Origin: an uncultured Stenotrophomonas sp.
GTDB lineage: Bacteria; Pseudomonadota; Gammaproteobacteria; Xanthomonadales; Xanthomonadaceae
Direction: 5' to 3'
Assembly (NCBI GenBank): GCA_913775725.1
Contig: CAJYNG010000011.1
Span: forward strand, 62,001 to 126,000
Length of the DNA: 64,000 nt
Positions 1 to 64,000 of the stretch are shown in pieces. The position numbers and the translations under genes are program-made. The notes beneath the pieces are model-generated. The model searched no databases and was not told the DNA's origin. It worked only from the letters and a program-made list of their open reading frames with translations. Position 1 is the first letter of the stretch. The number at the start of each line of letters is the position of its first letter.

Positions 1-676
1 CGCTGACGGCGGCCACCGTGCACAGCGCGGACAACACGATCACCACCCACGTCCACACCGGGTCCACCGACTGCATGCGCAGGAAGTACAGCCAGTGCAG
101 CCATGCGCCCACATAGTTCCAGCGCTGCTGCACGTGCGGTGCATCCAGCACCACTTCGCCGGTGTGCGAGGACACATACAGGTCACCCGGCTGCGCGCCA
201 CCCACCTCCACCCGGTACAGCGGCCGGTGCGCGTCCAGCGCGCGCGAATGCGTCCAGCGATCCTCGTCCACGCGCATTGCGCCGACGAACGCCTGGCCGC
301 CAGCGAACTGCGCAGCGGATGCTTCAGCGCGCTGTGCCGACACCGGCAGCAGGGCCTGGCCGGTGTACGCCGACCAGGCGCCCACGTTGCTGCCGCTTCG
401 CACCACATACGCCGGCTCGCCACGCAGCGTCGTCAGTGCCACGGCCTCCGGCTCGTTCTGCACGGCGGCCGGCAATGCCGACAGTCTTTGCCAGCCGCGG
501 GCATCCCCCAGCACCGGCAACGCCGCCAGCCGCTCACCCGGCGTCAGCTTCGGGTAGCCGATGAACAGCATCACCATGCCACTCACGAACCACAGCAGCA
601 TCAGCAGGCACCCACCAATGCCCAGCCAGCGATGCACCAGGTAGGTCCAGCGCTTGGCGGTGGATCGCAGCGTCAT
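1..676 (-). CDS. PepSY-type membrane protein, 3' end cut by window edge
   Basis: The first 225 residues are visible; the stop lies outside the window. The protein opens with a basic stretch and a hydrophobic segment at about residues 18-40 (HRWLGIGGCLLMLLWFVSGM), which has the H-x-W-x-G pattern of PepSY-associated transmembrane proteins. A periplasmic region follows, and a second H-W membrane segment (GAWLHWLYFLRMQSV) starts near residue 190. Proteins of this kind usually sit beside TonB receptors and are thought to help reduce or handle the imported metal chelate in the inner membrane. The start is ATG at 676, 11 bases after the stop of the receptor gene, so the two are probably co-transcribed. 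The function is inferred from family and context. Confidence 0.8.
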   Translation of the reverse strand, partial: MTLRSTAKRWTYLVHRWLGIGGCLLMLLWFVSGMVMLFIGYPKLTPGERLAALPVLGDARGWQRLSALPAAVQNEPEAVALTTLRGEPAYVVRSGSNVGAWSAYTGQALLPVSAQRAEASAAQFAGGQAFVGAMRVDEDRWTHSRALDAHRPLYRVEVGGAQPGDLYVSSHTGEVVLDAPHVQQRWNYVGAWLHWLYFLRMQSVDPVWTWVVIVLSALCTVAAVS

Positions 677-687
677 CGCCGGCGCCC

Positions 688-2826
688 TCAGAAGCGATGG
701 TCGACGGTGAATTCGACGCGCCGGTCCGCACCCAGCAGCCACTGCGTGCTGGTGTAGTACGCGGTGGCGTAGTACGCCTTGTCGAACACGTTGAACAGCC
801 GCGCGGACAGCCGCGTGCGCGGTGCCGCCTGCCAGGTCAGCGCAAGATCGGTGGTGCTGTAGCCGGGAAGTTCCAGCGTGTTGGCATTGTCGGCGTAACG
901 CTTGCCGACATAGCGGATGCCCGCCGCTGCGCTCCAGTCCGGCAGGAACTGCCAGCTCAACCATGCATTGGCCAGGCGCTCGGCCACGTTCGGCGGCACG
1001 TTGCCATCTCGCGATACCAGCACCGCCGGCGAACCGGTGGTTTCCAGGAAGTCCTCGAACTCTGCCTTCAGTACCGTGGCATTGGCATCCAGCGACCAGT
1101 GCGGCGCGAAGTTCCAGTTCAAGGACGCCTCAATGCCACGCGAGGTCTGCGCGCCCACCTGCACGCGACGATCCGGCACCAGCGGATCGCGGCTGAGCAG
1201 TCCGGTCTTGCGGATGCGATACGCCGCCAGCGTCCACGCGCCACCGTCGAAAGCCTGCTTCAGACCCACCTCGATCTGCCGCCCCTTGGCCAGATCGAAC
1301 GCTCCATTGGCGGGGCTGATCATCAGCAGTCCGCTGACCGGATCTGCCGCCTGCGAGTACTGCGCATACAGGCTCAGCGTCGGCTGCAACGCGAACACCG
1401 TACCTGCACGCCAGCCGGTGCTGCTGTAGGTCTTCGAGAACGCGTTCTGGCCGCTGATCAGATCGGTGCGATCGATGCGAGCGCGGTCGTGGCGCAGCCC
1501 GCCCAGTACCGACCAGCGTTCGCTCAACGCCAGCCGGTCCTCCACGAACAGCGCGTACTGCTCGGCGCGGTTGCGATAGCGCGGCAGGTTCGGTGCATCG
1601 CTGGCGAACTGGCCTGGCACCGGATCGAACGGGTCGACCGGGCCCGAGCTGCCGGCATAGGTGTTGTTAGTGTGCTTGAAGTGCGCACGATTGGCATCGA
1701 GGCCCACAGCAAAGCTATTGGCCAAGCCCGCGATGTTTTCTTGTACCCGCAGCGTCGAGGTCAACCCGGTCTGGTCCTGGTTGTGGGTGATCTGGGTGTT
1801 GCCCGAGCGATCAATCAAACCGGTGGCGCGGTTGTAGACATAGGCCTCGGCATTGCGCCAGTCGCGCTGGCTGTCGATCTGGTAGACGCGGGTTCGCCAT
1901 TCCACGTTTGCATTGGGCGTCCACTGCGCGTCGAACTGGGTCCAGCGATCACGGTAGCGGATGTCGCTGTCTTCCACGTTGTAGTTGCGATGGCGCAGTG
2001 CTTCCAGCTGGTGGCCATCCACCAGCGGCGTGCCGAAGTAGCGCATCGGTTTCTGGAAGCCCTGCGCATGGGTGAGGGTCAGCTGCAGGTCCTGCCGCGG
2101 CTGCCACAGCAAGGCACCGGAGAAGGTCGCGTCACTGTTTCGGCCACGGTCAACCCAGCCACCGCTGTAGTTGCCACTCACATCCAGCCGGTAGGCCAGC
2201 TCGGGCGTCAGCGCGCCACCACTGCCGAAGCCCAGACGCGCGGTGTCCTCGCTGCCCACGGTTACGCTGATCTCGTTCTCGATCGCCCCACGCGTGGGCT
2301 TCTTCGGCACGATGTTGATCACGCCGCCGATCGCACCATCGCCATGGATCACCGAGGCCGGTCCACGCAGTACTTCGATGCGTTCGACCGACCAGGTATC
2401 GAACGGGAAGGTGATGCCCACGCCACCGTACTGGCGCAGCCCGTCGTACAGGCGCATCACCGAGGCGCCATCGGTGAAGCCACGGCTGGACAGCGCACTC
2501 AGACCATTACCCGGGTGCGGCATGGCACTGATCGCACCGGCGCGGCTGATCGCATCGTTGAGGTTGCTGTCGCCCCGCTGTTCCAGCTGTTCGCGCGAGA
2601 TGACGGTCAGGCTGGCCGGTGTCTGCAGCACGCTCAGTCCCAGCGCAGACCCGGCGCTGGCGGTGGAAGACAATTCACCGCTGCGGGTATCGACCACGCG
2701 CACGGTATCCAGCGTGGTCGGAGGTGCCGCATCGGCAGCAAGGGCGGGCACGGCGTACAGCAGGGACATGCACAGCGCAGGCAGTGTCGCCTTGCGCAGG
2801 CGCGCGGAGTTGGGGTTGGTTTTCAT
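688..2826 (-). CDS. TonB-dependent siderophore-type receptor
   Basis: An outer-membrane receptor of 712 residues. Residues 1-30 form a signal peptide (positive start MKTNPNSARLRK, hydrophobic core, A-L-A cleavage site). The plug follows, with the usual VLRGPASVIHGDGAIGG block and IVPKKP, which is typical of ferric-siderophore receptors. The rest is beta-barrel, ending in a terminal aromatic (VDHRF). ATG at 2826 is preferred over an upstream in-frame start at 2892 because it begins the signal peptide. The DUF2946 gene lies upstream and the PepSY gene directly downstream. The substrate cannot be read from the sequence; a ferric siderophore is most likely, but a copper role is possible because of the DUF2946 neighbour. 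I saw no convincing Fur box. Confidence 0.9.
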   Translation of the reverse strand: MKTNPNSARLRKATLPALCMSLLYAVPALAADAAPPTTLDTVRVVDTRSGELSSTASAGSALGLSVLQTPASLTVISREQLEQRGDSNLNDAISRAGAISAMPHPGNGLSALSSRGFTDGASVMRLYDGLRQYGGVGITFPFDTWSVERIEVLRGPASVIHGDGAIGGVINIVPKKPTRGAIENEISVTVGSEDTARLGFGSGGALTPELAYRLDVSGNYSGGWVDRGRNSDATFSGALLWQPRQDLQLTLTHAQGFQKPMRYFGTPLVDGHQLEALRHRNYNVEDSDIRYRDRWTQFDAQWTPNANVEWRTRVYQIDSQRDWRNAEAYVYNRATGLIDRSGNTQITHNQDQTGLTSTLRVQENIAGLANSFAVGLDANRAHFKHTNNTYAGSSGPVDPFDPVPGQFASDAPNLPRYRNRAEQYALFVEDRLALSERWSVLGGLRHDRARIDRTDLISGQNAFSKTYSSTGWRAGTVFALQPTLSLYAQYSQAADPVSGLLMISPANGAFDLAKGRQIEVGLKQAFDGGAWTLAAYRIRKTGLLSRDPLVPDRRVQVGAQTSRGIEASLNWNFAPHWSLDANATVLKAEFEDFLETTGSPAVLVSRDGNVPPNVAERLANAWLSWQFLPDWSAAAGIRYVGKRYADNANTLELPGYSTTDLALTWQAAPRTRLSARLFNVFDKAYYATAYYTSTQWLLGADRRVEFTVDHRF

Positions 2827-2955
2827 TTGTTCACGGCATGCAAGGCCCCCCCGCAATGGCAGGGCAGCAATCAGAAAGGGACAAACACGCACGTGCGGGC
2901 ACCGGCCGTGGCCGGCAACCTCATGGAAGAACGTTCAGTGCAACGCGCGTGCGGC

Positions 2956-3402
2956 TCAGACGGCCATCAAGGCCGGCGGCCCACGCGCTCCCAATGTGCC
3001 GCTGATCCGTTGCGGCAACGTCTGCACCGCACCGCGCAGCGCGCGGCATACCGGTGCCATCGGCGCCAACAGCAACACTGCCGCCACCAGCAGGGTGATC
3101 AGCCGTGCAGCGATCAGGCAGTAATCGCAGTCCACGCCCATCTCATGGTCGGCGTGAGGATCGGCAGCCGGCTTCGGTTTCGATTGCCCGTGCTGCATTG
3201 CCATCGCGTGATGGTCGTGGTGTCCTTCCATCGCGTGCTGCGCATGCTCTGCGTGCATCGCGTGATTCATGGCTGCCACCGGTGCGGAGGCCGCAACGTG
3301 GCCATGCGCCAGCCAGCGGCTCACCAGCGGGGCGAGCAGCACCAGCAGCATGGCAAGCCATGCCAGGATCTGGAACCGGCGGTGGAGAGCAGAACGGCGC
3401 AC
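2956..3402 (-). CDS. DUF2946 family His-rich membrane protein
   Basis: A 148-residue protein with an N-terminal membrane segment (about residues 10-32) and a histidine- and methionine-rich loop at about 43-92 (HAMHAEHAQHAMEGHHDHH). A conserved CDYC motif and a second hydrophobic segment (LITLLVAAVLLLAPMAP) follow. This is the architecture of the DUF2946 family, often found near metal-uptake receptors and linked to copper. The His/Met cluster is a probable metal-binding loop facing the periplasm. It precedes the TonB receptor by 129 bases on the same strand, so a common promoter is plausible. Its molecular role is not known. Confidence 0.8.
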   Translation of the reverse strand: MRRSALHRRFQILAWLAMLLVLLAPLVSRWLAHGHVAASAPVAAMNHAMHAEHAQHAMEGHHDHHAMAMQHGQSKPKPAADPHADHEMGVDCDYCLIAARLITLLVAAVLLLAPMAPVCRALRGAVQTLPQRISGTLGARGPPALMAV

Positions 3403-3516
3403 GCCGCCATTCTACGGGGCGATGGCCAACCTTGGACCACGTTAAGGGTTTCCAGAAAGGTGGTGCGACGTTATGACGCAGCCCCGGACGCAGGCGCTCT
3501 CCATGGCCCCCCAAGA

Positions 3517-3549
3517 GGACGGAAGGCGACCTTACAGCCCCTTCCGTCC
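3517..3549 (-). terminator. Hairpin downstream of the small phage-like operon
   Basis: A perfect 10-bp stem (GGACGGAAGG with CCTTCCGTCC) with a 13-base loop lies just past the stop of the gene at 3563-3817. No clear T run follows on the minus strand, so it is a weak or factor-assisted terminator candidate. It also roughly marks the left edge of the phage-derived island. Confidence 0.4.
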
Positions 3550-3562
3550 CCGCATCACATTG

Positions 3563-3817
3563 CTAGAACCGCGCGGGCTGCTGCACCGCACGTTCCAGGA
3601 ACATGACGCCCGCCTGCAGGCTGTTGCGGGCGTTCTCCAACCAGCGCTCCGGATCGGCAACCGCGAATCGCTCCTGTGCATCCACATCACCCGAGTCGGC
3701 CAGGTCGGCCAACTGCAGATGGATGTGGTTCTCCACCAGGCTCACCAGTACGGCGAGCTCGGCCGACAATCCGGCGATGCGTTCGGTGAAGCCAGCGTCG
3801 TTGCTGTTCAGAGACAT
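3563..3817 (-). CDS. Small helical phage-like protein (Acb2/Tad1-like tail pattern)
   Basis: A predicted 84-residue acidic helical protein. The first helix is about residues 10-35 (ERIAGLSAELAVLVSLVENH). The C-terminal helix ends ERWLENARNSLQAGVMFLER then AVQQPARF. The closing R-W-x(n)-LQ-G-M-x-L-x-R-x(3)-P-x-F arrangement recalls the C-terminal half of small phage Acb2/Tad1-type proteins that bind cyclic nucleotides. However, the N-terminal G-Y-R-x-L box of that family is not visible, so the link is only a suggestion. ATG at 3817 lies 11 bases after the TraR-like gene and starts a well-composed protein; longer in-frame starts run through the neighbouring gene. Reading frame likely real, function unknown. 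Confidence 0.65.
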   Translation of the reverse strand: MSLNSNDAGFTERIAGLSAELAVLVSLVENHIHLQLADLADSGDVDAQERFAVADPERWLENARNSLQAGVMFLERAVQQPARF

Positions 3818-3828
3818 GTCCCCTGTTC

Positions 3829-4053
3829 CTATGCGTTGCGGTGTTGATGGATGGCTTCGAAACGCTCGGCACAGGCAGGCCCACAGAACAGCTTGGCCGG
3901 ATCGTTGTCGAAGTCTTCGCTGCAGTCCGGGTTGTGGCATTCCCCAATGGGTGAGAGAGGAGCAACGTTGCTGGCCCGCGTTGCGTGCCGGGCCAATGCG
4001 CGTTGCAGATGGCGCGCTTCAAATTCCTGCGCTTCGTCGATGGTGTCCGTCAT
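3829..4053 (-). CDS. TraR/DksA-like small zinc-finger protein
   Basis: A 74-residue protein whose N-terminus (MTDTIDEAQEFEARH) matches the short coiled start of phage and plasmid TraR-type proteins. Those proteins enter the RNA polymerase secondary channel and mimic DksA plus ppGpp. The C-terminal half has four cysteines spaced CHNPDC and CGPAC, suitable for one zinc ion, followed by a closing helix. It is in the usual size range for the phage TraR subgroup. P2-like phages carry such a gene in their early region, which supports the reading that this island descends from a P2-like prophage. It is co-directional with its two small neighbours. Confidence 0.75.
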   Translation of the reverse strand: MTDTIDEAQEFEARHLQRALARHATRASNVAPLSPIGECHNPDCSEDFDNDPAKLFCGPACAERFEAIHQHRNA

Positions 4054-4065
4054 GCCAGCTGTATT

Positions 4066-4167
4066 TTATCGGGGGGTGGTCGCACCGATTGAGAACGCCG
4101 CGACGACAGTGGACAACGCGGGCTCGGCATCGGATCGGCGTTCGCAGTTGCAATGGACTTCAGGCAT
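4066..4167 (-). CDS. Very small hypothetical protein heading the minus-strand phage operon
   Basis: A 33-residue frame (MPEVHCNCERRSDAEPALS...) starts at ATG 4167 after a near-perfect Shine-Dalgarno AAGGAG five bases upstream and stops with TAA 12 bases before the TraR-like gene. The ribosome site and close spacing are the main support. A different frame covering 4050-4265 overlaps the next start codon but has an unlikely Ser/Pro/Arg composition. No known family is recognised. It may be a leader peptide coupling translation of the downstream gene. Confidence 0.45.
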   Translation of the reverse strand: MPEVHCNCERRSDAEPALSTVVAAFSIGATTPR

Positions 4168-4541
4168 GCAGGCTCCTTGTGCATGGGTGCCCCGAGGGGC
4201 GATGGGCTGAAACGAGGGGCCGTCTCTGACGGCGATCGCATCATCGGAAAAACGGTTCTCGCCAACTGCGACGCAACGTCGCGCAGGCGAAATCTGCGGA
4301 CGTCATCGCAGATCCATCACCCGCTGATCGTCTTCGACAGGATCAGGGATGCAAGGTACTGGAAGGTGTTGCAAATAGCACCCCTTTCCGACACCATGAT
4401 CAGGTCATCACCTTCCACCTCATCCTGACCACGCCGCGTCGGTCCGCCGCCGCGTGCCCTGCATACGGCAGGCATTGCACAGCGCATTGGCCACTACCCG
4501 CTGCGGTGGACCGATCCACGTTTCAAAAGGGGCCCCGTCCA
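4168..4541. other. Divergent intergenic region between small operon and primase
   Basis: About 370 bases without a convincing gene, between the minus-strand small operon and the plus-strand primase. It should hold both promoters. A small GC hairpin (GCCGTC TCT GACGGC) lies at 4219-4233. Three copies of a GGAAGGTG-like half-site lie at 4360-4418 and are listed separately. No good sigma70 pair was recognised. Confidence 0.5.
4360..4418. promoter_or_regulatory. Cluster of GGAAGGTG-type half-sites upstream of primase
   Basis: TGGAAGGTGTTG lies on the plus strand at 4360-4371. On the minus strand, CGGAAAGGGGTGC is read from 4390 to 4378 and GTGGAAGGTGATG from 4418 to 4406. The first shares the core G(A)AAGGTGTTG with the 18-base element found identically at 6951 and 8764. 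The cluster lies 124-182 bases before the primase ATG, a reasonable place for an operator or activator site. The function is inferred from recurrence only. Confidence 0.45.
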
Positions 4542-6878
4542 ATGCACGTACCGCACCCAGCGCAGGACATCGTTCCGGCGTTCCTGCAGGCCATGCACGC
4601 GCACGGCATCGTGCCGGATGCACGCGGCCGCGACGCGCTCAACGCCGATGGCACGCTGGTGCGCTTCCATGTGGAAGGCGACCGTCGTGGCACGCGCAAT
4701 GGCTGGGCCGTGTTGTTCGGAGACCACGTGCCGGCCGGTGAGTTCGGCAGCTGGCGCACCGGCAGCCGTCATGCCTGGTGTGCGAAGCCGGAAACCACAC
4801 TGAGTGCTGCCGAACAGCGCGCGATCCGGCAACGCCAGGAAGTCGCCCGTACCGAACGGGAACGGCAGCAGCGCGAACGTGAGGAGGCCGCAGCCAAGGC
4901 CGCCAACGTATTGTGGAACCGCGCCCTTCCCGCAGATGCGCACCATCCCTACCTGGTGCGCAAGGGCATCCACGCGCATGCGCTGCGTGTGGCGGCATGG
5001 CCCGTGCGCAACAGCGACGGCCTGGTCTTCCGTTACATCGACAATGCCCTGCTGGTGCCGGTGATGAACGCCACGGGCCGGATCGTCTCGCTGCAGGCGA
5101 TCTTTCCACGCACGGATCCGGCCCTCGGCCGCGACAAGGACTTTCTCAGCGGAGGCCGCAAACAGGGTTGCTTCCACGTCATCGGCAAGCCGCTGCCTGG
5201 ACAGCCGATCGCCATTGCCGAGGGTTACGCCACGGCGGCGTCAATCCACCAGGCCACGGGCGGGTGCGTGGTGGTGGCCTGGGACGCAGGCAATCTCGCT
5301 GCGGTCGCCCGTGCCTGGCGCAGCGCGGTTCCCGATGCCTCCTTCGTCATCTGTGCCGACAACGACCAATGGACCCGGCAGCCGCTGGACAATCCCGGTG
5401 TAACCCACGCCACTCGCGCCGCCGCAGAGATCGACGCACGTGTGGTGTGGCCCGAGTTCGCCACGCTGCACGACGACGATGACCACCCGACCGACTTCAA
5501 CGATCTGCACCTGCGCGAAGGACTGGAGGCAGTGCGCACCCAGCTGCTCCCTCGGCCGCCTGCCATTACCGAAGAAGGCACTGCGGAAGAGGATGCGCCA
5601 CGGTCGTCCAACGCACGCTACCAGGTGCCCGGCAACCTGTCCGCATTCGATGCCTTTACTCCGTTTCCCGACACCAGCGCGCGCGGACGGCCGCTGCCGA
5701 CCGCGCGCAATCTGGCCGAGCTGTGCCGGCGCACCGGCGTCACCGTGCGCTACAACGTCATCCGCAAGGATCTGGAGATCCTGGTCCCGGGGCTGCAGAG
5801 CACGGTCGACAACGCCAAGGAGGTGGCCGCCGGCGAAGTGATGGACTGCATGCACCGCGCCGGCATGGCCATCGCCAGCTTCGAGACCAACCTGTGCCAG
5901 GTAGCCGAGGCCAATCCGTACAACCCCGTCGCAAGCTGGATCACCTCACGGCCCTGGGATGGCCAGTCCCGCCTGCAGGCGTTCTTCGACACCGTGCAGG
6001 AAGCTCAACCCACGCGCATGGGCGACGGACGCATCCTGAAGGAAGTACTGATGCGACGATGGCTGATCTCCGGCGTGGCCGCTGCGTTTGAGCCGGACGG
6101 CGTGGTGGCACGCGGTGTGCTGACCTTCGTTTCGAAGCAGAACCTGGGCAAGACGCGCTGGGCACGGCAACTGGCACCGGCCGAGCTGCAGTTGATCGCC
6201 GATGGCGTGGTGCTCGATCCGGCCAACAAGGACAGCGTCAAACAGGTCATCTCCAAGTGGATCGTGGAGCTGGGCGAAGTCGACGCCACGTTCCGTCGCA
6301 CCGACATCGCTGCGCTGAAGTCGTTCATCTCGCGCAGCCACGACGAGATCCGCCGCCCGTATGCGCGCACGGAATCCCGCTATGCGCGCCGCACCATCCT
6401 GTTCGCCAGTGTCAATGACGAGCGCTTCCTGCGCGACGCCACCGGCAACACCCGCTGGTGGACCGTGCATGCCGTGGGCCTGGGCGAACCGGCACGGATC
6501 GACATGCAGCAGGTGTGGGCCGAGGCCCATGCGCTCTACTGCGACGGCGAAACCTGGCATCTGTCCAGCGAGGAACTGGATGCGCTGAACGCCACCAACA
6601 GCGAGCACGAACCGATCTCGCCGATCGCCGAGCTGATCGACCGCCACTTCGACTGGTCCATCCCCGCCGCACAGTGGAGCGCACAGTACCGTGCCACCGA
6701 GATCGTCATCGCGGTGGGCATCGACAAGCCGAACCGCCGCGAGGTCAACGAGGCCGCCGCCTATGTGGTCAAGCGACATGATGTGCGCACGAAAGTGGTC
6801 GGCAAGGAGCGGGCCAAGGTCTGGTTGATGCCACCGCGAAAGCTCAGCCTCGCCGGGCACGCAGCCGGTCCGTTCTGA
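4542..6878 (+). CDS. Phage primase/helicase, Toprim plus VapE-type ATPase
   Basis: A 778-residue replication protein. The N-terminal third has a charged helix (about 87-125) and a Toprim fold: the conserved Glu in AIAEGYATAASI near residue 225 and the acidic pair in ICADND near 270. The C-terminal half is a virulence-associated E-type ATPase: degenerate Walker A SKQNLGKTRW near 530, Walker B KWIVELGEVD, the block FISRSHDEIRRPYARTESR, and the sensor region FLRDATGNTRWW. A short winged-helix-like tail follows. ATG 4542 is chosen for its AAAAGGGG ribosome site; a GTG at 4506 is the alternative. Such proteins start phage or satellite DNA replication. It is intact but has no integrase, terminase or capsid partner here, so it looks like a relic of the prophage ancestor. 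Confidence 0.88.
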   Translation: MHVPHPAQDIVPAFLQAMHAHGIVPDARGRDALNADGTLVRFHVEGDRRGTRNGWAVLFGDHVPAGEFGSWRTGSRHAWCAKPETTLSAAEQRAIRQRQEVARTERERQQREREEAAAKAANVLWNRALPADAHHPYLVRKGIHAHALRVAAWPVRNSDGLVFRYIDNALLVPVMNATGRIVSLQAIFPRTDPALGRDKDFLSGGRKQGCFHVIGKPLPGQPIAIAEGYATAASIHQATGGCVVVAWDAGNLAAVARAWRSAVPDASFVICADNDQWTRQPLDNPGVTHATRAAAEIDARVVWPEFATLHDDDDHPTDFNDLHLREGLEAVRTQLLPRPPAITEEGTAEEDAPRSSNARYQVPGNLSAFDAFTPFPDTSARGRPLPTARNLAELCRRTGVTVRYNVIRKDLEILVPGLQSTVDNAKEVAAGEVMDCMHRAGMAIASFETNLCQVAEANPYNPVASWITSRPWDGQSRLQAFFDTVQEAQPTRMGDGRILKEVLMRRWLISGVAAAFEPDGVVARGVLTFVSKQNLGKTRWARQLAPAELQLIADGVVLDPANKDSVKQVISKWIVELGEVDATFRRTDIAALKSFISRSHDEIRRPYARTESRYARRTILFASVNDERFLRDATGNTRWWTVHAVGLGEPARIDMQQVWAEAHALYCDGETWHLSSEELDALNATNSEHEPISPIAELIDRHFDWSIPAAQWSAQYRATEIVIAVGIDKPNRREVNEAAAYVVKRHDVRTKVVGKERAKVWLMPPRKLSLAGHAAGPF

Positions 6879-6950
6879 TGCCATGACTTCATGATGGCCA
6901 TCAGATCGACGGCGACAGCGCTGAGTGTCACCTCACCCCACCGGGATGAT

Positions 6951-6968
6951 AGTAGATGAAAGGTGTTG
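6951..6968 (+). promoter_or_regulatory. Recurrent 18-base element, copy 1
   Basis: AGTAGATGAAAGGTGTTG occurs here and again, base for base, at 8764-8781, each time just upstream of a small DNA-binding gene of the island (HTH gene at 7035, Mor-like gene at 8815). An exact 18-base match within about 1.8 kb is unlikely by chance. It could be an activator box, an operator, or part of a phage-specific promoter. Confidence 0.55.
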
Positions 6969-7034
6969 ACGGAGATGATCTACAGAGGCAAGATGTCCGT
7001 ATCGGCTTCGCCACCTTCCAGGAGCACTTCCGCC

Positions 7035-7262
7035 ATGCCTCGTCCCCAACTGCATGCCTTCGAAGGTGAGCAGCTGACCGTGCAGCAGATCCACCAGCGG
7101 GTACCGGTGCTTTCGGAACGCACCATCCGCGACCACCTTGCCGCCGGCCGCCGTACACGTTCCGCCATGCTGAGCTTCGACCCGATCGCGGCGGCTGCCC
7201 GCGGTGGCCGCATCACCCAGCGCATCCTGCGCGCGCGCAGCACGGCCGGTCGCGACTCCTGA
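7035..7262 (+). CDS. Small HTH DNA-binding phage protein
   Basis: A 75-residue basic protein. Residues about 13-40 (LTVQQIHQRVPVLSERTIRD) have helix-turn-helix character: a first helix, a turn, and a recognition helix starting at the SERT motif. The C-terminus is Arg-rich and likely unstructured. The start ATG 7035 is supported by AGGAG at 7019-7023, although that spacing is slightly long. The 18-base repeated element lies about 70 bases upstream. A regulatory role (Cox-like or PrtN-like) is plausible but unproven; no closer family is recognised. Confidence 0.65.
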   Translation: MPRPQLHAFEGEQLTVQQIHQRVPVLSERTIRDHLAAGRRTRSAMLSFDPIAAAARGGRITQRILRARSTAGRDS

Positions 7263-7302
7263 CCCGCCCGCACTGCCGAATTCCTCCAGGAGTAGATTCC
7301 GC

Positions 7303-7941
7303 ATGATTCCCGCCACCCTCGACAGCGGCCATCGCATGATTGCCGACACGCTGGCTGCGTTCCGTGCCGGCCCCGCTCTGGGCAGCATCGCGCTACGGGC
7401 CGCTCCGCAAGCGCGTCCTCCGCTCTATATCGGCATCGCCGGCGGCAGGCGGGCGGGCAAGGACACCCTCGCCAACGGACTGGCCTCGGCACTGGCGCTA
7501 CCCTGCGACAGCTTCGCCGCCCCGCTGCGGCAGTTCGTCGCCTCCCTCCTCGGGCTGTCGCTGCGTGAACTGGACAGCTGCAAGGAGGACGCCATTGACT
7601 GGCTGGCCGAGCTCACGCCGCGCCACCTGATGCAGACCGCCGGCAGCGAATGGGGGCGTGATCGCGTCCATCCCGAGCTATGGGTACGCTCGCTGTTCGC
7701 GCGCCTGCCTGCGGGCGGACTGGTACCCGACGTTCGCTTCGCCAATGAAGCCCATGCGATCCGCCGCCGCGGCGGTGTCGTGATCCGCGTCAACCGCCCG
7801 GGCCATGGAGTCCATGACACTCGCGCCAGCGAGCAGCCGCTGCCCGATGAACTGGTCGACATCGAGGTGAGCAACGAAGGCAGCCAGGCCGATCTGGTGC
7901 GCAGGGCGCTGGACCAGCTGCTGTCGCGCGGCGTGATCTGA
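7303..7941 (+). CDS. Deoxynucleoside monophosphate kinase-like protein
   Basis: A 212-residue P-loop protein. Residues 44-57 read GIAGGRRAGKDTLA, the GxxxxGK(D)T Walker A typical of phage dNMP kinases and the AAA-type adenylate/dephospho-CoA kinase group. Later there is an aspartate- and arginine-bearing block (GLVPDVRFANEAHAIRRRGG) and a closing segment (VIRVNRPGH) like those of T4 gp1-type dNMP kinases. The enzyme would raise dNTP precursors for phage DNA synthesis. The start is ATG 7303 with AGGAG at 7287-7291. Like the primase, it has no obvious use in a pure tail bacteriocin, which suggests recent descent from a replicating phage. Confidence 0.75.
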   Translation: MIPATLDSGHRMIADTLAAFRAGPALGSIALRAAPQARPPLYIGIAGGRRAGKDTLANGLASALALPCDSFAAPLRQFVASLLGLSLRELDSCKEDAIDWLAELTPRHLMQTAGSEWGRDRVHPELWVRSLFARLPAGGLVPDVRFANEAHAIRRRGGVVIRVNRPGHGVHDTRASEQPLPDELVDIEVSNEGSQADLVRRALDQLLSRGVI

Positions 7942-8095
7942 GCCTGGAGCAGGGCCGCGCTGCCCTGTCTCTTCCCCTTACTCAACCGCAGGTTCCGACC
8001 CATCATCGGCGAAAATGATGTAAGGTCGTCCCCCATCACCGACGACACCTGTCGTCACCCTGCATCCCCAATCCCGTTCGCAAAGAGGAAACGCC

Positions 8096-8479
8096 ATGGA
8101 GGTCGAACAGTTCACGTCGACGCGCCTGAAGGCCATCGAGTTGTTCAAGTCCCAGCCCAAGGGCAGCAAGGACACCGTGAGCCTGGACGCGATCTTCATC
8201 TCGCTGTGCTCGCAGGCCAATGCCCAGGCCGACACCGGCAGCGTCAGGCAGGCGCGGACCGCTGCACGCCCCGGCAACCAGCAGCCGCCCGCACCGTGGT
8301 TCACCGAAACCCTCGCTGCCTTGAAGGGCAAGGGCGAGTCGATCACCGTGGCGCGTTTCCTGATGTTCGCCAACCGCTTCCCGGTCAAGCGCATGGACCA
8401 GGTCAACGCAGCCCGCTGGCTGCGCGACGCGGGCTACATCCCGCGCAAGACCGGCGGCAATCTGGTGTTCGACCTTTGA
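8096..8479 (+). CDS. Phage protein with C-terminal winged-helix character
   Basis: A 127-residue protein. The second half (ESITVARFLMFANRF, then MDQVNAARWLRDAGYIPRK) resembles the winged-helix tails found at the C-terminus of VapE/primase-type phage proteins, followed by a short beta hairpin (TGGNLVFDL). The N-terminal half is helical and of unknown role. The start has AAGAGGAAA as ribosome site. A strong intrinsic terminator follows at 8503, so this is the end of the early transcription unit. DNA binding is an inference from the fold pattern. Confidence 0.65.
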   Translation: MEVEQFTSTRLKAIELFKSQPKGSKDTVSLDAIFISLCSQANAQADTGSVRQARTAARPGNQQPPAPWFTETLAALKGKGESITVARFLMFANRFPVKRMDQVNAARWLRDAGYIPRKTGGNLVFDL

Positions 8480-8502
8480 TCCAGCCCCACCTGCAGTCCT
8501 GA

Positions 8503-8528
8503 AGCCCCGGCATCGTCCGGGGCTTTTT
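8503..8528 (+). terminator. Intrinsic terminator after early phage genes
   Basis: An 8-bp GC stem, AGCCCCGG with CCGGGGCT, loop CATCGT, followed by a T run (TTTTT with the last stem base). It directly follows the gene at 8096-8479 and separates the replication-like genes from the lysis and tail unit. Confidence 0.85.
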
Positions 8529-8532
8529 CGTT

Positions 8533-8718
8533 TCAGGGCCCTCTCGCCTGCATGAGGACAGCCAACGGTGCGTCGTCCTCACCCTGCACCTGCCGCAACC
8601 CCTTGATCTGCTTTTCCTTCCGCCCTGTGAGGACCACGAGTACGAAAGGAGAGGGAAACATCGGTGGCAACAGCCCGCGGTCGCAAAGCACCACACCGTG
8701 CCCTGCTGCACGCCTCAC
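8533..8718 (-). CDS. Possible small hypothetical protein
   Basis: A 61-residue frame on the minus strand with a GTG start and GAGG five bases upstream. The later part (VLVVLTGRKEKQIKGLRQVQ) looks like real protein rather than random translation, and the frame ends by the terminator at 8503. No family is recognised. It is the only candidate gene in the 335 bases between 8480 and 8814 and could equally be spurious. Confidence 0.3.
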   Translation of the reverse strand: MRRAAGHGVVLCDRGLLPPMFPSPFVLVVLTGRKEKQIKGLRQVQGEDDAPLAVLMQARGP

Positions 8719-8763
8719 CCGTCCTCGCGGCGCCGATGAATGTCTTCAGGGCACAAAATCGAA

Positions 8764-8837
8764 AGTAGATGAAAGGTGTTGCCCAGAGAAACGGGATGGC
8801 AACAGTGGAGATCGATGCCACTGACGACACCTTTCAT
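8764..8837. promoter_or_regulatory. Recurrent 18-base element, copy 2, with inverted half-site
   Basis: AGTAGATGAAAGGTGTTG at 8764-8781 is identical to the copy at 6951. An exact inverted copy of its 11-base core, ACACCTTTCAT, lies at 8827-8837, giving an inverted pair about 47 bases apart that spans the start of the Mor-like gene. A second dyad, TGTTGCC with GGCAACA, lies between them. The layout suggests looping or autoregulation of the activator gene. Confidence 0.5.
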
Positions 8838-9264
8838 GAACGCCCTGCCCGACAGCATCCAGACCCTGGCCGAGGTCATCGGCGAATCCGCGGCCCTCAC
8901 GCTGGTGCGTGCATGGCCGCCGACCACCTCCAGCACCACCGGCCGCCACCGCCTCATCGTCTACGTTCCCTCCACCCTGCCCGACCAGCATCGCCTGATC
9001 GATATCCTCGGCTACGACGTCGCCCAGCAGCTGGTCGCGCACTTCGGTGGCGAGCTGCTGTTCCTGGCCTCCTGCTTCGCCGCCGGCGCGCACGAGCGCC
9101 GCGAGCAGATCGCGCGTGCCGTGGCCAGCGGCATGCCGCGCGAACATGTGGCACGTGAGTTCGGTGTCTCGCAGACCACCATCAAGCGCGCCCTGCGCGG
9201 TGCCCGCTCCGCGCCACCGCCGGCGGTCCATCCGGCCCTGCTCAAGGGGTACGCGCGCGCATGA
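8815..9264 (+). CDS. Mor-family transcriptional activator
   Basis: A 149-residue protein with the Mor/C (phage Mu middle and late activator) pattern. An N-terminal dimerisation region (PDSIQTLAEVIGESAALTLV) is followed by the beta strands before DILGYDVAQQLVAHFGGELL, and then a C-terminal HTH (IARAVASGMPREHVAREFGV, with recognition helix SQTTIKRALRG). It is the first gene of the lysis and tail unit and is the obvious candidate to switch it on. Start 8815 has TGGAG four bases away; ATG 8836 has no ribosome site but is possible. The gene after it overlaps by four bases (ATGA). An inverted half-site covers its 5' end, which hints at self-control. Confidence 0.82.
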   Translation: MPLTTPFMNALPDSIQTLAEVIGESAALTLVRAWPPTTSSTTGRHRLIVYVPSTLPDQHRLIDILGYDVAQQLVAHFGGELLFLASCFAAGAHERREQIARAVASGMPREHVAREFGVSQTTIKRALRGARSAPPPAVHPALLKGYARA

Positions 9265-9611
9265 ACGAAAGTGACCTGCTGGCCGGTGTACCGGACTGGG
9301 CCAAGTACCTGGGGGGAACCTCGGGCGTGCTGATCGCTGTATCGCTGTGGCTGCGCCAATGGTTGTCGTCGGCCAAGGTCGACCGTACCGCCGACGAAGC
9401 CACCAGCAACACGCTGCGCACCCTGCAGGAGCAGCTTGCCGCCGAACGCACCCGCGCCGATGGCCTGATGCACGAACGCGAGGCAATGGCGCAGGAGATC
9501 GGCCAGCTGCGCGGCGAGGTCAGCGCCCTGCGCGCACAGATCGTCCAGCAGAGCGTGCAGATAGATGCACTGCTGGCGCTGGTGCGCAAACAGCCGGGAG
9601 CCGCTGCATGA
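9261..9611 (+). CDS. Holin-like membrane protein with coiled coil
   Basis: A 116-residue protein. One hydrophobic segment at about residues 16-33 (YLGGTSGVLIAVSLWLRQWL) is followed by a long heptad-rich helix (about 45-108, e.g. LRTLQEQLAAERTRADGL). Its place directly before the endolysin, with four-base overlaps on both sides, points to the holin slot of a lysis cassette. A single membrane segment plus coiled coil is not a classical holin, so another membrane lysis accessory is possible. Confidence 0.65.
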   Translation: MNESDLLAGVPDWAKYLGGTSGVLIAVSLWLRQWLSSAKVDRTADEATSNTLRTLQEQLAAERTRADGLMHEREAMAQEIGQLRGEVSALRAQIVQQSVQIDALLALVRKQPGAAA

Positions 9612-10093
9612 CCGCCGCCGCAGCCAGTGCCCTCGGCGGCGCCAATGTGGTCGCATTCCTGGACATGCTGGCCGTGTCCGAAGGCACCGACATCCCCAGC
9701 CAGCGCTCGCGTGACCGTGGCTACGACGTGATCGTCGGTGGCCAGCTGTTCAGCGACTACCGCGAGCATCCCCGCGTGCTGGTGTCGCTGCCGCGCTATG
9801 GCATCAAATCCAGCGCCGCCGGTCGCTACCAGTTCCTGCGCAGTACCTGGGATGACCTGCGTGCACGGCTGGGCCTGCCCGACTTCGGCCCGGTTTCGCA
9901 GGATCGCGCAGCGGTCGCGCTGCTCAAGCAGTGCGGGGCCTACGAGCTGATCCGACTGGGACGTTTCGATGCCGCCGTCACCGCGGCCCGGCGCATCTGG
10001 GCGTCGCTGCCCGGCGCCGGCTATGGGCAGAAGGAACATGCGCTGGAAACACTGCGTGCGGCCTACCGCACCGCCGGTGGAGCCCTGCAGTGA
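9608..10093 (+). CDS. Endolysin, lambda R-type lytic transglycosylase
   Basis: A 161-residue protein matching phage lambda R along its length. The segment FLDMLAVSEGTD carries the catalytic Glu; RGYDVIVGGQLFSDYREHPR and SSAAGRYQFLRSTWD follow, then the closing IWASLPGAGYGQKEHALETL. These enzymes cleave murein glycan strands by forming 1,6-anhydro ends. There is no signal peptide, so it needs the upstream holin-like protein for release. In a tailocin cluster its job is to burst the producing cell and release particles. ATG 9608 overlaps the previous stop; the gene ends in an overlap with the GTG of the spanin. Confidence 0.9.
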   Translation: MTAAAASALGGANVVAFLDMLAVSEGTDIPSQRSRDRGYDVIVGGQLFSDYREHPRVLVSLPRYGIKSSAAGRYQFLRSTWDDLRARLGLPDFGPVSQDRAAVALLKQCGAYELIRLGRFDAAVTAARRIWASLPGAGYGQKEHALETLRAAYRTAGGALQ

Positions 10094-10467
10094 CGCCCCT
10101 CGCCCTGCGGTTCCGAATCGGCCTGCTGGTCCTTGCCGGAAGCCACGCAGGCTGCGCCTGGCTGGGGTGGACGCTACGGGACCGCAGCGCAGACCTCGCC
10201 GATGCCAGCGCCCAGGCCACACAGCAGGCATCGCGCGCTGACTCGGTGCAGGCCGCACACCAGCAGAACCTCGCCAATTTCCGTACCGGCGCGCAGGCCG
10301 AATCACAGCGCTTGGCCGCGCAGGCCGAACGCACCCGACAGTTCAACACCCTGCAACAGGACATCGAGACCCATGCCAAGACGCCTGGCCGTGATCGCGG
10401 CGACGCTGATGCTGAGTTCGTGCGCATCTGGCGCGAAGCCAATGCCGGCCGCGCCCTGCCTCGTTGA
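10090..10467 (+). CDS. Rz-like inner-membrane spanin
   Basis: A 125-residue protein starting with GTG at 10090, overlapping the endolysin stop. A single hydrophobic anchor covers about residues 8-28, followed by a long Ala/Gln-rich helical periplasmic part (DASAQATQQASRADSVQAAH) typical of i-spanins. A second frame encoding a lipoprotein begins inside it at 10373, the classical Rz/Rz1 nested arrangement. The pair would bridge inner and outer membranes to complete lysis. Confidence 0.75.
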   Translation: MTPLALRFRIGLLVLAGSHAGCAWLGWTLRDRSADLADASAQATQQASRADSVQAAHQQNLANFRTGAQAESQRLAAQAERTRQFNTLQQDIETHAKTPGRDRGDADAEFVRIWREANAGRALPR

Positions 10468-10720
10468 TCTCAGCATCGCCCCGGCGCAGTTGCGTGCGCC
10501 GGACGAACTGCCGGACCTGCAGGCTGCCACTGATGATGCACTGCTGCGCAATCACGTTGCGGTCGCTCGGCAGTACCACGCGCTGGCCGATCAACTGCGA
10601 GCGCTGCTGTGCAGCCTCGGCAGTCAGCGCGGCATCACCCTCAACGGCGCGGTTCCGGTAACGCCTCCAGGCTGCGGCGTCGCCGCCGGCAACAACCACG
10701 GCGCCGCGCCGGCCTTCTGA
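10373..10720 (+). CDS. Rz1-like outer-membrane lipoprotein spanin
   Basis: A 115-residue protein read in a different frame, with its first 95 bases inside the Rz-like gene. The signal MPRRLAVIAATLMLSSCASG has a clear lipobox (L-S-S-C), so the mature protein begins at Cys17. At 115 residues it is longer than lambda Rz1, as in many P2-type LysC proteins. It partners the upstream i-spanin. The 116 bases after it hold no gene and may contain the promoter of the tail genes. Confidence 0.75.
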   Translation: MPRRLAVIAATLMLSSCASGAKPMPAAPCLVDLSIAPAQLRAPDELPDLQAATDDALLRNHVAVARQYHALADQLRALLCSLGSQRGITLNGAVPVTPPGCGVAAGNNHGAAPAF

Positions 10721-10836
10721 TTCCGCCGCGGGCGGCCACGCCTGCAATGCCATGCCGCTCCGGTGATGGCAACACTGGCTGCAGACCGTGCGTGCCACAC
10801 AGCCACGTCCTTCCACCATTCACTACATGAACTGAT

Positions 10837-11391
10837 ATGGCGACCGACTCCCCCTCTCCGACGCTCGACACACTGCACGGCGCCATCGAAACCGCTATCC
10901 GCGCACGTTTTCCGGACTTCGCAACCGTCGAGTTCTATCGCGAGGCCAGCACCGAAGGCTTGACCACACCGGCCTGCCTGCTGGCACTGACCCGCTGTGA
11001 CCGCAGCCGGGAAGGCAATGACGGCAGCGGACTGCTGCAGGCGGTACTGCGTTTCGAGGCACGCATCGTCGTGGCGGCCGGTAGCACCGCCGGCGCGCTG
11101 CAACTGCGCAATGCCGCGATTGCACTGGCCACCTGGCTGCACCAGCTCGGCCGCTTCCACGGTGCCTCCAGCGGTGCGATCGACGTGATCGCTGCCCTGC
11201 CCGAAGACACCGCAACCGCACAGCCCGGCCTGCGCAGCTGGGTCGTCGAATGGTCGCTGCCAGTCGCGCTGGGCGACAACGCCTGGGACGATGAAGGAGG
11301 CCTAGTGCCGCAGGCGTCCTACAGCTTCGCGCCAGAGATCGGCCGTGCCCATGTGACGCGCTACCAGCCCCTGCCGGAGCGCACGCCATGA
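10837..11391 (+). CDS. Tail terminator/completion-like phage protein
   Basis: A 184-residue protein. It begins with a short helix (TLDTLHGAIETAIRARFP) and then alternating strands and helices. It contains RFEARIVVAAGSTAGALQLR and ends with a W-V-V-E-W-S-L-P-V strand. The pattern resembles DUF1834/gp37-type phage proteins, which cap contractile tails. It occupies the position of P2 genes R and S, just before gene V, with a four-base overlap to V. The family call is tentative; the place in the operon makes a tail-end role likely. Confidence 0.6.
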   Translation: MATDSPSPTLDTLHGAIETAIRARFPDFATVEFYREASTEGLTTPACLLALTRCDRSREGNDGSGLLQAVLRFEARIVVAAGSTAGALQLRNAAIALATWLHQLGRFHGASSGAIDVIAALPEDTATAQPGLRSWVVEWSLPVALGDNAWDDEGGLVPQASYSFAPEIGRAHVTRYQPLPERTP

Positions 11392-11978
11392 GCGTCGAAC
11401 ACGCACGTCTGATCGGCAACCTGCTGATGATCGGTGTGGTGCGCGAGCTGGACGAAGCGGGTGGCCGCGTGCGTGTGGATGCCGATGGCATGCTTACCGA
11501 TTGGATCCCCTGGCTGGAACGCCGGGCCGGACCCGGCGTGCGCAGCTGGTGTGCCCCCGAGCCAGGCGAGCAGGTAGTACTCGCCTGTCCCTATGGCGAC
11601 CCCGGCCAGGCACTCGTACTCGGCAGCCTGTACCAGGACCGGTTCCCGGCGCCCGCCGACTCGCGACTGCGGCACCGCACCGAGTTCGCCGACGGCAGCA
11701 TCGTCGAATACGACCAGGAAACCGGCGCGCTCAACGTCCATGTTGGCGGCGGCAAGGTCATCGTCACCTGCGCGAATGCACAGGTGATCGCCAGCGAATC
11801 GATCGTGCTCGATACGCCCTCGATCAAGGCGACCGGCGATCTGGATGTCAGCGGCGCAATCAGCGCTGGCAAGGACATCAGTACACCCGGCGAGATCAAG
11901 GCCGGTGCCATCGGGCTGAAGGCACACAAGCACACCGCACAGGGGCCGACCGCCCCGACCACGCCGGCGCAGGCCTGA
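11388..11978 (+). CDS. V: Baseplate spike protein V
   Basis: A 196-residue protein. The N-terminal OB-fold region includes WLERRAGPGVRSWCAPEPGE and VVLACPYGDPGQALVLGSLY, the signature of gpV/phage baseplate assembly protein V. A repetitive beta-helical spike follows (IVEYDQETGALNVHVGGGK onward), ending near a metal-binding apex HKH (KAHKHTAQG). The trimer forms the membrane-piercing tip of the contractile tail. The start overlaps the previous gene by four bases. Confidence 0.92.
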   Translation: MSVEHARLIGNLLMIGVVRELDEAGGRVRVDADGMLTDWIPWLERRAGPGVRSWCAPEPGEQVVLACPYGDPGQALVLGSLYQDRFPAPADSRLRHRTEFADGSIVEYDQETGALNVHVGGGKVIVTCANAQVIASESIVLDTPSIKATGDLDVSGAISAGKDISTPGEIKAGAIGLKAHKHTAQGPTAPTTPAQA

Positions 11979-12030
11979 CCGGCCACGCCTGCAATGCCCT
12001 GAAGAAACGCACTCCACGACGATAGAGGCC

Positions 12031-12369
12031 ATGCGAGGAATCGACGCCAACACCGGCAAATCACTGGATGGGCTCGCCCATCTGCACCAGTCCGTGCGTG
12101 ACATTCTCACCACGCCCCTCGGCTCCCGCGTACTGCGCCGCGAATACGGCTCACGCGTGTTCGAACTGATCGATGCGCCGACCAACCGCTCGCTGCGCAT
12201 GGACCTGATCGCGGCCACCGTCGACGCACTCGCGCGATGGGAACCGCGTCTCCACGTCGAGAACGTCGACGTCTCCCTCCCCGCCCCCGGCGTGATGATC
12301 CTGGCAGTGACCGGAATCCACCTGCCCGACGGCGAGGCCATCACCATCGAAGGAATCGAGGTTCGCTAA
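12031..12369 (+). CDS. W: Baseplate wedge protein W (gp25-like)
   Basis: A 112-residue protein of the GPW/gp25 family. The block IRDILTTPLGSRVLRREYGS (here VRDILTTPLGSR) is the hallmark; it ends with strands around VMILAVTGIHLPDG. It builds the inner baseplate ring and starts sheath assembly. The gene lies between V and J exactly as in P2. J begins three bases after its stop. Confidence 0.93.
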   Translation: MRGIDANTGKSLDGLAHLHQSVRDILTTPLGSRVLRREYGSRVFELIDAPTNRSLRMDLIAATVDALARWEPRLHVENVDVSLPAPGVMILAVTGIHLPDGEAITIEGIEVR

Positions 12370-12371
12370 CC

Positions 12372-13268
12372 GTGGCATCCGGCTCGTTCACCAGTGTCAA
12401 TCTCTCCCAGCTGCCTGCACCGGCGGTCATCGAAGTGCTCGATTTCGAAGCCATGTTCGATGAGTCGCTGACCGCGCTTCAGGCCCTGGATCCCACCTTC
12501 GACGCGTTGTTGCCGTCGGACCCGGCCTTCAAGATCCTCGAGGTCTGCACCTACCTGCGCCTGCTCGATCGCCAGCGTGTCAACGACGCCGCGCGTGGCG
12601 TGATGCTGGCTTATGCCGGTGGCAGCGACCTGGACCACCTCGCCGCGATTTTTGGCGTCGTCCGCCAGGTGCTCGACCTGGGCAAACCGCAGGAGGGCAT
12701 TCCTCCTCGATATGAAAGCGATGAGGACTTCCGCCGCCGCATCCAGCTGAGCCCGGAAGGCTTCAGCGTGGCAGGGCCGGAAGGTGCCTATGTATTCCAT
12801 GCGCTGAGCGCGGACCCGCGCGTGCTCGACGCCAGTGCGACCAGTCCAGTACCTGGCGAAGTGGTGGTCTCGGTGCTGTCGCGCGAAGCGGATGGAACCG
12901 CCACCCAGGGCCTGCTCGACATCGTCGAGGCGAAGCTGAGCGCGGATGACGTGCGACCGCTGACCGATCACGTCGTGGTGAAATCCGCTGCCATCGTCAA
13001 CTACTCGGTTGACGCCGCACTTTTCACCTTTGCCGGCCCGGATTCGCAGGTGGTGCTGGCCGAAGCGCGCACCCGCCTTGACCGCTACATCAGCGAATCG
13101 CATCGGCTCGGCCGTGACGTCACCCGTTCGGGACTGTTCGCCGCACTGCATGCCGAGGGCGTGCAGCGCGTGGAGATCACCAGCCCGGCAAGGGACATCG
13201 TGGTCGATCGCACCCAGGCCACGCATTGCACCAGCATCACGCTGACCCATGGCGGCAATGATGAGTGA
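12372..13268 (+). CDS. J: Baseplate protein J
   Basis: A 298-residue protein with the gpJ pattern: an N-terminal helical part (LEVCTYLRLLDRQRVNDAAR), then Y-A-G-G-S-D-L-D-H-L-A, followed by E-S-D-E-D-F-R-R-R-I-Q-L and the P-G-E-V-V-V-S-V-L-S-R strand motif. The start is GTG 12372, three bases after W. It forms the outer wedge of the baseplate with I. The last eight bases overlap the start of I. Confidence 0.92.
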   Translation: MASGSFTSVNLSQLPAPAVIEVLDFEAMFDESLTALQALDPTFDALLPSDPAFKILEVCTYLRLLDRQRVNDAARGVMLAYAGGSDLDHLAAIFGVVRQVLDLGKPQEGIPPRYESDEDFRRRIQLSPEGFSVAGPEGAYVFHALSADPRVLDASATSPVPGEVVVSVLSREADGTATQGLLDIVEAKLSADDVRPLTDHVVVKSAAIVNYSVDAALFTFAGPDSQVVLAEARTRLDRYISESHRLGRDVTRSGLFAALHAEGVQRVEITSPARDIVVDRTQATHCTSITLTHGGNDE

Positions 13269-14040
13269 CGCTACCACCCGCATGATCGGCGCGCGTCTGC
13301 GCGGTGCCATCGATGGGCAAAACCGCACCTTCCGTCACCCAGGTGGTGCACTGGCGACCTTGCAGGCGGTGTACCGCACCGATGCGCACGGGCGGCAGCC
13401 ACTGCAGGGGGTCGTCATCGAGGGCAGCATGGTCGCCCTGGCCACTGCACCGGCGCCCGGCGAGGTCATCGATGGTGACGCCCGGGTGGTGGTGCCCTCG
13501 GCGGCGAACCTGCTTCCCGCCAACGCCACCCACGCCGAGCGCGCGCTTGCCCGCGCCATCGTTGCTCGTCCGTTGCCGGTGGACATCACCGCGCTGTGGG
13601 ATGCCGACCGCTGTCCGACCGCACTGCTGCCCTGGCTTGCCTGGGCACTGTCGGTGGACGAATGGAAAGCCTACTGGCCCGAAGCCGTGAAGCGCGCCCG
13701 GGTGCGTACGGCCATCGCCATCCAGCGACGCAAGGGCACCGCCGGCAGCGTGCGTGACGTGGTAGCCGCCTTCGGTGGCTCGGTGCTGATCCGCGAGTGG
13801 TGGCAGCTGCAGCCCAAGGGCGCACCGCACACCTTCGAAGCCGTAATGACCATCGCCAACCAGGGTGGCCAAGCCGCAACGGCCATGTTCGTCGAGGACG
13901 TCATCGGCGAGATCAGCCGGACCAAGCCGGTGCGATCGCACTTCACCTTCACCCAGGGCATGCAGGCCGACGCCGCCATCGGCGCACTTGCAGCCGCCTA
14001 CGCCACGGCCTTCCGCCGCCTTCAACTGATCGGAGAGTAA
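13261..14040 (+). CDS. I: Tail protein I with extra N-terminal domain
   Basis: A 259-residue protein. From about residue 83 it is a normal P2 gpI: LLPANATHAERAL, then LPWLAWALSVDEW, and KGTAGSVRDVVAAFGG. The first 80 residues (IDGQNRTFRHPGGALATLQA onward) are an additional mostly beta segment that ordinary gpI lacks. It may be a fibre-docking or adaptor module. ATG 13261 is chosen, with in-frame ATG codons at 13249 and 13258 as alternatives. It overlaps J and precedes the tail fibre by seven bases. Confidence 0.88.
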   Translation: MSDATTRMIGARLRGAIDGQNRTFRHPGGALATLQAVYRTDAHGRQPLQGVVIEGSMVALATAPAPGEVIDGDARVVVPSAANLLPANATHAERALARAIVARPLPVDITALWDADRCPTALLPWLAWALSVDEWKAYWPEAVKRARVRTAIAIQRRKGTAGSVRDVVAAFGGSVLIREWWQLQPKGAPHTFEAVMTIANQGGQAATAMFVEDVIGEISRTKPVRSHFTFTQGMQADAAIGALAAAYATAFRRLQLIGE

Positions 14041-14047
14041 CCCCCGC

Positions 14048-16153
14048 ATGCGCTTGAAAATCACCGATGCCGGCTTCGCCAAGCTGGTCAATCCGCCGAA
14101 CACCGGCACCAATGCCGTCCTGGTGACCCAGATCGGCCTGACCTCGACCGCCTTCGTGCCTTCGGCGGGGCTCACCGCACTGCCCGGCGAAATCAAGCGC
14201 GTGGCCACGTTCGGCGGCCAGGCCGTGGGTGATGACACCGTGCACGTCACCATCCGCGACGACAGCGCCACCTCTTACACGCTACGCGGGTTCGGCCTGT
14301 ACCTGGCTGACGGCACCCTGTTCGCCAGCTACGGCCAGGCCGATCCGATCATGGAGAAGTCGGCCGCATCGATGCTGCTGCTGGCCACCGACACACGCTT
14401 CAGCGGGATCGACACGACGCAGATCCAGTTCGGCGATGCCGGCTTCCTCTATCCACCGGCCACCACCGAGATCGTCGGCGTGGTCGAGCTGGCCACCAGC
14501 ACCGAAGCCGAAGATGCGACCGACAGCCAGCGCGCGGTTACCCCGCGCGGCCTGCGCGCCTACACCGACAAGCGTTTCGGCGCCAGCGCCCCGACCGCGC
14601 TGGCGAAGACGCTGCTGTCTGCGGCAAACACCAACGCGGCGCGCACGGCGCTGGAGCTGAAGAGTGCTGCGCTGAAGGACACCGGGCATGGCAACGGCCT
14701 GGACGCCGACACCCTGGACGGCAAGCACGCCTCCGAGTTCGCCCTGGCCGGTGACTTCGCTACCGTGGGCCACAAGCATGTGATTGCTGATGTGACCGGG
14801 CTGCAGCCGGCACTGGATGGCAAGGCATCCAGGGGCGGCAACACGTACACCGACCAGCAGTTCATCAGCGGCACGTATCCCTTGATGGGCTTCGGTGCCG
14901 CCGGCGCCGAGCAGTCCTTCATTGGCGGCTGGGGTAATTCCAGCCTGTGGCGCGTATGGAGCGCGGACCGCAGTGCCAGTAGTGAGATCACCATCAAGCA
15001 TGGCGACACGCCGCGCTGGAACGGCTCTGTGATGTGGCATGCCGGGAACTTCGCGCCCGACACGAAGATGGACAAGACCGGCGGCACCTTCAGTGGCACC
15101 GTCACTATTTCCAACAACTCCCTGCGCCTGTCCGGCTGGGGCAGTACCGCGACCGATGGTGTCGTCTACTTCGGCACGGGTGACAGTTATCTCTTCAAGT
15201 CCGGATCCACGTTCACTTTCCGCAATCTGGAAGGGGCGTACACGGCTACGCTCAATGCAGGCGGAACTGTCTGGACCAGCGGCAATTTCGATCCAAGCAA
15301 GAAGCTCAGTATCACCGGCGGAGACCTGACCGGTCCGCTTCGGATGCGAGGCAACGCCGCAGGTCGTATCGCGCTCTATGACGACAACCTGGATGTCGCC
15401 AACCTCGAGATCGGTGCCGGTCTCAACACCGGCACCGACCGCAATGGCTTTCTGGTCAACCGAAATGCGAACGGCTCGCTTGCACTGCTTGGAGGCAACG
15501 GAAAAGTCAAGGTAACCGTGGATGGCGGCGTCGGGTACACCGTACTTTCCTCCCCACCGCTCGGAACCGGATTGTGGAACGCCCAGACCGCCCTGCACTG
15601 CGTGATTCCACACGGCGGCAATGCAGACGGCATGAAGGCAACGCTGCTACGGACCGTAAGTGGTGCAAATGGCTGGTCCTCCGCGCGGTGGCGTCTGTAC
15701 CGTGAGGTCGACGCTACGACGCAGGGCTACATCGACTTCCACGGTGACAGCACCGACGGTGACCGGGTCTTCACGTTCGGGGGTTATGGGCAGTCATTCT
15801 GGCTTTCGAAGACAGGTGTCGTGGAAGCTCCCGCGGGATTCAACCGTCCTTCGTCGCGCAAGCTGAAGTCGGACCATCCGCTGACACCCCTGAGCTACGG
15901 CCTGGCGGAAATCGAAAAGATTGAAACCTATGTCGGCCAGTACAACTCGGATTTCGTGAACGATGAGCGTCGCCGACTCTTCATGATTGCAGAGCAGCTC
16001 TCCGAAATCGTACCCGAAGCAGTCTTCGAGAATGCCGTCGACTACCGCGGTGAGAAAGTGCCGTCGATCCAGGAGTCGCAGCTGATTCCTGTCTTGGTTC
16101 GCGCCATCCAGGAACTGGCTGCGGAGATCAGGTCGCTAAAGGGAGGGAACTGA
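14048..16153 (+). CDS. Tail fibre with C-terminal S74 intramolecular chaperone domain
   Basis: A 701-residue receptor-binding fibre. The N-terminal about 150 residues (MRLKITDAGFAKLVNP onward) form the baseplate-attachment part common to P2-type fibres. The middle is repetitive, with DTLDGKHASEFA and two copies of the V/M-W-x-(A/S)-G-N-F motif. The C-terminal 100 residues (SRKLKSDHPLTPLSYGLAEI, then IAEQLSEIVPEAV) match the peptidase S74 intramolecular chaperone, which helps the trimer fold and then cuts itself off. That would explain the lack of a separate Tfa/gpG chaperone. From about 15100 base use is less GC-rich than in the neighbours, a usual sign of exchange at host-range regions. This protein should set the killing spectrum. 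Confidence 0.88.
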   Translation: MRLKITDAGFAKLVNPPNTGTNAVLVTQIGLTSTAFVPSAGLTALPGEIKRVATFGGQAVGDDTVHVTIRDDSATSYTLRGFGLYLADGTLFASYGQADPIMEKSAASMLLLATDTRFSGIDTTQIQFGDAGFLYPPATTEIVGVVELATSTEAEDATDSQRAVTPRGLRAYTDKRFGASAPTALAKTLLSAANTNAARTALELKSAALKDTGHGNGLDADTLDGKHASEFALAGDFATVGHKHVIADVTGLQPALDGKASRGGNTYTDQQFISGTYPLMGFGAAGAEQSFIGGWGNSSLWRVWSADRSASSEITIKHGDTPRWNGSVMWHAGNFAPDTKMDKTGGTFSGTVTISNNSLRLSGWGSTATDGVVYFGTGDSYLFKSGSTFTFRNLEGAYTATLNAGGTVWTSGNFDPSKKLSITGGDLTGPLRMRGNAAGRIALYDDNLDVANLEIGAGLNTGTDRNGFLVNRNANGSLALLGGNGKVKVTVDGGVGYTVLSSPPLGTGLWNAQTALHCVIPHGGNADGMKATLLRTVSGANGWSSARWRLYREVDATTQGYIDFHGDSTDGDRVFTFGGYGQSFWLSKTGVVEAPAGFNRPSSRKLKSDHPLTPLSYGLAEIEKIETYVGQYNSDFVNDERRRLFMIAEQLSEIVPEAVFENAVDYRGEKVPSIQESQLIPVLVRAIQELAAEIRSLKGGN

Positions 16154-16154
16154 C

Positions 16155-16814
16155 ATGCCTTCAGGCTATGCCTCTGGTGGAGTCGACTTTGACGATCTGT
16201 TCGATCCCTACGCCGAGGGTCCGTTTGCTGCGGACTGCGGCGCCATGCTGGCGGGCACCGACCTCAGCCGTCGCTATGCCCACATCCAGTACGGCAGCAA
16301 GCGTGCTGACGTGGGCCATCGCATCAACGGCATGGACGTGTCCAACCTGTGGGCAGCGCGCGGCAGCGCCACCTACAGGCTGCCGTTCCACGGCAAGGGC
16401 TACTCGGCAAGCAACGGTGCCAAGACCAACTCCACCGGCACCGTGTCGGCAACCGTCTCGATCCTGATGTATGCCGACGGCACCTATGCCATCCGTACTG
16501 CCGTCGCCGGTGGCGGCAATGGAGGCAGCTCAGTAGCAGCGTCGGGCCAGTGGCTTCCGGCAGGTGCAAGCGTTTCCGAGTACGAAGTGCAGATCACTGG
16601 TTCCTCTCCCGCAAAAGCCTCTTTCAGCACCAGTGCTCCCTCGTTCGTACCGGCATCGGCGGCACCGTCGGCAGGCGTTTCGATCAGCGTCCCCGCCAGG
16701 TCCGCCAGCTACGAATCGGACAGCGTCAGCATTTCCGTCGCGCTGCGCCGTGCCGGAGGTATCGCCCAGGTTTCCACCTTCAGCGCAAGCGTCAGCGCCT
16801 CCGGCTGGGTCTGA
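16155..16814 (+). CDS. Hypothetical protein paired with the tail fibre
   Basis: A 219-residue protein beginning one base after the fibre stop, in the slot where P2-like phages keep the fibre assembly gene. It shows no Tfa-type sequence. The N-terminal half has a compact region (SRRYAHIQYGSKRADVGHRI), and the second half is Ser/Ala/Val-rich with repeated beta strands (VSISVPARSASYESDSVSIS). It may be a decoration or accessory adhesin of the fibre tip. Function unknown. Confidence 0.7.
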   Translation: MPSGYASGGVDFDDLFDPYAEGPFAADCGAMLAGTDLSRRYAHIQYGSKRADVGHRINGMDVSNLWAARGSATYRLPFHGKGYSASNGAKTNSTGTVSATVSILMYADGTYAIRTAVAGGGNGGSSVAASGQWLPAGASVSEYEVQITGSSPAKASFSTSAPSFVPASAAPSAGVSISVPARSASYESDSVSISVALRRAGGIAQVSTFSASVSASGWV

Positions 16815-16920
16815 TCGATCAGCGGGCCACCGCTGCAATTATCCCGACAACCACATTCTCCGAACATTACCCCGTCGCCTGCACAAGCCGGCACACACCC
16901 ACAGCGAGGAAGAACCCCGA

Positions 16921-18123
16921 ATGACCGAATTTCTCCATGGCGTACAGGTCGTCAACATCGACACCGGTGCCCGTTCGATTGCCATCGCCTCCAGCAGCGT
17001 GATCGGCATCGTCGGCACCGCACCGCTGGCTGATACCGAAGCGTTTCCCATCAACACCCCAGTCCTGGTGACCTCGCTTTCGCAGGCTGCCAAGCTGTCG
17101 GCCAAGACCGGTGCTGAAGCCGGCACGCTGCCAGGCGCACTCGATGCGATCTTCGATCAGTCCAGTGCCGTCGTCGTCGTCATCCGTGTCGAGAACGGCG
17201 CCAACGAAGGCGCCACCCTGGCCAACGTGCTCGGCGGCGTGGACGCACAGACCGGTGCCTACAAGGGCGTGCATTCCCTGCTGGCGGCCAAGTCCATCGT
17301 TGGCGTCAAGCCGCGCATCCTGGTCGCACCGGGCTTCACCCATGTGCACCCCGCCGATCCGGCCAAGCCGGAGGCCGTACTGGCCAACCCGGTCGTGGCC
17401 GAACTGCTCGGCATCGCCGACAAGTTGCGCGCGGTGATCATCAAGGATGGTCCGAACAGCACCGACGACGCTGCCAAGAGCACCACCGCCCTGACCGGTT
17501 CCAAGCGCGTCTACGTGGTCGACCCGGCGCTGCTGGTGCAGTCCGGTGATGCCATCGTCACCCGCTACGCCTCCGCTGCCGTGGCCGGCGCCATCGCCCG
17601 CAGCGACAACGAACGCGGCTGGTGGGCGTCGCCGTCGAACCTGGAGCTCAACGGCGTGGTCGGTACCGCGCGTGCGATCGACTTCGGCCTGTCCGACGCG
17701 ACCAGCCGCGCCAACCTGCTGAACCAGTCGAACGTGGCCACGGTCATCCGCGAAGGAGGCTTCCGCCTGTGGGGCAACCGCACCACCAGCAGCGACCAGA
17801 AGTGGCAGTTCCTGTGCGTGGTGCGCACCGCCGACATCATCGCCGACAGCCTGGAAGCCGCCCACCTGTGGGCCGTCGACCGCGGCATCAGCAAGACCTA
17901 CGTCGATGACGTGCGCGAGGGTGTCAACGCCTTCCTGCGCGGCCTGAAGACCCAAGGGGCGATCCTCGGCGGCAACTGCTGGATCGACCCGGAACTGAAC
18001 GCAGCGGACAGCGTGGCCCAGGGCCGCTTCTATTGGGACTTCGACTTCACCCCGACCTACCCGGGTGAGCAGCTGACCTTCCGCATGCACATGAACAACA
18101 ACTACGTCTCGGAGATCTTCTAA
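16921..18123 (+). CDS. FI: Contractile tail sheath protein FI
   Basis: A 400-residue sheath protein of the P2 FI family. The N-terminus (FLHGVQVVNIDTGAR) and the SSVIGIVGTAP block are typical. Later it shows SNLELNGVVGTARAIDFGLS and LWGNRTTSSDQKWQFLCVVR, and the C-terminus has WIDPELN and TPTYPGEQLTFRMHMNNNYV. It contracts to drive the tube into the target cell. A good ribosome site (GAGGAAG) precedes it, and the 106-base gap upstream may hold a second tail promoter. Confidence 0.95.
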   Translation: MTEFLHGVQVVNIDTGARSIAIASSSVIGIVGTAPLADTEAFPINTPVLVTSLSQAAKLSAKTGAEAGTLPGALDAIFDQSSAVVVVIRVENGANEGATLANVLGGVDAQTGAYKGVHSLLAAKSIVGVKPRILVAPGFTHVHPADPAKPEAVLANPVVAELLGIADKLRAVIIKDGPNSTDDAAKSTTALTGSKRVYVVDPALLVQSGDAIVTRYASAAVAGAIARSDNERGWWASPSNLELNGVVGTARAIDFGLSDATSRANLLNQSNVATVIREGGFRLWGNRTTSSDQKWQFLCVVRTADIIADSLEAAHLWAVDRGISKTYVDDVREGVNAFLRGLKTQGAILGGNCWIDPELNAADSVAQGRFYWDFDFTPTYPGEQLTFRMHMNNNYVSEIF

Positions 18124-18125
18124 GC

Positions 18126-18629
18126 ATGGCGCGCAAGATCCGCAAGAACTTCAACTTCTACGTCGACGGCAAGGGCTATGCCGGCAGCGTGATGTCTTTC
18201 ACCGCACCGAAGCTGTCGCTGAAGACCGAGGACTTCCAGGCCGGCGGCATGCTCGCCCCGACCGAGATCGTGCTCGGCCATGAAAAGCTGACCGCCGATG
18301 TCGAGTTCGCCTCCGACGACGCGGAGATCATGAGCAAATTCCACGTCGTTGAAAGCAAGGAATACGGCTTCACGGCCCGCGAGGCGCTGGAAGGCGATGA
18401 CGGCGAAGTGACCCAGGTCGTGCACAACATGCGCGGCAAGGTGAAGCTGCTGGACCGCGGCGAAACCAAGGTCGGCGAGAAGGGCACGATCAAGGTCAAC
18501 CTGGCGCTGAGCTACTACAAGCTGACCCATGGCGCCCAGGTCGTGCAGGAGATCGACGTGGTCAACATGATCGCGCGCCAGGGTGGCGTGGACGTGCTGG
18601 CCGGCATCCGCGGCGCGCTGGGCATCTGA
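18126..18629 (+). CDS. FII: Tail tube protein FII
   Basis: A 167-residue protein of the P2 FII major tail tube family. It starts MARKIRKNFNFYVDG, includes GYAGSVMSFTAPKLSLKTED and the C-terminal LALSYYKLTHGAQVVQEID. Stacked hexamers form the inner tube around the tape measure. It is two bases after FI, so sheath and tube are made together. Confidence 0.95.
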   Translation: MARKIRKNFNFYVDGKGYAGSVMSFTAPKLSLKTEDFQAGGMLAPTEIVLGHEKLTADVEFASDDAEIMSKFHVVESKEYGFTAREALEGDDGEVTQVVHNMRGKVKLLDRGETKVGEKGTIKVNLALSYYKLTHGAQVVQEIDVVNMIARQGGVDVLAGIRGALGI

Positions 18630-18652
18630 GCCCACCCCGCACCGAGAAACCC

Positions 18653-18671
18653 GGGGGCGCCTCGCGCCCCC
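18653..18671 (+). terminator. Strong GC hairpin between FII and E
   Basis: A perfect 8-bp stem, GGGGGCGC with GCGCCCCC around CTC, with no T run. It sits between the highly needed sheath/tube genes and the low-copy E/T genes, where partial termination or RNA protection would set the ratio. The role is inferred from position. Confidence 0.5.
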
Positions 18672-18709
18672 GCATCCATCGCACCACATCGCCTTCCAGG
18701 AACGCATCC

Positions 18710-19000
18710 ATGTCCAGCAAGACCAAGACCACCACCGACTCCGTCATCGAGCGCGATGGCTTTGCCGAGATCACCCTCACCCGCCCGCGCCAGGTCAACG
18801 GCATGGAGACCGCCGTGCTGCGCATGCGCGAACCGACCGTGGAAGACATGGAGCGCTACCAGGACGACAAGGGCAGTGATGCGCAGCGCGAGGTACGGAT
18901 GATCGCCAACCTGTGCGAGATCTCGCCGGAAGACGTGCGCAAGATGCCGTTGCGCGACTACGCCCGACTGCAGGCAGGCGTCGCGCTTTTTACCACCTGA
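18710..19000 (+). CDS. E: Tail assembly chaperone E
   Basis: A 96-residue protein of the P2 gpE type. It has the strand EITLTRPRQVNGMETAVLRM followed by helices around MIANLCEISPEDVRKMPLRD. It ends at a run of five T (18987-18991) just before the stop, the usual place for a programmed -1 frameshift into E'. The chaperone coats the tape measure during tail assembly. Confidence 0.9.
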   Translation: MSSKTKTTTDSVIERDGFAEITLTRPRQVNGMETAVLRMREPTVEDMERYQDDKGSDAQREVRMIANLCEISPEDVRKMPLRDYARLQAGVALFTT

Positions 19001-19131
19001 CCCTGCCGCAGATCAGGCAGGGAGTGCTCGCCCTGGCCGGACATACCGGCTGGGGCCTGCGCGAGATCATGACGCTGCGGGTGTCGAAGTTCATCTGGTG
19101 GATTCAGGGATTGCCGGTACATGGCCAATAA
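18985..19131 (+). CDS. E' extension made by -1 frameshift
   Basis: Reading in the -1 frame from the T run continues as AFYHLTLPQIRQGVLALAGH and ends near FIWWIQGLPVHGQ, a stretch with a Trp-rich end like known gpE' tails. It has no ribosome site of its own and cannot be reached except by slippage from E. The TTT codon can re-pair with TTT after a one-base backward shift. The frame ends at TAA 19131, overlapping the start of the tape measure gene by 11 bases. Confidence 0.75.
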   Translation, partial: AFYHLTLPQIRQGVLALAGHTGWGLREIMTLRVSKFIWWIQGLPVHGQ

Positions 19132-21592
19132 CGTTCAAACGACAACGATCACGATCGGCGGATCAGTCTCCAAGTCGCTGAAGGACGCATTGTCCTTCGC
19201 CAACGATGGCGTGAAGCGCCTCGGCGATGAAGCCGGCAAGCTGGAGCTCAAGCTCGCCGCGATGCAGAAGTCAGGCACCGCGTACACCCGCATGCGCGCG
19301 CAGGCCGATGCGCTGCGCGCCTCACAGGAAGCGCTGGAGCGTGTCGAAGCCAAGCGCACCGCCAACCTGGAGAAACGCGAGAAGCTCGGCGCTTCGTTCA
19401 AGGCAGCGCGCGGCACACTCGGCACCGCCGTCACCGCACTGGCCAAGCCGGTCGAGAACGCCTCCGGCTTCGCCCGTCAGAACCAGCAGATCGGCGTAGC
19501 GGCCAACCTCAGCCGCGCCCAGGTCAGCGCACTTGGCCAGGCGATCCTGGAACAATCGCGCGCGACCAACCAGGGGGCCGACGATCTGCAACGCTCGATC
19601 AAGCTGATGGTCGCTGCCGGCATGGATGCGCAGTCGGCCCAGGCCAGCCTCGGTGCTGTCGGGCGGACCACCACCGTCACCGGTGCCAGCATCGATGACG
19701 TCGCCAAGGCGGCCGCCAGCCTGCAGCGCTCATTCGACATCGATCCGGCACGCATGCAGAACGCGCTGGACGTGCTGGTGGTAAACAGCCAGCAGGGCAG
19801 CCTGGGCCTGAAGGACATGGCCCAGGTGCTGCCGGTGCTGGGTTCCTCGTTCGAGGCGATGAAGCTGCAGGGCACGTCGGCGGCGGCTACGCTGGGTGCG
19901 GCACTGGAGGCCACACTGGATTCGGCCGGCGGCGCCGACAAGGCCGCCAGCAACATGAAGAGCTTCATGTCCGAGGTGCTCTCGCCGGACATTCAGGAGA
20001 AGGCCAGGAAGAGTCTGAACCTGGATCTGCGCAAGATCATCGGCGATGCACAGACCAGCGGCGGCAATCCCTTCGATGCTGCGATGCAGGGGATCATCCA
20101 GGCGACTGCGGGCGACCAGAAGAAGATCGGCACCCTGTTCAGCGATGCACAGGCGAAGAACTTCGTCCAGCCGATGATCGAGAACTGGGACACCTACATC
20201 CGTGTCCGCGACAAGGCCTTGAATGGATCGGCGGGTACCACCGATGCGGCCTATGCCGACGCGATGCAGACCGATCCGCAGAAGATCGAAGGCGCCAAGA
20301 TCGCCGTGGACAACCTGTCCAAGGCGTTCGGTGCGGCGCTGCTGCCCGCGGTGGGCGAGGCCGCGGTCAAGCTGACCGAGCTGTTGAACGGGGTTACCTC
20401 GTTCGTGCAGGAAAACCCGAAGCTGATCGCCAACACCACGCAGATCGTGGTCGGCATGCTGGGCATGCGCACGGCGGTACTCGGCGCTCGCTACGCCTGG
20501 ACCTTCCTGCAGGGCCCGATCCTGGGCGTGCAGAAGGCCTTCCAGCTGTTCCGCGGTGGCAGCCTGCTGGCACAGATGGGGCGCTTCGGGCCGATGGCCA
20601 TGCGCCTGGCATCGGGCTTCCGCATCGTCGCCACTGCCGTGGCCGCCATCGGTGGCGGGCCGATCACGATCGCCATCGCAGCGATCACCGCAGGCGCCAT
20701 CCTGGTGCGCAAATACTGGGAGCCGATCAAGGCATTCCTCGGAGGACTCTGGCAGGGGGTGAGCGACTCCGCCGGTGCCGCGATGGGCGAGATCATGGCC
20801 GCTGTCGAGCCACTGCGCCCGGTCTGGGAGGCAATGGGCGAAGTGTTCAGCCGGGTATGGAACTGGATCAGCCAGCTGATCGCACCGGTCGAATACAGCG
20901 GCGATGCACTCTCGCGTGTTGGCGAAGTGGGCCGCTTCGTCGGCACCCTGCTGTTTGAAAGTTTCCGCATGGCGATCGCTGCCGTCGGCAACATCATCCA
21001 AACCATCGTATTCCTCAATGATGCGGCGATGTCCCTGGGCGAAACCATTGGTACCGCGCTGATCGGCAGGTGGGATTCGATGAAGGAGACTGCCCGCGCC
21101 GCGATCAACGTGGTAATGGATGCACTGAAGCCCCTGCTGGAGCTGATCGATGGTCCACTGAGTGATCTGGGAGGGCTTGTCGGCAAGGGTCTGAACGTTG
21201 CGTCAGGCTTTCTGGGGCAGCTCAAGGAAGGCGCAGTCGACGGCATGAAGAGCATCGGCAACGGTGTGGTTGGATACAGCAACATGCGTGCCCAGGGCCG
21301 AGGCGGCCTGAACGATGCGTTGTATACCGGTGTTGCGGTGGCAATGGGTGACAGGCCCGCCGTCCTGGAGCAGGAGGACAGCCTGCGCCGCGCCATGCAG
21401 GGCCGTCCTGCACCCGACATGCCCGCGCCCTCTCCGCGCGGCGTCACCACCGTGCAGCAGCAACAGACCAACAACATCACCATCCACCAGCAACCCGGTG
21501 AGTCCAGCGAATCGGTGGCACGTCGCACGGCCGATGAACTGCAGCGTCGCAACGCGGTTGCTGCCCGTGGTGGCCTGGCAGACAGGAACTAA
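19121..21592 (+). CDS. T: Tape measure protein T
   Basis: An 823-residue tail length ruler. The N-terminal 100 residues form a coiled coil (LKDALSFANDGVKRLGDEAG onward). The conserved TIGR01760-like block follows (VAANLSRAQVSALGQAILEQ, then LMVAAGMDAQSAQASLGAVG and FKAM-type LGSSFEAMKLQGT). Hydrophobic segments lie near residues 440-530 (IVATAVAAIGGGPITIAIAA), and the C-terminus has a Gln/Asn-rich patch (TVQQQQTNNITIHQQ). In contractile tails the length of this protein sets the length of the tube. It starts inside E'. Confidence 0.93.
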   Translation: MANNVQTTTITIGGSVSKSLKDALSFANDGVKRLGDEAGKLELKLAAMQKSGTAYTRMRAQADALRASQEALERVEAKRTANLEKREKLGASFKAARGTLGTAVTALAKPVENASGFARQNQQIGVAANLSRAQVSALGQAILEQSRATNQGADDLQRSIKLMVAAGMDAQSAQASLGAVGRTTTVTGASIDDVAKAAASLQRSFDIDPARMQNALDVLVVNSQQGSLGLKDMAQVLPVLGSSFEAMKLQGTSAAATLGAALEATLDSAGGADKAASNMKSFMSEVLSPDIQEKARKSLNLDLRKIIGDAQTSGGNPFDAAMQGIIQATAGDQKKIGTLFSDAQAKNFVQPMIENWDTYIRVRDKALNGSAGTTDAAYADAMQTDPQKIEGAKIAVDNLSKAFGAALLPAVGEAAVKLTELLNGVTSFVQENPKLIANTTQIVVGMLGMRTAVLGARYAWTFLQGPILGVQKAFQLFRGGSLLAQMGRFGPMAMRLASGFRIVATAVAAIGGGPITIAIAAITAGAILVRKYWEPIKAFLGGLWQGVSDSAGAAMGEIMAAVEPLRPVWEAMGEVFSRVWNWISQLIAPVEYSGDALSRVGEVGRFVGTLLFESFRMAIAAVGNIIQTIVFLNDAAMSLGETIGTALIGRWDSMKETARAAINVVMDALKPLLELIDGPLSDLGGLVGKGLNVASGFLGQLKEGAVDGMKSIGNGVVGYSNMRAQGRGGLNDALYTGVAVAMGDRPAVLEQEDSLRRAMQGRPAPDMPAPSPRGVTTVQQQQTNNITIHQQPGESSESVARRTADELQRRNAVAARGGLADRN

Positions 21593-21594
21593 GC

Positions 21595-22062
21595 ATGAAG
21601 CGCGAGTTCGTAACCGCATCCATCGACAAGCTGTTGTCCAGCTTCCAGAGCAACGATTCCGGCAACGCCCCGGTGCTGCTGATGCTGGGTGGCTTCAAGT
21701 TCAGCCTCAACACCGCCGTGTTCCAGGAGATCCAGCAGAGCAACGAATATGGCTGGGCTGCGCAGGAGCGCATCGGGCAGATGGCCGCCCTGCAGTACAC
21801 CGGCCCCGGCAAGGCCAGCATGACGCTGCCCGGCATCATCCACTATCAGTTCCGGGGTGCCGGCAATGAGCTCTCGCAGCTGCGCAAGCTGGCGGCACAG
21901 GGCAAGCCCCAGCGGCTGCTGACCGGCAAGGGCGGAAACCTGGGCCTGTGGGTCATCGACAAGATCGATGCCACCGCCTCCGGATTCACCGTCGATGCGG
22001 GAATCCAGCGGCACGAATTCACCCTCTCCCTGCGGAAGCACAGCGATGGCACGAACGTATAA
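21595..22062 (+). CDS. U: Tail protein U
   Basis: A 155-residue protein of the P2 gpU family, with the motif MLMLGGFKFSLNTAVFQEIQ-type (here LLMLGGFKFSLNTAVFQEIQ) and the block LQYTGPGKASMTLPGIIH. It links baseplate hub and tube. The start is two bases after T and the end overlaps X by 17 bases. Confidence 0.93.
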   Translation: MKREFVTASIDKLLSSFQSNDSGNAPVLLMLGGFKFSLNTAVFQEIQQSNEYGWAAQERIGQMAALQYTGPGKASMTLPGIIHYQFRGAGNELSQLRKLAAQGKPQRLLTGKGGNLGLWVIDKIDATASGFTVDAGIQRHEFTLSLRKHSDGTNV

Positions 22063-22261
22063 CACCCGCGACGGCGACGTCGTTGACCGCATCGCGTATG
22101 CGCACTATGGCGAACAATCACCGGCCATCCTGCGCGCAGTGTTCGACGCCAACCCGGGCCTGGCCGCGCGCGGCGCGGTACTGCCTGCGGGCCTGGCGAT
22201 CACCCTGCCCGAGGTGCAGCGCCCCGCCGGCGAACGCAAGGGAGTGGCCCTGTGGGATTGA
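22046..22261 (+). CDS. X: Tail protein X (LysM-like)
   Basis: A 71-residue protein. YNTRDGDVVDRIAYAHYG followed by ILRAVFDANPGLAARG and LPAGLAITLP is the typical gpX/LysM-like pattern, a small murein-binding fold in the baseplate hub. It overlaps both U and D, consistent with tight coupling. Confidence 0.92.
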   Translation: MARTYNTRDGDVVDRIAYAHYGEQSPAILRAVFDANPGLAARGAVLPAGLAITLPEVQRPAGERKGVALWD

Positions 22262-23325
22262 ACATCGCACCGGCATTCCGCGTGGTGGCCAACAGCCAGG
22301 ACATCACCGACAAGATCAGGTCGCGCTTCAAGTCGCTGCGGATCACCGACGAGACCGACAACAACTCGGACATGCTGGAGCTGCAGCTGGCCGACCATGA
22401 TCCGTCCGATCCGATCCAGCTGCCGCCGGCAGGCGCGGAGCTGGAAGCCTTCATCGGCTACGACGGCGAAGTGCGGCGCATGGGCCTGTACATCTGCGAC
22501 GAGGTGGAGATTTCCGGCTACCCGGGCAGCATGACCCTGCGTGCCCGCGCGGCGCCGTTCGAGGCCAGCAAGGGCGGCAAGAACGATCTGCAGACGCAGA
22601 AGACACGCACCTGGAAGAAGGGCACGACCATCGGCGGCATGGTGCAACGCATGGCAGGCGAACACGGAATGAGCGCTGCCGTGAGCGGATCGCTGGCGTC
22701 GATCGCGCTGCCGCTGACGGTGCAGTCGCAGGAGTCGGACATGAACCTGCTGCTGCGCCTGGCCAAGCAGCATGACGCCATCGCCAAGCCGGGCGGCGGC
22801 CGCCTGATGTTCGTCAAACGGGGTGAATCCACCAGCGCCAGTGGCGAGCGCATTCCCGACGTCACCCTTACCCCCGCCGATGGCAGTGGCTACAAAGTGA
22901 GCATCGTCTCGCGCGAGAAAACCGGCACCACCATCGCCTACTACCGCGATGTACGCGGTGCCACACGCCAGGAGGTGAAGTTGGGCAGCGGTGAACCGAT
23001 CGTACGCCTGCGCATGGCCTACGCCGACCGCGAAACCGCCGAAGCCGCAGCACGCGCCAAGCATCAGGAACAAGCCCGGCAGACGCGTACGCTCAGCTAC
23101 ACCCTGCCCGGCCGCGAGACGCTGATGGCCGAAGCCACAGTGGTGATGCAGGGTTTCCGCGATGGCGTGGATGGGCAGTGGCTGGTCAAGCGCGCCGAGC
23201 ACAACATCAGCCACGACGGCTACGTGACCAGCATCGAGTGCGAACAACCCAACAGTGCCGATGCAGTGAAGGCGGCCAGCAGTGCGGCAGCTACCGAAGG
23301 TGAGCAGGTTGGCAGCGAGGTGTAG
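22252..23325 (+). CDS. D: Late control protein D (baseplate hub)
   Basis: A 357-residue protein of the gpD hub family, equivalent to T4 gp27. It starts with GTG inside X (MGLNIAPAFRVVANSQDITD), contains the DNNSDMLELQLADHDPSDPI block, and later SKGGKNDLQTQKTRTWKKGT and QSQESDMNLLLRLAKQHDAI. It trimerises to hold the spike V. It is the last tail gene; no ogr-type zinc-finger activator follows, unlike in P2. Confidence 0.93.
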   Translation: MGLNIAPAFRVVANSQDITDKIRSRFKSLRITDETDNNSDMLELQLADHDPSDPIQLPPAGAELEAFIGYDGEVRRMGLYICDEVEISGYPGSMTLRARAAPFEASKGGKNDLQTQKTRTWKKGTTIGGMVQRMAGEHGMSAAVSGSLASIALPLTVQSQESDMNLLLRLAKQHDAIAKPGGGRLMFVKRGESTSASGERIPDVTLTPADGSGYKVSIVSREKTGTTIAYYRDVRGATRQEVKLGSGEPIVRLRMAYADRETAEAAARAKHQEQARQTRTLSYTLPGRETLMAEATVVMQGFRDGVDGQWLVKRAEHNISHDGYVTSIECEQPNSADAVKAASSAAATEGEQVGSEV

Positions 23326-23392
23326 ATCCAGGCAGGGTGCGGATGCGGCACTCCCGATCCAGTTGCTGTAACACTGCTACGACCTGCCGGCG

Positions 23393-23815
23393 CTACTCCG
23401 TGTATCGGACTGCGTGCACTTTGGCTTGCTCAGGCATGTAGGTGAAGCGATAGGTCATCACCACGACATGGGTGCGGGACCACAGCCAGCGTCTTCTTTC
23501 GTCGCGCACCACCAGCACACCGTCAGCCGGTCGGGATATCCGCACGGACGGAATATCCTCGAAGGCTGCCTTGACGTTCAACAGGCCCATTCGAGGCGGC
23601 AGCTGCTGTTTCACAAAGCCACTGATGTCCTGCTTCTGAGCACCCTCCGGCGCCGGCATCCTGTGAATGCTGTCCAGCATCTGCTCTGCCTTCATCTGTA
23701 ACGTCACGATGGGCGGCGCGGTTCGCATGGGGTTGGCTGCCGAGCCTCTGCCGGGCGCCAGCACGACCCACAGGGCCAAGGTAATGCCCAACGTCCGTAA
23801 GATCCTGTTCCCCAA
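23393..23815 (-). CDS. Exported hypothetical protein
   Basis: A 140-residue protein with an N-terminal signal peptide (MGNRILRTLGITLALWVVLA, ending G-S-A-A). The mature part ends in beta strands with several basic residues (VLVVRDERRRWLWSRTHVVV). No family is recognised. It faces the tail genes and is probably a host gene captured inside the island rather than part of the tail. Confidence 0.6.
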   Translation of the reverse strand: MGNRILRTLGITLALWVVLAPGRGSAANPMRTAPPIVTLQMKAEQMLDSIHRMPAPEGAQKQDISGFVKQQLPPRMGLLNVKAAFEDIPSVRISRPADGVLVVRDERRRWLWSRTHVVVMTYRFTYMPEQAKVHAVRYTE

Positions 23816-23862
23816 GTGACACTCCCTGCTGGCTTGACTGGCCCATGCGTCCAGGCACGGTA

Positions 23863-24243
23863 TCAGATCACGTACTGCGCCTGGCCGTTCCCGAACGACC
23901 AGTTTTCCTTCTTCACTTCCACCAGGTTGATAAATACATCCTCGCGGCGGATGCCCACCGCCGCGTGCAGTCCATCAGCGATGCCGGCGTACAGCGCCTT
24001 CTTCTGTTCCAGTGTGCGCCCTTCGTTCCAGGTGATCTGGATGCAGATGAAATCGTCGGTGCGGTCCACGCCCAGGTAGCCGGGATCGAAGATCAGCGTG
24101 CCGGGCGCGTGTTCCTGGAAGACCTGGAAGCGATCATTTTCCGGCACGCCCACCGCGCGCATGGCCTGGTAGATGGTTTCACCGACGCGTTGCAGGTAGT
24201 CGGCGGATTTACCTTTGCGAAGATCGATGCGGGCGAGCGGCAT
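23863..24243 (-). CDS. Tautomerase-fold protein
   Basis: A 126-residue protein of the tautomerase superfamily. After removal of Met it begins with Pro1 (MPLARIDLRKGKSADYLQRV), the general base of these enzymes. The later VFINLVEVKKENWSFGNG segment is typical of the malonate-semialdehyde decarboxylase/cis-CaaD-like group with two fused beta-alpha-beta units. The start at 24243 has GGAG as ribosome site. The substrate is unknown. It is not a phage gene, so it is a passenger in the island or the region's original chromosomal content. Confidence 0.8.
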   Translation of the reverse strand: MPLARIDLRKGKSADYLQRVGETIYQAMRAVGVPENDRFQVFQEHAPGTLIFDPGYLGVDRTDDFICIQITWNEGRTLEQKKALYAGIADGLHAAVGIRREDVFINLVEVKKENWSFGNGQAQYVI

Positions 24244-24808
24244 GGCGGCACTCCAGAGTGGATGGGCACAGCAATGGGGTGAGACTACGCCTGCCCGGTG
24301 CGGTGGGACAGCGCAGGGATGGAACCCTCTGCCTTCATCCGTGACACATTCCCGCCCGCGTGCGCCGGGTGACGGAATTGCCACGGCGGCGCCGCTCTGG
24401 AGTCGTCATGTGCACGGCCGACGTGGGCGGCGATGTGCGCCATCGGTGACGGGCCGCACAGCGGGCGGGTGCTGGAGGGCACATAACCGGAAACGCTTGG
24501 TGTGCGTGTGTGCAGTTGAGAACGTTCCTTACAGACCGATGTGATTGCTCCGCCTGATGATCACCGCGCCGAGGCAGATTGCCTGGGCCGGGATTGGCGT
24601 CTCGAATAAACGAATGAACACCCATCGCTGCGATTTACGCCGCAGCAGAGAGAATGCACCGATTGCCTTCCATGGCGGCCGGTGCGTGGGGATCGATAGA
24701 TCCGCCAGGCCTTCTTCTCGATGGGAGTTCGTTTGCCTTGGTACGCCAACCCGCACCGACCGCCACCTTCACTCCGGAAGGTGGCCCTACGCCAGTGAGG
24801 GTTTCGCC
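24244..24808. other. Gene-poor stretch before the last island gene
   Basis: About 565 bases with no supported gene. The only structures I noted are a dyad at 24763-24784 (listed separately) and a small inverted repeat around CTGCGATTTACGCCGCAG near 24627. Open frames here lack ribosome sites and normal composition. Confidence 0.5.
24763..24784. promoter_or_regulatory. CCACCTTC/GAAGGTGG dyad before the right-end gene
   Basis: A perfect 8-base inverted repeat (CCACCTTC, six-base gap, GAAGGTGG) lies 25 bases before the ATG at 24809. Its core GAAGGTG is shared with the elements upstream of the primase, HTH and Mor-like genes, so one regulator could bind at both ends of the island. Confidence 0.45.
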
Positions 24809-25237
24809 ATGACCAACCGCACCGCCATCCATCCCCGTCTGCACGCCCTGATCGGCGACATCGCCGGCGATGTACCCGAAGACCTTGCGCGCGAGATCGA
24901 GTGCGCGCTGGAAGCGCGACAGCTACCACCGTCGCGGCCGACCTTCCTGTCCTGCCTCGATGCCATCCGCGCCGGTGATGACCAAGCCGGGCGCGCGCGT
25001 ACCCCGCAGACACTCAGCACCACAGGCTTCGACTCGCTCGACCGCTCGCTGGCCGCATTGAGTGCCGTACTGGATCTGCTGCATGCCGCCGAACGTGCGC
25101 GCCTGGATGGCGATCCGCAGGATCAACTCGGAGACTTCCATCGGGACGGATTGATCGTTGCCGCACGCCAGATCACGCGCGCTGCACAGGATGGGCTGGG
25201 TGATGCCCTGGCGCCGGCTGGCGCACGGCTTCGCTGA
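24809..25237 (+). CDS. Hypothetical protein at the tRNA-side end of the island
   Basis: A 142-residue, mainly helical protein (IHPRLHALIGDIAGDVPEDL at the start; LAALSAVLDLLHAAERARLD near residue 85). No domain is recognised. The start is ATG 24809 with GTGAGG upstream; longer in-frame starts run through non-coding sequence. It ends 14 bases before a bidirectional terminator shared with tRNA-Val. Similar small helical proteins occur in xanthomonad phage islands, but I cannot assign a function. Confidence 0.6.
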   Translation: MTNRTAIHPRLHALIGDIAGDVPEDLAREIECALEARQLPPSRPTFLSCLDAIRAGDDQAGRARTPQTLSTTGFDSLDRSLAALSAVLDLLHAAERARLDGDPQDQLGDFHRDGLIVAARQITRAAQDGLGDALAPAGARLR

Positions 25238-25250
25238 TATGCGAGGCAAC

Positions 25251-25280
25251 AAAAAAGCCCCCATTGCTGGAGGCTTTTTT
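25251..25280. terminator. Bidirectional terminator between island and tRNA-Val
   Basis: AAAAAAGCC at 25251-25259 pairs with GGCTTTTTT at 25272-25280, with further CCA/TGG pairing in the loop. The A and T runs serve both the plus-strand gene ending at 25237 and the minus-strand tRNA. Confidence 0.88.
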
Positions 25281-25292
25281 CGTTCTGCAACA

Positions 25293-25367
25293 TGGTGGGC
25301 GGTACAGGGATCGAACCTGTGACCCTTGCCGTGTGAAGGCAATGCTCTACCGCTGAGCTAACCGCCC
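25293..25367 (-). tRNA. tRNA-Val(CAC)
   Basis: Read on the minus strand: acceptor stem GGGCGGT pairs with ACCGCCC, then discriminator A and an encoded CCA. The anticodon loop TTCACAC is closed by TTGCC/GGCAA, giving anticodon CAC (valine, GTG). The T arm GGTTCGATCC is intact. Length 75. Its 3' end faces the phage-derived island, the side where phage integrases normally insert, but no second copy of the 3' end was found at the island's far edge. Confidence 0.96.
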
Positions 25368-25458
25368 GGTGTGTTGCTGAGCCGCTCATTATAGGGGCTT
25401 TTCAGAGGCCGTCAACAGTTTTTCACATTCGTGTTCACGGGTGTCTTCGGGCAACGGC

Positions 25459-25481
25459 AGTCGAGCATGGCTCGACTCTAC
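25459..25481. repeat. SMAG-type REP hairpin (single)
   Basis: AGTCGAGC ATG GCTCGACT followed by CTAC, i.e. GTAG plus hairpin when read on the minus strand. This is the form of the dispersed GTAG elements of Stenotrophomonas. It lies just downstream of pilZ and may stabilise or end the long transcript of the fab-pilZ cluster. Confidence 0.8.
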
Positions 25482-25500
25482 AGGACCGCGAGGCGCTACC

Positions 25501-25854
25501 TCACATCGTATGGGTCGGCTTGTCCGAGCCGGTAAGCCCGGCCAGCAGGGTCTCGATCTTGTGGCGCACGCCCTCGCCTTCGGCACCCTCGGCCAGCTGC
25601 ACACCGATGCCGGCGGTGCGGTTGCCCTGCGCGCCGGCCGGGGTCACCCAGATCACCTTGCCGGCCACCGGCAGGCGCTCGCTGGAATCGGGCAGGGTCA
25701 GGAGCAGGAACACCTCGTCGCCCAGGAAGTAGCGCTTGGGCGTGGGCACAAAGATGCCGCCATTCTTCACGAACGGCATGTACGCGCTGTACAGCGCGGC
25801 CTTGTCCTTCACGGCCAGGGACAGGATGCCCTGGCGGGCGTTGCTGGCACTCAT
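25501..25854 (-). CDS. pilZ: PilZ domain protein
   Basis: A 117-residue single-domain PilZ protein of the type needed for type IV pili (SAYMPFVKNGGIFVPTPKRY near the N-terminus, then LPVAGKVIWVTPAG and GIGVQL). This subgroup lacks the RxxxR c-di-GMP binding motif at its N-terminus, and none is visible here. It acts with PilB and FimX-type proteins in xanthomonads. It overlaps holB by four bases and ends the long cluster. Confidence 0.9.
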   Translation of the reverse strand: MSASNARQGILSLAVKDKAALYSAYMPFVKNGGIFVPTPKRYFLGDEVFLLLTLPDSSERLPVAGKVIWVTPAGAQGNRTAGIGVQLAEGAEGEGVRHKIETLLAGLTGSDKPTHTM

Positions 25855-26807
25855 CGATTTCCCCTTGCGGCAGGCCGCTCGTTCACCTTGTTCCAGGCCA
25901 GCAGCAACTCGACCACCGCAAGGTCTGCACGCACCGTGGTGCGCAGCAGGTCGCGGGTGCGGTTGGCCGCATCGAACCAGGCTGCAAGCTTGTGCAATCG
26001 CTCCGGCGTGGTCAAGGCATCGGTGCTGGCCTGGGCCAGCGCCAGGTCGGCGGCAAAGCGCAGGCGCAGCGCCGCGTTGTCATCGGCGCACCACTTCTGC
26101 GCCAGTTCCACCGCGCCGGTCTTGCCGGCGGCCAGCTGCTCCAGCTCGCGGCCCACGTCGCGGCGCAGGCTCAGGCCGTCTTCGCGCAGCCAGTTGTCGG
26201 CCTGGCCGGGATGGCCACGCGCCGCGTCCAGCGCTTCGCGCGCCGATGCTTCGCTGTGGCCCTGCTGCTGCAGCCAGGCCAGTGCTTCGTGCTGCGGCGG
26301 CAGCTTGAATTCCAGGCGTTGGCAACGGCTGCGGATGGTCTGCGGCAGGCGTGCCGGGTCGCTGCTGATCAGCCACAGGTAACGGCCCGGCTGCGGCTCT
26401 TCCAGCGTCTTCAGCAGCGCGTTGGCCGCCGAGCGGTTGATCGCATCGGCGGGGTCGACGATCACCACCTGCGCCACGCCGTACTGCGGGGTCAGCGCCA
26501 GCTTGTCGGTGATCTCGCGCACCTGCTCGATGACGATCTCGGTGCGCAGCTTGTCGCCGCTCTTGTTCGGAATGAAGCTGACCAGCTGCAGGTCCGGATG
26601 GGTACCGGCGGCAATCAGCTGGCGCGTGCGCGTGGCATGCGCGGCATCACCGCGGGTCAGCACGTGGTCGGCCAATGCCAGCGCCACCTCACGCTTGCCC
26701 AGCCCGGCCGGCCCGCAGATCAGCAGGCCATGGCCGAGGCGACCGGCATCGAGCGCAGCAACCGTCTGGTCAAACGCGCGCTGCTGCCAGGGCGAGAAGG
26801 TGCTCAT
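25851..26807 (-). CDS. holB: DNA polymerase III delta-prime subunit
   Basis: A 318-residue clamp-loader subunit. LLICGPAGLGKREVALALAD is the P-loop region. ANALLKTLEEPQPGRYLWL and SSDPARLPQTIRSRCQRLEF are the conserved clamp-loader blocks including the S-R-C arginine-finger region. The usual zinc-finger cysteines are not evident, which is common in this lineage. It overlaps tmk and pilZ by four bases each. Confidence 0.93.
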   Translation of the reverse strand: MSTFSPWQQRAFDQTVAALDAGRLGHGLLICGPAGLGKREVALALADHVLTRGDAAHATRTRQLIAAGTHPDLQLVSFIPNKSGDKLRTEIVIEQVREITDKLALTPQYGVAQVVIVDPADAINRSAANALLKTLEEPQPGRYLWLISSDPARLPQTIRSRCQRLEFKLPPQHEALAWLQQQGHSEASAREALDAARGHPGQADNWLREDGLSLRRDVGRELEQLAAGKTGAVELAQKWCADDNAALRLRFAADLALAQASTDALTTPERLHKLAAWFDAANRTRDLLRTTVRADLAVVELLLAWNKVNERPAARGNR

Positions 26808-27469
26808 GCGCCCTCCCCGTCCTGCAACCAGCGCTCGACACGTGCGACCACATCAGCGGCCACGCGCGCCTGCTCCTGGCCCGCATCAATCAACGCGAAG
26901 CGCTGCGGATCCTGCTGCGCACGGCCGCGGAACACTTCGCGCACGCGCTGGAAGAAATCGTCCTGCTCGCTTTCGATGCGGTCCGGCCACAGGTCACGGC
27001 CGTTGGCGCGCGCGCGGCCGACGGCCACGTCCACATCCAGCAGCAGGGTCAGGCCCGGCAGCAGGCCGACCGCGCGGCGCTCCAGATCGGCAATCCACTG
27101 CGGATCGAGGCCGCGGCCACCGCCCTGGTAGGCATAGCTGGAATCGGTGAAGCGATCGCTCAGCACATAGGCGCCGCGCTGCAGCGCCGGCTGGATCACC
27201 TGGCGCACGTGCTGCGCGCGTGCGGCGAACACCAGCAGCAGCTCGGCTTCGGCGCTGAGCGGTTCGGCGGCGATCTCGGCATCGGGCTTCAGCACCAGGC
27301 CGCGGATGCGCTCGGCCAGCGGCGTACCGCCCGGCTCGCGGGTCAGTACCACCTCATGACCGTGGCTGCGCAGGCAGTCACGGATGGCATTGATGGCGGT
27401 GGTCTTGCCCGCGCCCTCGCCGCCTTCCAGGCTGACGAAACGCGGGTGGCGAAGCAGCGCGGGACTCAT
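26804..27469 (-). CDS. tmk: Thymidylate kinase
   Basis: A 221-residue dTMP kinase. FVSLEGGEGAGKTTAINAIR carries the P-loop; LTREPGGTPLAERIR is the DR(E)PGG motif; YVLSDRFTDSSYAYQGGGRG is the dTMP-binding DRY/F-type motif. It makes dTDP for DNA synthesis. The overlap with mltG and holB by four bases each fits the conserved mltG-tmk-holB order. Confidence 0.95.
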   Translation of the reverse strand: MSPALLRHPRFVSLEGGEGAGKTTAINAIRDCLRSHGHEVVLTREPGGTPLAERIRGLVLKPDAEIAAEPLSAEAELLLVFAARAQHVRQVIQPALQRGAYVLSDRFTDSSYAYQGGGRGLDPQWIADLERRAVGLLPGLTLLLDVDVAVGRARANGRDLWPDRIESEQDDFFQRVREVFRGRAQQDPQRFALIDAGQEQARVAADVVARVERWLQDGEGA

Positions 27470-28527
27470 TGCGCCGGGGTCTCCTGGGTACGTTGCTGGC
27501 GCAGCTGCTGCAGGTAGCGGGCCACTGCGGCGTTGTGCTGGTCCAGGCTGGGCGAGAACACGTGCGCGCCGCTGCCATCGCCGACAGCAACGAAGTACAG
27601 CGCGTCACCCGACAGTGGTTGCGCGGCCGCCATCAGCGCATCGCGGCTGGGCATGGCGATCGGGGTCGGGGTCAGGCCGGCACGGGTATAGGTGTTGTAG
27701 GGCGTATCGGTGGTCAGGTCGCGGCGGCGGATGTTGCCGTCATACGCGGCACCGATGCCGTAGATCACGGTCGGGTCGGTCTGCAGGCGCATGCCGATCT
27801 TCAGGCGACGCATGAACACGCCGGCAATCTGTGGACGCTCACTGGCCAGCGCGGTTTCCTTCTCGATGATCGACGCCATCGTCAGCAGTTCGTACGGCGT
27901 GTTGATCGGCAGGTCCGGAGCGCGGCTTTCCCACGCTTCGTCCAGCGCCTTCTCCATCGCGGCGTGGGCACGCTTGAGTACGTCCAGATCACTGTCGCCG
28001 CGCTGGTAGACGTAGGTCTCCGGCAGGAAGCGGCCTTCCGGATGCTGGCCACCGAAACCGAGACGCTGCATCAGCGCGGCGTCATCGAGGGCATCGGTGG
28101 TGTGCAGCAGCGGCTCGGCGCGCTTCAGTGCGGCACGCAGCTGGCGGATGTTCCAGCCTTCGATGATGGTGACGCGGTGCTGCAGCACCTTGCCGGCGCG
28201 CATGCGCAGCAGCAGCTCGCGCGGGGTCAGGTCGCCGCTGAGCGCGTACTCACCCACCTTCAGCTTGCCGGCGGCATCGAGCTGGCGCGCCAACAACTGC
28301 CACTGGGTGTCCTGGCCCTCGTCCACGCCGGCATCGCGCAGCTTGCGCAGCACCGTGTTCATGCCATCGCCACTGGCGATGACCATGCTCTCGGCGGACG
28401 GGGTGATCGGGGCATCGGCGAACCGGGTCTGCTGGTAGAAGAACCACGCGCCCGCGCCGGCCACGACGGCGGCCAGCACCACCACCAGCGTTACCACGAA
28501 CAGACACCCGCGCTTGGCTCCCGCCAT
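27466..28527 (-). CDS. mltG: Endolytic murein transglycosylase MltG
   Basis: A 353-residue YceG-family protein. One membrane anchor (about residues 8-32) is followed by a LysM-like part and the catalytic region ELLTMASIIEKETALASERP, in which the Glu of IEKE is the catalytic residue. TDPTVIYGIG and the terminal YNTYTRAGLTPTPIAMPS are family marks. It cuts nascent peptidoglycan strands in the inner membrane and is thought to set glycan length. Confidence 0.95.
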   Translation of the reverse strand: MAGAKRGCLFVVTLVVVLAAVVAGAGAWFFYQQTRFADAPITPSAESMVIASGDGMNTVLRKLRDAGVDEGQDTQWQLLARQLDAAGKLKVGEYALSGDLTPRELLLRMRAGKVLQHRVTIIEGWNIRQLRAALKRAEPLLHTTDALDDAALMQRLGFGGQHPEGRFLPETYVYQRGDSDLDVLKRAHAAMEKALDEAWESRAPDLPINTPYELLTMASIIEKETALASERPQIAGVFMRRLKIGMRLQTDPTVIYGIGAAYDGNIRRRDLTTDTPYNTYTRAGLTPTPIAMPSRDALMAAAQPLSGDALYFVAVGDGSGAHVFSPSLDQHNAAVARYLQQLRQQRTQETPAQ

Positions 28528-28604
28528 GGACTACCTCTGAACTCGATTCCGTCGTGCAGGATACCGTGCCGGTGGATTGGGGTCATGACCGGGGCCACAC
28601 ACTC

Positions 28605-28625
28605 GTGCCGACCAACGGTCGGCAC
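28605..28625. repeat. GTGCCGACC hairpin repeat
   Basis: A perfect 9-bp inverted repeat, GTGCCGACC AAC GGTCGGCAC, in the mltG-pabB gap. Similar short hairpins are dispersed in Stenotrophomonas genomes; here it may act as a processing or partial termination site between pabB and mltG. Confidence 0.65.
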
Positions 28626-28649
28626 CCACCGAAGCCGAACCGGCGGCCG

Positions 28650-30014
28650 TCAGCCTTGCTGGCCGAGCGCGCGCAGCAGGCCACGGGCCTTGGCGCGGGT
28701 CTCGTCCAGTTCCTTGTCCGGGTCCGAATCAACCACGATGCCGGCGCCGGTGCGAAAGCTCACCTCGTGGCCATCCACTTCAGCGGTGCGGATCAGGATG
28801 TTCAGGTCCAGGTCGCCATCGCGGTTCAGCCAGCCGAAGGCGCCGGTATAGGCACCGCGCGGCACCTGCTCCAGTTCGCTGATGATCTGCATGCAGCGCA
28901 CCTTCGGGCAGCCGGTGATGGTGCCGCCCGGGAAGGTGGCGGCGATCACCTCGCCCGGCGTGACCTCCGGTCGCAGGTGGCCGCTGACATTGCTGACGAT
29001 GTGGTGCACGTGGGCATAGCTCTCCACGGTCATCAGTTCATCCACCACCACGGTGCCCGGCAGGCAGATGCGACCCAGGTCGTTGCGCTCCAGGTCGATC
29101 AGCATCACGTGCTCGGCACGCTCCTTGGGGTGGCCGACCAGTTCCTGGATGCGCGCGGCGTCATCGTCGCCCTCGAAGCGCGGCCGCGTACCGGCGATCG
29201 GACGGGTCTGCGCATGGCCGGCATGCACCGACACCAGCCGCTCCGGCGAGGAACTGACCACGTGGCGGCCGTGCGCGCTGAACAGGCCGGCGAACGGTGC
29301 CGGGTTGGCACCGCGCAGCTGCGCGTACAGCGCCTGCGGGCTGACCGGCGCAGTGAATTGGGCATTCCAGCGCCGCGACAGGTTCACCTGGAACACATCG
29401 CCGGCACGCAGGTACTCGATCACCCGGCGTACGCCGTCGGTGAAGCGCTGCGGCGCATCCTCGCCCACCGACTGCGGTGGCTGCCAGCCCTGCCCGGCCT
29501 CGGGCAGCGTGGCCGAGGCCAGTGTCACCAGCGCATCCAGCAACGCCTGCTCGCCGCCTTCGGCAATGACGAAGCTGGCCTCGTTGTGGTGGTCGTGCAG
29601 CACCGCGGCCGGGCAGCGCAGCGCCAGCGCGGTCGGGCGGCCGTCCTCGCGCGCATGCGCCGGCAGCACCGGTTCGATCTGGCTGGCCACTTCGTAATCC
29701 AGCATCAACGCCCAGCCGCCGCGGAACGGCAGGCTGTGGCTGCCGTCATGCGGCAGGCGTTCGCGCTGCCAGGCAAGGTCCAGCACCTGCAGGAAGCTGC
29801 CGGCGTGTACCGCATCGTGCTGGTCGCGCACCAGGCCATCGGCATCCAGCCGCAGACAATCGCCCTGCGCGGCCAGCAGCAGGCTCCAGCGGCCCTGGGC
29901 GGTGCCCGAGGCGGTAGATTCCATCAGCAGCGGGAAGCGCGCCGGGTCGTGCTGCTGCAGGGCCAGCAGGTCGATCGGATGCGGCAGCGGGTGGATCAAT
30001 GGTGCGTGGGTCAT
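28650..30014 (-). CDS. pabB: Aminodeoxychorismate synthase component I
   Basis: A 454-residue chorismate-utilising enzyme, the length of PabB rather than TrpE (about 520). The C-terminal catalytic part has AGDVFQVNLSRRW, SSSPERLVSV, HVMLIDLERNDLGRIC, FPGGTITGCPKVRCMQII and GAFGWLNRDGDLDLNILIRT. The partner is a glutamine amidotransferase (PabA/TrpG) not in this window. The active-site motif reads PIAGTRPR, with Ala where classical PabB has Lys (PIKGT). Classical PabB uses that Lys to form a covalent intermediate, so this enzyme must work differently or be closer to anthranilate synthase. Context in the fab cluster favours PabB. Confidence 0.82.
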   Translation of the reverse strand: MTHAPLIHPLPHPIDLLALQQHDPARFPLLMESTASGTAQGRWSLLLAAQGDCLRLDADGLVRDQHDAVHAGSFLQVLDLAWQRERLPHDGSHSLPFRGGWALMLDYEVASQIEPVLPAHAREDGRPTALALRCPAAVLHDHHNEASFVIAEGGEQALLDALVTLASATLPEAGQGWQPPQSVGEDAPQRFTDGVRRVIEYLRAGDVFQVNLSRRWNAQFTAPVSPQALYAQLRGANPAPFAGLFSAHGRHVVSSSPERLVSVHAGHAQTRPIAGTRPRFEGDDDAARIQELVGHPKERAEHVMLIDLERNDLGRICLPGTVVVDELMTVESYAHVHHIVSNVSGHLRPEVTPGEVIAATFPGGTITGCPKVRCMQIISELEQVPRGAYTGAFGWLNRDGDLDLNILIRTAEVDGHEVSFRTGAGIVVDSDPDKELDETRAKARGLLRALGQQG

Positions 30015-30072
30015 GGCGGCCAGTTCGGGGGTTCAGATGCACGGAAGCCGCCTTGCGGCGGCCTCTTCGCAT

Positions 30073-30131
30073 GTAGAGTCGAGCCATGCTCGACTGGGTT
30101 GCACGTTCAGTCGAGCATGGCTCGACTCTAC
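30073..30131. repeat. SMAG REP pair in inverted orientation
   Basis: Two GTAG hairpins face each other: GTAG AGTCGAGC CAT GCTCGACT at 30073-30095 and AGTCGAGC ATG GCTCGACT CTAC at 30109-30131. The two arms can also pair with each other as one long cruciform. It lies between fabF and pabB and probably acts as a transcript end or stabiliser. Confidence 0.85.
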
Positions 30132-30138
30132 AACTCGG

Positions 30139-31401
30139 TCAGACGCGCTTGAAGATCAGCGTGCCGTTGGTGCCGCCGAAGCCGAAGCCATTGGACATCA
30201 CCACGTCGACCTTGGCCTGGCGTGCTTCGTTGGGCACGTAGTCCAGGTCGCAGCCTTCGCCCGGCTGCTGCAGGTTGATGGTCGGCGGGATGACGTTGTC
30301 CTGCAGCGCCATCACCGAGAAGATCGCTTCCACGCCGCCGGCAGCACCCAGCAGGTGGCCGGTCATCGACTTGGTGGAGCTGACCATCATCTTGTAGGCG
30401 TGGTCGCCGAAGGCGGTCTTCATCGCCATGGTCTCGCCCAGGTCGCCCAGCGGCGTGGAGGTGCCGTGCGCGTTGAGGTAGCCCACCTGTTCCGGGGTCA
30501 CGCCGGCGTCCTTCATGGCCATAACCATGCAGCGCGCGGCGCCTTCGCCGTTCTCGCTCGGGGCGGTCATGTGGTACGCGTCGGAGCTGGCGCCGAAGCC
30601 GGCCAGCTCACAGTAGATCTTCGCGCCACGCGCCTTGGCGTGCTCGTACTCTTCCAGGATCAGGATGCCGGCGCCGTCGCCCAGCACGAAGCCGTCACGG
30701 TCCTTGTCCCACGGGCGCGAGGCCTGCTCCGGAGCATCGTTGCGGGTGCTCATGGCCTTCATCGCGCAGAAGCCGCCCAGTGCGGTCGGCGATGAGCCAC
30801 GTTCGGCACCGCCGACCACCATCACGTCGGCATCGCCGTACTGGATCATGCGCATCGCGGTACCGATCGAATGGTTCGAGGTCGCGCACGCCGACACCGC
30901 CGAGAACGACGGGCCCTTCAGGCCGGTGATGATGCTCAGCTGGCCCGGCAGCATGTTGATGATGGTCTTGGGCACGTAGAAGGGCGAGATCTTCTTGCCC
31001 TCGTGGAACTCGATGGTCTGCTCTTCGATGCCGAGCAGGCCGCCGATGCCGGCGCCGACGATGGCGCCGATGCGCTCGGCATTGGCGTCGGTGATCTCCA
31101 GGCCCGAGTCGTGCAGGGCCATGAACGAGGCACCGAGGCCGTAATGGATGAACGGGTCCATCTTCTTGGCATCCTTGCCGCTGACCCGGAATTTGCCGAA
31201 CAGTTCATTGTCGGCGGTGATGTCGAATCCCTTGACCTCACCCGCAATCTTGGTGGTGAACCGATCCAGGTACGCATCAGAAACGTTGGTCAGCGGACCG
31301 ATGCCCGAACGACCATGGGTGATGCCTTCCCAGCTGCTGGCCAGATCATTGCCCAACGGCGAGACGATACCCAGGCCGGTTACGACGACGCGACGCTTCA
31401 T
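30139..31401 (-). CDS. fabF: 3-oxoacyl-ACP synthase II
   Basis: A 420-residue condensing enzyme starting [17 protein letters not shown]. The active-site Cys lies in [16 protein letters not shown] near residue 170, with the two histidines in [12 protein letters not shown] and [13 protein letters not shown]. It elongates acyl-ACP and allows temperature control of unsaturated fatty acids. It lies next to acpP, the usual pairing. Confidence 0.97.
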
Positions 31402-31544
31402 TGCTGTTTCTCCTGACCCGGATGATTTCTGCGGGTAACTCGGTTTGCTTCGATGTGATGCCCAAACACACGGGGCCGCAACAGCGGCCCCATGGGGTGC
31501 GGTGCGCGGCGAGGATCAACCCGCGCGCGCACTGCCGTCTGACA

Positions 31545-31784
31545 TCAGGCCTTGACGTGGGCCTTGACGTAGTCGATGGCGGCCTGCACGGTGCTGATCT
31601 TCTCGGCTTCTTCGTCCGGGATCTCGCACTCGAATTCTTCTTCCAGGGCCATCACCAGCTCGACGGTGTCCAGCGAGTCAGCGCCCAGGTCATCGACGAA
31701 CGATGCGCTGTTGGTGACTTCTTCTTCCTTGACGCCAAGCTGTTCGACGACGATTTTCTTGACGCGTTCTTCGATGGTGCTCAT
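31545..31784 (-). CDS. acpP: Acyl carrier protein
   Basis: A 79-residue acidic protein. The start [17 protein letters not shown] and the site [18 protein letters not shown], where the Ser receives 4'-phosphopantetheine, are diagnostic. It carries the growing fatty acid for the neighbouring enzymes. ATG 31784 gives the standard length; longer frames upstream are intergenic. Confidence 0.98.
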
Positions 31785-31936
31785 GGGATCTCGCTCCAGA
31801 TGGAGTTGTGGTTCAAAAGTGGTCGCCATCAAAGGCGATGGCCGTGGGATAGTGTAGTGGAAACCGGCGCGGCCTTGCATCGCAGCAAAAACCTCAGCAG
31901 ATCAACCACTTGCGGCGCAATCCCTGCGCCCCTTGC

Positions 31937-32680
31937 TTACGGCATGTACATGCCGCCGTTCACATGGAGGGTTTCGCCGGTGATGTAACCGGCAGCCGGG
32001 CTGGCCAGGAAGGCCACCGCATGGGCGATGTCTTCCGGCGAACCCAGGCGTTCGAGGGCGATGTCGTTGATCAGCGCGGTACGCGCTTCTTCCGGCAACG
32101 CCTTGGTCATGTCGGTGTCGATGAAGCCAGGAGCGACCACATTGACGGTGACACCGCGCGAACCGATTTCCTTGGCCAGCGACTTGCTGAAGCCGATGAT
32201 GCCGGCCTTGGCGGCCGCGTAGTTGGCCTGGCCGGCATTGCCGGTCACGCCCACCACCGATGCGATGTTGATGATGCGGCCCTTGCGCGCCTTCATCATG
32301 CCGCGCATCACCGCCTTGCTGGTGCGGAACACGCTGGTCAGGTTGGTGTCGATGATCGACGCCCAGTCCTCATCCTTCATGCGCATCAGCAGATTGTCGC
32401 GGGTGATGCCGGCGTTGTTGACCAGGATCGAGATCGGGCCGAATTCCTTGGCGATGCCGTCCAGCACGCTGTCCAGCGCGGCAGCGTCGGTGACGTTCAG
32501 CGCGCGGCCGTGGCCGCCGTGGGCAGCCAGGCGCTCACCGATCGCAGCGGCGCCGGATTCGGTGGTGGCGGTGCCGATGACGGTGGCGCCCTGGGCGGCC
32601 AGAAGATCGGCGATGGCGGCACCAATGCCACGGCTGGCACCGGTGACCAGTGCGATTTCACCCTGCAGGGGCTTGCTCAT
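31937..32680 (-). CDS. fabG: 3-oxoacyl-ACP reductase
   Basis: A 247-residue short-chain dehydrogenase. TGASRGIGAAIADLLAAQGA is the NADPH-binding motif, NNAG the second, and the Ser-Tyr-Lys catalytic set lies in IASVVGVTGNAGQANYAAAK. It reduces beta-ketoacyl-ACP. ATG 32680 starts MSKPLQGEIALVTG. Confidence 0.96.
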   Translation of the reverse strand: MSKPLQGEIALVTGASRGIGAAIADLLAAQGATVIGTATTESGAAAIGERLAAHGGHGRALNVTDAAALDSVLDGIAKEFGPISILVNNAGITRDNLLMRMKDEDWASIIDTNLTSVFRTSKAVMRGMMKARKGRIINIASVVGVTGNAGQANYAAAKAGIIGFSKSLAKEIGSRGVTVNVVAPGFIDTDMTKALPEEARTALINDIALERLGSPEDIAHAVAFLASPAAGYITGETLHVNGGMYMP

Positions 32681-32762
32681 GATGTTTTCCTCAGGCTGGG
32701 GCGGCCGCCGCACCCGTGCCGCGTGCAGCGGCCACCGGTACGGTCGGCAGGAACAGGGGGTA

Positions 32763-33707
32763 TCAGGCCGACCATGCCTCGCGGGCAGCTTCGAAGTCGC
32801 CCGGCGTGGCCAGCGAACGGCCGTCGATGGCCTTGTCGATGCGCTTGACCAGACCGGTCAGCACCTTGCCAGGGCCGCACTCGGCGATCCGGGTGACGCC
32901 ACGGCCGGCCAGTGCCTGCACGCACCCGGTCCACTGCACCGGCTGGTACAGCTGCTGGACCAGCGCGGTACGAATCGCGTCGATGCCGTCATGCACCTGG
33001 GCGTCAACGTTCTGCACCACCGGCAGCTGCGGCGCCTGCCAGGCCAGGCCGGCCATCACTTCGGCCAGACGGTTGGCGGCTTCGCGCATGAGCGGGGTGT
33101 GCGAGGGCACGCTGACGGCCAGCTTGACCGCCTTGCGCACGCCCTTCTCGGCCAGCAGTGCCAGCGCACGGTCAACCGCATCGGCGTCGCCACCGATCAC
33201 GATCTGGCCCGGCGAGTTGAAGTTGGCCGGCACCACCACCTGGCTGCCTGCGGCTTCGGCGCAGACGTCCAGCACCAGCTGGTCCTCGGCGCCAAGCACC
33301 GCAGCCATGGCACCGACGCCAGCCGGAGCGGCTTCCTGCATCAGCTGGCCGCGCAGGCGCACCAGGTGCGCACCGTCATGCAGGCTCAGCGCGCCAGCCG
33401 CGACCAGCGCGGTGTACTCGCCCAGGCTGTGACCGGCCAGCACCGACGGGCGCGGACCGCCCACGGCGTTCCAGGCGCGCCACACGCCGATGCTTGCGGC
33501 CAGCAGGGCCGGCTGGGTGTATTCGGTACGGTTGAGCATTTCCTCCGGGCCGCCCTGGGACAGCGCCCACAGGTCAACGCCGGCACCATCGGATGCCTCG
33601 GTGAAGGCTTCACGCACCTGCGGGTGCAGTTCGGCCAGCTCGGCCACCATGCCCACAGACTGCGAGCCCTGGCCGGGGAAGACAAAAGCGAGGGTGGATA
33701 CGGTCAC
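32763..33707 (-). CDS. fabD: Malonyl CoA-ACP transacylase
   Basis: A 314-residue transacylase. TLAFVFPGQGSQSVGM opens the fold; the nucleophile Ser is in LAGHSLGEYTALVAAG, with the partner His in SVPSHTPLM. It loads malonyl groups onto ACP. GTG at 33707 (MTVSTLAF) is taken as start; a TTG seven codons upstream is the alternative, and neither has a strong ribosome site. Confidence 0.94.
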   Translation of the reverse strand: MTVSTLAFVFPGQGSQSVGMVAELAELHPQVREAFTEASDGAGVDLWALSQGGPEEMLNRTEYTQPALLAASIGVWRAWNAVGGPRPSVLAGHSLGEYTALVAAGALSLHDGAHLVRLRGQLMQEAAPAGVGAMAAVLGAEDQLVLDVCAEAAGSQVVVPANFNSPGQIVIGGDADAVDRALALLAEKGVRKAVKLAVSVPSHTPLMREAANRLAEVMAGLAWQAPQLPVVQNVDAQVHDGIDAIRTALVQQLYQPVQWTGCVQALAGRGVTRIAECGPGKVLTGLVKRIDKAIDGRSLATPGDFEAAREAWSA

Positions 33708-33817
33708 GCGGTCATCCGCTTGTTGCAATCGAAGCGGGCCATGATAAGGGGGAACATGCCGTGTCGTCTGTACGTGCGCGTATGCAGGCGTATGGAGCGC
33801 GGCCGCGCGAGCGCGAC

Positions 33818-33858
33818 GGGGTCAGATCCCTTTTCCGCAGAAAAAGGGATCTGACCCC
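33818..33858. repeat. 17-bp perfect inverted repeat GGGGTCAGATCCC
   Basis: GGGGTCAGATCCCTTTT at 33818-33834 and its exact complement AAAAGGGATCTGACCCC at 33842-33858, with a 7-base loop. The A and T runs make it a likely bidirectional terminator. Similar palindromes recur in xanthomonad intergenic regions. It lies between the kinase-like gene and fabD and may break the operon here. Confidence 0.8.
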
Positions 33859-33867
33859 TATCAGCCA

Positions 33868-34650
33868 TCAGCAGAACAGTTGCAGGACGTCCAGATCGCC
33901 GTCGGCGAGGAAATCCACGCACAGGCCCACCAGCATCAGCACGCCGGTGGTGCTGGCGCCATGGGTGATGAAGATCGAATGGGCCAGCGCGCGCGCTGAT
34001 CGGCCCAGCTTCATGCACACCCGGGCGAGGCTGCGCAGGCGGCCGCTGACCGCGTGCACGTGCTCGCGTACCGGCGCCTGAACGTCGCCCATCGCCTCGG
34101 CCATCATCGCCTGCAGGTGCTCGGGGCGGTCGGCGTAGTACTTGGCCACGCCGTAGCCGAACATCAGCCAGTCGCGGGCCTGGGCTTCGGACAGATCCAT
34201 CACTTCCAGCGGATCTTCCTCGAAGTCGATGAAGCCCACCTGCTGCCCATCCCAGGTGAGGTTGCGCGGCAGCGGCTGGCCGAAATAGGCACCGCGTCCA
34301 TGCGCCTCGGCAATGGCCTGCATCGCCGCCATCACCAGGCCGTCGCGACCGGCCTCATCGGCCTGACGCAGGCAGGTATTGAACGAATTGCCGTTGTCGC
34401 CGATCACCAGCGCGGCATGGCCGGTGCCCAGCACGTCGGGCACGTTCACGCCCTGCGCCTGCAGTTCCCCCAGGCGACGGGCTTCGGTTTCGCGTGCCGC
34501 ATCACCGCCGCGGTGCGGTGGCGGGCGCAGGGCATCGAGATGGAAACGGCGGGCAACAAAATTGAGCAGGCCCAGGGCCAGTGCTCGGCTTCCCTTGCCG
34601 TACTGCTTCAGCCAGGCACGTTGCCCTTCGATGACGATGGGCTCAACCAT
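33868..34650 (-). CDS. Small kinase-like (APH/BUD32-like) protein
   Basis: A 260-residue protein. IVIEGQRAWLKQYGKGSRAL resembles the nucleotide-binding Lys strand of small kinase folds, AIAEAHGRGAYFGQPLPRNL the catalytic loop region, and VGFIDFEEDPLEVMDLSEAQ the metal-binding D-F/D-x segment of APH/lipopolysaccharide-kinase-type proteins. The catalytic loop lacks a clear H-x-D, so activity is uncertain. An excellent ribosome site AAGGAGG precedes ATG 34650. It sits between fabH and fabD, where E. coli has nothing. A link to lipid or envelope synthesis is an inference. Confidence 0.7.
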   Translation of the reverse strand: MVEPIVIEGQRAWLKQYGKGSRALALGLLNFVARRFHLDALRPPPHRGGDAARETEARRLGELQAQGVNVPDVLGTGHAALVIGDNGNSFNTCLRQADEAGRDGLVMAAMQAIAEAHGRGAYFGQPLPRNLTWDGQQVGFIDFEEDPLEVMDLSEAQARDWLMFGYGVAKYYADRPEHLQAMMAEAMGDVQAPVREHVHAVSGRLRSLARVCMKLGRSARALAHSIFITHGASTTGVLMLVGLCVDFLADGDLDVLQLFC

Positions 34651-34675
34651 GACAGGTCCTCCTTAAAACGCGTTA

Positions 34676-34692
34676 CGGCCCCAGAGGGGCCG
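34676..34692. terminator. Hairpin downstream of fabH
   Basis: CGGCCCC AGA GGGGCCG forms a perfect 7-bp stem in the gap between fabH and the kinase-like gene. A second weak stem, ACGACA/TGTCGT, lies next to it at about 34694-34716. There is no long T run, so attenuation is more likely than full termination. Confidence 0.5.
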
Positions 34693-34727
34693 CAACGACA
34701 GACTTCACGTTGTCGTAACTTGCACTA

Positions 34728-35705
34728 TCAATAGCGCAGCAGGGCCGAACCCCACGTGAAGCCGCCACCGAAGGCCTCCAGCAGCAGCAGCTGGCCACGC
34801 TCGACCTTGCCCGAGCGCACGGCCGCATCCAGCGCCAGCGGCACCGAGCCGGACGAGGTGTTGCCATGCTTGTCGACCGTCACCACCACCTGGTCCATCG
34901 ACATATCCAGGCGCTTGGCGGTGGCTTCGATGATGCGCAGGTTGGCCTGGTGCGGAATCAGCCAATCCAGGTCGGACTTGTCCAGGCCGTTGGCAGCCAG
35001 GGTCTCGTCCACGACCGAGTCCAGCGCCTTGACGGCGTACTTGAACACGTCGTTGCCCTTCATGTTGATGGTGCCACCACCGTTGGCGCCGTCCTTGAAG
35101 CCGGTCGAGACGCCGACCGGGTTCCACAGCAGCTCCTTCTTGCTGCCGTCGGCATGCAGGTGGGTGCTGAGGATGCCGGTGTCTTCGTCGGCCTTGAGCA
35201 CGACAGCGCCGGCGCCATCGCCGAACAGCACGCAGGTGGTGCGATCGTTCCAGTCGACCATGCGGGTCAGCGTTTCAGTGCCGATCACCAGCACGTGCTT
35301 GCAGTCGCCGGAGCGGATGAACTTGTCGGCCACGCCCAGCGCGAACACGAAGCCGGAACAGGCTGCATTGACGTCGAAGGCGGGGCACCCTGCCACACCG
35401 AGCTTGGCCTGGATCAGGCACGCGGTGGACGGGAAAATGAGATCAGGGGTGGTCGTGCCGACCACGATCATGTCGAGCTGCGAGGCATCGATGCCTGCGG
35501 CTTCAAGCGCGCGCAGGGCGGCGTTGTAGCCAAGGTCGCTGGTGGTTTCGCCTTCGGCCGCGATGTGCCGTTCACGAATTCCGGTGCGCGACTGGATCCA
35601 CTCATCCGAGGTTTCGACCATTTTTTCCAGGTCGGCGTTGGTCAGGACTTTTTCCGGCAAATAGCTACCGGTGCCCGCGATCCTCGAATAGATCCGCTTG
35701 CTCAT
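34728..35705 (-). CDS. fabH: 3-oxoacyl-ACP synthase III
   Basis: A 325-residue condensing enzyme that starts chains from acyl-CoA and malonyl-ACP. The active Cys lies in [13 protein letters not shown] near residue 114, with [20 protein letters not shown] (His) and the later [12 protein letters not shown] (Asn) completing the triad. ATG 35705 is used; one more ATG lies directly before it. Confidence 0.97.
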
Positions 35706-35796
35706 CATGTTTCCTGTTGCGCGGGCCGCCGATCACCGGCACGCCCGGGAAAGAAGGCAAAGGCCGCTGCCCGGAGGCAGCGGCCTTCCCGGCACA

Positions 35797-35991
35797 TCAA
35801 TCTTCTTCGACGGCCGAGGTCTTGGTCTGGATGACCTTCTTGCCGCGGTAGAAACCATCGGCAGTGATGTGGTGACGCAGGTGCACTTCGCCGGTGGTCG
35901 GGTCGGTCGACAGCTGCTTGGCGCTCAGGGCGTCATGGGCACGACGCATGCCGCGGCGGGACGGGGTGACACGGGATTTCTGCACAGCCAT
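35797..35991 (-). CDS. rpmF: 50S ribosomal protein L32
   Basis: A 64-residue protein [20 protein letters not shown] with the usual L32 start. The C-terminal part ([17 protein letters not shown]) is also typical. It lacks the paired cysteines of some L32 forms, as is normal in proteobacteria. It lies between yceD and fabH as in E. coli, except that plsX is missing. Confidence 0.97.
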
Positions 35992-36098
35992 GGGATTGCT
36001 CCAAACTCGGTTCGTTTTGCTTCGTCGTATCGTCGCGCAGGACGCCAGCGCCCAGCACACTTTCGCTTTCGCCGCAGCCGCCGACGACAATCCGGCTG

Positions 36099-36608
36099 CT
36101 ATTGTTTCTTCAGTGCCGCCAACGCCGCAAACGGGTTGGCCTTCTTCGTTTCTTCTTCGCTCGGCGCCCAGTCCTTGTCGACTGCTTCGCCATCGGGCGA
36201 CAGCGGTACAACCGGCACCGCCAGCACCAACTCGTCCTCGACCAGGTCCAGTGGACGCAGCTGGCCGTCTTCCGGCACCAGCAACGCCTCGTATTCCTCC
36301 GGCAGGGACGATTCCTCGTCCTCGTCGCGGATCAGGCCAAGCCTCTGGGTCATCTTCACCGGCAACAGGAATCGCTGCATGCTGCGCTGACAGGTCAGCG
36401 GCAACGCGGTGTCGATGGTCAGTTCCACATAGGATACCCGCAAGACGTCGTCGCGACCGAATTCAAGCGAGTAATTGCACTCACCTTCGGTATCGGCGAC
36501 CAAGCCCTGCAGGCGGGTCAATTCAGCCAGGGAGACCTGACCGTCGAAGCGCCTTCGCGCTACAACCATCCGCCAGGCATCCAGCGTTTCGGGCACGTTC
36601 GCGGACAT
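36099..36608 (-). CDS. yceD: YceD/DUF177 family protein
   Basis: A 169-residue acidic protein. It has the central [20 protein letters not shown] segment (the conserved C-Q-R core of the family) and an acidic stretch ([20 protein letters not shown]). The family is linked to 23S rRNA accumulation and is nearly always joined to rpmF. ATG 36608 is chosen; 13 further codons upstream are possible. Confidence 0.9.
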
Positions 36609-36722
36609 AAGCCGCTGAATACTAAGGATCGGGGTGGCAGCTGTCAAATGCCCGCCATACAGGACTTGCTGCTGGCGCCGCGCACGGGCCAGACTGCCGC
36701 GCCCTGCCCCCGGAATTCTCGC

Positions 36723-37292
36723 ATGTCACTGGTCCTGGCCTCCACCTCCCGCTACCGGCGCGAACTGCTGCAACGGCTGGGCCTGCCTTTCGACTGCGCG
36801 CGCCCGGACGTGGATGAAACCCCGTTGAACGGCGAAGCCCCGCTGGCCCTGGCCACGCGCCTGGCCTCGGCCAAGGCCGCCGAGGTGGCTGCCCGGCATC
36901 CGGGCGCCTGGGTGATCGGCTCTGACCAGGTGGCGGACCTGAACGGTCAGCCGCTGGGCAAGCCCGGCACGGTCGAGGCCGCCTGCGCACAGCTGGCAGC
37001 GATGTCCGGGCAGACCGTGCGCTTCCATACCGCCACCTGTCTCAGCCGTGATGGAGATTCGCTCACGACCCTCGACCTGACCGAAGTACGGTTCCGCGTA
37101 TTGGAACAGGATGAGATCGCCCGTTACGTCGCCGCCGAACAGCCGCTGGACTGCGCCGGAAGCTTCAAGTGCGAGGGCCTGGGCATCAGCCTGTTCGAGG
37201 CGATCGACAACCGCGACCCGACCGCGCTGATCGGTCTGCCGTTGATCGCGGTGTGCGGACTGCTGCGCAAGGCAGGTTTCGCGGTGCCCTGA
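36723..37292 (+). CDS. yceF: Maf-family nucleotide pyrophosphatase (YceF type)
   Basis: A 189-residue protein. MSLVLASTSRYRRELLQRLG is the Maf signature; VIGSDQVADLNGQPLGKPG holds the catalytic acid region. The YceF subgroup hydrolyses m7GTP. It is divergent from yceD, 114 bases apart, so the two start regions share this gap. Confidence 0.93.
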   Translation: MSLVLASTSRYRRELLQRLGLPFDCARPDVDETPLNGEAPLALATRLASAKAAEVAARHPGAWVIGSDQVADLNGQPLGKPGTVEAACAQLAAMSGQTVRFHTATCLSRDGDSLTTLDLTEVRFRVLEQDEIARYVAAEQPLDCAGSFKCEGLGISLFEAIDNRDPTALIGLPLIAVCGLLRKAGFAVP

Positions 37293-37296
37293 ACTG

Positions 37297-37381
37297 TAGA
37301 GTCGAGCCCATGCTCGGCTGCTTTTTTCGAGGCTGCCTACCATCTGAATCAGAAGCAGCCGAGCATCGGCTCGGCTCTACA
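37297..37381. repeat. SMAG REP pair downstream of maf
   Basis: GTAG AGTCGAGC... at 37297-37320 and its inverted partner ending CTAC at 37358-37381. The arms carry matching G/C changes (TCGGCT), showing the pair has evolved together. It lies between convergent genes yceF and the glycosyltransferase. Confidence 0.82.
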
Positions 37382-37394
37382 GGACCAGAGGACC

Positions 37395-39230
37395 TCAACG
37401 AACCTCGAACGGCTGCTCCTGCCACGCCTCCACACTGCCATCGCGGCCGTACAGGCGCAGGCCCAGCCAATGCCGCCCTGGTGCCAGCGTCGTCGTGTCC
37501 AATGAGGCATCGAAGCCGACGGCGGGATGCTGCGAATCGGTGCTGTCCGGCCAGGCCTGGCGCACATCGAAGGCGCGTCCATAGCGCGCATCACCGATCG
37601 AGTGGCCATCGACCAGCACTTCGATGCGCGCCAACCCGACGCCATCCTTGAACGCCCAGCCCTTGATGGCGAGCGCTCCGGAGACCGTTTCACCGTTGGA
37701 AGGCGCATCCAGCCAGGCCATCGCCGGCGTCACGCACGGCCCCTGCGCGCGCTGCACCGGCAGCCGGAACAGCAGGAAGCGCTGGAAACCATGGTCACTG
37801 CTGACCACCCGCGGCGCCGGCAACGGTCCCACCTGTTCGCAGATGACGTGATAGCGCGCCAGCAGATCGCGGTAGCGCTGGTCACTGGGTGACAGCACCA
37901 GCAGCATCGGTGCCGAGCGCTCGCCCTCATGCAGCAGGCCCCACTGTGCCAGCTGTGCGGTGCGCCCATGCTTGTCGTTGAGCGGATGCGGCAACACCTC
38001 GATATCACCATTGCCCAGCTGGAAACCCAGTTCGGCACCGACCTTGAAGTTGCCGGCCAGCACGCGCGTCCCTTCCGGCATCTGCCGCAGCTCTTCGTGG
38101 ACCGCGACCGCCAGTGGTTGCCAGCCGGCGAAATTGCGCGGGTAGTACTTGCTGCCGGCCAACTCTTCACGCAACGAAGGCGTGGACGCCATCAGGTAGT
38201 AGCCGAACGCGAGCACCATGCCTGCGCCCGCCAGCCACCAGCCGGTGCGCCGCAGCCAGCGCGGCCACCCGTTGAGCACCACCGGTACGGCCACCAACAG
38301 CGCCAGGTAACCCGGCAGCGGCCAGTGGAAACTGATGCGCTCGACGTCGGTGAAGAAGCCCAGCAGGAAGATGCCCAGCGTGGATACGCCCCCCACCAGC
38401 CCGAAGTAGCGCCACTGCACACGCGCGCCACCGCCGCTGCGGGTACCGGCCAGCGCCACCTTCCACATCGCCATGCACAGGATCGGGGTGACCAGCATCG
38501 GCTGGATCACCAGGAACCACAGCCCACCCCACTCGAATGTCCAGGGGTGGCGCTCGACCACCTGGAACTTCAGGCCGGCATCGTGGTTGTCTGCATTCCA
38601 TGCCAGCAGCGGCAGCCATGCCAGCACGCCCACCGCCAATGCAACCCACACGCGCGGGTCACCCAGCATGCGCCGGCCCTGCGGCAGCGCCAGCAGCGCA
38701 ATGAAGCCGACGCCGATGACACCAATGAAGCGATAGTGGCTGAGCGCACCGATTGCCAGGCCCAGCGCAAGCTTCATCGCCGACGATGCGTCGACGTTGT
38801 GCAGCAGCCGCGCACCTGCATGCAGACAGATCGCCGCCGCCAGCGCCATCGGCACATCCGGCACTGCCAGCAGGCCCAGCGTCGCCGACAACGGCATCAG
38901 CAGCGTGAGGCTGCCCGCCTGCCAACCCGCCACATTGCCGAACCAGCGCGTTGCGGTGCGCACCACCAGCAACGGCAGCAGCGCGCCGATGGCCAGGAAC
39001 GGCAGGCGCAGGGCGAGTACATGATGGCCACCAATCTCCACGCCCAGCCGTGCCAGCCATGCAGTCAGCCCGGGCAGATCCGAGTACGCGGCCGCCAGGT
39101 GCTGGCCTTCCTGCCAATAGAACGCCTCATCGACGAACAGCGGCAGGCGCGCAGCCACCACCAGCTTGGCCGCTGTGACCAGCGTCCACAACCAGAGAAA
39201 TATCGTTCGTGCGCGCTGTTCGCCTTGCAT
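37395..39230 (-). CDS. GT39/ArnT-like membrane glycosyltransferase
   Basis: A 611-residue integral membrane protein. The first extracytoplasmic loop has LFVDEAFYWQEGQHLAAAYS, the D-E-x-x-Y-W catalytic pattern of GT-C family dolichyl/undecaprenyl-phosphate-sugar transferases (PMT/ArnT group). About ten or more membrane segments follow to about residue 350, then a soluble periplasmic C-terminal domain with beta character (SGALAIKGWAFKDGVGLARI). It probably moves a sugar from a lipid carrier to lipid A, a glycan or a protein; which one cannot be told. Confidence 0.85.
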   Translation of the reverse strand: MQGEQRARTIFLWLWTLVTAAKLVVAARLPLFVDEAFYWQEGQHLAAAYSDLPGLTAWLARLGVEIGGHHVLALRLPFLAIGALLPLLVVRTATRWFGNVAGWQAGSLTLLMPLSATLGLLAVPDVPMALAAAICLHAGARLLHNVDASSAMKLALGLAIGALSHYRFIGVIGVGFIALLALPQGRRMLGDPRVWVALAVGVLAWLPLLAWNADNHDAGLKFQVVERHPWTFEWGGLWFLVIQPMLVTPILCMAMWKVALAGTRSGGGARVQWRYFGLVGGVSTLGIFLLGFFTDVERISFHWPLPGYLALLVAVPVVLNGWPRWLRRTGWWLAGAGMVLAFGYYLMASTPSLREELAGSKYYPRNFAGWQPLAVAVHEELRQMPEGTRVLAGNFKVGAELGFQLGNGDIEVLPHPLNDKHGRTAQLAQWGLLHEGERSAPMLLVLSPSDQRYRDLLARYHVICEQVGPLPAPRVVSSDHGFQRFLLFRLPVQRAQGPCVTPAMAWLDAPSNGETVSGALAIKGWAFKDGVGLARIEVLVDGHSIGDARYGRAFDVRQAWPDSTDSQHPAVGFDASLDTTTLAPGRHWLGLRLYGRDGSVEAWQEQPFEVR

Positions 39231-39272
39231 TGCTCTATGGATAATCGAGTGGATTCCAGATCTGAGACGATC

Positions 39273-40226
39273 ATGACAGCCTCGTCCCCCAATCCCAGCA
39301 TGCTAACCGATCAACTGCGTCAGGCCCTGCGGGAGGCACAGGATCAGGTAAATGCACTGGTACTGGGCAAGGTGCCGGAAGTCAGGCTGGCTTTTGTCGC
39401 CCTGCTTTCCGGCGGCCATCTGCTGATCGAAGATCTGCCCGGCCTGGGCAAGACCACGCTGGCGCATGCACTGGCCAGCAGCCTCGGCCTCAGCTTCCAG
39501 CGCGTGCAGTTCACCTCCGACCTGCTGCCCGCCGATGTACTCGGTGTCTCGGTGTACGACGCCGGCAGCCGCCAGTTCCAGTTTCACCCGGGTCCTGTGT
39601 TCACCCATGTGCTGCTGGCCGACGAGATCAACCGTGCACCGCCGCGCACACAGAGCGCACTGCTGGAGGCGATGGCCGAACAGCAGGTCACTCTGGATGG
39701 ACAGACCCACGCCCTGCCCGATCCCTTCTTCGTGATCGCTACGCAGAACCCGGTGGATCTGTCCGGCACGTTCCCGCTGCCGGATTCGCAGCTGGACCGC
39801 TTCCTGCTGCGGCTGGCGATGGGCTACCCCAGCGCGCAGGCCGAGCGCGAACTGCTGCGCGGCACCGATCGCCGCGACCTGATCGCGCGTGCCGTACCGA
39901 AGCTGGATGACACCCAGGTGCGCGCGCTGCGCGACGCAGTGAACCACGTGCATGCCAGCGACGCGCTGATCGACTACGTGCAGGCGCTGCTGACCCGCAG
40001 CCGCCAGCACGCCGGCGTGCGCGTGGGCCTGTCGCCGCGTGCGGGCCTGGCCCTGCTGCGCGCGGCCAAGGCGCACGCGCTGTTGCTGGGGCGCGGCCAT
40101 GTAGTGCCCGAGGATGTGCAGACCCTGTTCGTGGCGGTGGCGGGCCATCGCCTGGTGGCCGAGGCCGAATCCAGCTCGGGGCCGGCACTGGCGCGCGCGA
40201 TCCTGCAGACCGTTGCGGTCGACTGA
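39273..40226 (+). CDS. MoxR-family AAA+ ATPase
   Basis: A 317-residue ATPase. LIEDLPGLGKTTLAHALASS is Walker A, HVLLADEINRAPPRTQSALL is Walker B with the MoxR arginine region, and VIATQNPVDLSGTFPLPDSQ is the sensor 1 stretch. It works as a chaperone with the DUF58 and transglutaminase neighbours. Starts at 39237 and 39300 are also possible. It is divergent from the glycosyltransferase. Confidence 0.92.
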   Translation: MTASSPNPSMLTDQLRQALREAQDQVNALVLGKVPEVRLAFVALLSGGHLLIEDLPGLGKTTLAHALASSLGLSFQRVQFTSDLLPADVLGVSVYDAGSRQFQFHPGPVFTHVLLADEINRAPPRTQSALLEAMAEQQVTLDGQTHALPDPFFVIATQNPVDLSGTFPLPDSQLDRFLLRLAMGYPSAQAERELLRGTDRRDLIARAVPKLDDTQVRALRDAVNHVHASDALIDYVQALLTRSRQHAGVRVGLSPRAGLALLRAAKAHALLLGRGHVVPEDVQTLFVAVAGHRLVAEAESSSGPALARAILQTVAVD

Positions 40227-40228
40227 GG

Positions 40229-41173
40229 GTGGCCACGCGCTGGGCACGACTGCAGCTGATGGCTCGCCCGCGCAGGCCCGAAGCGCTGCCGCAGCGGCTG
40301 GACCGCCACCGCATCTACGTACTGCCCACCCGCTTCGGCCTGTTCGTCGCCACCCTGCTGGCAGCGATGCTGCTGGGCGCGTTGAACTACAACAACAACC
40401 CGGCCCTGCTGCTGGCTCTGCTGCTGGCGGCCGCAGCGATCGCCAGTGCCATCGCCGCGCACCTGCAACTGTCCGGCGTGCAGATCGACGCCATCTCCGC
40501 CGAGCCGGTTCCCGCCGGGCAACCGCTGCGGCTGCGTGTGGACCTGTCACTGCGCGATCCCCGCGCACGTCACGGCCTGCACCTGCAGCTGAGCGGCAGC
40601 GAGGCCTGGACCTCACTGCCTGCACACGGCCGTGGCGAAGTAGAGCTGGAGGTGCCCAGCGAGCGCCGCGGCTGGCTGGAACTGCCACGCATCCGCCTGT
40701 CCACTACGCAGCCGCTGGGGCTGGTGCGGGCATGGTCATGGGTATGGCCGGAACAACCGCTGCTGGTCTATCCACTGGCCGAAACACTGAGCCCTGCGCT
40801 ACCGGAGAGTGGCAACGATCCGCTGCATACCCGCGCCCATGCCAGCGGCGAGGAACTGCACCAGCTGCGGCCGTACCGCGCAGGCGATGCACCGCGCAGT
40901 ATTTCGTGGAAGCACTCGGCGCGCCGCGACAGCCTGCTGGTGCGCGAGTACGAAAAGCCGATCGGCATCGAAGTCGTCCTGGACTGGCGCACGCTGGCGC
41001 CGTTGGGCCATGAAGCACGCATCGCGCGGTTGGCGCGCTGGGTGGATATGGCCGAGCGCGAAGGCCGCCGCTACACCCTGCTGTTGCCGGCACATCCCCC
41101 CTTCGGCCCCGGCCAGGGTGCCAGCCACCATCACCTGTGCCTGCGCGCGCTGGCGTTGATGCCGCATGACTGA
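40229..41173 (+). CDS. DUF58 (vWA-like) protein
   Basis: A 314-residue protein with two N-terminal membrane segments (about 30-75). The DUF58 core is LRPYRAGDAPRSISWKHSAR, followed by LLVREYEKP. It begins with GTG two bases after moxR and overlaps the next gene by eight bases. DUF58 proteins pair with MoxR ATPases; the precise role is unknown. Confidence 0.9.
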   Translation: MATRWARLQLMARPRRPEALPQRLDRHRIYVLPTRFGLFVATLLAAMLLGALNYNNNPALLLALLLAAAAIASAIAAHLQLSGVQIDAISAEPVPAGQPLRLRVDLSLRDPRARHGLHLQLSGSEAWTSLPAHGRGEVELEVPSERRGWLELPRIRLSTTQPLGLVRAWSWVWPEQPLLVYPLAETLSPALPESGNDPLHTRAHASGEELHQLRPYRAGDAPRSISWKHSARRDSLLVREYEKPIGIEVVLDWRTLAPLGHEARIARLARWVDMAEREGRRYTLLLPAHPPFGPGQGASHHHLCLRALALMPHD

Positions 41174-43115
41174 GCCCCCTCTCCTGCTCGACCGCACTGC
41201 CCGCACCTGGACCCTGGCCAGCGCGGCGCTGGCACTGTTGCCATTGCTGCTGCAGCTGCCGCCACTGCTGGCTGGCGTGATCGCGCTGGCGGCGATCATC
41301 ACCGCCGCCCTGTCGTGGCGGACAGTGTTACCGATGCCGGTACGCCTGCTGCTGGTGCTCGGCATGCTCGGTGCCATCGTCTGGCAGATGGGCATGGTGC
41401 GCCCAGGACGCGATACCGGCTGCGCGCTGCTGGCGGCGATGCTGGCGATCAAGTCCAGCGAGCTGCGCAGCCTTCGCGATGCCCGCAGCCTGCTCGGCTT
41501 CGCGCTGTTCTCGCCCTTTGCAGCATTCCTGCTCGACCAGGGGCCGCTGACAACAGCACTGGCCGCGCTGGCCGGGGTCAGCGCATTGCTCGCCCTGCAA
41601 CGCCTGGCCCAGGATGAAGGCCACGCCGGCCGCCTGCCGCTGCGCGGGCAGCTTCGCGGGGTCGGCCGCCTGCTGGCAATCGGCCTGCCGCTGGCGTTGG
41701 CCTGCTTCTGGCTGTTTCCACGCCTGGCAACGCCGCTGTGGGGTGTTCCCGAGCGCGCCGTCGGCACGCCAGGGCTGTCCGACAGCATGGAACCCGGCCA
41801 ATGGCTGGACCTGATGGCCGATGACACCCCGGCACTGCGCGTGCAGTTCTTCGGTGCTGTGCCCGAGCCGGCACAGCGCTACTGGCGCGGGCCGGTGCTG
41901 ACCGCCTTCGATGGCCGGCGCTGGACGCGCGACCGGGCCAGCGCGCGACGTCCCGCCGCAGTGGTCGACGCCGGTGGGCAGGGCTGGGACTACCAGATCG
42001 ACTACGAGCCCACCGACCGCCGCCAGCTGGTGGCACTGGACCTGCCCAGCCGTGCCCCTGCAGGCAGCATGCTGGACGCGGACATGAGCCTGAGCAGTGA
42101 ACGCTCGCTGGCCTCGCTCAGCCGTTGGCGACTGCATTCGGCGCCACCGCAGCGCTTCGACAGCACGCTGTCGCCCTACCTGCGCCGCGCCACGCTGCAG
42201 CTGCCCGCCGGCTTCAATCCACGTACGGCAACCCTGGCCCAGCAATGGCGGCAGGATGCCGGCGGCGATGACGAGGCCATCGTCCGCCGCGCGCTGCAAT
42301 GGATCACCACCGATTTCTCCTACACGCTGGAAACGCCGCCGGCGGGGCGCGATCCGGTTGACGAGTTCCTGTTCGGCTACAAGGCCGGCTTCTGTGAACA
42401 CTTCAGCTCGGCCTTCGTGGTGCTGATGCGCAACGCCGGCGTCCCGGCGCGGGTGGTGACCGGTTTCGCCGGCGGTACCCGCAACCGCATCGGCGACTAC
42501 TGGGTGGTGCGGCGGATGGATGCCCACGCCTGGGCCGAGGTGTGGCTGCCGCAGCGCGGCTGGGTACGGGTCGACCCCACCGCAGCGGTGGCACCGGAGC
42601 GCATCCTGGACACACTGGATGGCCGCCTGCAGGCCGGCACGGGCACCCCCCTGCAGCAGCGCTGGCTGCAGCTGGGGCAGATGGGCGACTGGCTGCGCCG
42701 CGGCTGGAACGACCTGGTGCTGTCCTTCGACGCGCGTCGCCAGCAACAACTGCTGAAGCCGTTCGGGCTGGACGACCTCGGGCCTGGACAGCTGGTCGCC
42801 GGCTTTGTGATCGCCGCATTGCTGGCACTGGCGTGGATGGCCTGGCTGTTGGCCCGCGGCGAGCGCGAACGTGATCCGCTGCTGCGTGCCTGGCATGGGC
42901 TGGGCCGGCGTTATGCCCGCCTCGGGTGGGCCCGGCATCCCTACGAAACCGCAGGCGACTGGGCACACCGGGTGCACGCCCAGCATCCCGATCCGGCCCT
43001 GCTCACGCTCAGCCAGCGTTTCGCTGATGCGCGTTACGCTGGAACTTGCACCGACCTCGCTTCATTATTGCGGGACCTGCGCAGGCATCGCCCGACTTCC
43101 GGAGCCTCCCCATGA
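41166..43115 (+). CDS. tgpA: TgpA-like transglutaminase membrane protein
   Basis: A 649-residue protein. Several membrane segments in the first 190 residues (DUF3488) are followed by a periplasmic transglutaminase domain. The catalytic Cys is in FGYKAGFCEHFSSAFVVLMR near 409, His in RMDAHAWAEVWLP near 453, and Asp in WVRVDPTA near 469. A last membrane segment (LVAGFVIAALLALAWMAWLL) precedes a DUF4129-type tail. TgpA is essential in Pseudomonas aeruginosa; the substrate is not known. It overlaps the lipoprotein gene by four bases. Confidence 0.92.
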   Translation: MTEPPLLLDRTARTWTLASAALALLPLLLQLPPLLAGVIALAAIITAALSWRTVLPMPVRLLLVLGMLGAIVWQMGMVRPGRDTGCALLAAMLAIKSSELRSLRDARSLLGFALFSPFAAFLLDQGPLTTALAALAGVSALLALQRLAQDEGHAGRLPLRGQLRGVGRLLAIGLPLALACFWLFPRLATPLWGVPERAVGTPGLSDSMEPGQWLDLMADDTPALRVQFFGAVPEPAQRYWRGPVLTAFDGRRWTRDRASARRPAAVVDAGGQGWDYQIDYEPTDRRQLVALDLPSRAPAGSMLDADMSLSSERSLASLSRWRLHSAPPQRFDSTLSPYLRRATLQLPAGFNPRTATLAQQWRQDAGGDDEAIVRRALQWITTDFSYTLETPPAGRDPVDEFLFGYKAGFCEHFSSAFVVLMRNAGVPARVVTGFAGGTRNRIGDYWVVRRMDAHAWAEVWLPQRGWVRVDPTAAVAPERILDTLDGRLQAGTGTPLQQRWLQLGQMGDWLRRGWNDLVLSFDARRQQQLLKPFGLDDLGPGQLVAGFVIAALLALAWMAWLLARGERERDPLLRAWHGLGRRYARLGWARHPYETAGDWAHRVHAQHPDPALLTLSQRFADARYAGTCTDLASLLRDLRRHRPTSGASP

Positions 43116-43639
43116 ACACCAAGTTCCTCCTCACCGCTGTGGCCACGCTGGCCCTGTCGGCCTGCGCCACGGCCCCCAAGCCGCTGCAGGGACAGTTCAG
43201 CCTGGTCTCCCCGCGCGACTCGGTCGCCACCCAGCAGGTCGGTACGCCGGTCCGTTGGGGCGGTCGCATCATCGAAACCAAGCCCGGCCAGGGCGAGACC
43301 TGCTTCCAGATCATCTCGCGCCCGCTCAATGGCAGTGGCCGCCCGAACACCACCTCGTCCGACGCCAGCGACGGCCGCTTCATCGCCTGCCGTGCCGGCT
43401 TCTACGACCCGGCCGTGTTTGAGGCCGGCCGCGACGTGACCTTCATCGGCAAGATCGACGGCTACCAGAACACCCGCATCGGTGATTACGACTACCGCCT
43501 GCCGAAGCTGTCGGCCGATGTGATCTACCTGTGGCCGGAACAACGCCAGGTCGACGTGGTGCCCTACCCCTATGGCCCGTGGGGCCCGGGTCCGTATGGC
43601 CCGTACTGGGGCGGCTACGGCCGTTGGGGCTGGTGGTGA
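43112..43639 (+). CDS. Slp-family outer membrane lipoprotein
   Basis: A 175-residue lipoprotein. MNTKFLLTAVATLALSACAT contains a lipobox (L-S-A-C) with Cys18. The Slp core is VRWGGRIIETKPGQGETCFQ. The C-terminus is unusual: a Pro/Gly/Tyr/Trp-rich tail (PYPYGPWGPGPYGPYWGGYG), likely flexible. Slp proteins are starvation- and acid-induced outer membrane proteins. It is translationally coupled to tgpA and ends before a strong terminator. Confidence 0.88.
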   Translation: MNTKFLLTAVATLALSACATAPKPLQGQFSLVSPRDSVATQQVGTPVRWGGRIIETKPGQGETCFQIISRPLNGSGRPNTTSSDASDGRFIACRAGFYDPAVFEAGRDVTFIGKIDGYQNTRIGDYDYRLPKLSADVIYLWPEQRQVDVVPYPYGPWGPGPYGPYWGGYGRWGWW

Positions 43640-43660
43640 TCGCCACCGCACAGGCATGAC

Positions 43661-43690
43661 GGAAAAGGCCGCCCTCGGGCGGCCTTTTTT
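43661..43690. terminator. Bidirectional terminator after Slp gene
   Basis: AAAAGGCCGCCC pairs with GGGCGGCCTTTT around a tiny loop, followed by more T. The A run on the other side also serves the convergent hinT gene. Confidence 0.92.
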
Positions 43691-43728
43691 CGTTCAGTGG
43701 ATCCACACCCTGCATGGATGCCCGGCGC

Positions 43729-44088
43729 TCAACGCCCCGGGGTACCGAAGTGCCCCAGCGGCGCACCAGCCAGCAGATGCATGTGGATATGGAACACAGT
43801 CTGCCCAGCATGCTCGCGGCAGTTCATCACAATGCGGTAGCCATCCTGAGCGAAGCCTTCGCGGCGCGCGTACTCGGCGGCAGCCAGCGCCAGCTTCCCG
43901 ATCAGGTGCGCCTGCGACGGCTGCAGGTCATCCAGGGTCGGAATGATCTCGTTCTTCGGAATGAACAGCACGTGCACCGGTGCCTGCGGTGCGATGTCCT
44001 TGAAGCCCAGCACCTCGTCATCCTCATAGACGATGGTGGCCGGGATCTCGCGACGGATGATCTTGCTGAAGAGGGTTTCGTTGCTCAT
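43729..44088 (-). CDS. hinT: HIT-family purine phosphoramidase
   Basis: A 119-residue HIT protein. HVLFIPKNEIIPTLDDL is the N-terminal core, and TVFHIHMHLLAG the histidine triad whose middle His takes up AMP. ATG 44088 gives the usual HinT length; an upstream in-frame start adds 18 unlikely residues. It hydrolyses adenosine phosphoramidates. Confidence 0.94.
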   Translation of the reverse strand: MSNETLFSKIIRREIPATIVYEDDEVLGFKDIAPQAPVHVLFIPKNEIIPTLDDLQPSQAHLIGKLALAAAEYARREGFAQDGYRIVMNCREHAGQTVFHIHMHLLAGAPLGHFGTPGR

Positions 44089-44154
44089 GGTCGGCCTCGG
44101 CGGGGATGTCTCCCGCATTGTAGGCCGCTCACGCCCGGCCATGCCGGCCGTTGC

Positions 44155-44754
44155 TCAATCGCGGAATTCGCTGCGCGTACCGAACGCGTGCGACAGCGTG
44201 CCGCGATCGACGTACTCCAGTTCGCCGCCCAGCGGCAGGCCCTGCGCCAGGCGGCTGGGCTGCACCTTGCGTGCGCGCGCCAGCTGCGCCAGGTAATGCG
44301 CGGTGGCCTCGCCCTCGACAGTGGCGCTGGTGGCGATGATCAGCTCCTGCACCTCGCCTTCGGCCAGCCGTCGCTCCAACTGCTCCAGGCCCAGCTCACG
44401 CGGGCCGATGCCATCGAGCGGCGACAGCCGCCCCTGCAGCACGAAGTAGACACCGCGGAAGCCGGTGGCGTTTTCGATGGCCAGGCGGTCGGCCGGCGAT
44501 TCGACCACGCACAGCTGGCTGCGCTCGCGGCTGCTGTTGGCACAGGTCGGGCACAGCTCGGTTTCGCTGAAATCGCGGCACTGCGCGCAGTGGCCGATGC
44601 GTTCCACCGCCAGCGCCAGCACCTCGGCCAGGCGCTGGCCACCTTCGCGCTCGCGCTCGAGCAGGTGGTAGGCCATGCGCTGCGCCGTCTTCTGGCCTAC
44701 GCCAGGCAGCACCCGCAGTGCATCGATCAATTGTTCAAGCAGGGGTGCGGACAC
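44155..44754 (-). CDS. recR: Recombination protein RecR
   Basis: A 199-residue protein. [20 protein letters not shown] is the helix-hairpin-helix, [20 protein letters not shown] the four-Cys zinc finger, and [20 protein letters not shown] the Toprim part. It acts with RecF and RecO in gap repair. GTG 44754 ([10 protein letters not shown]) gives the standard length. It is read after ybaB and dnaX. Confidence 0.96.
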
Positions 44755-44773
44755 GGCGGCATGCTTTGATGGC

Positions 44774-44820
44774 GTCGAGCAGGCTCGACAGCTACGTATA
44801 GAGCCGAGCCATGCTCGACT
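44774..44820. repeat. REP hairpins in the ybaB-recR gap
   Basis: GTCGAGC AG GCTCGAC at 44774-44789 and a diverged SMAG unit (GTATAGAGCCGAGCCATGCT with CGACT) at 44796-44820. The second has GTAT in place of GTAG and an imperfect stem, so it is probably a decayed copy. Confidence 0.65.
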
Positions 44821-44865
44821 GAGGGTTGCAGCGGGCGCCTGCAGCAACAGGCGCCCCGCCGAACA

Positions 44866-45186
44866 TCAGAACGGCAGCTTCATGCCCGGCGGCAGCTGCA
44901 TGCCGGCGGTGGCCGAGCCCATCTTCGACTTCGACTCGGCATCGATCTTGTTCGAGGCATCGTTGAAGGCGGCGGCGATCAGGTCTTCCAGCATCTCCGG
45001 GTCGCTGGCCAGCGACGGGTCGATGCGCACCTTGCGGCACTCCTTGGCGCCGGTCAGGGTCACGCTGACCATGCCGCCACCGGCGCTGCCAGTCACTTCG
45101 ATCTTGGCGATTTCTTCCTGGGCCTTCTGCAGGTTTTCCTGCATCTTCTGGGCCTGCTGCATCAGTTGGGCGATGTTGCCGCGCAT
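44866..45186 (-). CDS. ybaB: YbaB/EbfC nucleoid-associated protein
   Basis: A 106-residue protein. [20 protein letters not shown] is the N-terminal helix, and [20 protein letters not shown] the conserved beta core. It binds DNA as a dimer. The dnaX-ybaB-recR order is widely conserved. It starts seven bases after dnaX. Confidence 0.96.
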
Positions 45187-45192
45187 AGTGTC

Positions 45193-47232
45193 TTACTCGT
45201 CAAAAGAACGGATGGAATCGGAAACAACCCGGGCACCGTGCTGTTGGATCAGCACCTGCACTTCCGGATCGTCCATGAAAACAGCCTCTGCCACCTGCTG
45301 CCGCTCGCCACGCTGGCGATCGGCACGTTGGTGCAGGGTCTCGGCCGGAACGTGCTCGGTTTCCACGGTCTCGACCACGATCTTCGGCGCCTGGCCGAGG
45401 GCCTTCTGCAGCATCTCGCCCAGGGCAGCCAGCGCGCGCTCCGAGCGCAGGTATTCAAATCCGGGCGAAAGGCCCAGTTTCAAGGTCCCGTGCTGGCAAC
45501 TGATGAAGGCAGCGTTGGCCGCCAGCTGCCGCGACGGGCCGCTCAGGCCACTGCTGGCGACCAGATCCAGCCAGTCCTCGGCGCTGGCCAGATCGCTGAC
45601 ACCTTCCAGCGGCGCGGTCTCTTGCACTGGCGCGGGCTCGGCCGGCGCAATGGCAATGCCTTCAGTGCGGAACGGGCGCTCGGACGGCGCAGGCTCGCTG
45701 GGAGCCGCGACGGGAGCTGGCGGTTCATGCCAGGGCGCCACCATGGCGGCGTCCGGCCCAGCCATCTCGGCTGCCAGAGCCTCGTCACGCGCCTCTGCTT
45801 CGTCGGTGGCCCATGGCGGCAGGTCGTCGCCCGCTTCTGCTTCAACAGACGGAGGCGCCGCTGCTTCGGCCTTCACCGGCGGCGGTGACACCGGCTCCTC
45901 CACCGGAACCGGCTCGGGCTCCGGCGTCGGCTCAGGGTCGGGTTGCGGGACCGGCTCCGGTTCGGGTTCAGGTTCGCGCGGCGCGGCCTGCACCGGAGCG
46001 GCCACCTGCGCCGCCACGGCCGGGGTTGCCGAAGCGGCGGCAGCCGCCGGCGTCGCTTCGGGGGTACCCGCACCGCTGCCACCACCGGCAGCATTGCCGC
46101 CCGGCGTGCCACCCACCGCACCGTCGACGGCCTTCGGCACCGGCGGGACCGCCGCGGCCGGACGGAAAGCCAGCATGCGCAGCACGGCCATTTCAAAGCC
46201 CGCGCGTGGGCTCGGCGCCAGCGGCAGGTCACGGCGGCCGTTCAAGGCCATCTGGTACCAGAGCTGCACCACTTCCGGGCGCAGGCGTTCGGCGAACACC
46301 GTCGCGTCCAGGCCTTCGACAGTCGCTGCAGCACCCGGTACCAGCTGCTGCACCTGGATGCGATGCAGGCCTTCGGCCAGCGCTTCCAGTACGCCGCTCC
46401 AATCCGGCGAGAACTCGGCCAGCGCAGCCACTACCTGCAGCAGACGCGGCCCATCGCCCTCGGCCAGCGCATCGAGCATCGCTGCCACCTGGGTGCGGTC
46501 GACCGTGCCCAGCATGGTGCGCACCACGTCCTCGCGCAGCGCGCCGCCGGCGTAGGCGATCGCCTGGTCCAGCAGCGACAGGCCGTCACGCAGGCTGCCG
46601 TCGGCGGCCTTGGCCAGCTGCACGATGGCGCTGCCGTCAGCCTCGATCTCTTCTGCCGCCAGGATGCGGGTCATCTGGCCCTGGATCTGATCCTCATCCA
46701 ATCGCTTGAGGTTGAACTGCAGGCAGCGGCTGAGCACGGTGACCGGCAGCTTCTGCGGATCGGTGGTGGCCAGCAGGAACTTCACGTGCTCCGGCGGTTC
46801 TTCCAGCGTCTTCAGCAGCGCGTTGAACGCCGCCTTGGACAGCATGTGCACTTCGTCGATCAGGTAGACCTTGTACTTGCCGCGCGAGGGCATGTACTGC
46901 GCGTTCTCGATCACTTCGCGCACATCGTCCACACCGGTGTTGGACGCGGCGTCGATTTCCAGCAGGTCGATGTAGCGGCCGGCGTCGATGTCCAGGCAGG
47001 CGGCACACTGGCCGCACGGGTCGGCGCTGGTGCCTTGCTCGCAGTTCAGCGACTTGGCGAAGATGCGCGCGATGGTGGTCTTGCCCACGCCGCGGGTGCC
47101 CGTGAACAGGAACGCGTGGTGGACCCGGCCACTGTCCAGCGCGTTGCTGAGTGCACGGACCACGTGTTCCTGGCCCACCAGCTCGGCAAAACGCTTCGGA
47201 CGCCACTTGCGGGCAAGGACGAGATAGGACAT
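45193..47232 (-). CDS. dnaX: DNA polymerase III tau subunit
   Basis: A 679-residue clamp-loader subunit. MSYLVLARKWRPKRFAELVG opens the protein, LFTGTRGVGKTTIARIFAKS is Walker A, CEQGTSADPCGQCAAC the zinc module, and HMLSKAAFNALLKTLEEPPE the DExH-like region. Residues about 370-520 are a long Pro/Glu/Ala linker (EPEPEPEPVPQPDPEPTPEP), followed by the tau-specific C-terminal domain. I see no A-rich slippery site like that of E. coli, so a shorter gamma form is doubtful. The start is ATG 47232. Confidence 0.96.
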   Translation of the reverse strand: MSYLVLARKWRPKRFAELVGQEHVVRALSNALDSGRVHHAFLFTGTRGVGKTTIARIFAKSLNCEQGTSADPCGQCAACLDIDAGRYIDLLEIDAASNTGVDDVREVIENAQYMPSRGKYKVYLIDEVHMLSKAAFNALLKTLEEPPEHVKFLLATTDPQKLPVTVLSRCLQFNLKRLDEDQIQGQMTRILAAEEIEADGSAIVQLAKAADGSLRDGLSLLDQAIAYAGGALREDVVRTMLGTVDRTQVAAMLDALAEGDGPRLLQVVAALAEFSPDWSGVLEALAEGLHRIQVQQLVPGAAATVEGLDATVFAERLRPEVVQLWYQMALNGRRDLPLAPSPRAGFEMAVLRMLAFRPAAAVPPVPKAVDGAVGGTPGGNAAGGGSGAGTPEATPAAAAASATPAVAAQVAAPVQAAPREPEPEPEPVPQPDPEPTPEPEPVPVEEPVSPPPVKAEAAAPPSVEAEAGDDLPPWATDEAEARDEALAAEMAGPDAAMVAPWHEPPAPVAAPSEPAPSERPFRTEGIAIAPAEPAPVQETAPLEGVSDLASAEDWLDLVASSGLSGPSRQLAANAAFISCQHGTLKLGLSPGFEYLRSERALAALGEMLQKALGQAPKIVVETVETEHVPAETLHQRADRQRGERQQVAEAVFMDDPEVQVLIQQHGARVVSDSIRSFDE

Positions 47233-47326
47233 CAGGCCACCGTTTTCCATCGGATGTTCCATTGTGCCATGCCTGTCCAGCCCCCTCGCCTCCGGCACGT
47301 CCTTCGCAGGTTCCTGACCGGGGTGC

Positions 47327-47355
47327 TTGTGAAGTGTCGCGCAGCCCGCTAGAAT
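47327..47355 (+). promoter_or_regulatory. Sigma70 promoter of tRNA-Ser
   Basis: -35 TTGTGA at 47327-47332 and -10 TAGAAT at 47350-47355 with a 17-base spacer, 40 bases before the tRNA. The gap also holds the divergent dnaX start region. Confidence 0.7.
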
Positions 47356-47394
47356 CTGCGCCCCTGCTGAGGCGTTTGCCGATGGCAGGGATCC

Positions 47395-47487
47395 GGAGAG
47401 GTGTCCGAGTGGTTGAAGGAGCACGCCTGGAAAGTGTGTAAGCGTCTAAACCGCGCTTCGGGGGTTCGAATCCCCCTCTCTCCGCCA
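47395..47487 (+). tRNA. tRNA-Ser(GGA)
   Basis: Starts GGAGAGGTGTCCGAGTGG and ends with encoded CCA. Acceptor stem GGAGAGG pairs with CCTCTCTCC. The anticodon loop CTGGAAA is closed by CACGC/GTGTG, giving anticodon GGA (serine, TCC). A long variable arm (AAGCGTCTAAACCGCGCTTC region) marks it as class II. Its last ten bases are also the first ten of a 191-bp direct repeat. Confidence 0.96.
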
Positions 47488-47668
47488 GATAACTGAAAAA
47501 GGCTGCCCTCAGGGGCGGCCTTTTTCAGTTATCTGGCGCGGGACGCGAAGTGCGCTGCGCGCGCTTCGCCCCAAACGTTGCTGCGCAACCTTTGGGCCCC
47601 TCCCTTTGCCTGCCTCTCCCCGCCCCTGTCGGGGCAGCCCCTCAACAGAGGGGCTTGTTCCTCCAGAT
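47478..47668 (+). repeat. 191-bp direct repeat, copy 1
   Basis: Begins inside the 3' end of tRNA-Ser and matches 47757-47947 with one mismatch (C at 47604, T at 47883). It contains a 24-bp hairpin at 47485-47536 (CCAGATAACTGAAAAAGGC arm, loop TCAG, one G-T pair) that works as the tRNA terminator. Further stems are GAAG/CTTC-flanked GCGC, CCAAA/TTTGG with GTTGC/GCAAC, and CCCCTGTCGGGG. No open frame with a ribosome site was found. Confidence 0.9.
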
Positions 47669-47756
47669 GCGCGACATGCACGGACAGCCCCCCAGGCGGG
47701 TCCCGGTGCGCAGCGCACGCCGGGATCGAGTGCATGGATGCACCCGACAATCCCCC

Positions 47757-47947
47757 CTCTCCGCCAGATAACTGAAAAAGGCTGCCCTCAGGGGCGGCCT
47801 TTTTCAGTTATCTGGCGCGGGACGCGAAGTGCGCTGCGCGCGCTTCGCCCCAAACGTTGCTGCGCAACCTTTGGGCCCCTCCTTTTGCCTGCCTCTCCCC
47901 GCCCCTGTCGGGGCAGCCCCTCAACAGAGGGGCTTGTTCCTCCAGAT
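47757..47947 (+). repeat. 191-bp direct repeat, copy 2
   Basis: Offset 279 bases from copy 1. It carries CTCTCCGCCA, the last ten bases of tRNA-Ser including CCA, although no tRNA precedes it, and repeats the complete 24-bp hairpin at 47764-47815. The 88 bases between the copies contain two short palindromes (GTGCGCAGCGCAC, TGCATGGATGCA) and no gene. From 47948 to 48081 lies the start region of the DUF3667 gene. Confidence 0.88.
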
Positions 47948-48081
47948 CCATCAGTAGATCAACGCCATGCGTGGATGCCCTTGGTCGCCTTCCGCACGCT
48001 CCGGGCACCTCAAACAAAACTGAACGAAACCTGAAATTTCGCTATGGTAGGCGCCTTCAACCGACGCCTGGCCCATTGCCC

Positions 48082-49191
48082 ATGAGCTCGACCGACAGCG
48101 CTCACGCCGCCTGCGAGAACTGCGACACCGCCCTGCAGGGCCACTACTGCCATCGCTGCGGGCAATCGGCGCACAACCCGCTCAAGCACGTGGGTCATGC
48201 CATCGAAGAAGTGTTCGAATCCTTCTGGCATCTCGATGGGCGTATCTTCCGCACGCTGCGCGATCTCTGGGTTCCCGGCCGCATCGCACTGAACTACCTC
48301 AATGGGCGTCGCGTGGGATACGTACAGCCCCTGCGGCTGTTCGTCATCCTCACCCTGTTTACGTTCTTCATCGGCAAGCTGTTCGTGCATGTCGACGACA
48401 TCCACATGGGCGGCAGCAGCGGTTCGGCGTACACCAGGGCCACAACCGTGGAGCAGGTCGAAGCCGCGCGCGCGGAACAGCTTGCGACGATCGATCGCCA
48501 GCAGGCCAACTCACCCGCCACCGGCAACGCCGGCTTCGCCATGGCCAGGGCTGCAGTGAATGCCGCGGCCGCGCAGCGCAACGCCGAACTCACCGGTACC
48601 GGAAAGGAGACCGCCGCGACGGAGCACGGCACCTTCTTCAGCCACACCGTCAACGGCAAACCGTGGGACGCTGACACCAACCCCATCGTGGTGGCCGGCT
48701 GGCCCCGGTTCGCCAACAACTGGCTCAACAAGCGCCTGCACAACGGCAACGCCAACATCCAGCGCATGGGGGGCAAGACCGATCTGTACATGCAGGCGAT
48801 CCTGACCGCATTGCCCGGCGCCCTGTTCTTCCTGATGCCGGTGTTCGCACTGGTACTGCGCATAGCCTACGTTCCGCGGGCGATGGGCTATCTGGAACAC
48901 CTGGTGGTGGCGCTGTACAGCCATTGCTGGCTGATGATGGTGCTGCTGGCAACCTTCCTCATCGCCGGCATCAGCAGCGCGCTCGCATCACCCGCATTCG
49001 CCGCCGCCAGCCAATGGCTGTATGCACTGCTGTGGCTGGCGGTCCCGGTCTATCTGCTGTGGATGCAGCAACGCGTGTACGGCGGCAACAAAGCGCTGAC
49101 CGTGCTGCGCTACCTGGCCATCGGCGGCGTCTACCTGTTCCTGGTGAGCTTCGTGGTGATGTATGCGGTGCTGGCGGGAATCTCGGCCTGA
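48082..49191 (+). CDS. DUF3667 zinc-ribbon membrane protein
   Basis: A 369-residue protein. An N-terminal zinc ribbon (CENCDTALQGHYCHRCGQ) is followed by the DUF3667 block HAIEEVFESFWHLDGRIFRT and LRDLWVPGRIALNYLNGRR. A first membrane segment comes next (LRLFVILTLFTFFIGKLFV). A periplasmic or loop region of about 150 residues follows, then four more membrane segments to the end. The role is unknown. ATG 48082 is chosen because the zinc ribbon begins there; the frame runs upstream into the repeat but with poor composition. Confidence 0.85.
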   Translation: MSSTDSAHAACENCDTALQGHYCHRCGQSAHNPLKHVGHAIEEVFESFWHLDGRIFRTLRDLWVPGRIALNYLNGRRVGYVQPLRLFVILTLFTFFIGKLFVHVDDIHMGGSSGSAYTRATTVEQVEAARAEQLATIDRQQANSPATGNAGFAMARAAVNAAAAQRNAELTGTGKETAATEHGTFFSHTVNGKPWDADTNPIVVAGWPRFANNWLNKRLHNGNANIQRMGGKTDLYMQAILTALPGALFFLMPVFALVLRIAYVPRAMGYLEHLVVALYSHCWLMMVLLATFLIAGISSALASPAFAAASQWLYALLWLAVPVYLLWMQQRVYGGNKALTVLRYLAIGGVYLFLVSFVVMYAVLAGISA

Positions 49192-49220
49192 GGGATACAC
49201 GCACGGCATCCGGCCCATGA

Positions 49221-49239
49221 ATCCACGCATGGCGTGGAT
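49221..49239. repeat. ATCCACGC hairpin repeat
   Basis: ATCCACGC ATG GCGTGGAT, one of the small dispersed hairpins of this genus. The same arm sequence recurs at 49723-49751. It lies between two plus-strand genes. Confidence 0.6.
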
Positions 49240-49266
49240 CCACTGACGATCGTCTATCGTGGCCCC

Positions 49267-49710
49267 ATGAACCTCCGCCTCTACCGCCCCACCGATGCCA
49301 GCGCCTGCCTGTCGATTTTCGACAGCAACGTACCCACCTGCTTCGCGCCCGAAGAGCGCAGTGACTTTGAACGCTTCCTGCGCGAACACGCCACGGACTG
49401 TGCATTCCAGGTGATCGAGCGCGATGGCAGCATCGTGGCCTGTGGCGGCCTGTCGCGACGCGGCGACGGTAGTGCCGGTTTCTGCTGGGGCATGGTGCAG
49501 CGCGCGCTGCACCGGCAGGGGCTGGGCCGCGAACTGGCGCTGGCACGCCTGCGCAAGGCCGAAGCGGATCCCTCGATCAAGCGCATCGCGCTCAGTACCA
49601 GCCAGCACACCCAGGGCTTCTATGCCGGCCTCGGCTTCCAGGTGACGCGGATCGTGCCCGATGGCCACGGCGCCGGGATCGACGCCGTGGACATGGAACG
49701 GGTGCTGTAG
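49267..49710 (+). CDS. GNAT-family N-acetyltransferase
   Basis: A 147-residue acetyltransferase. LRLYRPTDASACLSIFDSNV opens the fold. The acetyl-CoA loop appears as LHRQGLGRELALARLRKAEA (Q/R-x-x-G-x-G/A form), and the closing motif is TSQHTQGFYAGLGFQVTRIV. The substrate is unknown. ATG 49267 is preferred over 49234, which lies in the upstream hairpin. Confidence 0.88.
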   Translation: MNLRLYRPTDASACLSIFDSNVPTCFAPEERSDFERFLREHATDCAFQVIERDGSIVACGGLSRRGDGSAGFCWGMVQRALHRQGLGRELALARLRKAEADPSIKRIALSTSQHTQGFYAGLGFQVTRIVPDGHGAGIDAVDMERVL

Positions 49711-49722
49711 CCTCCTGTGGCC

Positions 49723-49751
49723 GATAGATCCACGCCTCGCGTGGATCTATC
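49723..49751. terminator. Perfect hairpin between convergent genes
   Basis: GATAGATCCACGC CTC GCGTGGATCTATC, a perfect 13-bp stem between the acetyltransferase (+) and the autotransporter (-). It has no T run but sits where both transcripts must end. It shares its core with the hairpin at 49221. Confidence 0.7.
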
Positions 49752-49768
49752 GCTGTGGCATCCCCTGC

Positions 49769-52700
49769 TCAGAATCCGACGCGCAGGTTGATCTGCCCGC
49801 CGACATCGCGGCGACCATCGCCGTGCTGGCCCTGCACGAACATCGACAGCTGGCTGTTGCGACCCAGACCCACCGCCACGCCGACCTGACTGACCAGCGC
49901 ATTGCGTGCCATCACCGCGCTGTAGACGTCGAAGGCATTGCCGCCGACCGCGAAGCGGTTGCGGCTGGCCACATCGGTGTCACCCGAGGCGTGCTGCCAG
50001 CCGAGGCCGACCGTCAACTGGGCCGGGAAGCGCTCGCCGCTGCCCACGTCCCAGCGCCCACGCACGCCCACGGTGCTGACATTGAGCGTGTCCTTGCCGC
50101 CTTCCAGCTCCAGCGCAGCAGTGCCGCCCTGCTCCACCGCGCGATCAGTGTCTACCCAGTGCTTGGTGAACTGCACGTATGGCTGCAGCTGGGTCCTGCC
50201 ATGGGTCCAGGTCCAGCTGCCCTCCACCTGCGCGATGGTCACATCCGAGTCCTGTCGGCTGTAGAGGGTCTGGCCCAGCAGCGGCACCTCACGCGTGGTA
50301 CGCGTACGGTAGTCACCGCGCGATACGCTGCCACCAACCGCGAAGCCGTTGTTCCACTGGCCCTGCGCATACAGGCCGAATGTGTTGCCGCGCAGGCGGG
50401 CCCGCGAGCTGCGATCGTACAGGCGTGTATCCAGCCGCTCGTTGCCTGCCGCCGCACCCAGCACCACGTGCTCGCCCAGCTGCCAGTCCACGCCCGCCAT
50501 CAGCGCATTGCGGTTGGAGCGGATGTCATCGCCGTTACCGTCACCGTCCTGGCGGAAGACCTTGCCACTGCCGGCCAGCCAGGCCGAGGCACGCTCGCCA
50601 CGCACGGTCGGCAGCTCGCTGCCCAGGCGCTGGCGGATGCCTTCTTCCAGATAGTTGTCATACAGCAGCACCGCACGGCTGGCCGCATGCACTTCACCGG
50701 AGAGCTGGTCGAACGCCGCGCGCGCGGTACCCGCGTCATACATCAGCACCGTGTTGTACAGGCCCAGTGCCGGACCACTCTGCGGCAGGCTGTCCAACGC
50801 TGCGGCAGTGTTGTACTGGTTGCGCGTGTTGGCCACCGTGGTGAACGCCGCGGTCTGCGCCACGTCGATCTGCAGGTTGGCCGTGTTCGCGGTATAGACC
50901 GGGGTGATGGTCAGGAAGGCCGACGGCGTGGTCGCCGAGGCGAACTGCCCGCTTACGCCACCGCCCGCATTGACCACGGTGTACTGCTGGCCCTGCTGGT
51001 AGCTGGTGCTCGGCGAAATGGTGTTCACCTGCACGGTGCTGCCACCCACGCTGGCACTCCCCCCCACCTGCACTGTGTCGCTGCCAGTGGCCCCCAGATC
51101 GATGCCCAGCGTGCTGCCCGGCGACAGGGTCAGGTTGCCTCCCACCGTGATCGTGCCGGTGCCATTGCCCGCACCGCTGCCGTTGCCCGGACCATTGCCC
51201 GGCGACAGCACACCGCCGCTGGATACAGTCACGCCACCGCCGGTGCCACCGATGGTGCCGGTGCCGGACAGCGTGGTGCCGCTGCCGATGGTCCACTGGC
51301 CGCCGATGTTGCCGGTGACATTCAGGCCACCGCCGGTGACCTGGCCGGTACCGCTGAAACCACCGCTGTTGCCGCCGAGGTTCAGGCCACCCGGACCGGC
51401 CTGCACGATGCTGCCACCACCGCTGATGGTGCCGCCCAGCGTGGTGGTGCCACCGGTGTTGATCACCAGGCCACCGTTGTTGGTGATGTTGCCGGTGATG
51501 GAACCGCTGGCCCCGCCGTTGCCGACCTGCACCGTGCCACCCGCATTGATGGTGGTGCCGCCGGTGTAGGTGTTGTTGCCGGTCAGCGTGAGGGTGCCGT
51601 TGCCGGCCTGGGTCAGGCCACCGCTGCCACTGATGGCCCCGCCGACGGTGGTGTTGCCACCCACGTTGAAGACCAGGCTGCCGTTGTTGCTGACGTTGCC
51701 GGCAATCGATCCGCTCGCGCCGCCGTTGCCAACCTGCAGCGTGCCGCCGGTGTTGATGGTGGTGCCGCCGGTATAGGTGTTGTTGCCGCCCAGAATCAGC
51801 GTGCCGCTGCCGGCCTGGGTCAGGCCACCGCTGCCGCTGATGGCCCCGCCGACGGTGGTGTTGCCACCCACGTTGAACACCAGGCTGCCGTTGTTGGTGA
51901 CGCTGCCGCCAATCGCACCGGTCGCGCCGCCATTGCCGACCTGCAGCGTGCCGCCTGCGTTGATCGTGGTCGGTCCGGTATAGGTGTTGTTGCCAGTCAC
52001 GGTCAGTGTGCCGCTGCCAGCCTGGGTCAGGCCGCCGCTGCCACTGATGGTGCCGCCCAGCGTGGTGTTGCCGGCTACGTTGGACACCAGCGAACCGTTG
52101 TTGGTGATGTCACCGACGATCGAACCCGTCGCACCGCCATTGCCCAGCTGCAGCGTGCCGCCGGCGTTGATGGTGGTACCGCCGGTGTAGGTGTTGGTGC
52201 CAGTCAGCAGCAGCGTACCGCTGCCGGCCTGGGTCAGGCCGCCACTGCCACTGATGGTGCCGCCCAGCGCGGTGTTGCCGGCCACGTTGGAAATCAACGC
52301 ACCATTGTTGGTGATGTCACCGGCGATGGCGCCGGTTGCCCCGCCGTTGCCCACCTGCAGCGTGCCGCCGGTATTGATGGTGGTGCCGCCGGTGTAGGTG
52401 TTGTTGCCGCCCAGAATCAGCGTGCCGCTGCCGGCCTGGGTCAGGCTACCGCTGCCGCTTATGGCCCCGCCAACGGTGGTGTTGCCGCCTACGTTGAACA
52501 CCAGGCTGCCGTTGTTGGCGACGTTGCCGGTGATGGCGCCAGTCGCACCGCCATTGCCGACCTGCAGCGTGCCACCAGTATTGATGGTGGTGCCGCCGGT
52601 ATAGGTGTTGTTGCCGGTCAGGGTCAGCGTGCCGGCACCGGCCTGGGTCAGGCCACCAGCGCCGCTGATGGTGCCGCCCAGCGTGGTGTTGCCGGCCACG

Positions 52701-55700
52701 TTGGACACCAGCGCACCGTTGTTGGTGATGTCACCAACAATCGCACCGGTCGCACCGCCGTTGCCGATCTGCAATGTGCCACCGGCATTGATGGTGGTAC
52801 CGCCGGTGTAGGTGTTGTTGCCGGTCAGCACCAGCGTGCCACCGCCGGCCTGGGTCAGGCCGCCGCTGCCGCTGACCACGCCGCCCACGGTTGCGGTGGT
52901 GCCGAGGTTGTAGACCAGGCTGCCATTGTTGGTGATGTCGCCCAGCACCGAACCGGTGCTGCCGCCGTTGCCGATCTGCAGCGTGCTGCCACCGTTGATG
53001 GTGGTGCCACCGGTATAGGTGTTGTCGCCGCTCAGGGTCAGCGTGCCGGTACCGCTCTGCACCAGACCGCCGGTGCCACTGAGCACACCGCCGAAGGTGG
53101 TGCTGCCGTTGTTGCCGCCGGTGGTCAGGGTTGCACCGCCCAGCACCACGCTGGATCCAGTCACACCGGCCAGGCCTCCGATGCTCTGGCTGCCGCCGGC
53201 GCTGATATCCAGCGTACCGGCACCGGCCAGGTCGACCGTGCTGGCACCGGACAGGCTGCCACCGGCCGCCACCGCCAGCGTGCCACTGTTGATGGTGGTG
53301 GTGCCGGTATAGCTGCTGGCACCGCCCAGGGTAACCGTCGCCGCGCCATCCTTCAGCAGGCCGCCGGCACCGCTGATCGGTCCATTCAAGGTCAGCGCAT
53401 TGCTGCCGGCCAGGGCCAGCGTGCCGCTGGCCAGCTGCACGCTGTTGGCCAGGGTCAGCGCGCTGGTGCCGTCCAGGCTGGCGTTGCCGCCCACGGTCAG
53501 CGTGCCGGTTCCCAATGCATTGTTGTTGCCCAGGGCGAGGCCGCCGGCGTTGAGTGCCACGCCGCCGCTGAAGCTGCTGCTACCGCTCAGGGTCTGCACG
53601 CCGGCGCCGTTCTTCACCAGGCCACCGGTGCCGGTGATGTCACCAGCGAACGTAGTGTTGCCCACGCCATTGAGGGTCAGCGTGCTGCCGCCCAGCGCCA
53701 CGGAAGAGCCTGCCACGCCTGCCAGCGAACCGATCGTCTGCGCGCCCCCCGCACTGATGTCGAAGGCGGTACCGGCGTTGGCCAGGTTCACCGCGCCGGT
53801 TGCAGCCAGGCTGCCACCCGCCCCGATCGCCAGTGTGCCGGCGTTGATGGTGGTACCACCGGTGAAGGTGTTGGTGCCGGTCAGCGTCTGGGTACCCGAG
53901 CCTTCCTTGATCAGGCCGCCGGAGCCAGCCACCGAACCACTGAACGTGCCATTGGTGGCGTCTCCGATCGTCAGCGTGTTGGCGCCCAGGTTCACCGTAC
54001 CGTTGCCGATCAAGGTACCGAACTGTTGCGTGCCGCTGCCCGCCGACAGATCGAAGGTCGCCCCCGAAGCCAGGTTGACGATGCCACTGGCGTGCAGGCT
54101 CGCGCCCGCGCCCAGTGCCAACGTACCGGCGTTGATGATGGTGCCGCCGGTGTAGGTGTTGGTGCCGTTCAAAGTCAGCGTGGCCGCCCCCTCCTTGGTC
54201 AGGCTGCCGGTGCCGCTCAGGCTGCCATTGAGGGTGAGGTTGTTGCTGCCGAGCACGGTCAACGCGTTGTTGAGGACGAAGTTGTTGGCAAGGATGACCG
54301 CAGTATTCGAATCCAGCGTGGCAGCGCCGCCGACCGTCACCGTACCGGTGCCCAGCGCAGCATTGTTGCCGACCACCAGGCCACCGGCATTGAGCGCCAC
54401 GCCACCGCTGAAGGTGTTGGCGCCAGTGAGCGTCTGCACACCCGCGCCGTTCTTGATCAGGCCGCCACTGCCGCCGATCACACCGTTGAAGGTGCTGTCC
54501 ACCGTGCCACCCAGGGTCAGCGTGCTGCCGCCCAGCGCCACCGTGCTGCCGGCCACGCCGGCCAGCGAACCGATGGTCTGGTTGCCCGCGGAGATGTCGA
54601 GCGTACCGGTACCGGCCAGGTTCACCGCGCCGGTTGCGGCGAGGCTGCCACCGGCACCGATCGCCAGCGTGCCGCTGTTGATGGTGGTACCACCGGTGTA
54701 GGTGTTGGCACCGCTCAGGGTTACCGTGGCCGCACCGTCCTTGATCAACCCACCTGTACCCGAGATCACACCGCCCAGTGCCAGCGACTGGCTGCCGAGC
54801 AGATCAAGATTGGCACCCGCTGCCAGGCTGATGTTGTTGGCCAGGCTGGCACCGGTCGATGCATCCAGTGTTGCGTTGCTTCCGACCGTCAACGCACCAC
54901 TGCCGAGCGCAGCGTTGTTGCCGACCACCAGGCCACCGCCGTTGAGTGCAACGCCACCACTGAACAGGTTGGCGCCGCCCAGCGTGAGGATGCCGGCGCC
55001 ATTCTTGACCAGGCCACCGGTGCCGGAAATCGCGCCATCGAAGAGGCTGTTGCCCACGCCACCGAGTGTCAGCGTCTGTGCCCCCAGGCTCACCGTCGAG
55101 CCGGCCACGCCGTTCAACGACCCGATGGTCTGGCCGGCCCCTGCGGTGGAGATATCGAAGCCGGTGCCTGCAGCGCTCAGCGTCACAGCGCCGGTGGCGG
55201 CCAGGCTGCCGCCCGGACCAATCGCCAGCGTGCCGGCATTGATGAAGGTGCCGCCGGTGTAGGTATTGGCACCGGTCAGCGTCTCGATGCCCGCACCGAC
55301 CTTGGTCAGGCCACCCGTGCCTGCAATCGAGCCACTGAAGGTGCCATTGGTGGCGCCACCGACCTCGATCGAGTTGGCACCGAGGTTCACCGTACCGTTG
55401 CCGACCAGGGTGCCGAACACCTGGGTGCCGCTGCCGGCAGACAGATCCAGCGTGGCGCCGGTGGCAAGATTCACGGTACCACTCGCCGCCAGGCTGGCAC
55501 CGGCCCCCAGCGCCAGCGTGCCGGCGTTGATGTTGGTGCCACCGGTATAGGTGTTGATGCCGTTCAGGGTCAGCGTTGCGCCGCCATTCTTGGTCAGGCT
55601 GCCGGCCCCGGAAAGAACACCGTTGAGTGTCAGCGCATTGCTGCCGAGCACGGTCAACCCGGCGTTGAGCGCGATGTTGTTGGCCAGCGTTGCCAGGCCG

Positions 55701-58700
55701 GTGGTATCCAGCGTGGCGGCACCGCCGACGGTCAATGCACCCGTGCCCAACGCCGCGTCATTGCCGAGCACCAGCCCACCTGCGTTGAGCGTCACGCCGC
55801 CGCCAAAGGTGTTGGCGCCGGCCAGCGTCTGTACGCCCGCGCCTACCTTGATCAGCCCCCCGCCGCCACTGATCACGCCGTCGAACGCGGCGTTTCCGGC
55901 GGTACCGAAGGTCAACGAATTGCCGCCCAGCGCCAGTGTGCTTCCGCCAGCACCGTTGAGCGCGCCGATGGTCTGGCTGCTGCCGGCACCGGAGATATCG
56001 AAGCCAGCACCCGCGCCCAACGTGACATCACCCGCTGCAGCAAGGCTGCCGCCCAGGCCCAGGGCCAGCGTGCCAGCGTTGATGGTGGTGCCACCGCTAT
56101 AGGTGTTGGTACCGCCCAACGTCAGTGTCGCGCCGCCGTTCTTGATCAGGCTGCCGTTGCCGGTCACGCCACCGGTCAGGGTCAGCGCGTTGCTGCCCGG
56201 CACGGTCAGCGCCACGCCCGAACCAAGGGTCACTGCATTGCCCAGCGTCACCGCGGCGCCAGCATCCAGCGAGGCATTGGTGTTCACCGCCAGCGCGCCC
56301 GTACCCAGCGCGCCATTGGCACCCACCACCAGGTTGCCGCCGTTCAAGGTCAGGCCACCACCGAAGGTGTTGGTGTTGTTGAGCGTCAGCAGGCCGGTGC
56401 CGTTCTTGACCAGGCTGCCGTTGCCGCTGAGCACGCCTCCGAATGCAACGTCATTGGTCCCCCCCAGGGTGAGCTGGGTACCCGCACCGAAGTTCACCGC
56501 GTTGGCGAGGTTCAATGCCACCGAACTGTCGAAGCTGACAGTGCCGCCGATGCCGAGCGGCCCGGTGCCCAGCGCGTCGGCATTGCCCAGCTGCAGGCCG
56601 CCGGCATTGAGTGCCAGGCCGCCACTGAAGGTGTTGGCACCGGACAAGGTCTGGATGCCGGTACCGGCCTTGACCAGTCCACCCGCACCGCTGATCACGC
56701 CATCAAACGTGGCGTTGGCATTGCTGCCGAAGGTCAGCGAATTGCCGCCCAGCGTCAGCGAGCTCCCGGCAACGCCGTTCAAGGCGGCAATGGTCTGGTT
56801 GCCACTGGCGCCGGAGATATCGAAGCCTGCGCCGACATTGCCAAGGGTGACATCACCGCCAGCGGCGAGGCTGCCACCTGCACCCAACGCCAGCGTGCCG
56901 TTGTTGATGGTGGTGCCACCGGCATAGATGTTGGCGCCGCTCAGGGTCAACCGTGCCGCGCCGTCCTTGATCAACCCGCCGACGCCGAACACCGGCCCGC
57001 TGAGTGTCAGGTCGTTGCTGCCCAGCACTGTCAGGTTGGCACCCGCGGCGAGACCGATGCTGTTGCCCACGTTCAATGCCACGCTGGTGTCCAGTGAGGC
57101 ATTGCCACCGACATCCAGCGCGCCCGTGCCCAGTGCGCTCGCATTGCCCAGCTGCAGCAGGCCGGCGTTGAGGCCGACACCACCGGAGAAGGTATTGGCG
57201 CCATTCAACGTCAACGTCGAGTTTCCGTTCTTGACCAGCTCACCGGTACCGGCAATGACACCGCCCAGCGTCACAGCCTGGCTGCCGAGCAGGTCCAGCA
57301 CAGCGCCTCCACCCAGGTTCACCGCATTGCCCAGGTTGAGCGCCACACTGCTGTCCAGCGTCGCGTTTGCGCCAACATTCAAGGCGCCCGTACCGAGTGC
57401 ACCGGCATTGCCCAGCAGCAGGCCACCGCCGTTGAGCGCGAGACCCCCGGTGAAGGTATTGGCACCGTTGAGCGTCAGCGTGCTGGCACCGTTCTTGGTC
57501 AGGCTGCCTGCCCCCGATACCACACCGCCGAGCGTGATGGCCTGCGTGCCCGGCAGCGTCAGTGCGGCGCCGGCGCCCAGCGCGAGGGTGTTGCTCAAAT
57601 TGAGCGCCGTCGCTCCATCCAGGGTCGCCGAACCATTGACGTTCAGCGCACCACTGCCCAGCGAGGCGCTGTTGCCCAGCAGCAGGCTGCCAGCGTTGAG
57701 CGTGAGGCCACCACTGAAGGTGTTGTTGCCGTTCAACGTCAGCAGCGACGCGCCGTTCTTGACCAGACTGCCGGTGCCGGTGATGTTGCCGCCGAGGGTG
57801 AGGTTCTGGCTGCCTGGCAGGGTCAGTGCCGCGCCAAGGTTGATTGCATTGCCCAGGTTGAGTGCTGCAGTGGTGTCCAGCGAACCGTTGCCACTGACCG
57901 TCAACGCACCGCTTCCCAGCGCGCCGGCGTTGCCCAGCACCAGGCCGCCGGCGGCAAGATTCAGCCCACCACTGAAGGTGTTGGCGCCGGTCAGCGTCTG
58001 CACGCCACTGCCCTGCTTGACCAGGCCACCGGTGCCGCCGATCACGCCGGCGAAGGTCTGGTTGGTGGCATCACCGAAGGTCAGCGTACTGCTGCCCAAC
58101 GTCACCGTGCTGCCAGCGATGCCGGACAGTGCTCCGATGGTCTGGTTGCCGCCCAGCGAGATGTCCAGGTCAGCGCCCACGCCGGCCAGGCTGACCGCAC
58201 CGCCGGCAGCCAGGCTTCCGCCGCTGCCCACCGCGACCTTGCCAGCATTGATCGCCAGGCCGCCGCTGAAGGTGTTCGCACCACCCAACGTCAGCGTGGC
58301 AGCGCCGTTCTTGACCAGGCTGCCGGTCCCGCCAATGACACCACCCAGCGTCAGCGCGTTCGAGCCCAGCACATTGAGCGAACCACCGGCGCCCAGTGTG
58401 ATGCCATTGCCCACGGTGAGCCCCGTGCTGGCGTCGAGCGACACCGCACCGCCGACGTTCAGCGCGCCGGTTCCCAGGGCACCGCCGTTGCCCAGCACCA
58501 GGCTGCCGGCGTTGAGCGCCAGACCGCCGCCGAACGTATTGGCGCCGTTGAGGGTCAGTGACGATGCGCCATTCTTGATCAGGCCACCCGCGCCGCTGAT
58601 CACCCCGTTGAACGTCAGCGCCTGCCCGCCAAGCAGATTCAGGTTGGCCCCCGACCCGAGGCTGACAGCATTGGTCAACGCCAGCGCCGTGGTGCCGTCG

Positions 58701-60673
58701 AAGGTGGTGTTGCCGCCGACAGAGAACGTACCACTGCCCAGCGCGGCCGCATTGCCCAGCAACAAGCCACCTGCGTTGAGCGCAACACCGCCGCTGAGGT
58801 TGTTGGCGCCCGACAGGGTCTGCACGCCGGTACCGAGCTTGATCAGGCCACCGGTGCCTGCGGCGAACGTGCCGCTGTAGCTGGTGTTGCCCAGCCCACC
58901 CAGGGTCAGTGTGTGGCTGCCGAGGTTGACCGAACCGCTGAGGCCGGCCAGCGAGCCGATGGTCTGGTTGGCCGCCGCTGAAAGATCCAGGCTGGTGCCA
59001 ACGCCCAGCGTGATCGCACCGGTGGGCGACAGGCTGCCGCCCGCGCCCAGCGCCAACGCGCCCCCGGCCAGGTTGAAGTTACCGGTCAGCGAATTGGCAC
59101 CATTCAAGGTCAGCGTGCCCGCGCCGTTCTTGGTCACGTTGCCGGCACCGGAAATCGAGCCACTCAATGTCAGCGCATTGCTGCCCAGCAGGTTCAGCGA
59201 GCCCCCGCCGTTGATCACCAGATTGTTGCCCAGGTTGAAGCCAGCCGTCGTATCCAGCGAGGCGCTGCCACCGACGGTCAGGTTGCCGCTGCCGAGTGCA
59301 CCGGCATTGCCCAGCAGCAGGCCGCCGGCATTGAGGTTGACGCCGCCGGAGAACAGGTTTGCGCCGCCAAGAGTGACGATGCCGGTGTTGTTGACCGTCA
59401 GCCCACCAGCGCCTGAAAGCACGCCACTCAGACCAAACGCATTGGTCCCGGCCAGGGACAGATTGCCACCGAGGCTGAAAGCGTTGGTCAGGTTCAGACC
59501 GGCCGTGGAGGAGGCGATGGCACCGCCGTTGGCTGTGAACAGCCCTGTGCCGAACGAACCGGCATTGTTGAAATTGATCAGGCCATCATTGAGCGTCGTC
59601 GGCCCCGCACCCGCCCACGCACCCTGCAGGTTCCAGGTGCCGCTGTTGACCGTCAGCTTCTGAAAGTTGACGTACTGGTTCCAGCCCACCGTGGTCGGCG
59701 CACCACCGGTGCCGGAGCCGGGGCCACTGGCACTGTTCTGCAGCACCAGGCTGTTGTTGCTCGCCGAGCCGCCATCAACCTGGCCCGCGGCCGCCAGATT
59801 GACACCCACGCTACCCACGGTACCGGCGATACCCACGCCGGCGTTGTTCACGCTGGAACCAGACACCGCTGTGAACGTATTGCCTGCCGTAGAGTTGCCC
59901 AGGTGCACGCTGCCGTTGATCGTTCCGGCGTTGAGGAAGGTGTTGCCGTTGGTCGCCGAGGCGGACCCAGCAAAGCCGACACGGCCGGTGATGCTGCCAG
60001 TATTGGTGAACTGGGTCTGCGCGCCGCCATAACTGAGAATGGCCGGGGCATCGGCGGCGGTGAACAGACCCGCACCGAAGATCGACATGCTCACCGAGCC
60101 ATTGTTGACGACGGTGCTGGTGCCGCCCGCAGCGTTCTGCACCACCAACGCCTGTCCACCGAAACCGAGGAGGGAGGCGATATTGACCAGGCCGTTTATC
60201 GAACCACCGGCCAGATTGTTCACGTTGATGGCGTTGCCACCGACCGTCGCGTTGCCCAACACCATGCCCGACGCCGCCAGGCTCAGGCCACCGCTGATGG
60301 TGGGATCGACCGTGCCCTGGTTGTTCACGGTAATGCCGTTGCCGTTCAAGGTCACCGCACTACCACCCACGATCGGCAGCACGCTGAGCTGGGCGCCGGT
60401 CTGGATATCCAGGGTTACGCCATTGATGCTGTTGGCCAGCGAGTTGGTGCTTGAGCCTGTCGGGCAAGTGACTGTGTTGCCGACGGTGTTGCACGCTGCG
60501 AACGCAGATCCACTGGCCAGCGTGGCCGCCAGTGCCACCGCCAGCTGGTGCGCCCGCAAGCGCGGCACCCGCGCCGTGCAGACCGCACTTCCGCCGGGAT
60601 TCTGGGCGACCTCCGAAGCAACCTGCATTACGCCGAGGGCGCGATTGAAAACCAGACGGTAAATGCGGTTCAT
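49769..60673 (-). CDS. Giant repeat-rich autotransporter adhesin
   Basis: A 3634-residue type V secretion protein. Residues 1-28 are an extended signal region (MNRIYRLVFNRALGVMQVA-type), then a normal signal ending ASGSAFA. The passenger is almost entirely beta-helix repeats of the autotransporter-associated type (LTLNGANTFSGGLALNAGSL and variants). In the first part the period is roughly 88 residues. Near residues 2550-3100 there are eight tandem 69-residue units (GTLTLTGNNTYTGGTTINAG and relatives). The last about 360 residues are the translocation barrel with terminal Phe (INLRVGF). ATG 60673 has GGAG; a longer frame to 60763 lacks support. It probably mediates adhesion, aggregation or biofilm. 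No stop or frameshift interrupts it. Confidence 0.93.
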   Translation of the reverse strand: MNRIYRLVFNRALGVMQVASEVAQNPGGSAVCTARVPRLRAHQLAVALAATLASGSAFAACNTVGNTVTCPTGSSTNSLANSINGVTLDIQTGAQLSVLPIVGGSAVTLNGNGITVNNQGTVDPTISGGLSLAASGMVLGNATVGGNAINVNNLAGGSINGLVNIASLLGFGGQALVVQNAAGGTSTVVNNGSVSMSIFGAGLFTAADAPAILSYGGAQTQFTNTGSITGRVGFAGSASATNGNTFLNAGTINGSVHLGNSTAGNTFTAVSGSSVNNAGVGIAGTVGSVGVNLAAAGQVDGGSASNNSLVLQNSASGPGSGTGGAPTTVGWNQYVNFQKLTVNSGTWNLQGAWAGAGPTTLNDGLINFNNAGSFGTGLFTANGGAIASSTAGLNLTNAFSLGGNLSLAGTNAFGLSGVLSGAGGLTVNNTGIVTLGGANLFSGGVNLNAGGLLLGNAGALGSGNLTVGGSASLDTTAGFNLGNNLVINGGGSLNLLGSNALTLSGSISGAGNVTKNGAGTLTLNGANSLTGNFNLAGGALALGAGGSLSPTGAITLGVGTSLDLSAAANQTIGSLAGLSGSVNLGSHTLTLGGLGNTSYSGTFAAGTGGLIKLGTGVQTLSGANNLSGGVALNAGGLLLGNAAALGSGTFSVGGNTTFDGTTALALTNAVSLGSGANLNLLGGQALTFNGVISGAGGLIKNGASSLTLNGANTFGGGLALNAGSLVLGNGGALGTGALNVGGAVSLDASTGLTVGNGITLGAGGSLNVLGSNALTLGGVIGGTGSLVKNGAATLTLGGANTFSGGLAINAGKVAVGSGGSLAAGGAVSLAGVGADLDISLGGNQTIGALSGIAGSTVTLGSSTLTFGDATNQTFAGVIGGTGGLVKQGSGVQTLTGANTFSGGLNLAAGGLVLGNAGALGSGALTVSGNGSLDTTAALNLGNAINLGAALTLPGSQNLTLGGNITGTGSLVKNGASLLTLNGNNTFSGGLTLNAGSLLLGNSASLGSGALNVNGSATLDGATALNLSNTLALGAGAALTLPGTQAITLGGVVSGAGSLTKNGASTLTLNGANTFTGGLALNGGGLLLGNAGALGTGALNVGANATLDSSVALNLGNAVNLGGGAVLDLLGSQAVTLGGVIAGTGELVKNGNSTLTLNGANTFSGGVGLNAGLLQLGNASALGTGALDVGGNASLDTSVALNVGNSIGLAAGANLTVLGSNDLTLSGPVFGVGGLIKDGAARLTLSGANIYAGGTTINNGTLALGAGGSLAAGGDVTLGNVGAGFDISGASGNQTIAALNGVAGSSLTLGGNSLTFGSNANATFDGVISGAGGLVKAGTGIQTLSGANTFSGGLALNAGGLQLGNADALGTGPLGIGGTVSFDSSVALNLANAVNFGAGTQLTLGGTNDVAFGGVLSGNGSLVKNGTGLLTLNNTNTFGGGLTLNGGNLVVGANGALGTGALAVNTNASLDAGAAVTLGNAVTLGSGVALTVPGSNALTLTGGVTGNGSLIKNGGATLTLGGTNTYSGGTTINAGTLALGLGGSLAAAGDVTLGAGAGFDISGAGSSQTIGALNGAGGSTLALGGNSLTFGTAGNAAFDGVISGGGGLIKVGAGVQTLAGANTFGGGVTLNAGGLVLGNDAALGTGALTVGGAATLDTTGLATLANNIALNAGLTVLGSNALTLNGVLSGAGSLTKNGGATLTLNGINTYTGGTNINAGTLALGAGASLAASGTVNLATGATLDLSAGSGTQVFGTLVGNGTVNLGANSIEVGGATNGTFSGSIAGTGGLTKVGAGIETLTGANTYTGGTFINAGTLAIGPGGSLAATGAVTLSAAGTGFDISTAGAGQTIGSLNGVAGSTVSLGAQTLTLGGVGNSLFDGAISGTGGLVKNGAGILTLGGANLFSGGVALNGGGLVVGNNAALGSGALTVGSNATLDASTGASLANNISLAAGANLDLLGSQSLALGGVISGTGGLIKDGAATVTLSGANTYTGGTTINSGTLAIGAGGSLAATGAVNLAGTGTLDISAGNQTIGSLAGVAGSTVALGGSTLTLGGTVDSTFNGVIGGSGGLIKNGAGVQTLTGANTFSGGVALNAGGLVVGNNAALGTGTVTVGGAATLDSNTAVILANNFVLNNALTVLGSNNLTLNGSLSGTGSLTKEGAATLTLNGTNTYTGGTIINAGTLALGAGASLHASGIVNLASGATFDLSAGSGTQQFGTLIGNGTVNLGANTLTIGDATNGTFSGSVAGSGGLIKEGSGTQTLTGTNTFTGGTTINAGTLAIGAGGSLAATGAVNLANAGTAFDISAGGAQTIGSLAGVAGSSVALGGSTLTLNGVGNTTFAGDITGTGGLVKNGAGVQTLSGSSSFSGGVALNAGGLALGNNNALGTGTLTVGGNASLDGTSALTLANSVQLASGTLALAGSNALTLNGPISGAGGLLKDGAATVTLGGASSYTGTTTINSGTLAVAAGGSLSGASTVDLAGAGTLDISAGGSQSIGGLAGVTGSSVVLGGATLTTGGNNGSTTFGGVLSGTGGLVQSGTGTLTLSGDNTYTGGTTINGGSTLQIGNGGSTGSVLGDITNNGSLVYNLGTTATVGGVVSGSGGLTQAGGGTLVLTGNNTYTGGTTINAGGTLQIGNGGATGAIVGDITNNGALVSNVAGNTTLGGTISGAGGLTQAGAGTLTLTGNNTYTGGTTINTGGTLQVGNGGATGAITGNVANNGSLVFNVGGNTTVGGAISGSGSLTQAGSGTLILGGNNTYTGGTTINTGGTLQVGNGGATGAIAGDITNNGALISNVAGNTALGGTISGSGGLTQAGSGTLLLTGTNTYTGGTTINAGGTLQLGNGGATGSIVGDITNNGSLVSNVAGNTTLGGTISGSGGLTQAGSGTLTVTGNNTYTGPTTINAGGTLQVGNGGATGAIGGSVTNNGSLVFNVGGNTTVGGAISGSGGLTQAGSGTLILGGNNTYTGGTTINTGGTLQVGNGGASGSIAGNVSNNGSLVFNVGGNTTVGGAISGSGGLTQAGNGTLTLTGNNTYTGGTTINAGGTVQVGNGGASGSITGNITNNGGLVINTGGTTTLGGTISGGGSIVQAGPGGLNLGGNSGGFSGTGQVTGGGLNVTGNIGGQWTIGSGTTLSGTGTIGGTGGGVTVSSGGVLSPGNGPGNGSGAGNGTGTITVGGNLTLSPGSTLGIDLGATGSDTVQVGGSASVGGSTVQVNTISPSTSYQQGQQYTVVNAGGGVSGQFASATTPSAFLTITPVYTANTANLQIDVAQTAAFTTVANTRNQYNTAAALDSLPQSGPALGLYNTVLMYDAGTARAAFDQLSGEVHAASRAVLLYDNYLEEGIRQRLGSELPTVRGERASAWLAGSGKVFRQDGDGNGDDIRSNRNALMAGVDWQLGEHVVLGAAAGNERLDTRLYDRSSRARLRGNTFGLYAQGQWNNGFAVGGSVSRGDYRTRTTREVPLLGQTLYSRQDSDVTIAQVEGSWTWTHGRTQLQPYVQFTKHWVDTDRAVEQGGTAALELEGGKDTLNVSTVGVRGRWDVGSGERFPAQLTVGLGWQHASGDTDVASRNRFAVGGNAFDVYSAVMARNALVSQVGVAVGLGRNSQLSMFVQGQHGDGRRDVGGQINLRVGF
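51363..53018 (-). repeat. Eight tandem 207-bp coding repeats
   Basis: Eight exact-length units of 207 bases (69 codons) within the autotransporter gene. They differ by scattered substitutions and no indels. Two alternating subtypes can be seen: units with NVGGNTTVGGAISGSG and units with NVAGNTTLGGTISGSG. Unit number may vary by recombination. Confidence 0.9.
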
Positions 60674-61032
60674 CGGTAAATCTCCATGAAAAGACCGGAT
60701 GGCACAGCGGGCAGGTTTTTTTGAAGACGATGCGGCCCATCCCGGCTCCCGACACGGGAACAAGGCCTGGCGGCATTAACTCCTGGAAATCCTCACATCT
60801 TCACGCGGCAGCACCCGGAACAGGCGCGCCAGCGTGTCCGTCAAGGCGAAAATTCCCCGGTTTCGCACGACGAATGGCGGCACTGTGCGACCGATGGCGC
60901 CAGCGGCATGTGAATCACGCTCGTTATTTTTATGACGTACGTCAAATAAAGCGGGCGGACAAAATGATTTTGCCGAAAATGCATATACCTGTGGAAAGCG
61001 GAGATTCCCTTCTCCGCCATAAGTAAATGCAT
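60674..61032. other. Upstream region of the autotransporter gene
   Basis: About 360 bases without a gene between the autotransporter start and the end of gdx. The part at 60925-61000 is much richer in A and T than the surroundings and holds a perfect palindrome (separate entry). It probably contains the autotransporter promoter; no clear -35/-10 pair was chosen. Confidence 0.5.
60933..60944. promoter_or_regulatory. Perfect palindrome TGACGTACGTCA
   Basis: A 12-base perfect palindrome with near-symmetric flanks (TTTTTA before, AATAAA after), in an AT-rich patch 260 bases upstream of the autotransporter start. This is a likely operator for a dimeric regulator; which one is not known. Confidence 0.45.
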
Positions 61033-61350
61033 TCAGCTGCTGGAGAGTTTCATCAGCACCAGGCCGGAGACGATCAATACCGCCGCGCCGATCCGCATCG
61101 GGCTGACCTGCTCGCCGAGGAAGACGATGCCGACCACGAACGCGCCGACCGCGCCGATGCCGGTCCAGATCGTGTAGGCGGTGCCCAGCGGCAGGCTGCG
61201 CATGGCCACCGCCAGCAGCCAGAAGCTGGCGATCATGCCAATGATCGTGACTACGGTGGGGGTGAGTTTGGTGAAGCCTTCGGACTGCTTCATGGACACG
61301 GCCCAGACAATTTCCAGCAGGCCGGCGAACAACAGATAGATCCAGGCCAT
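61033..61350 (-). CDS. gdx: Guanidinium exporter, SMR family
   Basis: A 105-residue four-helix small multidrug resistance-type transporter. The membrane-buried Glu13 is present (LLFAGLLEIVWAVSMKQSEG), and the second block TAYTIWTGIGAVGAFVVGIV and the end GLVLMKLS follow the SugE/Gdx subgroup rather than EmrE. Gdx exports guanidinium in exchange for protons as an antiparallel dimer. A probable guanidine-II riboswitch in its leader supports this assignment. Good SD AGGAGG upstream. Confidence 0.93.
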   Translation of the reverse strand: MAWIYLLFAGLLEIVWAVSMKQSEGFTKLTPTVVTIIGMIASFWLLAVAMRSLPLGTAYTIWTGIGAVGAFVVGIVFLGEQVSPMRIGAAVLIVSGLVLMKLSSS

Positions 61351-61355
61351 GACAG

Positions 61356-61421
61356 CCCTCCTCTTGGTAGGGCCAGGCCGTCCTGGTCATTGATTCCCGA
61401 TGCGGGGGAGGTCGTTCCTCC
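61356..61421 (-). promoter_or_regulatory. Probable guanidine-II (mini-ykkC) riboswitch
   Basis: Read on the minus strand toward gdx: a first hairpin GGAGG-AACGA-CCTCC (61421 to 61407), about 20 bases of linker, and a second hairpin CCAGG-ACGG-CCTGG (61386 to 61373), followed by the Shine-Dalgarno AGGAGG and ATG at 61350. Two short stems with ACGA and ACGG in the loops are the hallmark of mini-ykkC RNAs, which bind guanidinium and turn on gdx translation. The CCTCC arm could pair with the AGGAGG, giving a simple off state. The first loop has one extra A compared with the usual four bases. Confidence 0.75.
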
Positions 61422-61643
61422 TGGCCGGCATTCTAGCAACGCCGGTCGACCCGGGGCGCTGCCAGCAGACGCGGGTTACAGCCGATTCAGTGCACGAAGC
61501 TGGCGTCGATGTACCTGCCTGCGCTATAGTTGCCGTCTGCCATCGGCCAGCCGATGTGCAGTCCGGCTGTGGTCTCCGGCGCATCGCGCGCTGCTTCCCC
61601 TGATCCGTGAACCGGCCGCCCACTGGGCGGCCAACGTCTCTAT

Positions 61644-61751
61644 GGTGGCCCCGTCGGCCCCTCGCGACGCTAGGTCGAAAATCCCGCCAGGGCCGGAAGG
61701 CAGCAACGGTATCGATCGACGCGGGCGCCGAGGTCAGCCGGCGGGGCCATC
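61644..61751 (+). ncRNA. ffs: Signal recognition particle 4.5S RNA
   Basis: Contains the SRP domain IV core AGGGCCGGAAGGCAGCAA (GGAA tetraloop plus the A-C-A/AGCAA side), the site bound by Ffh. The ends pair as TGGCCCCG (61646-61653) with CGGGGCCA (61742-61749). The length of about 108 fits the small bacterial form, and a T run follows at 61755. A possible -10 TATAGT lies at 61525 and a GGCCGCCC/GGGCGGCC stem at about 61612-61632, so a longer precursor that is trimmed is possible. Exact ends are estimates. Confidence 0.92.
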
Positions 61752-61825
61752 GCCTTTTCCGGCGACGCCCCGCCTCTGGTCGATGCCAACCTTGGTTGGC
61801 GCCGTGCGCCGGGCATGGCCCGATG

Positions 61826-62215
61826 CTACCGCGCCTCGGGCGTGCCCTGATGGAACACCACGCGCCACCCTTGCCCATGCCGGCGCCACAGCGAACTGCG
61901 CAGCACCCAGCGTTGCGCCTGGCCACCGACGTGATAGCGGCTACGGTAGCGCACCTGGGCCAGATCCTCGGCCAACAACCGCACCGCGTACTGTTCCGAT
62001 TCGATCAGCACCTGCGCGCGCTCCAACGGGATCTCCTGCAACGCCGCATCACGGCCGTAGCATTGCCCGGAACTACCGATTTCGCTGAAATCCTCGTCCA
62101 GCAGGGCCGCAAGGGACTCGCGATCCCCCCGCACCTGCGGCGCATGCAGCGCGCGTTCCAGCGCCTCCAGTTCAGCGGCCAGCGTCGCGTCGGCGGGCTG
62201 GCCAACACCGCTCAC
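61826..62215 (-). CDS. NTF2-like (DUF4440) protein
   Basis: A 129-residue protein with the small NTF2-like cone fold. LAAELEALERALHAPQ is the first helix, DRESLAALLDEDFSEIGSSG the pocket segment, and strands follow to VLRSSLWRRHGQGWRVVFHQ. GTG 62215 overlaps the stop of the MBL-fold gene (GTGA), showing translational coupling. Function unknown; such proteins may be enzymes or ligand binders. Confidence 0.82.
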   Translation of the reverse strand: MSGVGQPADATLAAELEALERALHAPQVRGDRESLAALLDEDFSEIGSSGQCYGRDAALQEIPLERAQVLIESEQYAVRLLAEDLAQVRYRSRYHVGGQAQRWVLRSSLWRRHGQGWRVVFHQGTPEAR

Positions 62216-62979
62216 GGCGGATCCTGCGCCAGCACGTGCGGTGCAGTGGGGTTGGCCAGTGGCACGCACTGCCCCGGCTGCGCCACGCGGTGCCCCCGCG
62301 CAGCCAGCGCCTGGCCATCGGCCACGCTTGCATAGTGATAGAGCATCATCCGCGCCTGCAGTTCCGCGCTGTACTCGCGCTCCAGGTCGTCCACGCCGGT
62401 ATGCGACGGGTTGCCGTGCAGGCCGCAGTCGTGCGCGATCAGTTCGTTGTCGTTGGCGAAACGGGCCAGCATCTCCGGAACCGGCCGGGTGTCACCGCTC
62501 CAGGTCAGCGCGCCCTGCAGGCGCAGGCCGTAAGCCGTCTCCGGCCAGTGGTGGCGTACCGGGAAGACTTCCAGGCGCACGCCCTCGTGCCAGAACGCCT
62601 CGCCCACCACGATCAGCTGGAAGGCATCCCAGAAGTTGGCACCGCCCTCGGCCAGCACGTTCGGGTAATCCCCGATGCGCCTGTGCAGCAGCGGCACCAC
62701 CGTGGCCGGCACGTACAGGCGCACCTTGCCGCGGCGCTGCGTGCTGAAGAAGGTATCCACGAACAGCCGCTCGAAACCGGCCACGTGATCCAGGTGCACA
62801 TGGGTGACGAACAACGCCTGCGGCATGTGGCCGTAGTGCGCCTTGAACGCGGTCAGGCCTTCGCCGCCGCAGTCGATGGTCAGCCACGGACGCCCCTCCC
62901 GCTCGATCACCGACATCGGCGACCCCAGCTCGACCGCCGACGCATTGCCGACGCCGAGGAAACGCAACGACCAGTCCAT
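62212..62979 (-). CDS. MBL-fold metal-dependent hydrolase
   Basis: A 255-residue metallo-beta-lactamase-fold protein. FVTHVHLDHVAGFERLFVDT is the H-x-H-x-D-H metal motif; further ligands lie in GLRLQGALTWSGDTRPVPEM and the late HYASVADG. It resembles the RNase Z-like/phosphodiesterase branch but lacks enough markers for a substrate. It overlaps kdkA by one base and the NTF2-like gene by four. Confidence 0.88.
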   Translation of the reverse strand: MDWSLRFLGVGNASAVELGSPMSVIEREGRPWLTIDCGGEGLTAFKAHYGHMPQALFVTHVHLDHVAGFERLFVDTFFSTQRRGKVRLYVPATVVPLLHRRIGDYPNVLAEGGANFWDAFQLIVVGEAFWHEGVRLEVFPVRHHWPETAYGLRLQGALTWSGDTRPVPEMLARFANDNELIAHDCGLHGNPSHTGVDDLEREYSAELQARMMLYHYASVADGQALAARGHRVAQPGQCVPLANPTAPHVLAQDPP

Positions 62980-63728
62980 CAGGTGCCCCGGTTCCAGGCC
63001 ATGTCATAGGCGCGGCGCAGCCGCGCGTAGTCCTTCTGCACGTCTTCCATGCTGCGCTCGCCGCGCAGCTTGATCAGCGAGCGCAACAGGCGCTTGAGAT
63101 TGCGTTCGCGCCAGGCGGTCGCCGGGATGCGGATCACCCCGCGGTCGAAGTCGATCAGCCAGCCATGGCCATTGCCATCGAACAGGATGTTGTGCGCATT
63201 GAGGTCGGCATGGTCCAGGCCGGCACGATGGAAGCGGGCGATCAGCCGCCCGGTCTCCTCCCACGGTGCCCCCCGGCCAGCGACCAGCGCGCGGTCGGCC
63301 AGCGAACGGACACCCTCGATCCTCTCCATCAGGATCGCGGCCCGGTAGCGCAGGCCCTCGCGCATGTAGAACGCCGCGATCGGCCGTGGCACCGGCAGCT
63401 TCTTCTCGCGCAGCGCGCGCATCAGCCGGAATTCGGCGAAGCTGCGGGTCCGGTCCGCGCCACGCCAGAAGTACTGGTCATGGCTGATCTTCGCCGCCAG
63501 GCCACCGCGCAGGTAGTGGCGCAGCACGCTGGGGCCGAACGGCGCATCAACCAACCAGGCGCTGCCACGGCCGCCCTCACCCACCGGCCGGGCCCTGCTT
63601 CCCCAGTGCTGGGGCGAGAACAGGCCGATCTCGGCTTGCCGCAGCCGCTCGCGGTCGAACAGAATGGCCCCGATGCCGCGACCCTCGCGGCATGGCGTCA
63701 GCGCTTCATTGGCGTCGAATGCGACCAT
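62979..63728 (-). CDS. kdkA: Kdo kinase of LPS inner core
   Basis: A 249-residue kinase. [20 protein letters not shown] is the nucleotide-binding region; [20 protein letters not shown] is the catalytic H-x-D-L-N-x-x-N loop, and IDFDRGVIR the metal-binding D-F-D. KdkA phosphorylates the Kdo sugar attached to lipid A, typical of organisms with one Kdo such as Xanthomonas and Haemophilus. ATG 63728 is preferred over 63794, since the latter would overlap the divergent gene. Confidence 0.93.
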
Positions 63729-63748
63729 TTCATTGAGTCTAACAACAC

Positions 63749-64000
63749 ATGGCATCAGCGTCCTCCTCCTTGTGCCTCCTGCGCCTGTCTGCACTCGGCG
63801 ATGTCACCCACGTGGTGCCCCTTGTGCGCACCCTGCAGGCTGCGCGCCCGGACACGCCGATCCACTGGATCATCGACAAGGCCGGCCACAAGCTGCTCGA
63901 CGGCCTGCCCGGCGTCACCTTCCATGCCTACGACAAGAAGAGCGGCATGGCCGGGGTCAAGGAACTGCGCAGGCAGCTGCCGCCGGGGCGCTTTGAAGCG
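63749..64000 (+). CDS. Glycosyltransferase family 9 (heptosyltransferase-type), 3' end cut
   Basis: The first 84 residues before the window edge. [20 protein letters not shown] is the N-terminal GT9 signature, and [20 protein letters not shown] the second block. Family members add heptose to the LPS inner core (WaaC/WaaF). It is divergent from kdkA, only 20 bases apart, so the two LPS genes share a start region. Confidence 0.9.

Follow-up and report, generated by a model that had tools for sequence, protein, structure and literature searches.

A headless contractile-tail locus in an uncultured Stenotrophomonas sp. is very likely a chromosomally fixed maltocin-type tailocin

The window, a stretch of 64,000 nucleotides from an uncultured Stenotrophomonas sp. 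whose positions serve as coordinates throughout, carries a locus that is very likely an R-type tailocin of the maltocin type (P28, S16, K279a), fixed in the chromosome. Based on a comparison with 14 close relatives, the conserved unit spans positions 3563-23325 (19,763 bp, 65.5% GC). At the level of sequence it combines a full predicted contractile-tail set, lacking a head, with lysis genes, a Mor-type activator, kept reading frames and variable receptor-binding fibres on a conserved tail. We assign it to the maltocins because published primers for the P28 endolysin match here, because size and ORF count are close to those of P28 and S16, and because the same cluster type is reported, in the passages available, for S. 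maltophilia K279a (smlt1035-1065) and 44/98 and is inducible by ciprofloxacin. The original prediction of a maltocin-like R-type tailocin is supported, and the two checks that could have refuted it agree with it as far as they reach: four portal, capsid or terminase profiles revealed no helper head in the assembly, and decay of the tail genes is seen in none of the 14 near relatives. The features are as follows.

3563-3817, minus strand: Acb2-like protein, 84 aa, anti-CBASS nucleotide-sponge family (Pfam Acb2_Tad1_hairpin E 1.3e-4, below the cut-off)
3829-4053, minus strand: small four-cysteine protein, labelled by eye and presumably a TraR/DksA-like zinc finger (86-97% identical in 14/14 near carriers; no Pfam match)
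4363-4371, plus strand: AAGGTGTTG box upstream of vapE (exact in 14/15 carriers; not in G032)
4542-6878, plus strand: VapE-type primase-helicase with Toprim, 778 aa (VapE-like_dom E 2e-48; Toprim_3; phrog_2249 E 1.7e-196); the ORF list starts it at 4506
6960-6968, plus strand: AAGGTGTTG box upstream of orf75/dNMP kinase (exact in 15/15 carriers)
7035-7262, plus strand: orf75, small conserved protein (85-97% in 14/14; homologue in L142), overlapping the dNMP kinase frame if that is read at its longest
7336-7941, plus strand: deoxynucleoside monophosphate (dNMP) kinase, likely start 7336 (DNMK E 2.1e-10; phrog_139 E 2.7e-42)
8096-8479, plus strand: phrog_23491 protein (E 2.6e-81)
8773-8781, plus strand: AAGGTGTTG box upstream of mor (exact in 15/15 carriers)
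8836-9264, plus strand: Mor-type late transcription activator (PF08765 E 2e-6; phrog_836 E 4.8e-29)
9261-9611, plus strand: holin candidate (phrog_2658 'hol-like chemotaxis' E 2.5e-29)
9608-10093, plus strand: endolysin, maltocin ORF8 / LysSM type (phrog_90 E 9.3e-50)
10090-10467, plus strand: Rz spanin (phrog_24812 E 1.8e-60; weak Rz profiles)
10373-10720, plus strand: Rz1 lipoprotein, in another frame and overlapping Rz (lipobox LSSCAS by translation inspection; no Pfam match)
10837-11391, plus strand: phrog_1072 protein (E 1.1e-43)
11388-11978, plus strand: V, baseplate spike (Phage_base_V E 1.8e-15; Phage_spike E 6.8e-7)
12031-12369, plus strand: W, baseplate wedge (GPW_gp25 E 8.3e-15)
12372-13268, plus strand: J, baseplate (Baseplate_J E 1e-22)
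13249-14040, plus strand: I, tail protein (Tail_P2_I E 8.1e-45)
14048-16153, plus strand: tail fibre, class A (phrog_8443 E 3.5e-207)
16155-16814, plus strand: phrog_11610 protein (E 5.1e-94)
16921-18123, plus strand: FI, contractile sheath (Phage_sheath_1 E 3.1e-20; Phage_sheath_1C E 4.5e-23)
18126-18629, plus strand: FII, tail tube (Phage_tube E 4e-44)
18710-19000, plus strand: E, tail assembly chaperone (Phage_TAC_7 E 5.7e-21)
-1 frame of E, which would reach 19131, plus strand: putative E' (open frame by translation inspection; no Pfam match)
19121-21592, plus strand: T, tape measure, 823 aa (PhageMin_Tail E 7.2e-15)
21595-22062, plus strand: U (Phage_P2_GpU E 4.7e-31)
22046-22261, plus strand: X (Phage_tail_X E 2.9e-17)
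22252-23325, plus strand: D, baseplate hub (Phage_GPD E 5.3e-12; phrog_52 E 8.8e-113)

Profile searches recovered the Mor-type activator, the holin-like protein, endolysin and Rz, and after them V, W, J, I, fibre, FI, FII, E, T, U, X and D in this order, in line with the genes and order named in the original prediction. Its gene list was incomplete, however, as the genes at 10837-11391 and 16155-16814 were missing from it. The first encodes the phrog_1072 protein, probably a tail completion or terminator protein; in headed relatives it is found alongside genes for head-tail attachment and the capsid. The second is linked to the fibre. Two fibre classes are present among the carriers, and the C-terminal part of the class A fibre in the window is only 18-24% identical to the class B fibres found in 6/15 carriers. 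The phrog_11610 gene accompanies class A fibres (all eight other class A carriers against none of the six class B carriers), and its product is probably a fibre partner. The tail cluster placed at 8815-23325 also stands, but not as the start of the locus: the unit begins at 3563 and its early genes are kept in 14/14 close relatives.

Near relatives were defined by a sheath at least 88% identical and amount to 15 of 91 genus genomes, the present one included; this patchy presence speaks against a tailocin. The other sheath matches in the genus that extend over most of the query (n=8) are only 36-38% identical and would represent P2-like prophages. In all 14 other carriers the unit lies at the same place, again without a head, with open genes and low dN/dS, and in each of them 18 genes give stop-free alignments that cover more than 95% of the gene. 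Median dN/dS of the element genes ranges from 0.03 to 0.35, where all values are pairwise to the window and hence not independent, and those of overlapping genes (the orf75/dNMP kinase frame, Rz/Rz1) are biased. The earlier view that intact frames argue for selection instead of decay agrees with the open frames here and with tail genes that are not decaying in any of the 14 near relatives. A 22-kb megablast query matched none of 50,697 phage records.

The tRNA-Val gene (25,293) was weighed as the insertion site and discarded, since in non-carriers positions 3451 and 23862 of the window adjoin each other; the variation on the tRNA side belongs to a spot of its own. Border repeats that could act as att sites were likewise dismissed, as none longer than 7 bases is common to 3441-3570 and three right-hand stretches. 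A C4 antisense RNA lies at 24,668-24,770, outside the unit. In 7/19 non-carriers the slot is occupied by two genes that look like those for a type IV secretion effector and the matching immunity protein.

As originally predicted, a scan of the proteins between 3.4 and 25.3 kb (small intergenic ORFs left out) turned up no capsid, portal, terminase or integrase. The gap between Rz and phrog_1072 measures 370 bp in the window and 333-379 bp in the 14 other carriers, so that no head fits there. Four portal, capsid or terminase families (PF04860, PF05125, PF05136 and PF05876) gave no match in the genome's own 4.56-Mb assembly, while other head types may lie elsewhere; in control genomes these families matched in 4, 1, 3 and 3 of 14, respectively. 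The label 'P2-type' holds for the tail order, but the nearest headed relatives found have a lambda-type portal. One of these, the headed viral contig G095 (L142, IMG/VR), has Acb2, zinc finger, VapE, phrog_23491, Mor, holin and Rz in the order of the window, followed by the portal and, after it, a sheath 66% identical to ours. Unlike our unit it has an integrase and SSB ahead of Acb2, and next to the zinc finger an AAA gene. The Caballeronia fortuita prophage L067 shares phrog_1072, V, W, J, I and then FI, FII, E, T, U, X, D in the same order, but it has a portal, an HK97-type capsid and head-tail attachment genes. G095 shares the early order and has its portal after the lysis genes and before the sheath gene, which makes the maltocin look like a temperate phage minus its integrase, recombination and head blocks. 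The ancestor would have been a temperate phage with integrase, SSB, Acb2, recombination genes, VapE, Mor, lysis genes, a lambda-type portal and a P2-like tail.

Such descent, together with the lack of any integrase or head gene found, also fits a decaying P2-like prophage that lost its head by chance and of which the remainder is disappearing. We consider this very unlikely, as tail genes are open at the same place in all 14 near relatives with dN/dS well below 1, all of them headless there, and the variation in the fibre is one of alleles and not of breakage. The intact VapE primase-helicase and dNMP kinase genes, which a tail does not need, count against a tailocin. Together with Mor they could suit a tail-bearing satellite that borrows the heads of a helper phage and is replicated by VapE and dNMP kinase. 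This is highly improbable given that profile searches of the locus found no integrase, terminase or head-tail attachment gene, that the compared border stretches share no repeat of more than 7 bases, that all 14 other carriers have the same site, that the own genome lacks matches to the four head families, and that P28 particles, according to a review, contained no genetic material. It is scarcely credible that the locus is an extracellular contractile injection system delivering an effector, instead of a pore-making tailocin. Sheath, tube and baseplate are common to such systems and the product of 16155-16814 has no known function, but the P2-like gene set comes with Mor and a phage lysis cassette, and every gene from Mor to D other than Rz1 and E' matches a phage family. 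The tailocin thus remains our preferred reading.

The early module of this tailocin consists of a minus-strand pair (zinc finger, Acb2-like) and plus-strand VapE, orf75, dNMP kinase and phrog_23491 genes, all present in 14/14 close relatives. Judging from these alignments, the Acb2-like, zinc-finger, VapE and dNMP kinase genes look kept and still constrained; vapE is open in all 14 with a median dN/dS of 0.10. Homologues of the zinc finger adjoin Acb2 in L142, L144 and L067, and those of phrog_23491 occur in viral contigs L139-L142 and L144. The Acb2-like gene is present in exactly the 15 maltocin genomes out of 91, with 95-100% identity in the 14 near carriers. Its product resembles the p26 chains 8h2j/8ixz in the PDB (E about 6e-5), which we take to be Acb2, and the L142 homologue scores above the Pfam cut-off that the window protein misses. 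The pocket residues differ: no residue aligns to Y11 and A15 aligns with K26, both presumably of the dinucleotide pocket, whereas R58 (in DPERWL) aligns with R67, which we take to belong to the trinucleotide pocket. Self-protection against CBASS received no support, as a SMODS cyclase is found in 3/15 carriers against 7/76 others (Fisher p 0.36). The own genome gave no match to this profile, which covers part of the cyclase families only.

Three transcription units are each preceded by a AAGGTGTTG box. The regions ahead of vapE or mor in L142, L144, L140 and L158 contain no exact copy of it, with one reverse-strand near-match in L140. Classical SOS control was rejected, since the window contains no Xanthomonas-type LexA box (presumably TTAG-N6-TACTA) within one mismatch; one CTGT-N8-ACAG near-match (one mismatch) lies at 5721, inside vapE.

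In the lysis cassette, the holin candidate has one hydrophobic N-terminal stretch (hydropathy peak 1.12, residue 13) followed by a probable coiled coil, and shows the lowest median dN/dS among the element genes (0.03). A 2026 vesicle paper reports that no definitive maltocin holin was found. The cores of the published P28 endolysin primers match at 9611 and 10076 with one mismatch each.

From the published maltocins it can be suggested that DNA damage would switch on the early transcription units, after which Mor would activate the lysis and tail genes. Contractile tails would then be assembled, the cell would be burst by holin, endolysin and Rz/Rz1, and the released tails would kill susceptible related bacteria by piercing their envelope. 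For strain 44/98, ciprofloxacin induction and endolysin-dependent lysis are reported in the passages available. A more speculative joint reading, which we hold to be rather unlikely, is that the maltocin is a domesticated phage programme with its early module in use. The shared box would fire the three units together, VapE and dNMP kinase would increase the number of templates locally once induction has occurred, and the Acb2-like protein, with its range restricted to cyclic trinucleotides, would keep the producer from its nucleotide-signalled suicide until the tails are finished. Weapons would be exchanged at the slot, with the tailocin replaced by the type IV secretion effector-immunity pair through homologous recombination in the flanks.

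As a known kind of weapon the locus is not new in itself. It does make testable why a tailocin retains a replicative primase-helicase and a relative of a nucleotide sponge under constraint. Also, it bears on the control of maltocin induction (the shared box is present, the SOS box was not found), and the candidate at 9261-9611 bears on the location of the maltocin holin. Finally, it bears on how a single chromosomal slot comes to switch between two apparent types of antibacterial weapon.

According to the passages available, maltocin P28 (KC787694) measures 19,919 bp with 66.2% GC and maltocin S16 (MH703584) 19,658 bp with 66.3% GC, each with 23 ORFs; both are from S. maltophilia. Those passages on maltocins do not mention the Acb2-like gene, the conserved VapE primase-helicase, the shared AAGGTGTTG box, the two fibre classes, the slot polymorphism or an origin from a phage whose portal was of the lambda type. 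Our locus comes from the same genus and is close in unit size, GC and ORF count (the latter varying with the overlapping genes counted), and its endolysin is the same by primer match. The position of the P28 endolysin as ORF8 of 23 fits our own count, which leaves out orf75, Rz1 and E': the Acb2-like, zinc-finger, VapE, dNMP kinase, phrog_23491, Mor and holin genes precede it. The locus would be an allele from another strain.

The R-type pyocins of Pseudomonas aeruginosa likewise combine a P2-like contractile tail, a lysis cassette and a variable fibre without a head. In contrast to these, our locus has a Mor-type activator, with no pyocin-style repressor seen, and has retained genes for a VapE primase-helicase, a dNMP kinase and an Acb2-like protein, which to our knowledge are absent from pyocins. 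A likeness between maltocin and the R-type pyocin cluster has been noted before (PMC13393414, in the part available). A P2-like organisation is also shared with other P2-like Stenotrophomonas prophages and with phage Smp131, which is described in the passages available as a full phage with a family-19 chitinase-type lysin that integrates at tRNA-Thr.

Profile searches of the cluster proteins place the P2-order tail and lysis series of the original prediction, from activator to D, in an unbroken plus-strand run at 8.8-23.3 kb: a Mor-type activator, holin candidate, endolysin, Rz, Rz1, phrog_1072, V, W, J and I, continuing with the fibre, a phrog_11610 protein, sheath, tube, E, tape measure, U, X and D. 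As had been claimed, head, packaging and integrase genes were not found in this run, and a tail function of the locus is near certain. The whole source assembly (G000, 4.56 Mb, 28 contigs) yields zero matches to the four head or packaging families PF04860, PF05125, PF05136 and PF05876. Fourteen other genus genomes carry a sheath at least 88% identical, and four of these (G024, G015, G003 and G034) have a PF05136 portal match elsewhere in the genome.

The sheath is matched in 24 of 91 genus genomes: these 15 (source genome included), G037 and eight weaker ones. G037, a Stenotrophomonas genome outside the near carriers, has a PF05136 portal about 10 kb from its sheath, which is approximately 65% identical. 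A headed prophage in this Stenotrophomonas (G037, L024 and L039) has tail genes mostly 40-66% identical to those of the maltocin; the sheath match is split into two pieces in its assembly.

Comparing each of the 14 other carriers with the window shows that in all 14 the same 18 genes stay free of stops across above 95% of gene length. V has 196 aa throughout; I is short in ten genomes (264-287 aa from stop to stop) and long in four (438 aa). The dNMP kinase alignment contains a single stop, in G032, upstream of the likely start. For the unit genes other than Rz1, E' and the zinc-finger gene, median dN/dS lies between 0.03 for the holin candidate and 0.35 for the tape measure, with 0.06 for the Acb2-like gene, 0.10 for VapE and 0.15 for the sheath; four flank genes give 0.04-0.12. 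The expected selection on intact frames is thereby borne out, and loss of function in most tail genes of relatives was not found in these 14 carriers. A DUF6393-like gene (23393-23815, minus strand, below the Pfam cut-off), which separates D from the tautomerase gene, is placed outside the unit. Among the 15 carriers it occurs only in the window, G090, G061 and G003; its dN/dS, with three of the 14 others having it, is 0.69.

The unit is flanked by a TonB-receptor gene (left) and a tautomerase gene (right) in all 14 other near carriers. holB comes next inside the fetched stretch in 13, and lies farther away on the same chromosome in G044. Twenty non-carriers were fetched, 19 of them with both flanks; in 12 of these, 28-115 bp separate the equivalents of window 3451 and 23862. 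In the other seven the spacing is about 1.9 kb, and a 1.88-kb pair of genes fills the slot:

plus strand: 364-365-aa protein
plus strand: 192-222-aa lipoprotein-like protein

The 365-aa protein of G036 (locus L040), the sole one of the seven scanned, scores above the cut-off for the X-Tfes XVIPCD domain (PF20410, E 4.9e-7), a mark of effectors that xanthomonads deliver through their antibacterial type IV secretion system. The layout of the pair, as judged from sequence, resembles that of such an effector with its immunity protein. A literature search for XVIPCD together with tailocin returned no paper.

Host-flank distance and unit distance are correlated only in part (0.62), the flank tree mixes carriers and non-carriers, and the early-gene tree differs from the late-gene tree, likely because the unit is exchanged by homologous recombination in the flanks. 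At the right border a GTAG-type repeat-like sequence (23320-23350), possibly of the S. maltophilia GTAG repeat family, overlaps the stop codon of D; several non-carriers have a hairpin like it (GTAGATCCACGCCATGCGTGGATG or nearly so) at the same border. A separate variable spot (24244-25500) adjoins tRNA-Val (25293-25367) and holds a C4 antisense RNA (24668-24770) followed by a 142-aa ORF. Between the tautomerase gene and the PilZ-like gene lie 1,258 bp in the window and 420-13,353 bp in the 32 relatives measured.

The fibres of the 15 carriers form class A (the window and eight others) and class B (six). The two classes share 75-83% identity over the first 231 residues and only 18-24% over the remainder; C-terminal identity among class A fibres is 49-84%. 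In the early tree the window groups with class B carriers G003, G090 and G061; therefore fibres move independently of the early genes, which would fit a role in killing spectrum.

Several observations make a phage ancestry of the unit probable. Among the best 80 of 249 VapE relatives on viral contigs, those 54-62% identical have relatives of the other early genes and of the lysis genes next to them, with gene order preserved. The 41-kb viral contig G095 (L142) carries an integrase, SSB, Acb2 (above the Pfam cut-off), zinc finger, VapE, phrog_23491, Mor, holin and Rz, followed, on one strand from VapE onward, by:

G095:15518-16543, PF05136 portal, after Rz
G095:5268-6467, sheath, 66% identical, after the portal

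A wider J scan gave at least 80 loci; 83 were examined (75 new and eight chosen, four re-found loci left out). Twenty combine a J relative below 70% identity with a phrog_1072 relative and with a distance of over 4 kb between locus start and J, and 19 of them match head probes, L278 being the sole exception. Loci without a phrog_1072 relative mostly show no head-probe match, except L256, L261 and L140 (a terminase in L140). In the metagenomic contig L158 (J 75%, VapE 68%) the endolysin lies upstream of phrog_1072 at a distance of 733 bp, and the interval contains no head; by this gene order the contig is a headless relative at greater distance. Among 395 family genomes drawn, matches at E 1e-90 or better came down to six of the same genus and one outside it, G253 (59%), in which head genes are present.

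The early module begins with an 84-aa protein (3563-3817), by sequence an Acb2 family member, whose gene occurs in 15 of the 91 genus genomes; these are the maltocin carriers and no others. In solved Acb2, Y11 and K26 presumably form the dinucleotide pocket and R67 the trinucleotide pocket; the protein here retains R67 but has no matches to Y11 and K26. The review PMC12043709 describes the two sites as separate, the N-terminal helix taking part in the dinucleotide site. Among the genus genomes, matches to CBASS cyclase do not follow the distribution of the carriers. When the literature was searched for Acb2 together with tailocin, the sole result was a meeting report with the words in separate talks, and the main text of PMC13393414 does not contain Acb2, VapE or helicase.

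Three genes or gene groups of the unit share an upstream box:

4363, plus: AAGGTGTTG, upstream of vapE
6960, plus: AAGGTGTTG, upstream of orf75/dNMP kinase
8773, plus: AAGGTGTTG, upstream of mor

All three copies are exact in 14 of 15 carriers (two in G032), and G015 has an extra minus-strand copy. In 300 runs of a first-order Markov model of the unit, 280 gave no copy and 20 gave one. The longer core AGTAGATGAAAGGTGTTGAC, whose end may resemble a -35 box, precedes orf75 in 13 and mor in 11 of the 15 carriers; the window's own mor site lacks it and ends in CC. In each non-carrier stretch fetched there are 0-2 copies, counted on both strands. Eight more exact copies in the window all lie inside one ORF, on its opposite strand:

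49769-60673, minus: very large 3,634-aa ORF

After DNA damage, a regulator probably acts at the shared boxes, upon which the early genes and Mor would be produced. Judging from Mor families, Mor would then switch on the lysis and tail genes; the 823-aa tape measure would form the core of tail assembly, the tube would probably be capped by the phrog_1072 product, and cell lysis would come last. For the K279a and 44/98 cluster type, PMC13393414 reports no definitive holin and puts forward ORF 01031, which is nine ORFs away from ORF 01022, the endolysin. The gene at 9261-9611, directly 5' of the endolysin, appears to be a better-placed candidate.

Named relatives with a sheath 87-97% identical belong to S. 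maltophilia, S. geniculata and uncultured Stenotrophomonas. According to the review PMC8228603, maltocin P28 (19,919 bp, 66.2% GC, 23 ORFs) is inducible with mitomycin C and 38 of 81 strains are sensitive to it, and maltocin S16 has 19,658 bp, 66.3% GC and 23 ORFs. K279a and strain 44/98 carry the same cluster type, with ciprofloxacin as a strong inducer and endolysin-dependent explosive lysis (PMC13393414, in part). Both published primers for endolysin P28 (PMC4656821) have a site in the window, at 9611 and at 10076, each with a single mismatch. Together with a size and GC content near P28 and S16 (19,763 bp and 65.5% from the Acb2-like gene to D), this upholds the identification as a maltocin-like tailocin. 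The locus is a new allele of a known weapon, for which borders, a probable phage ancestry and a co-conserved early module are set out here.
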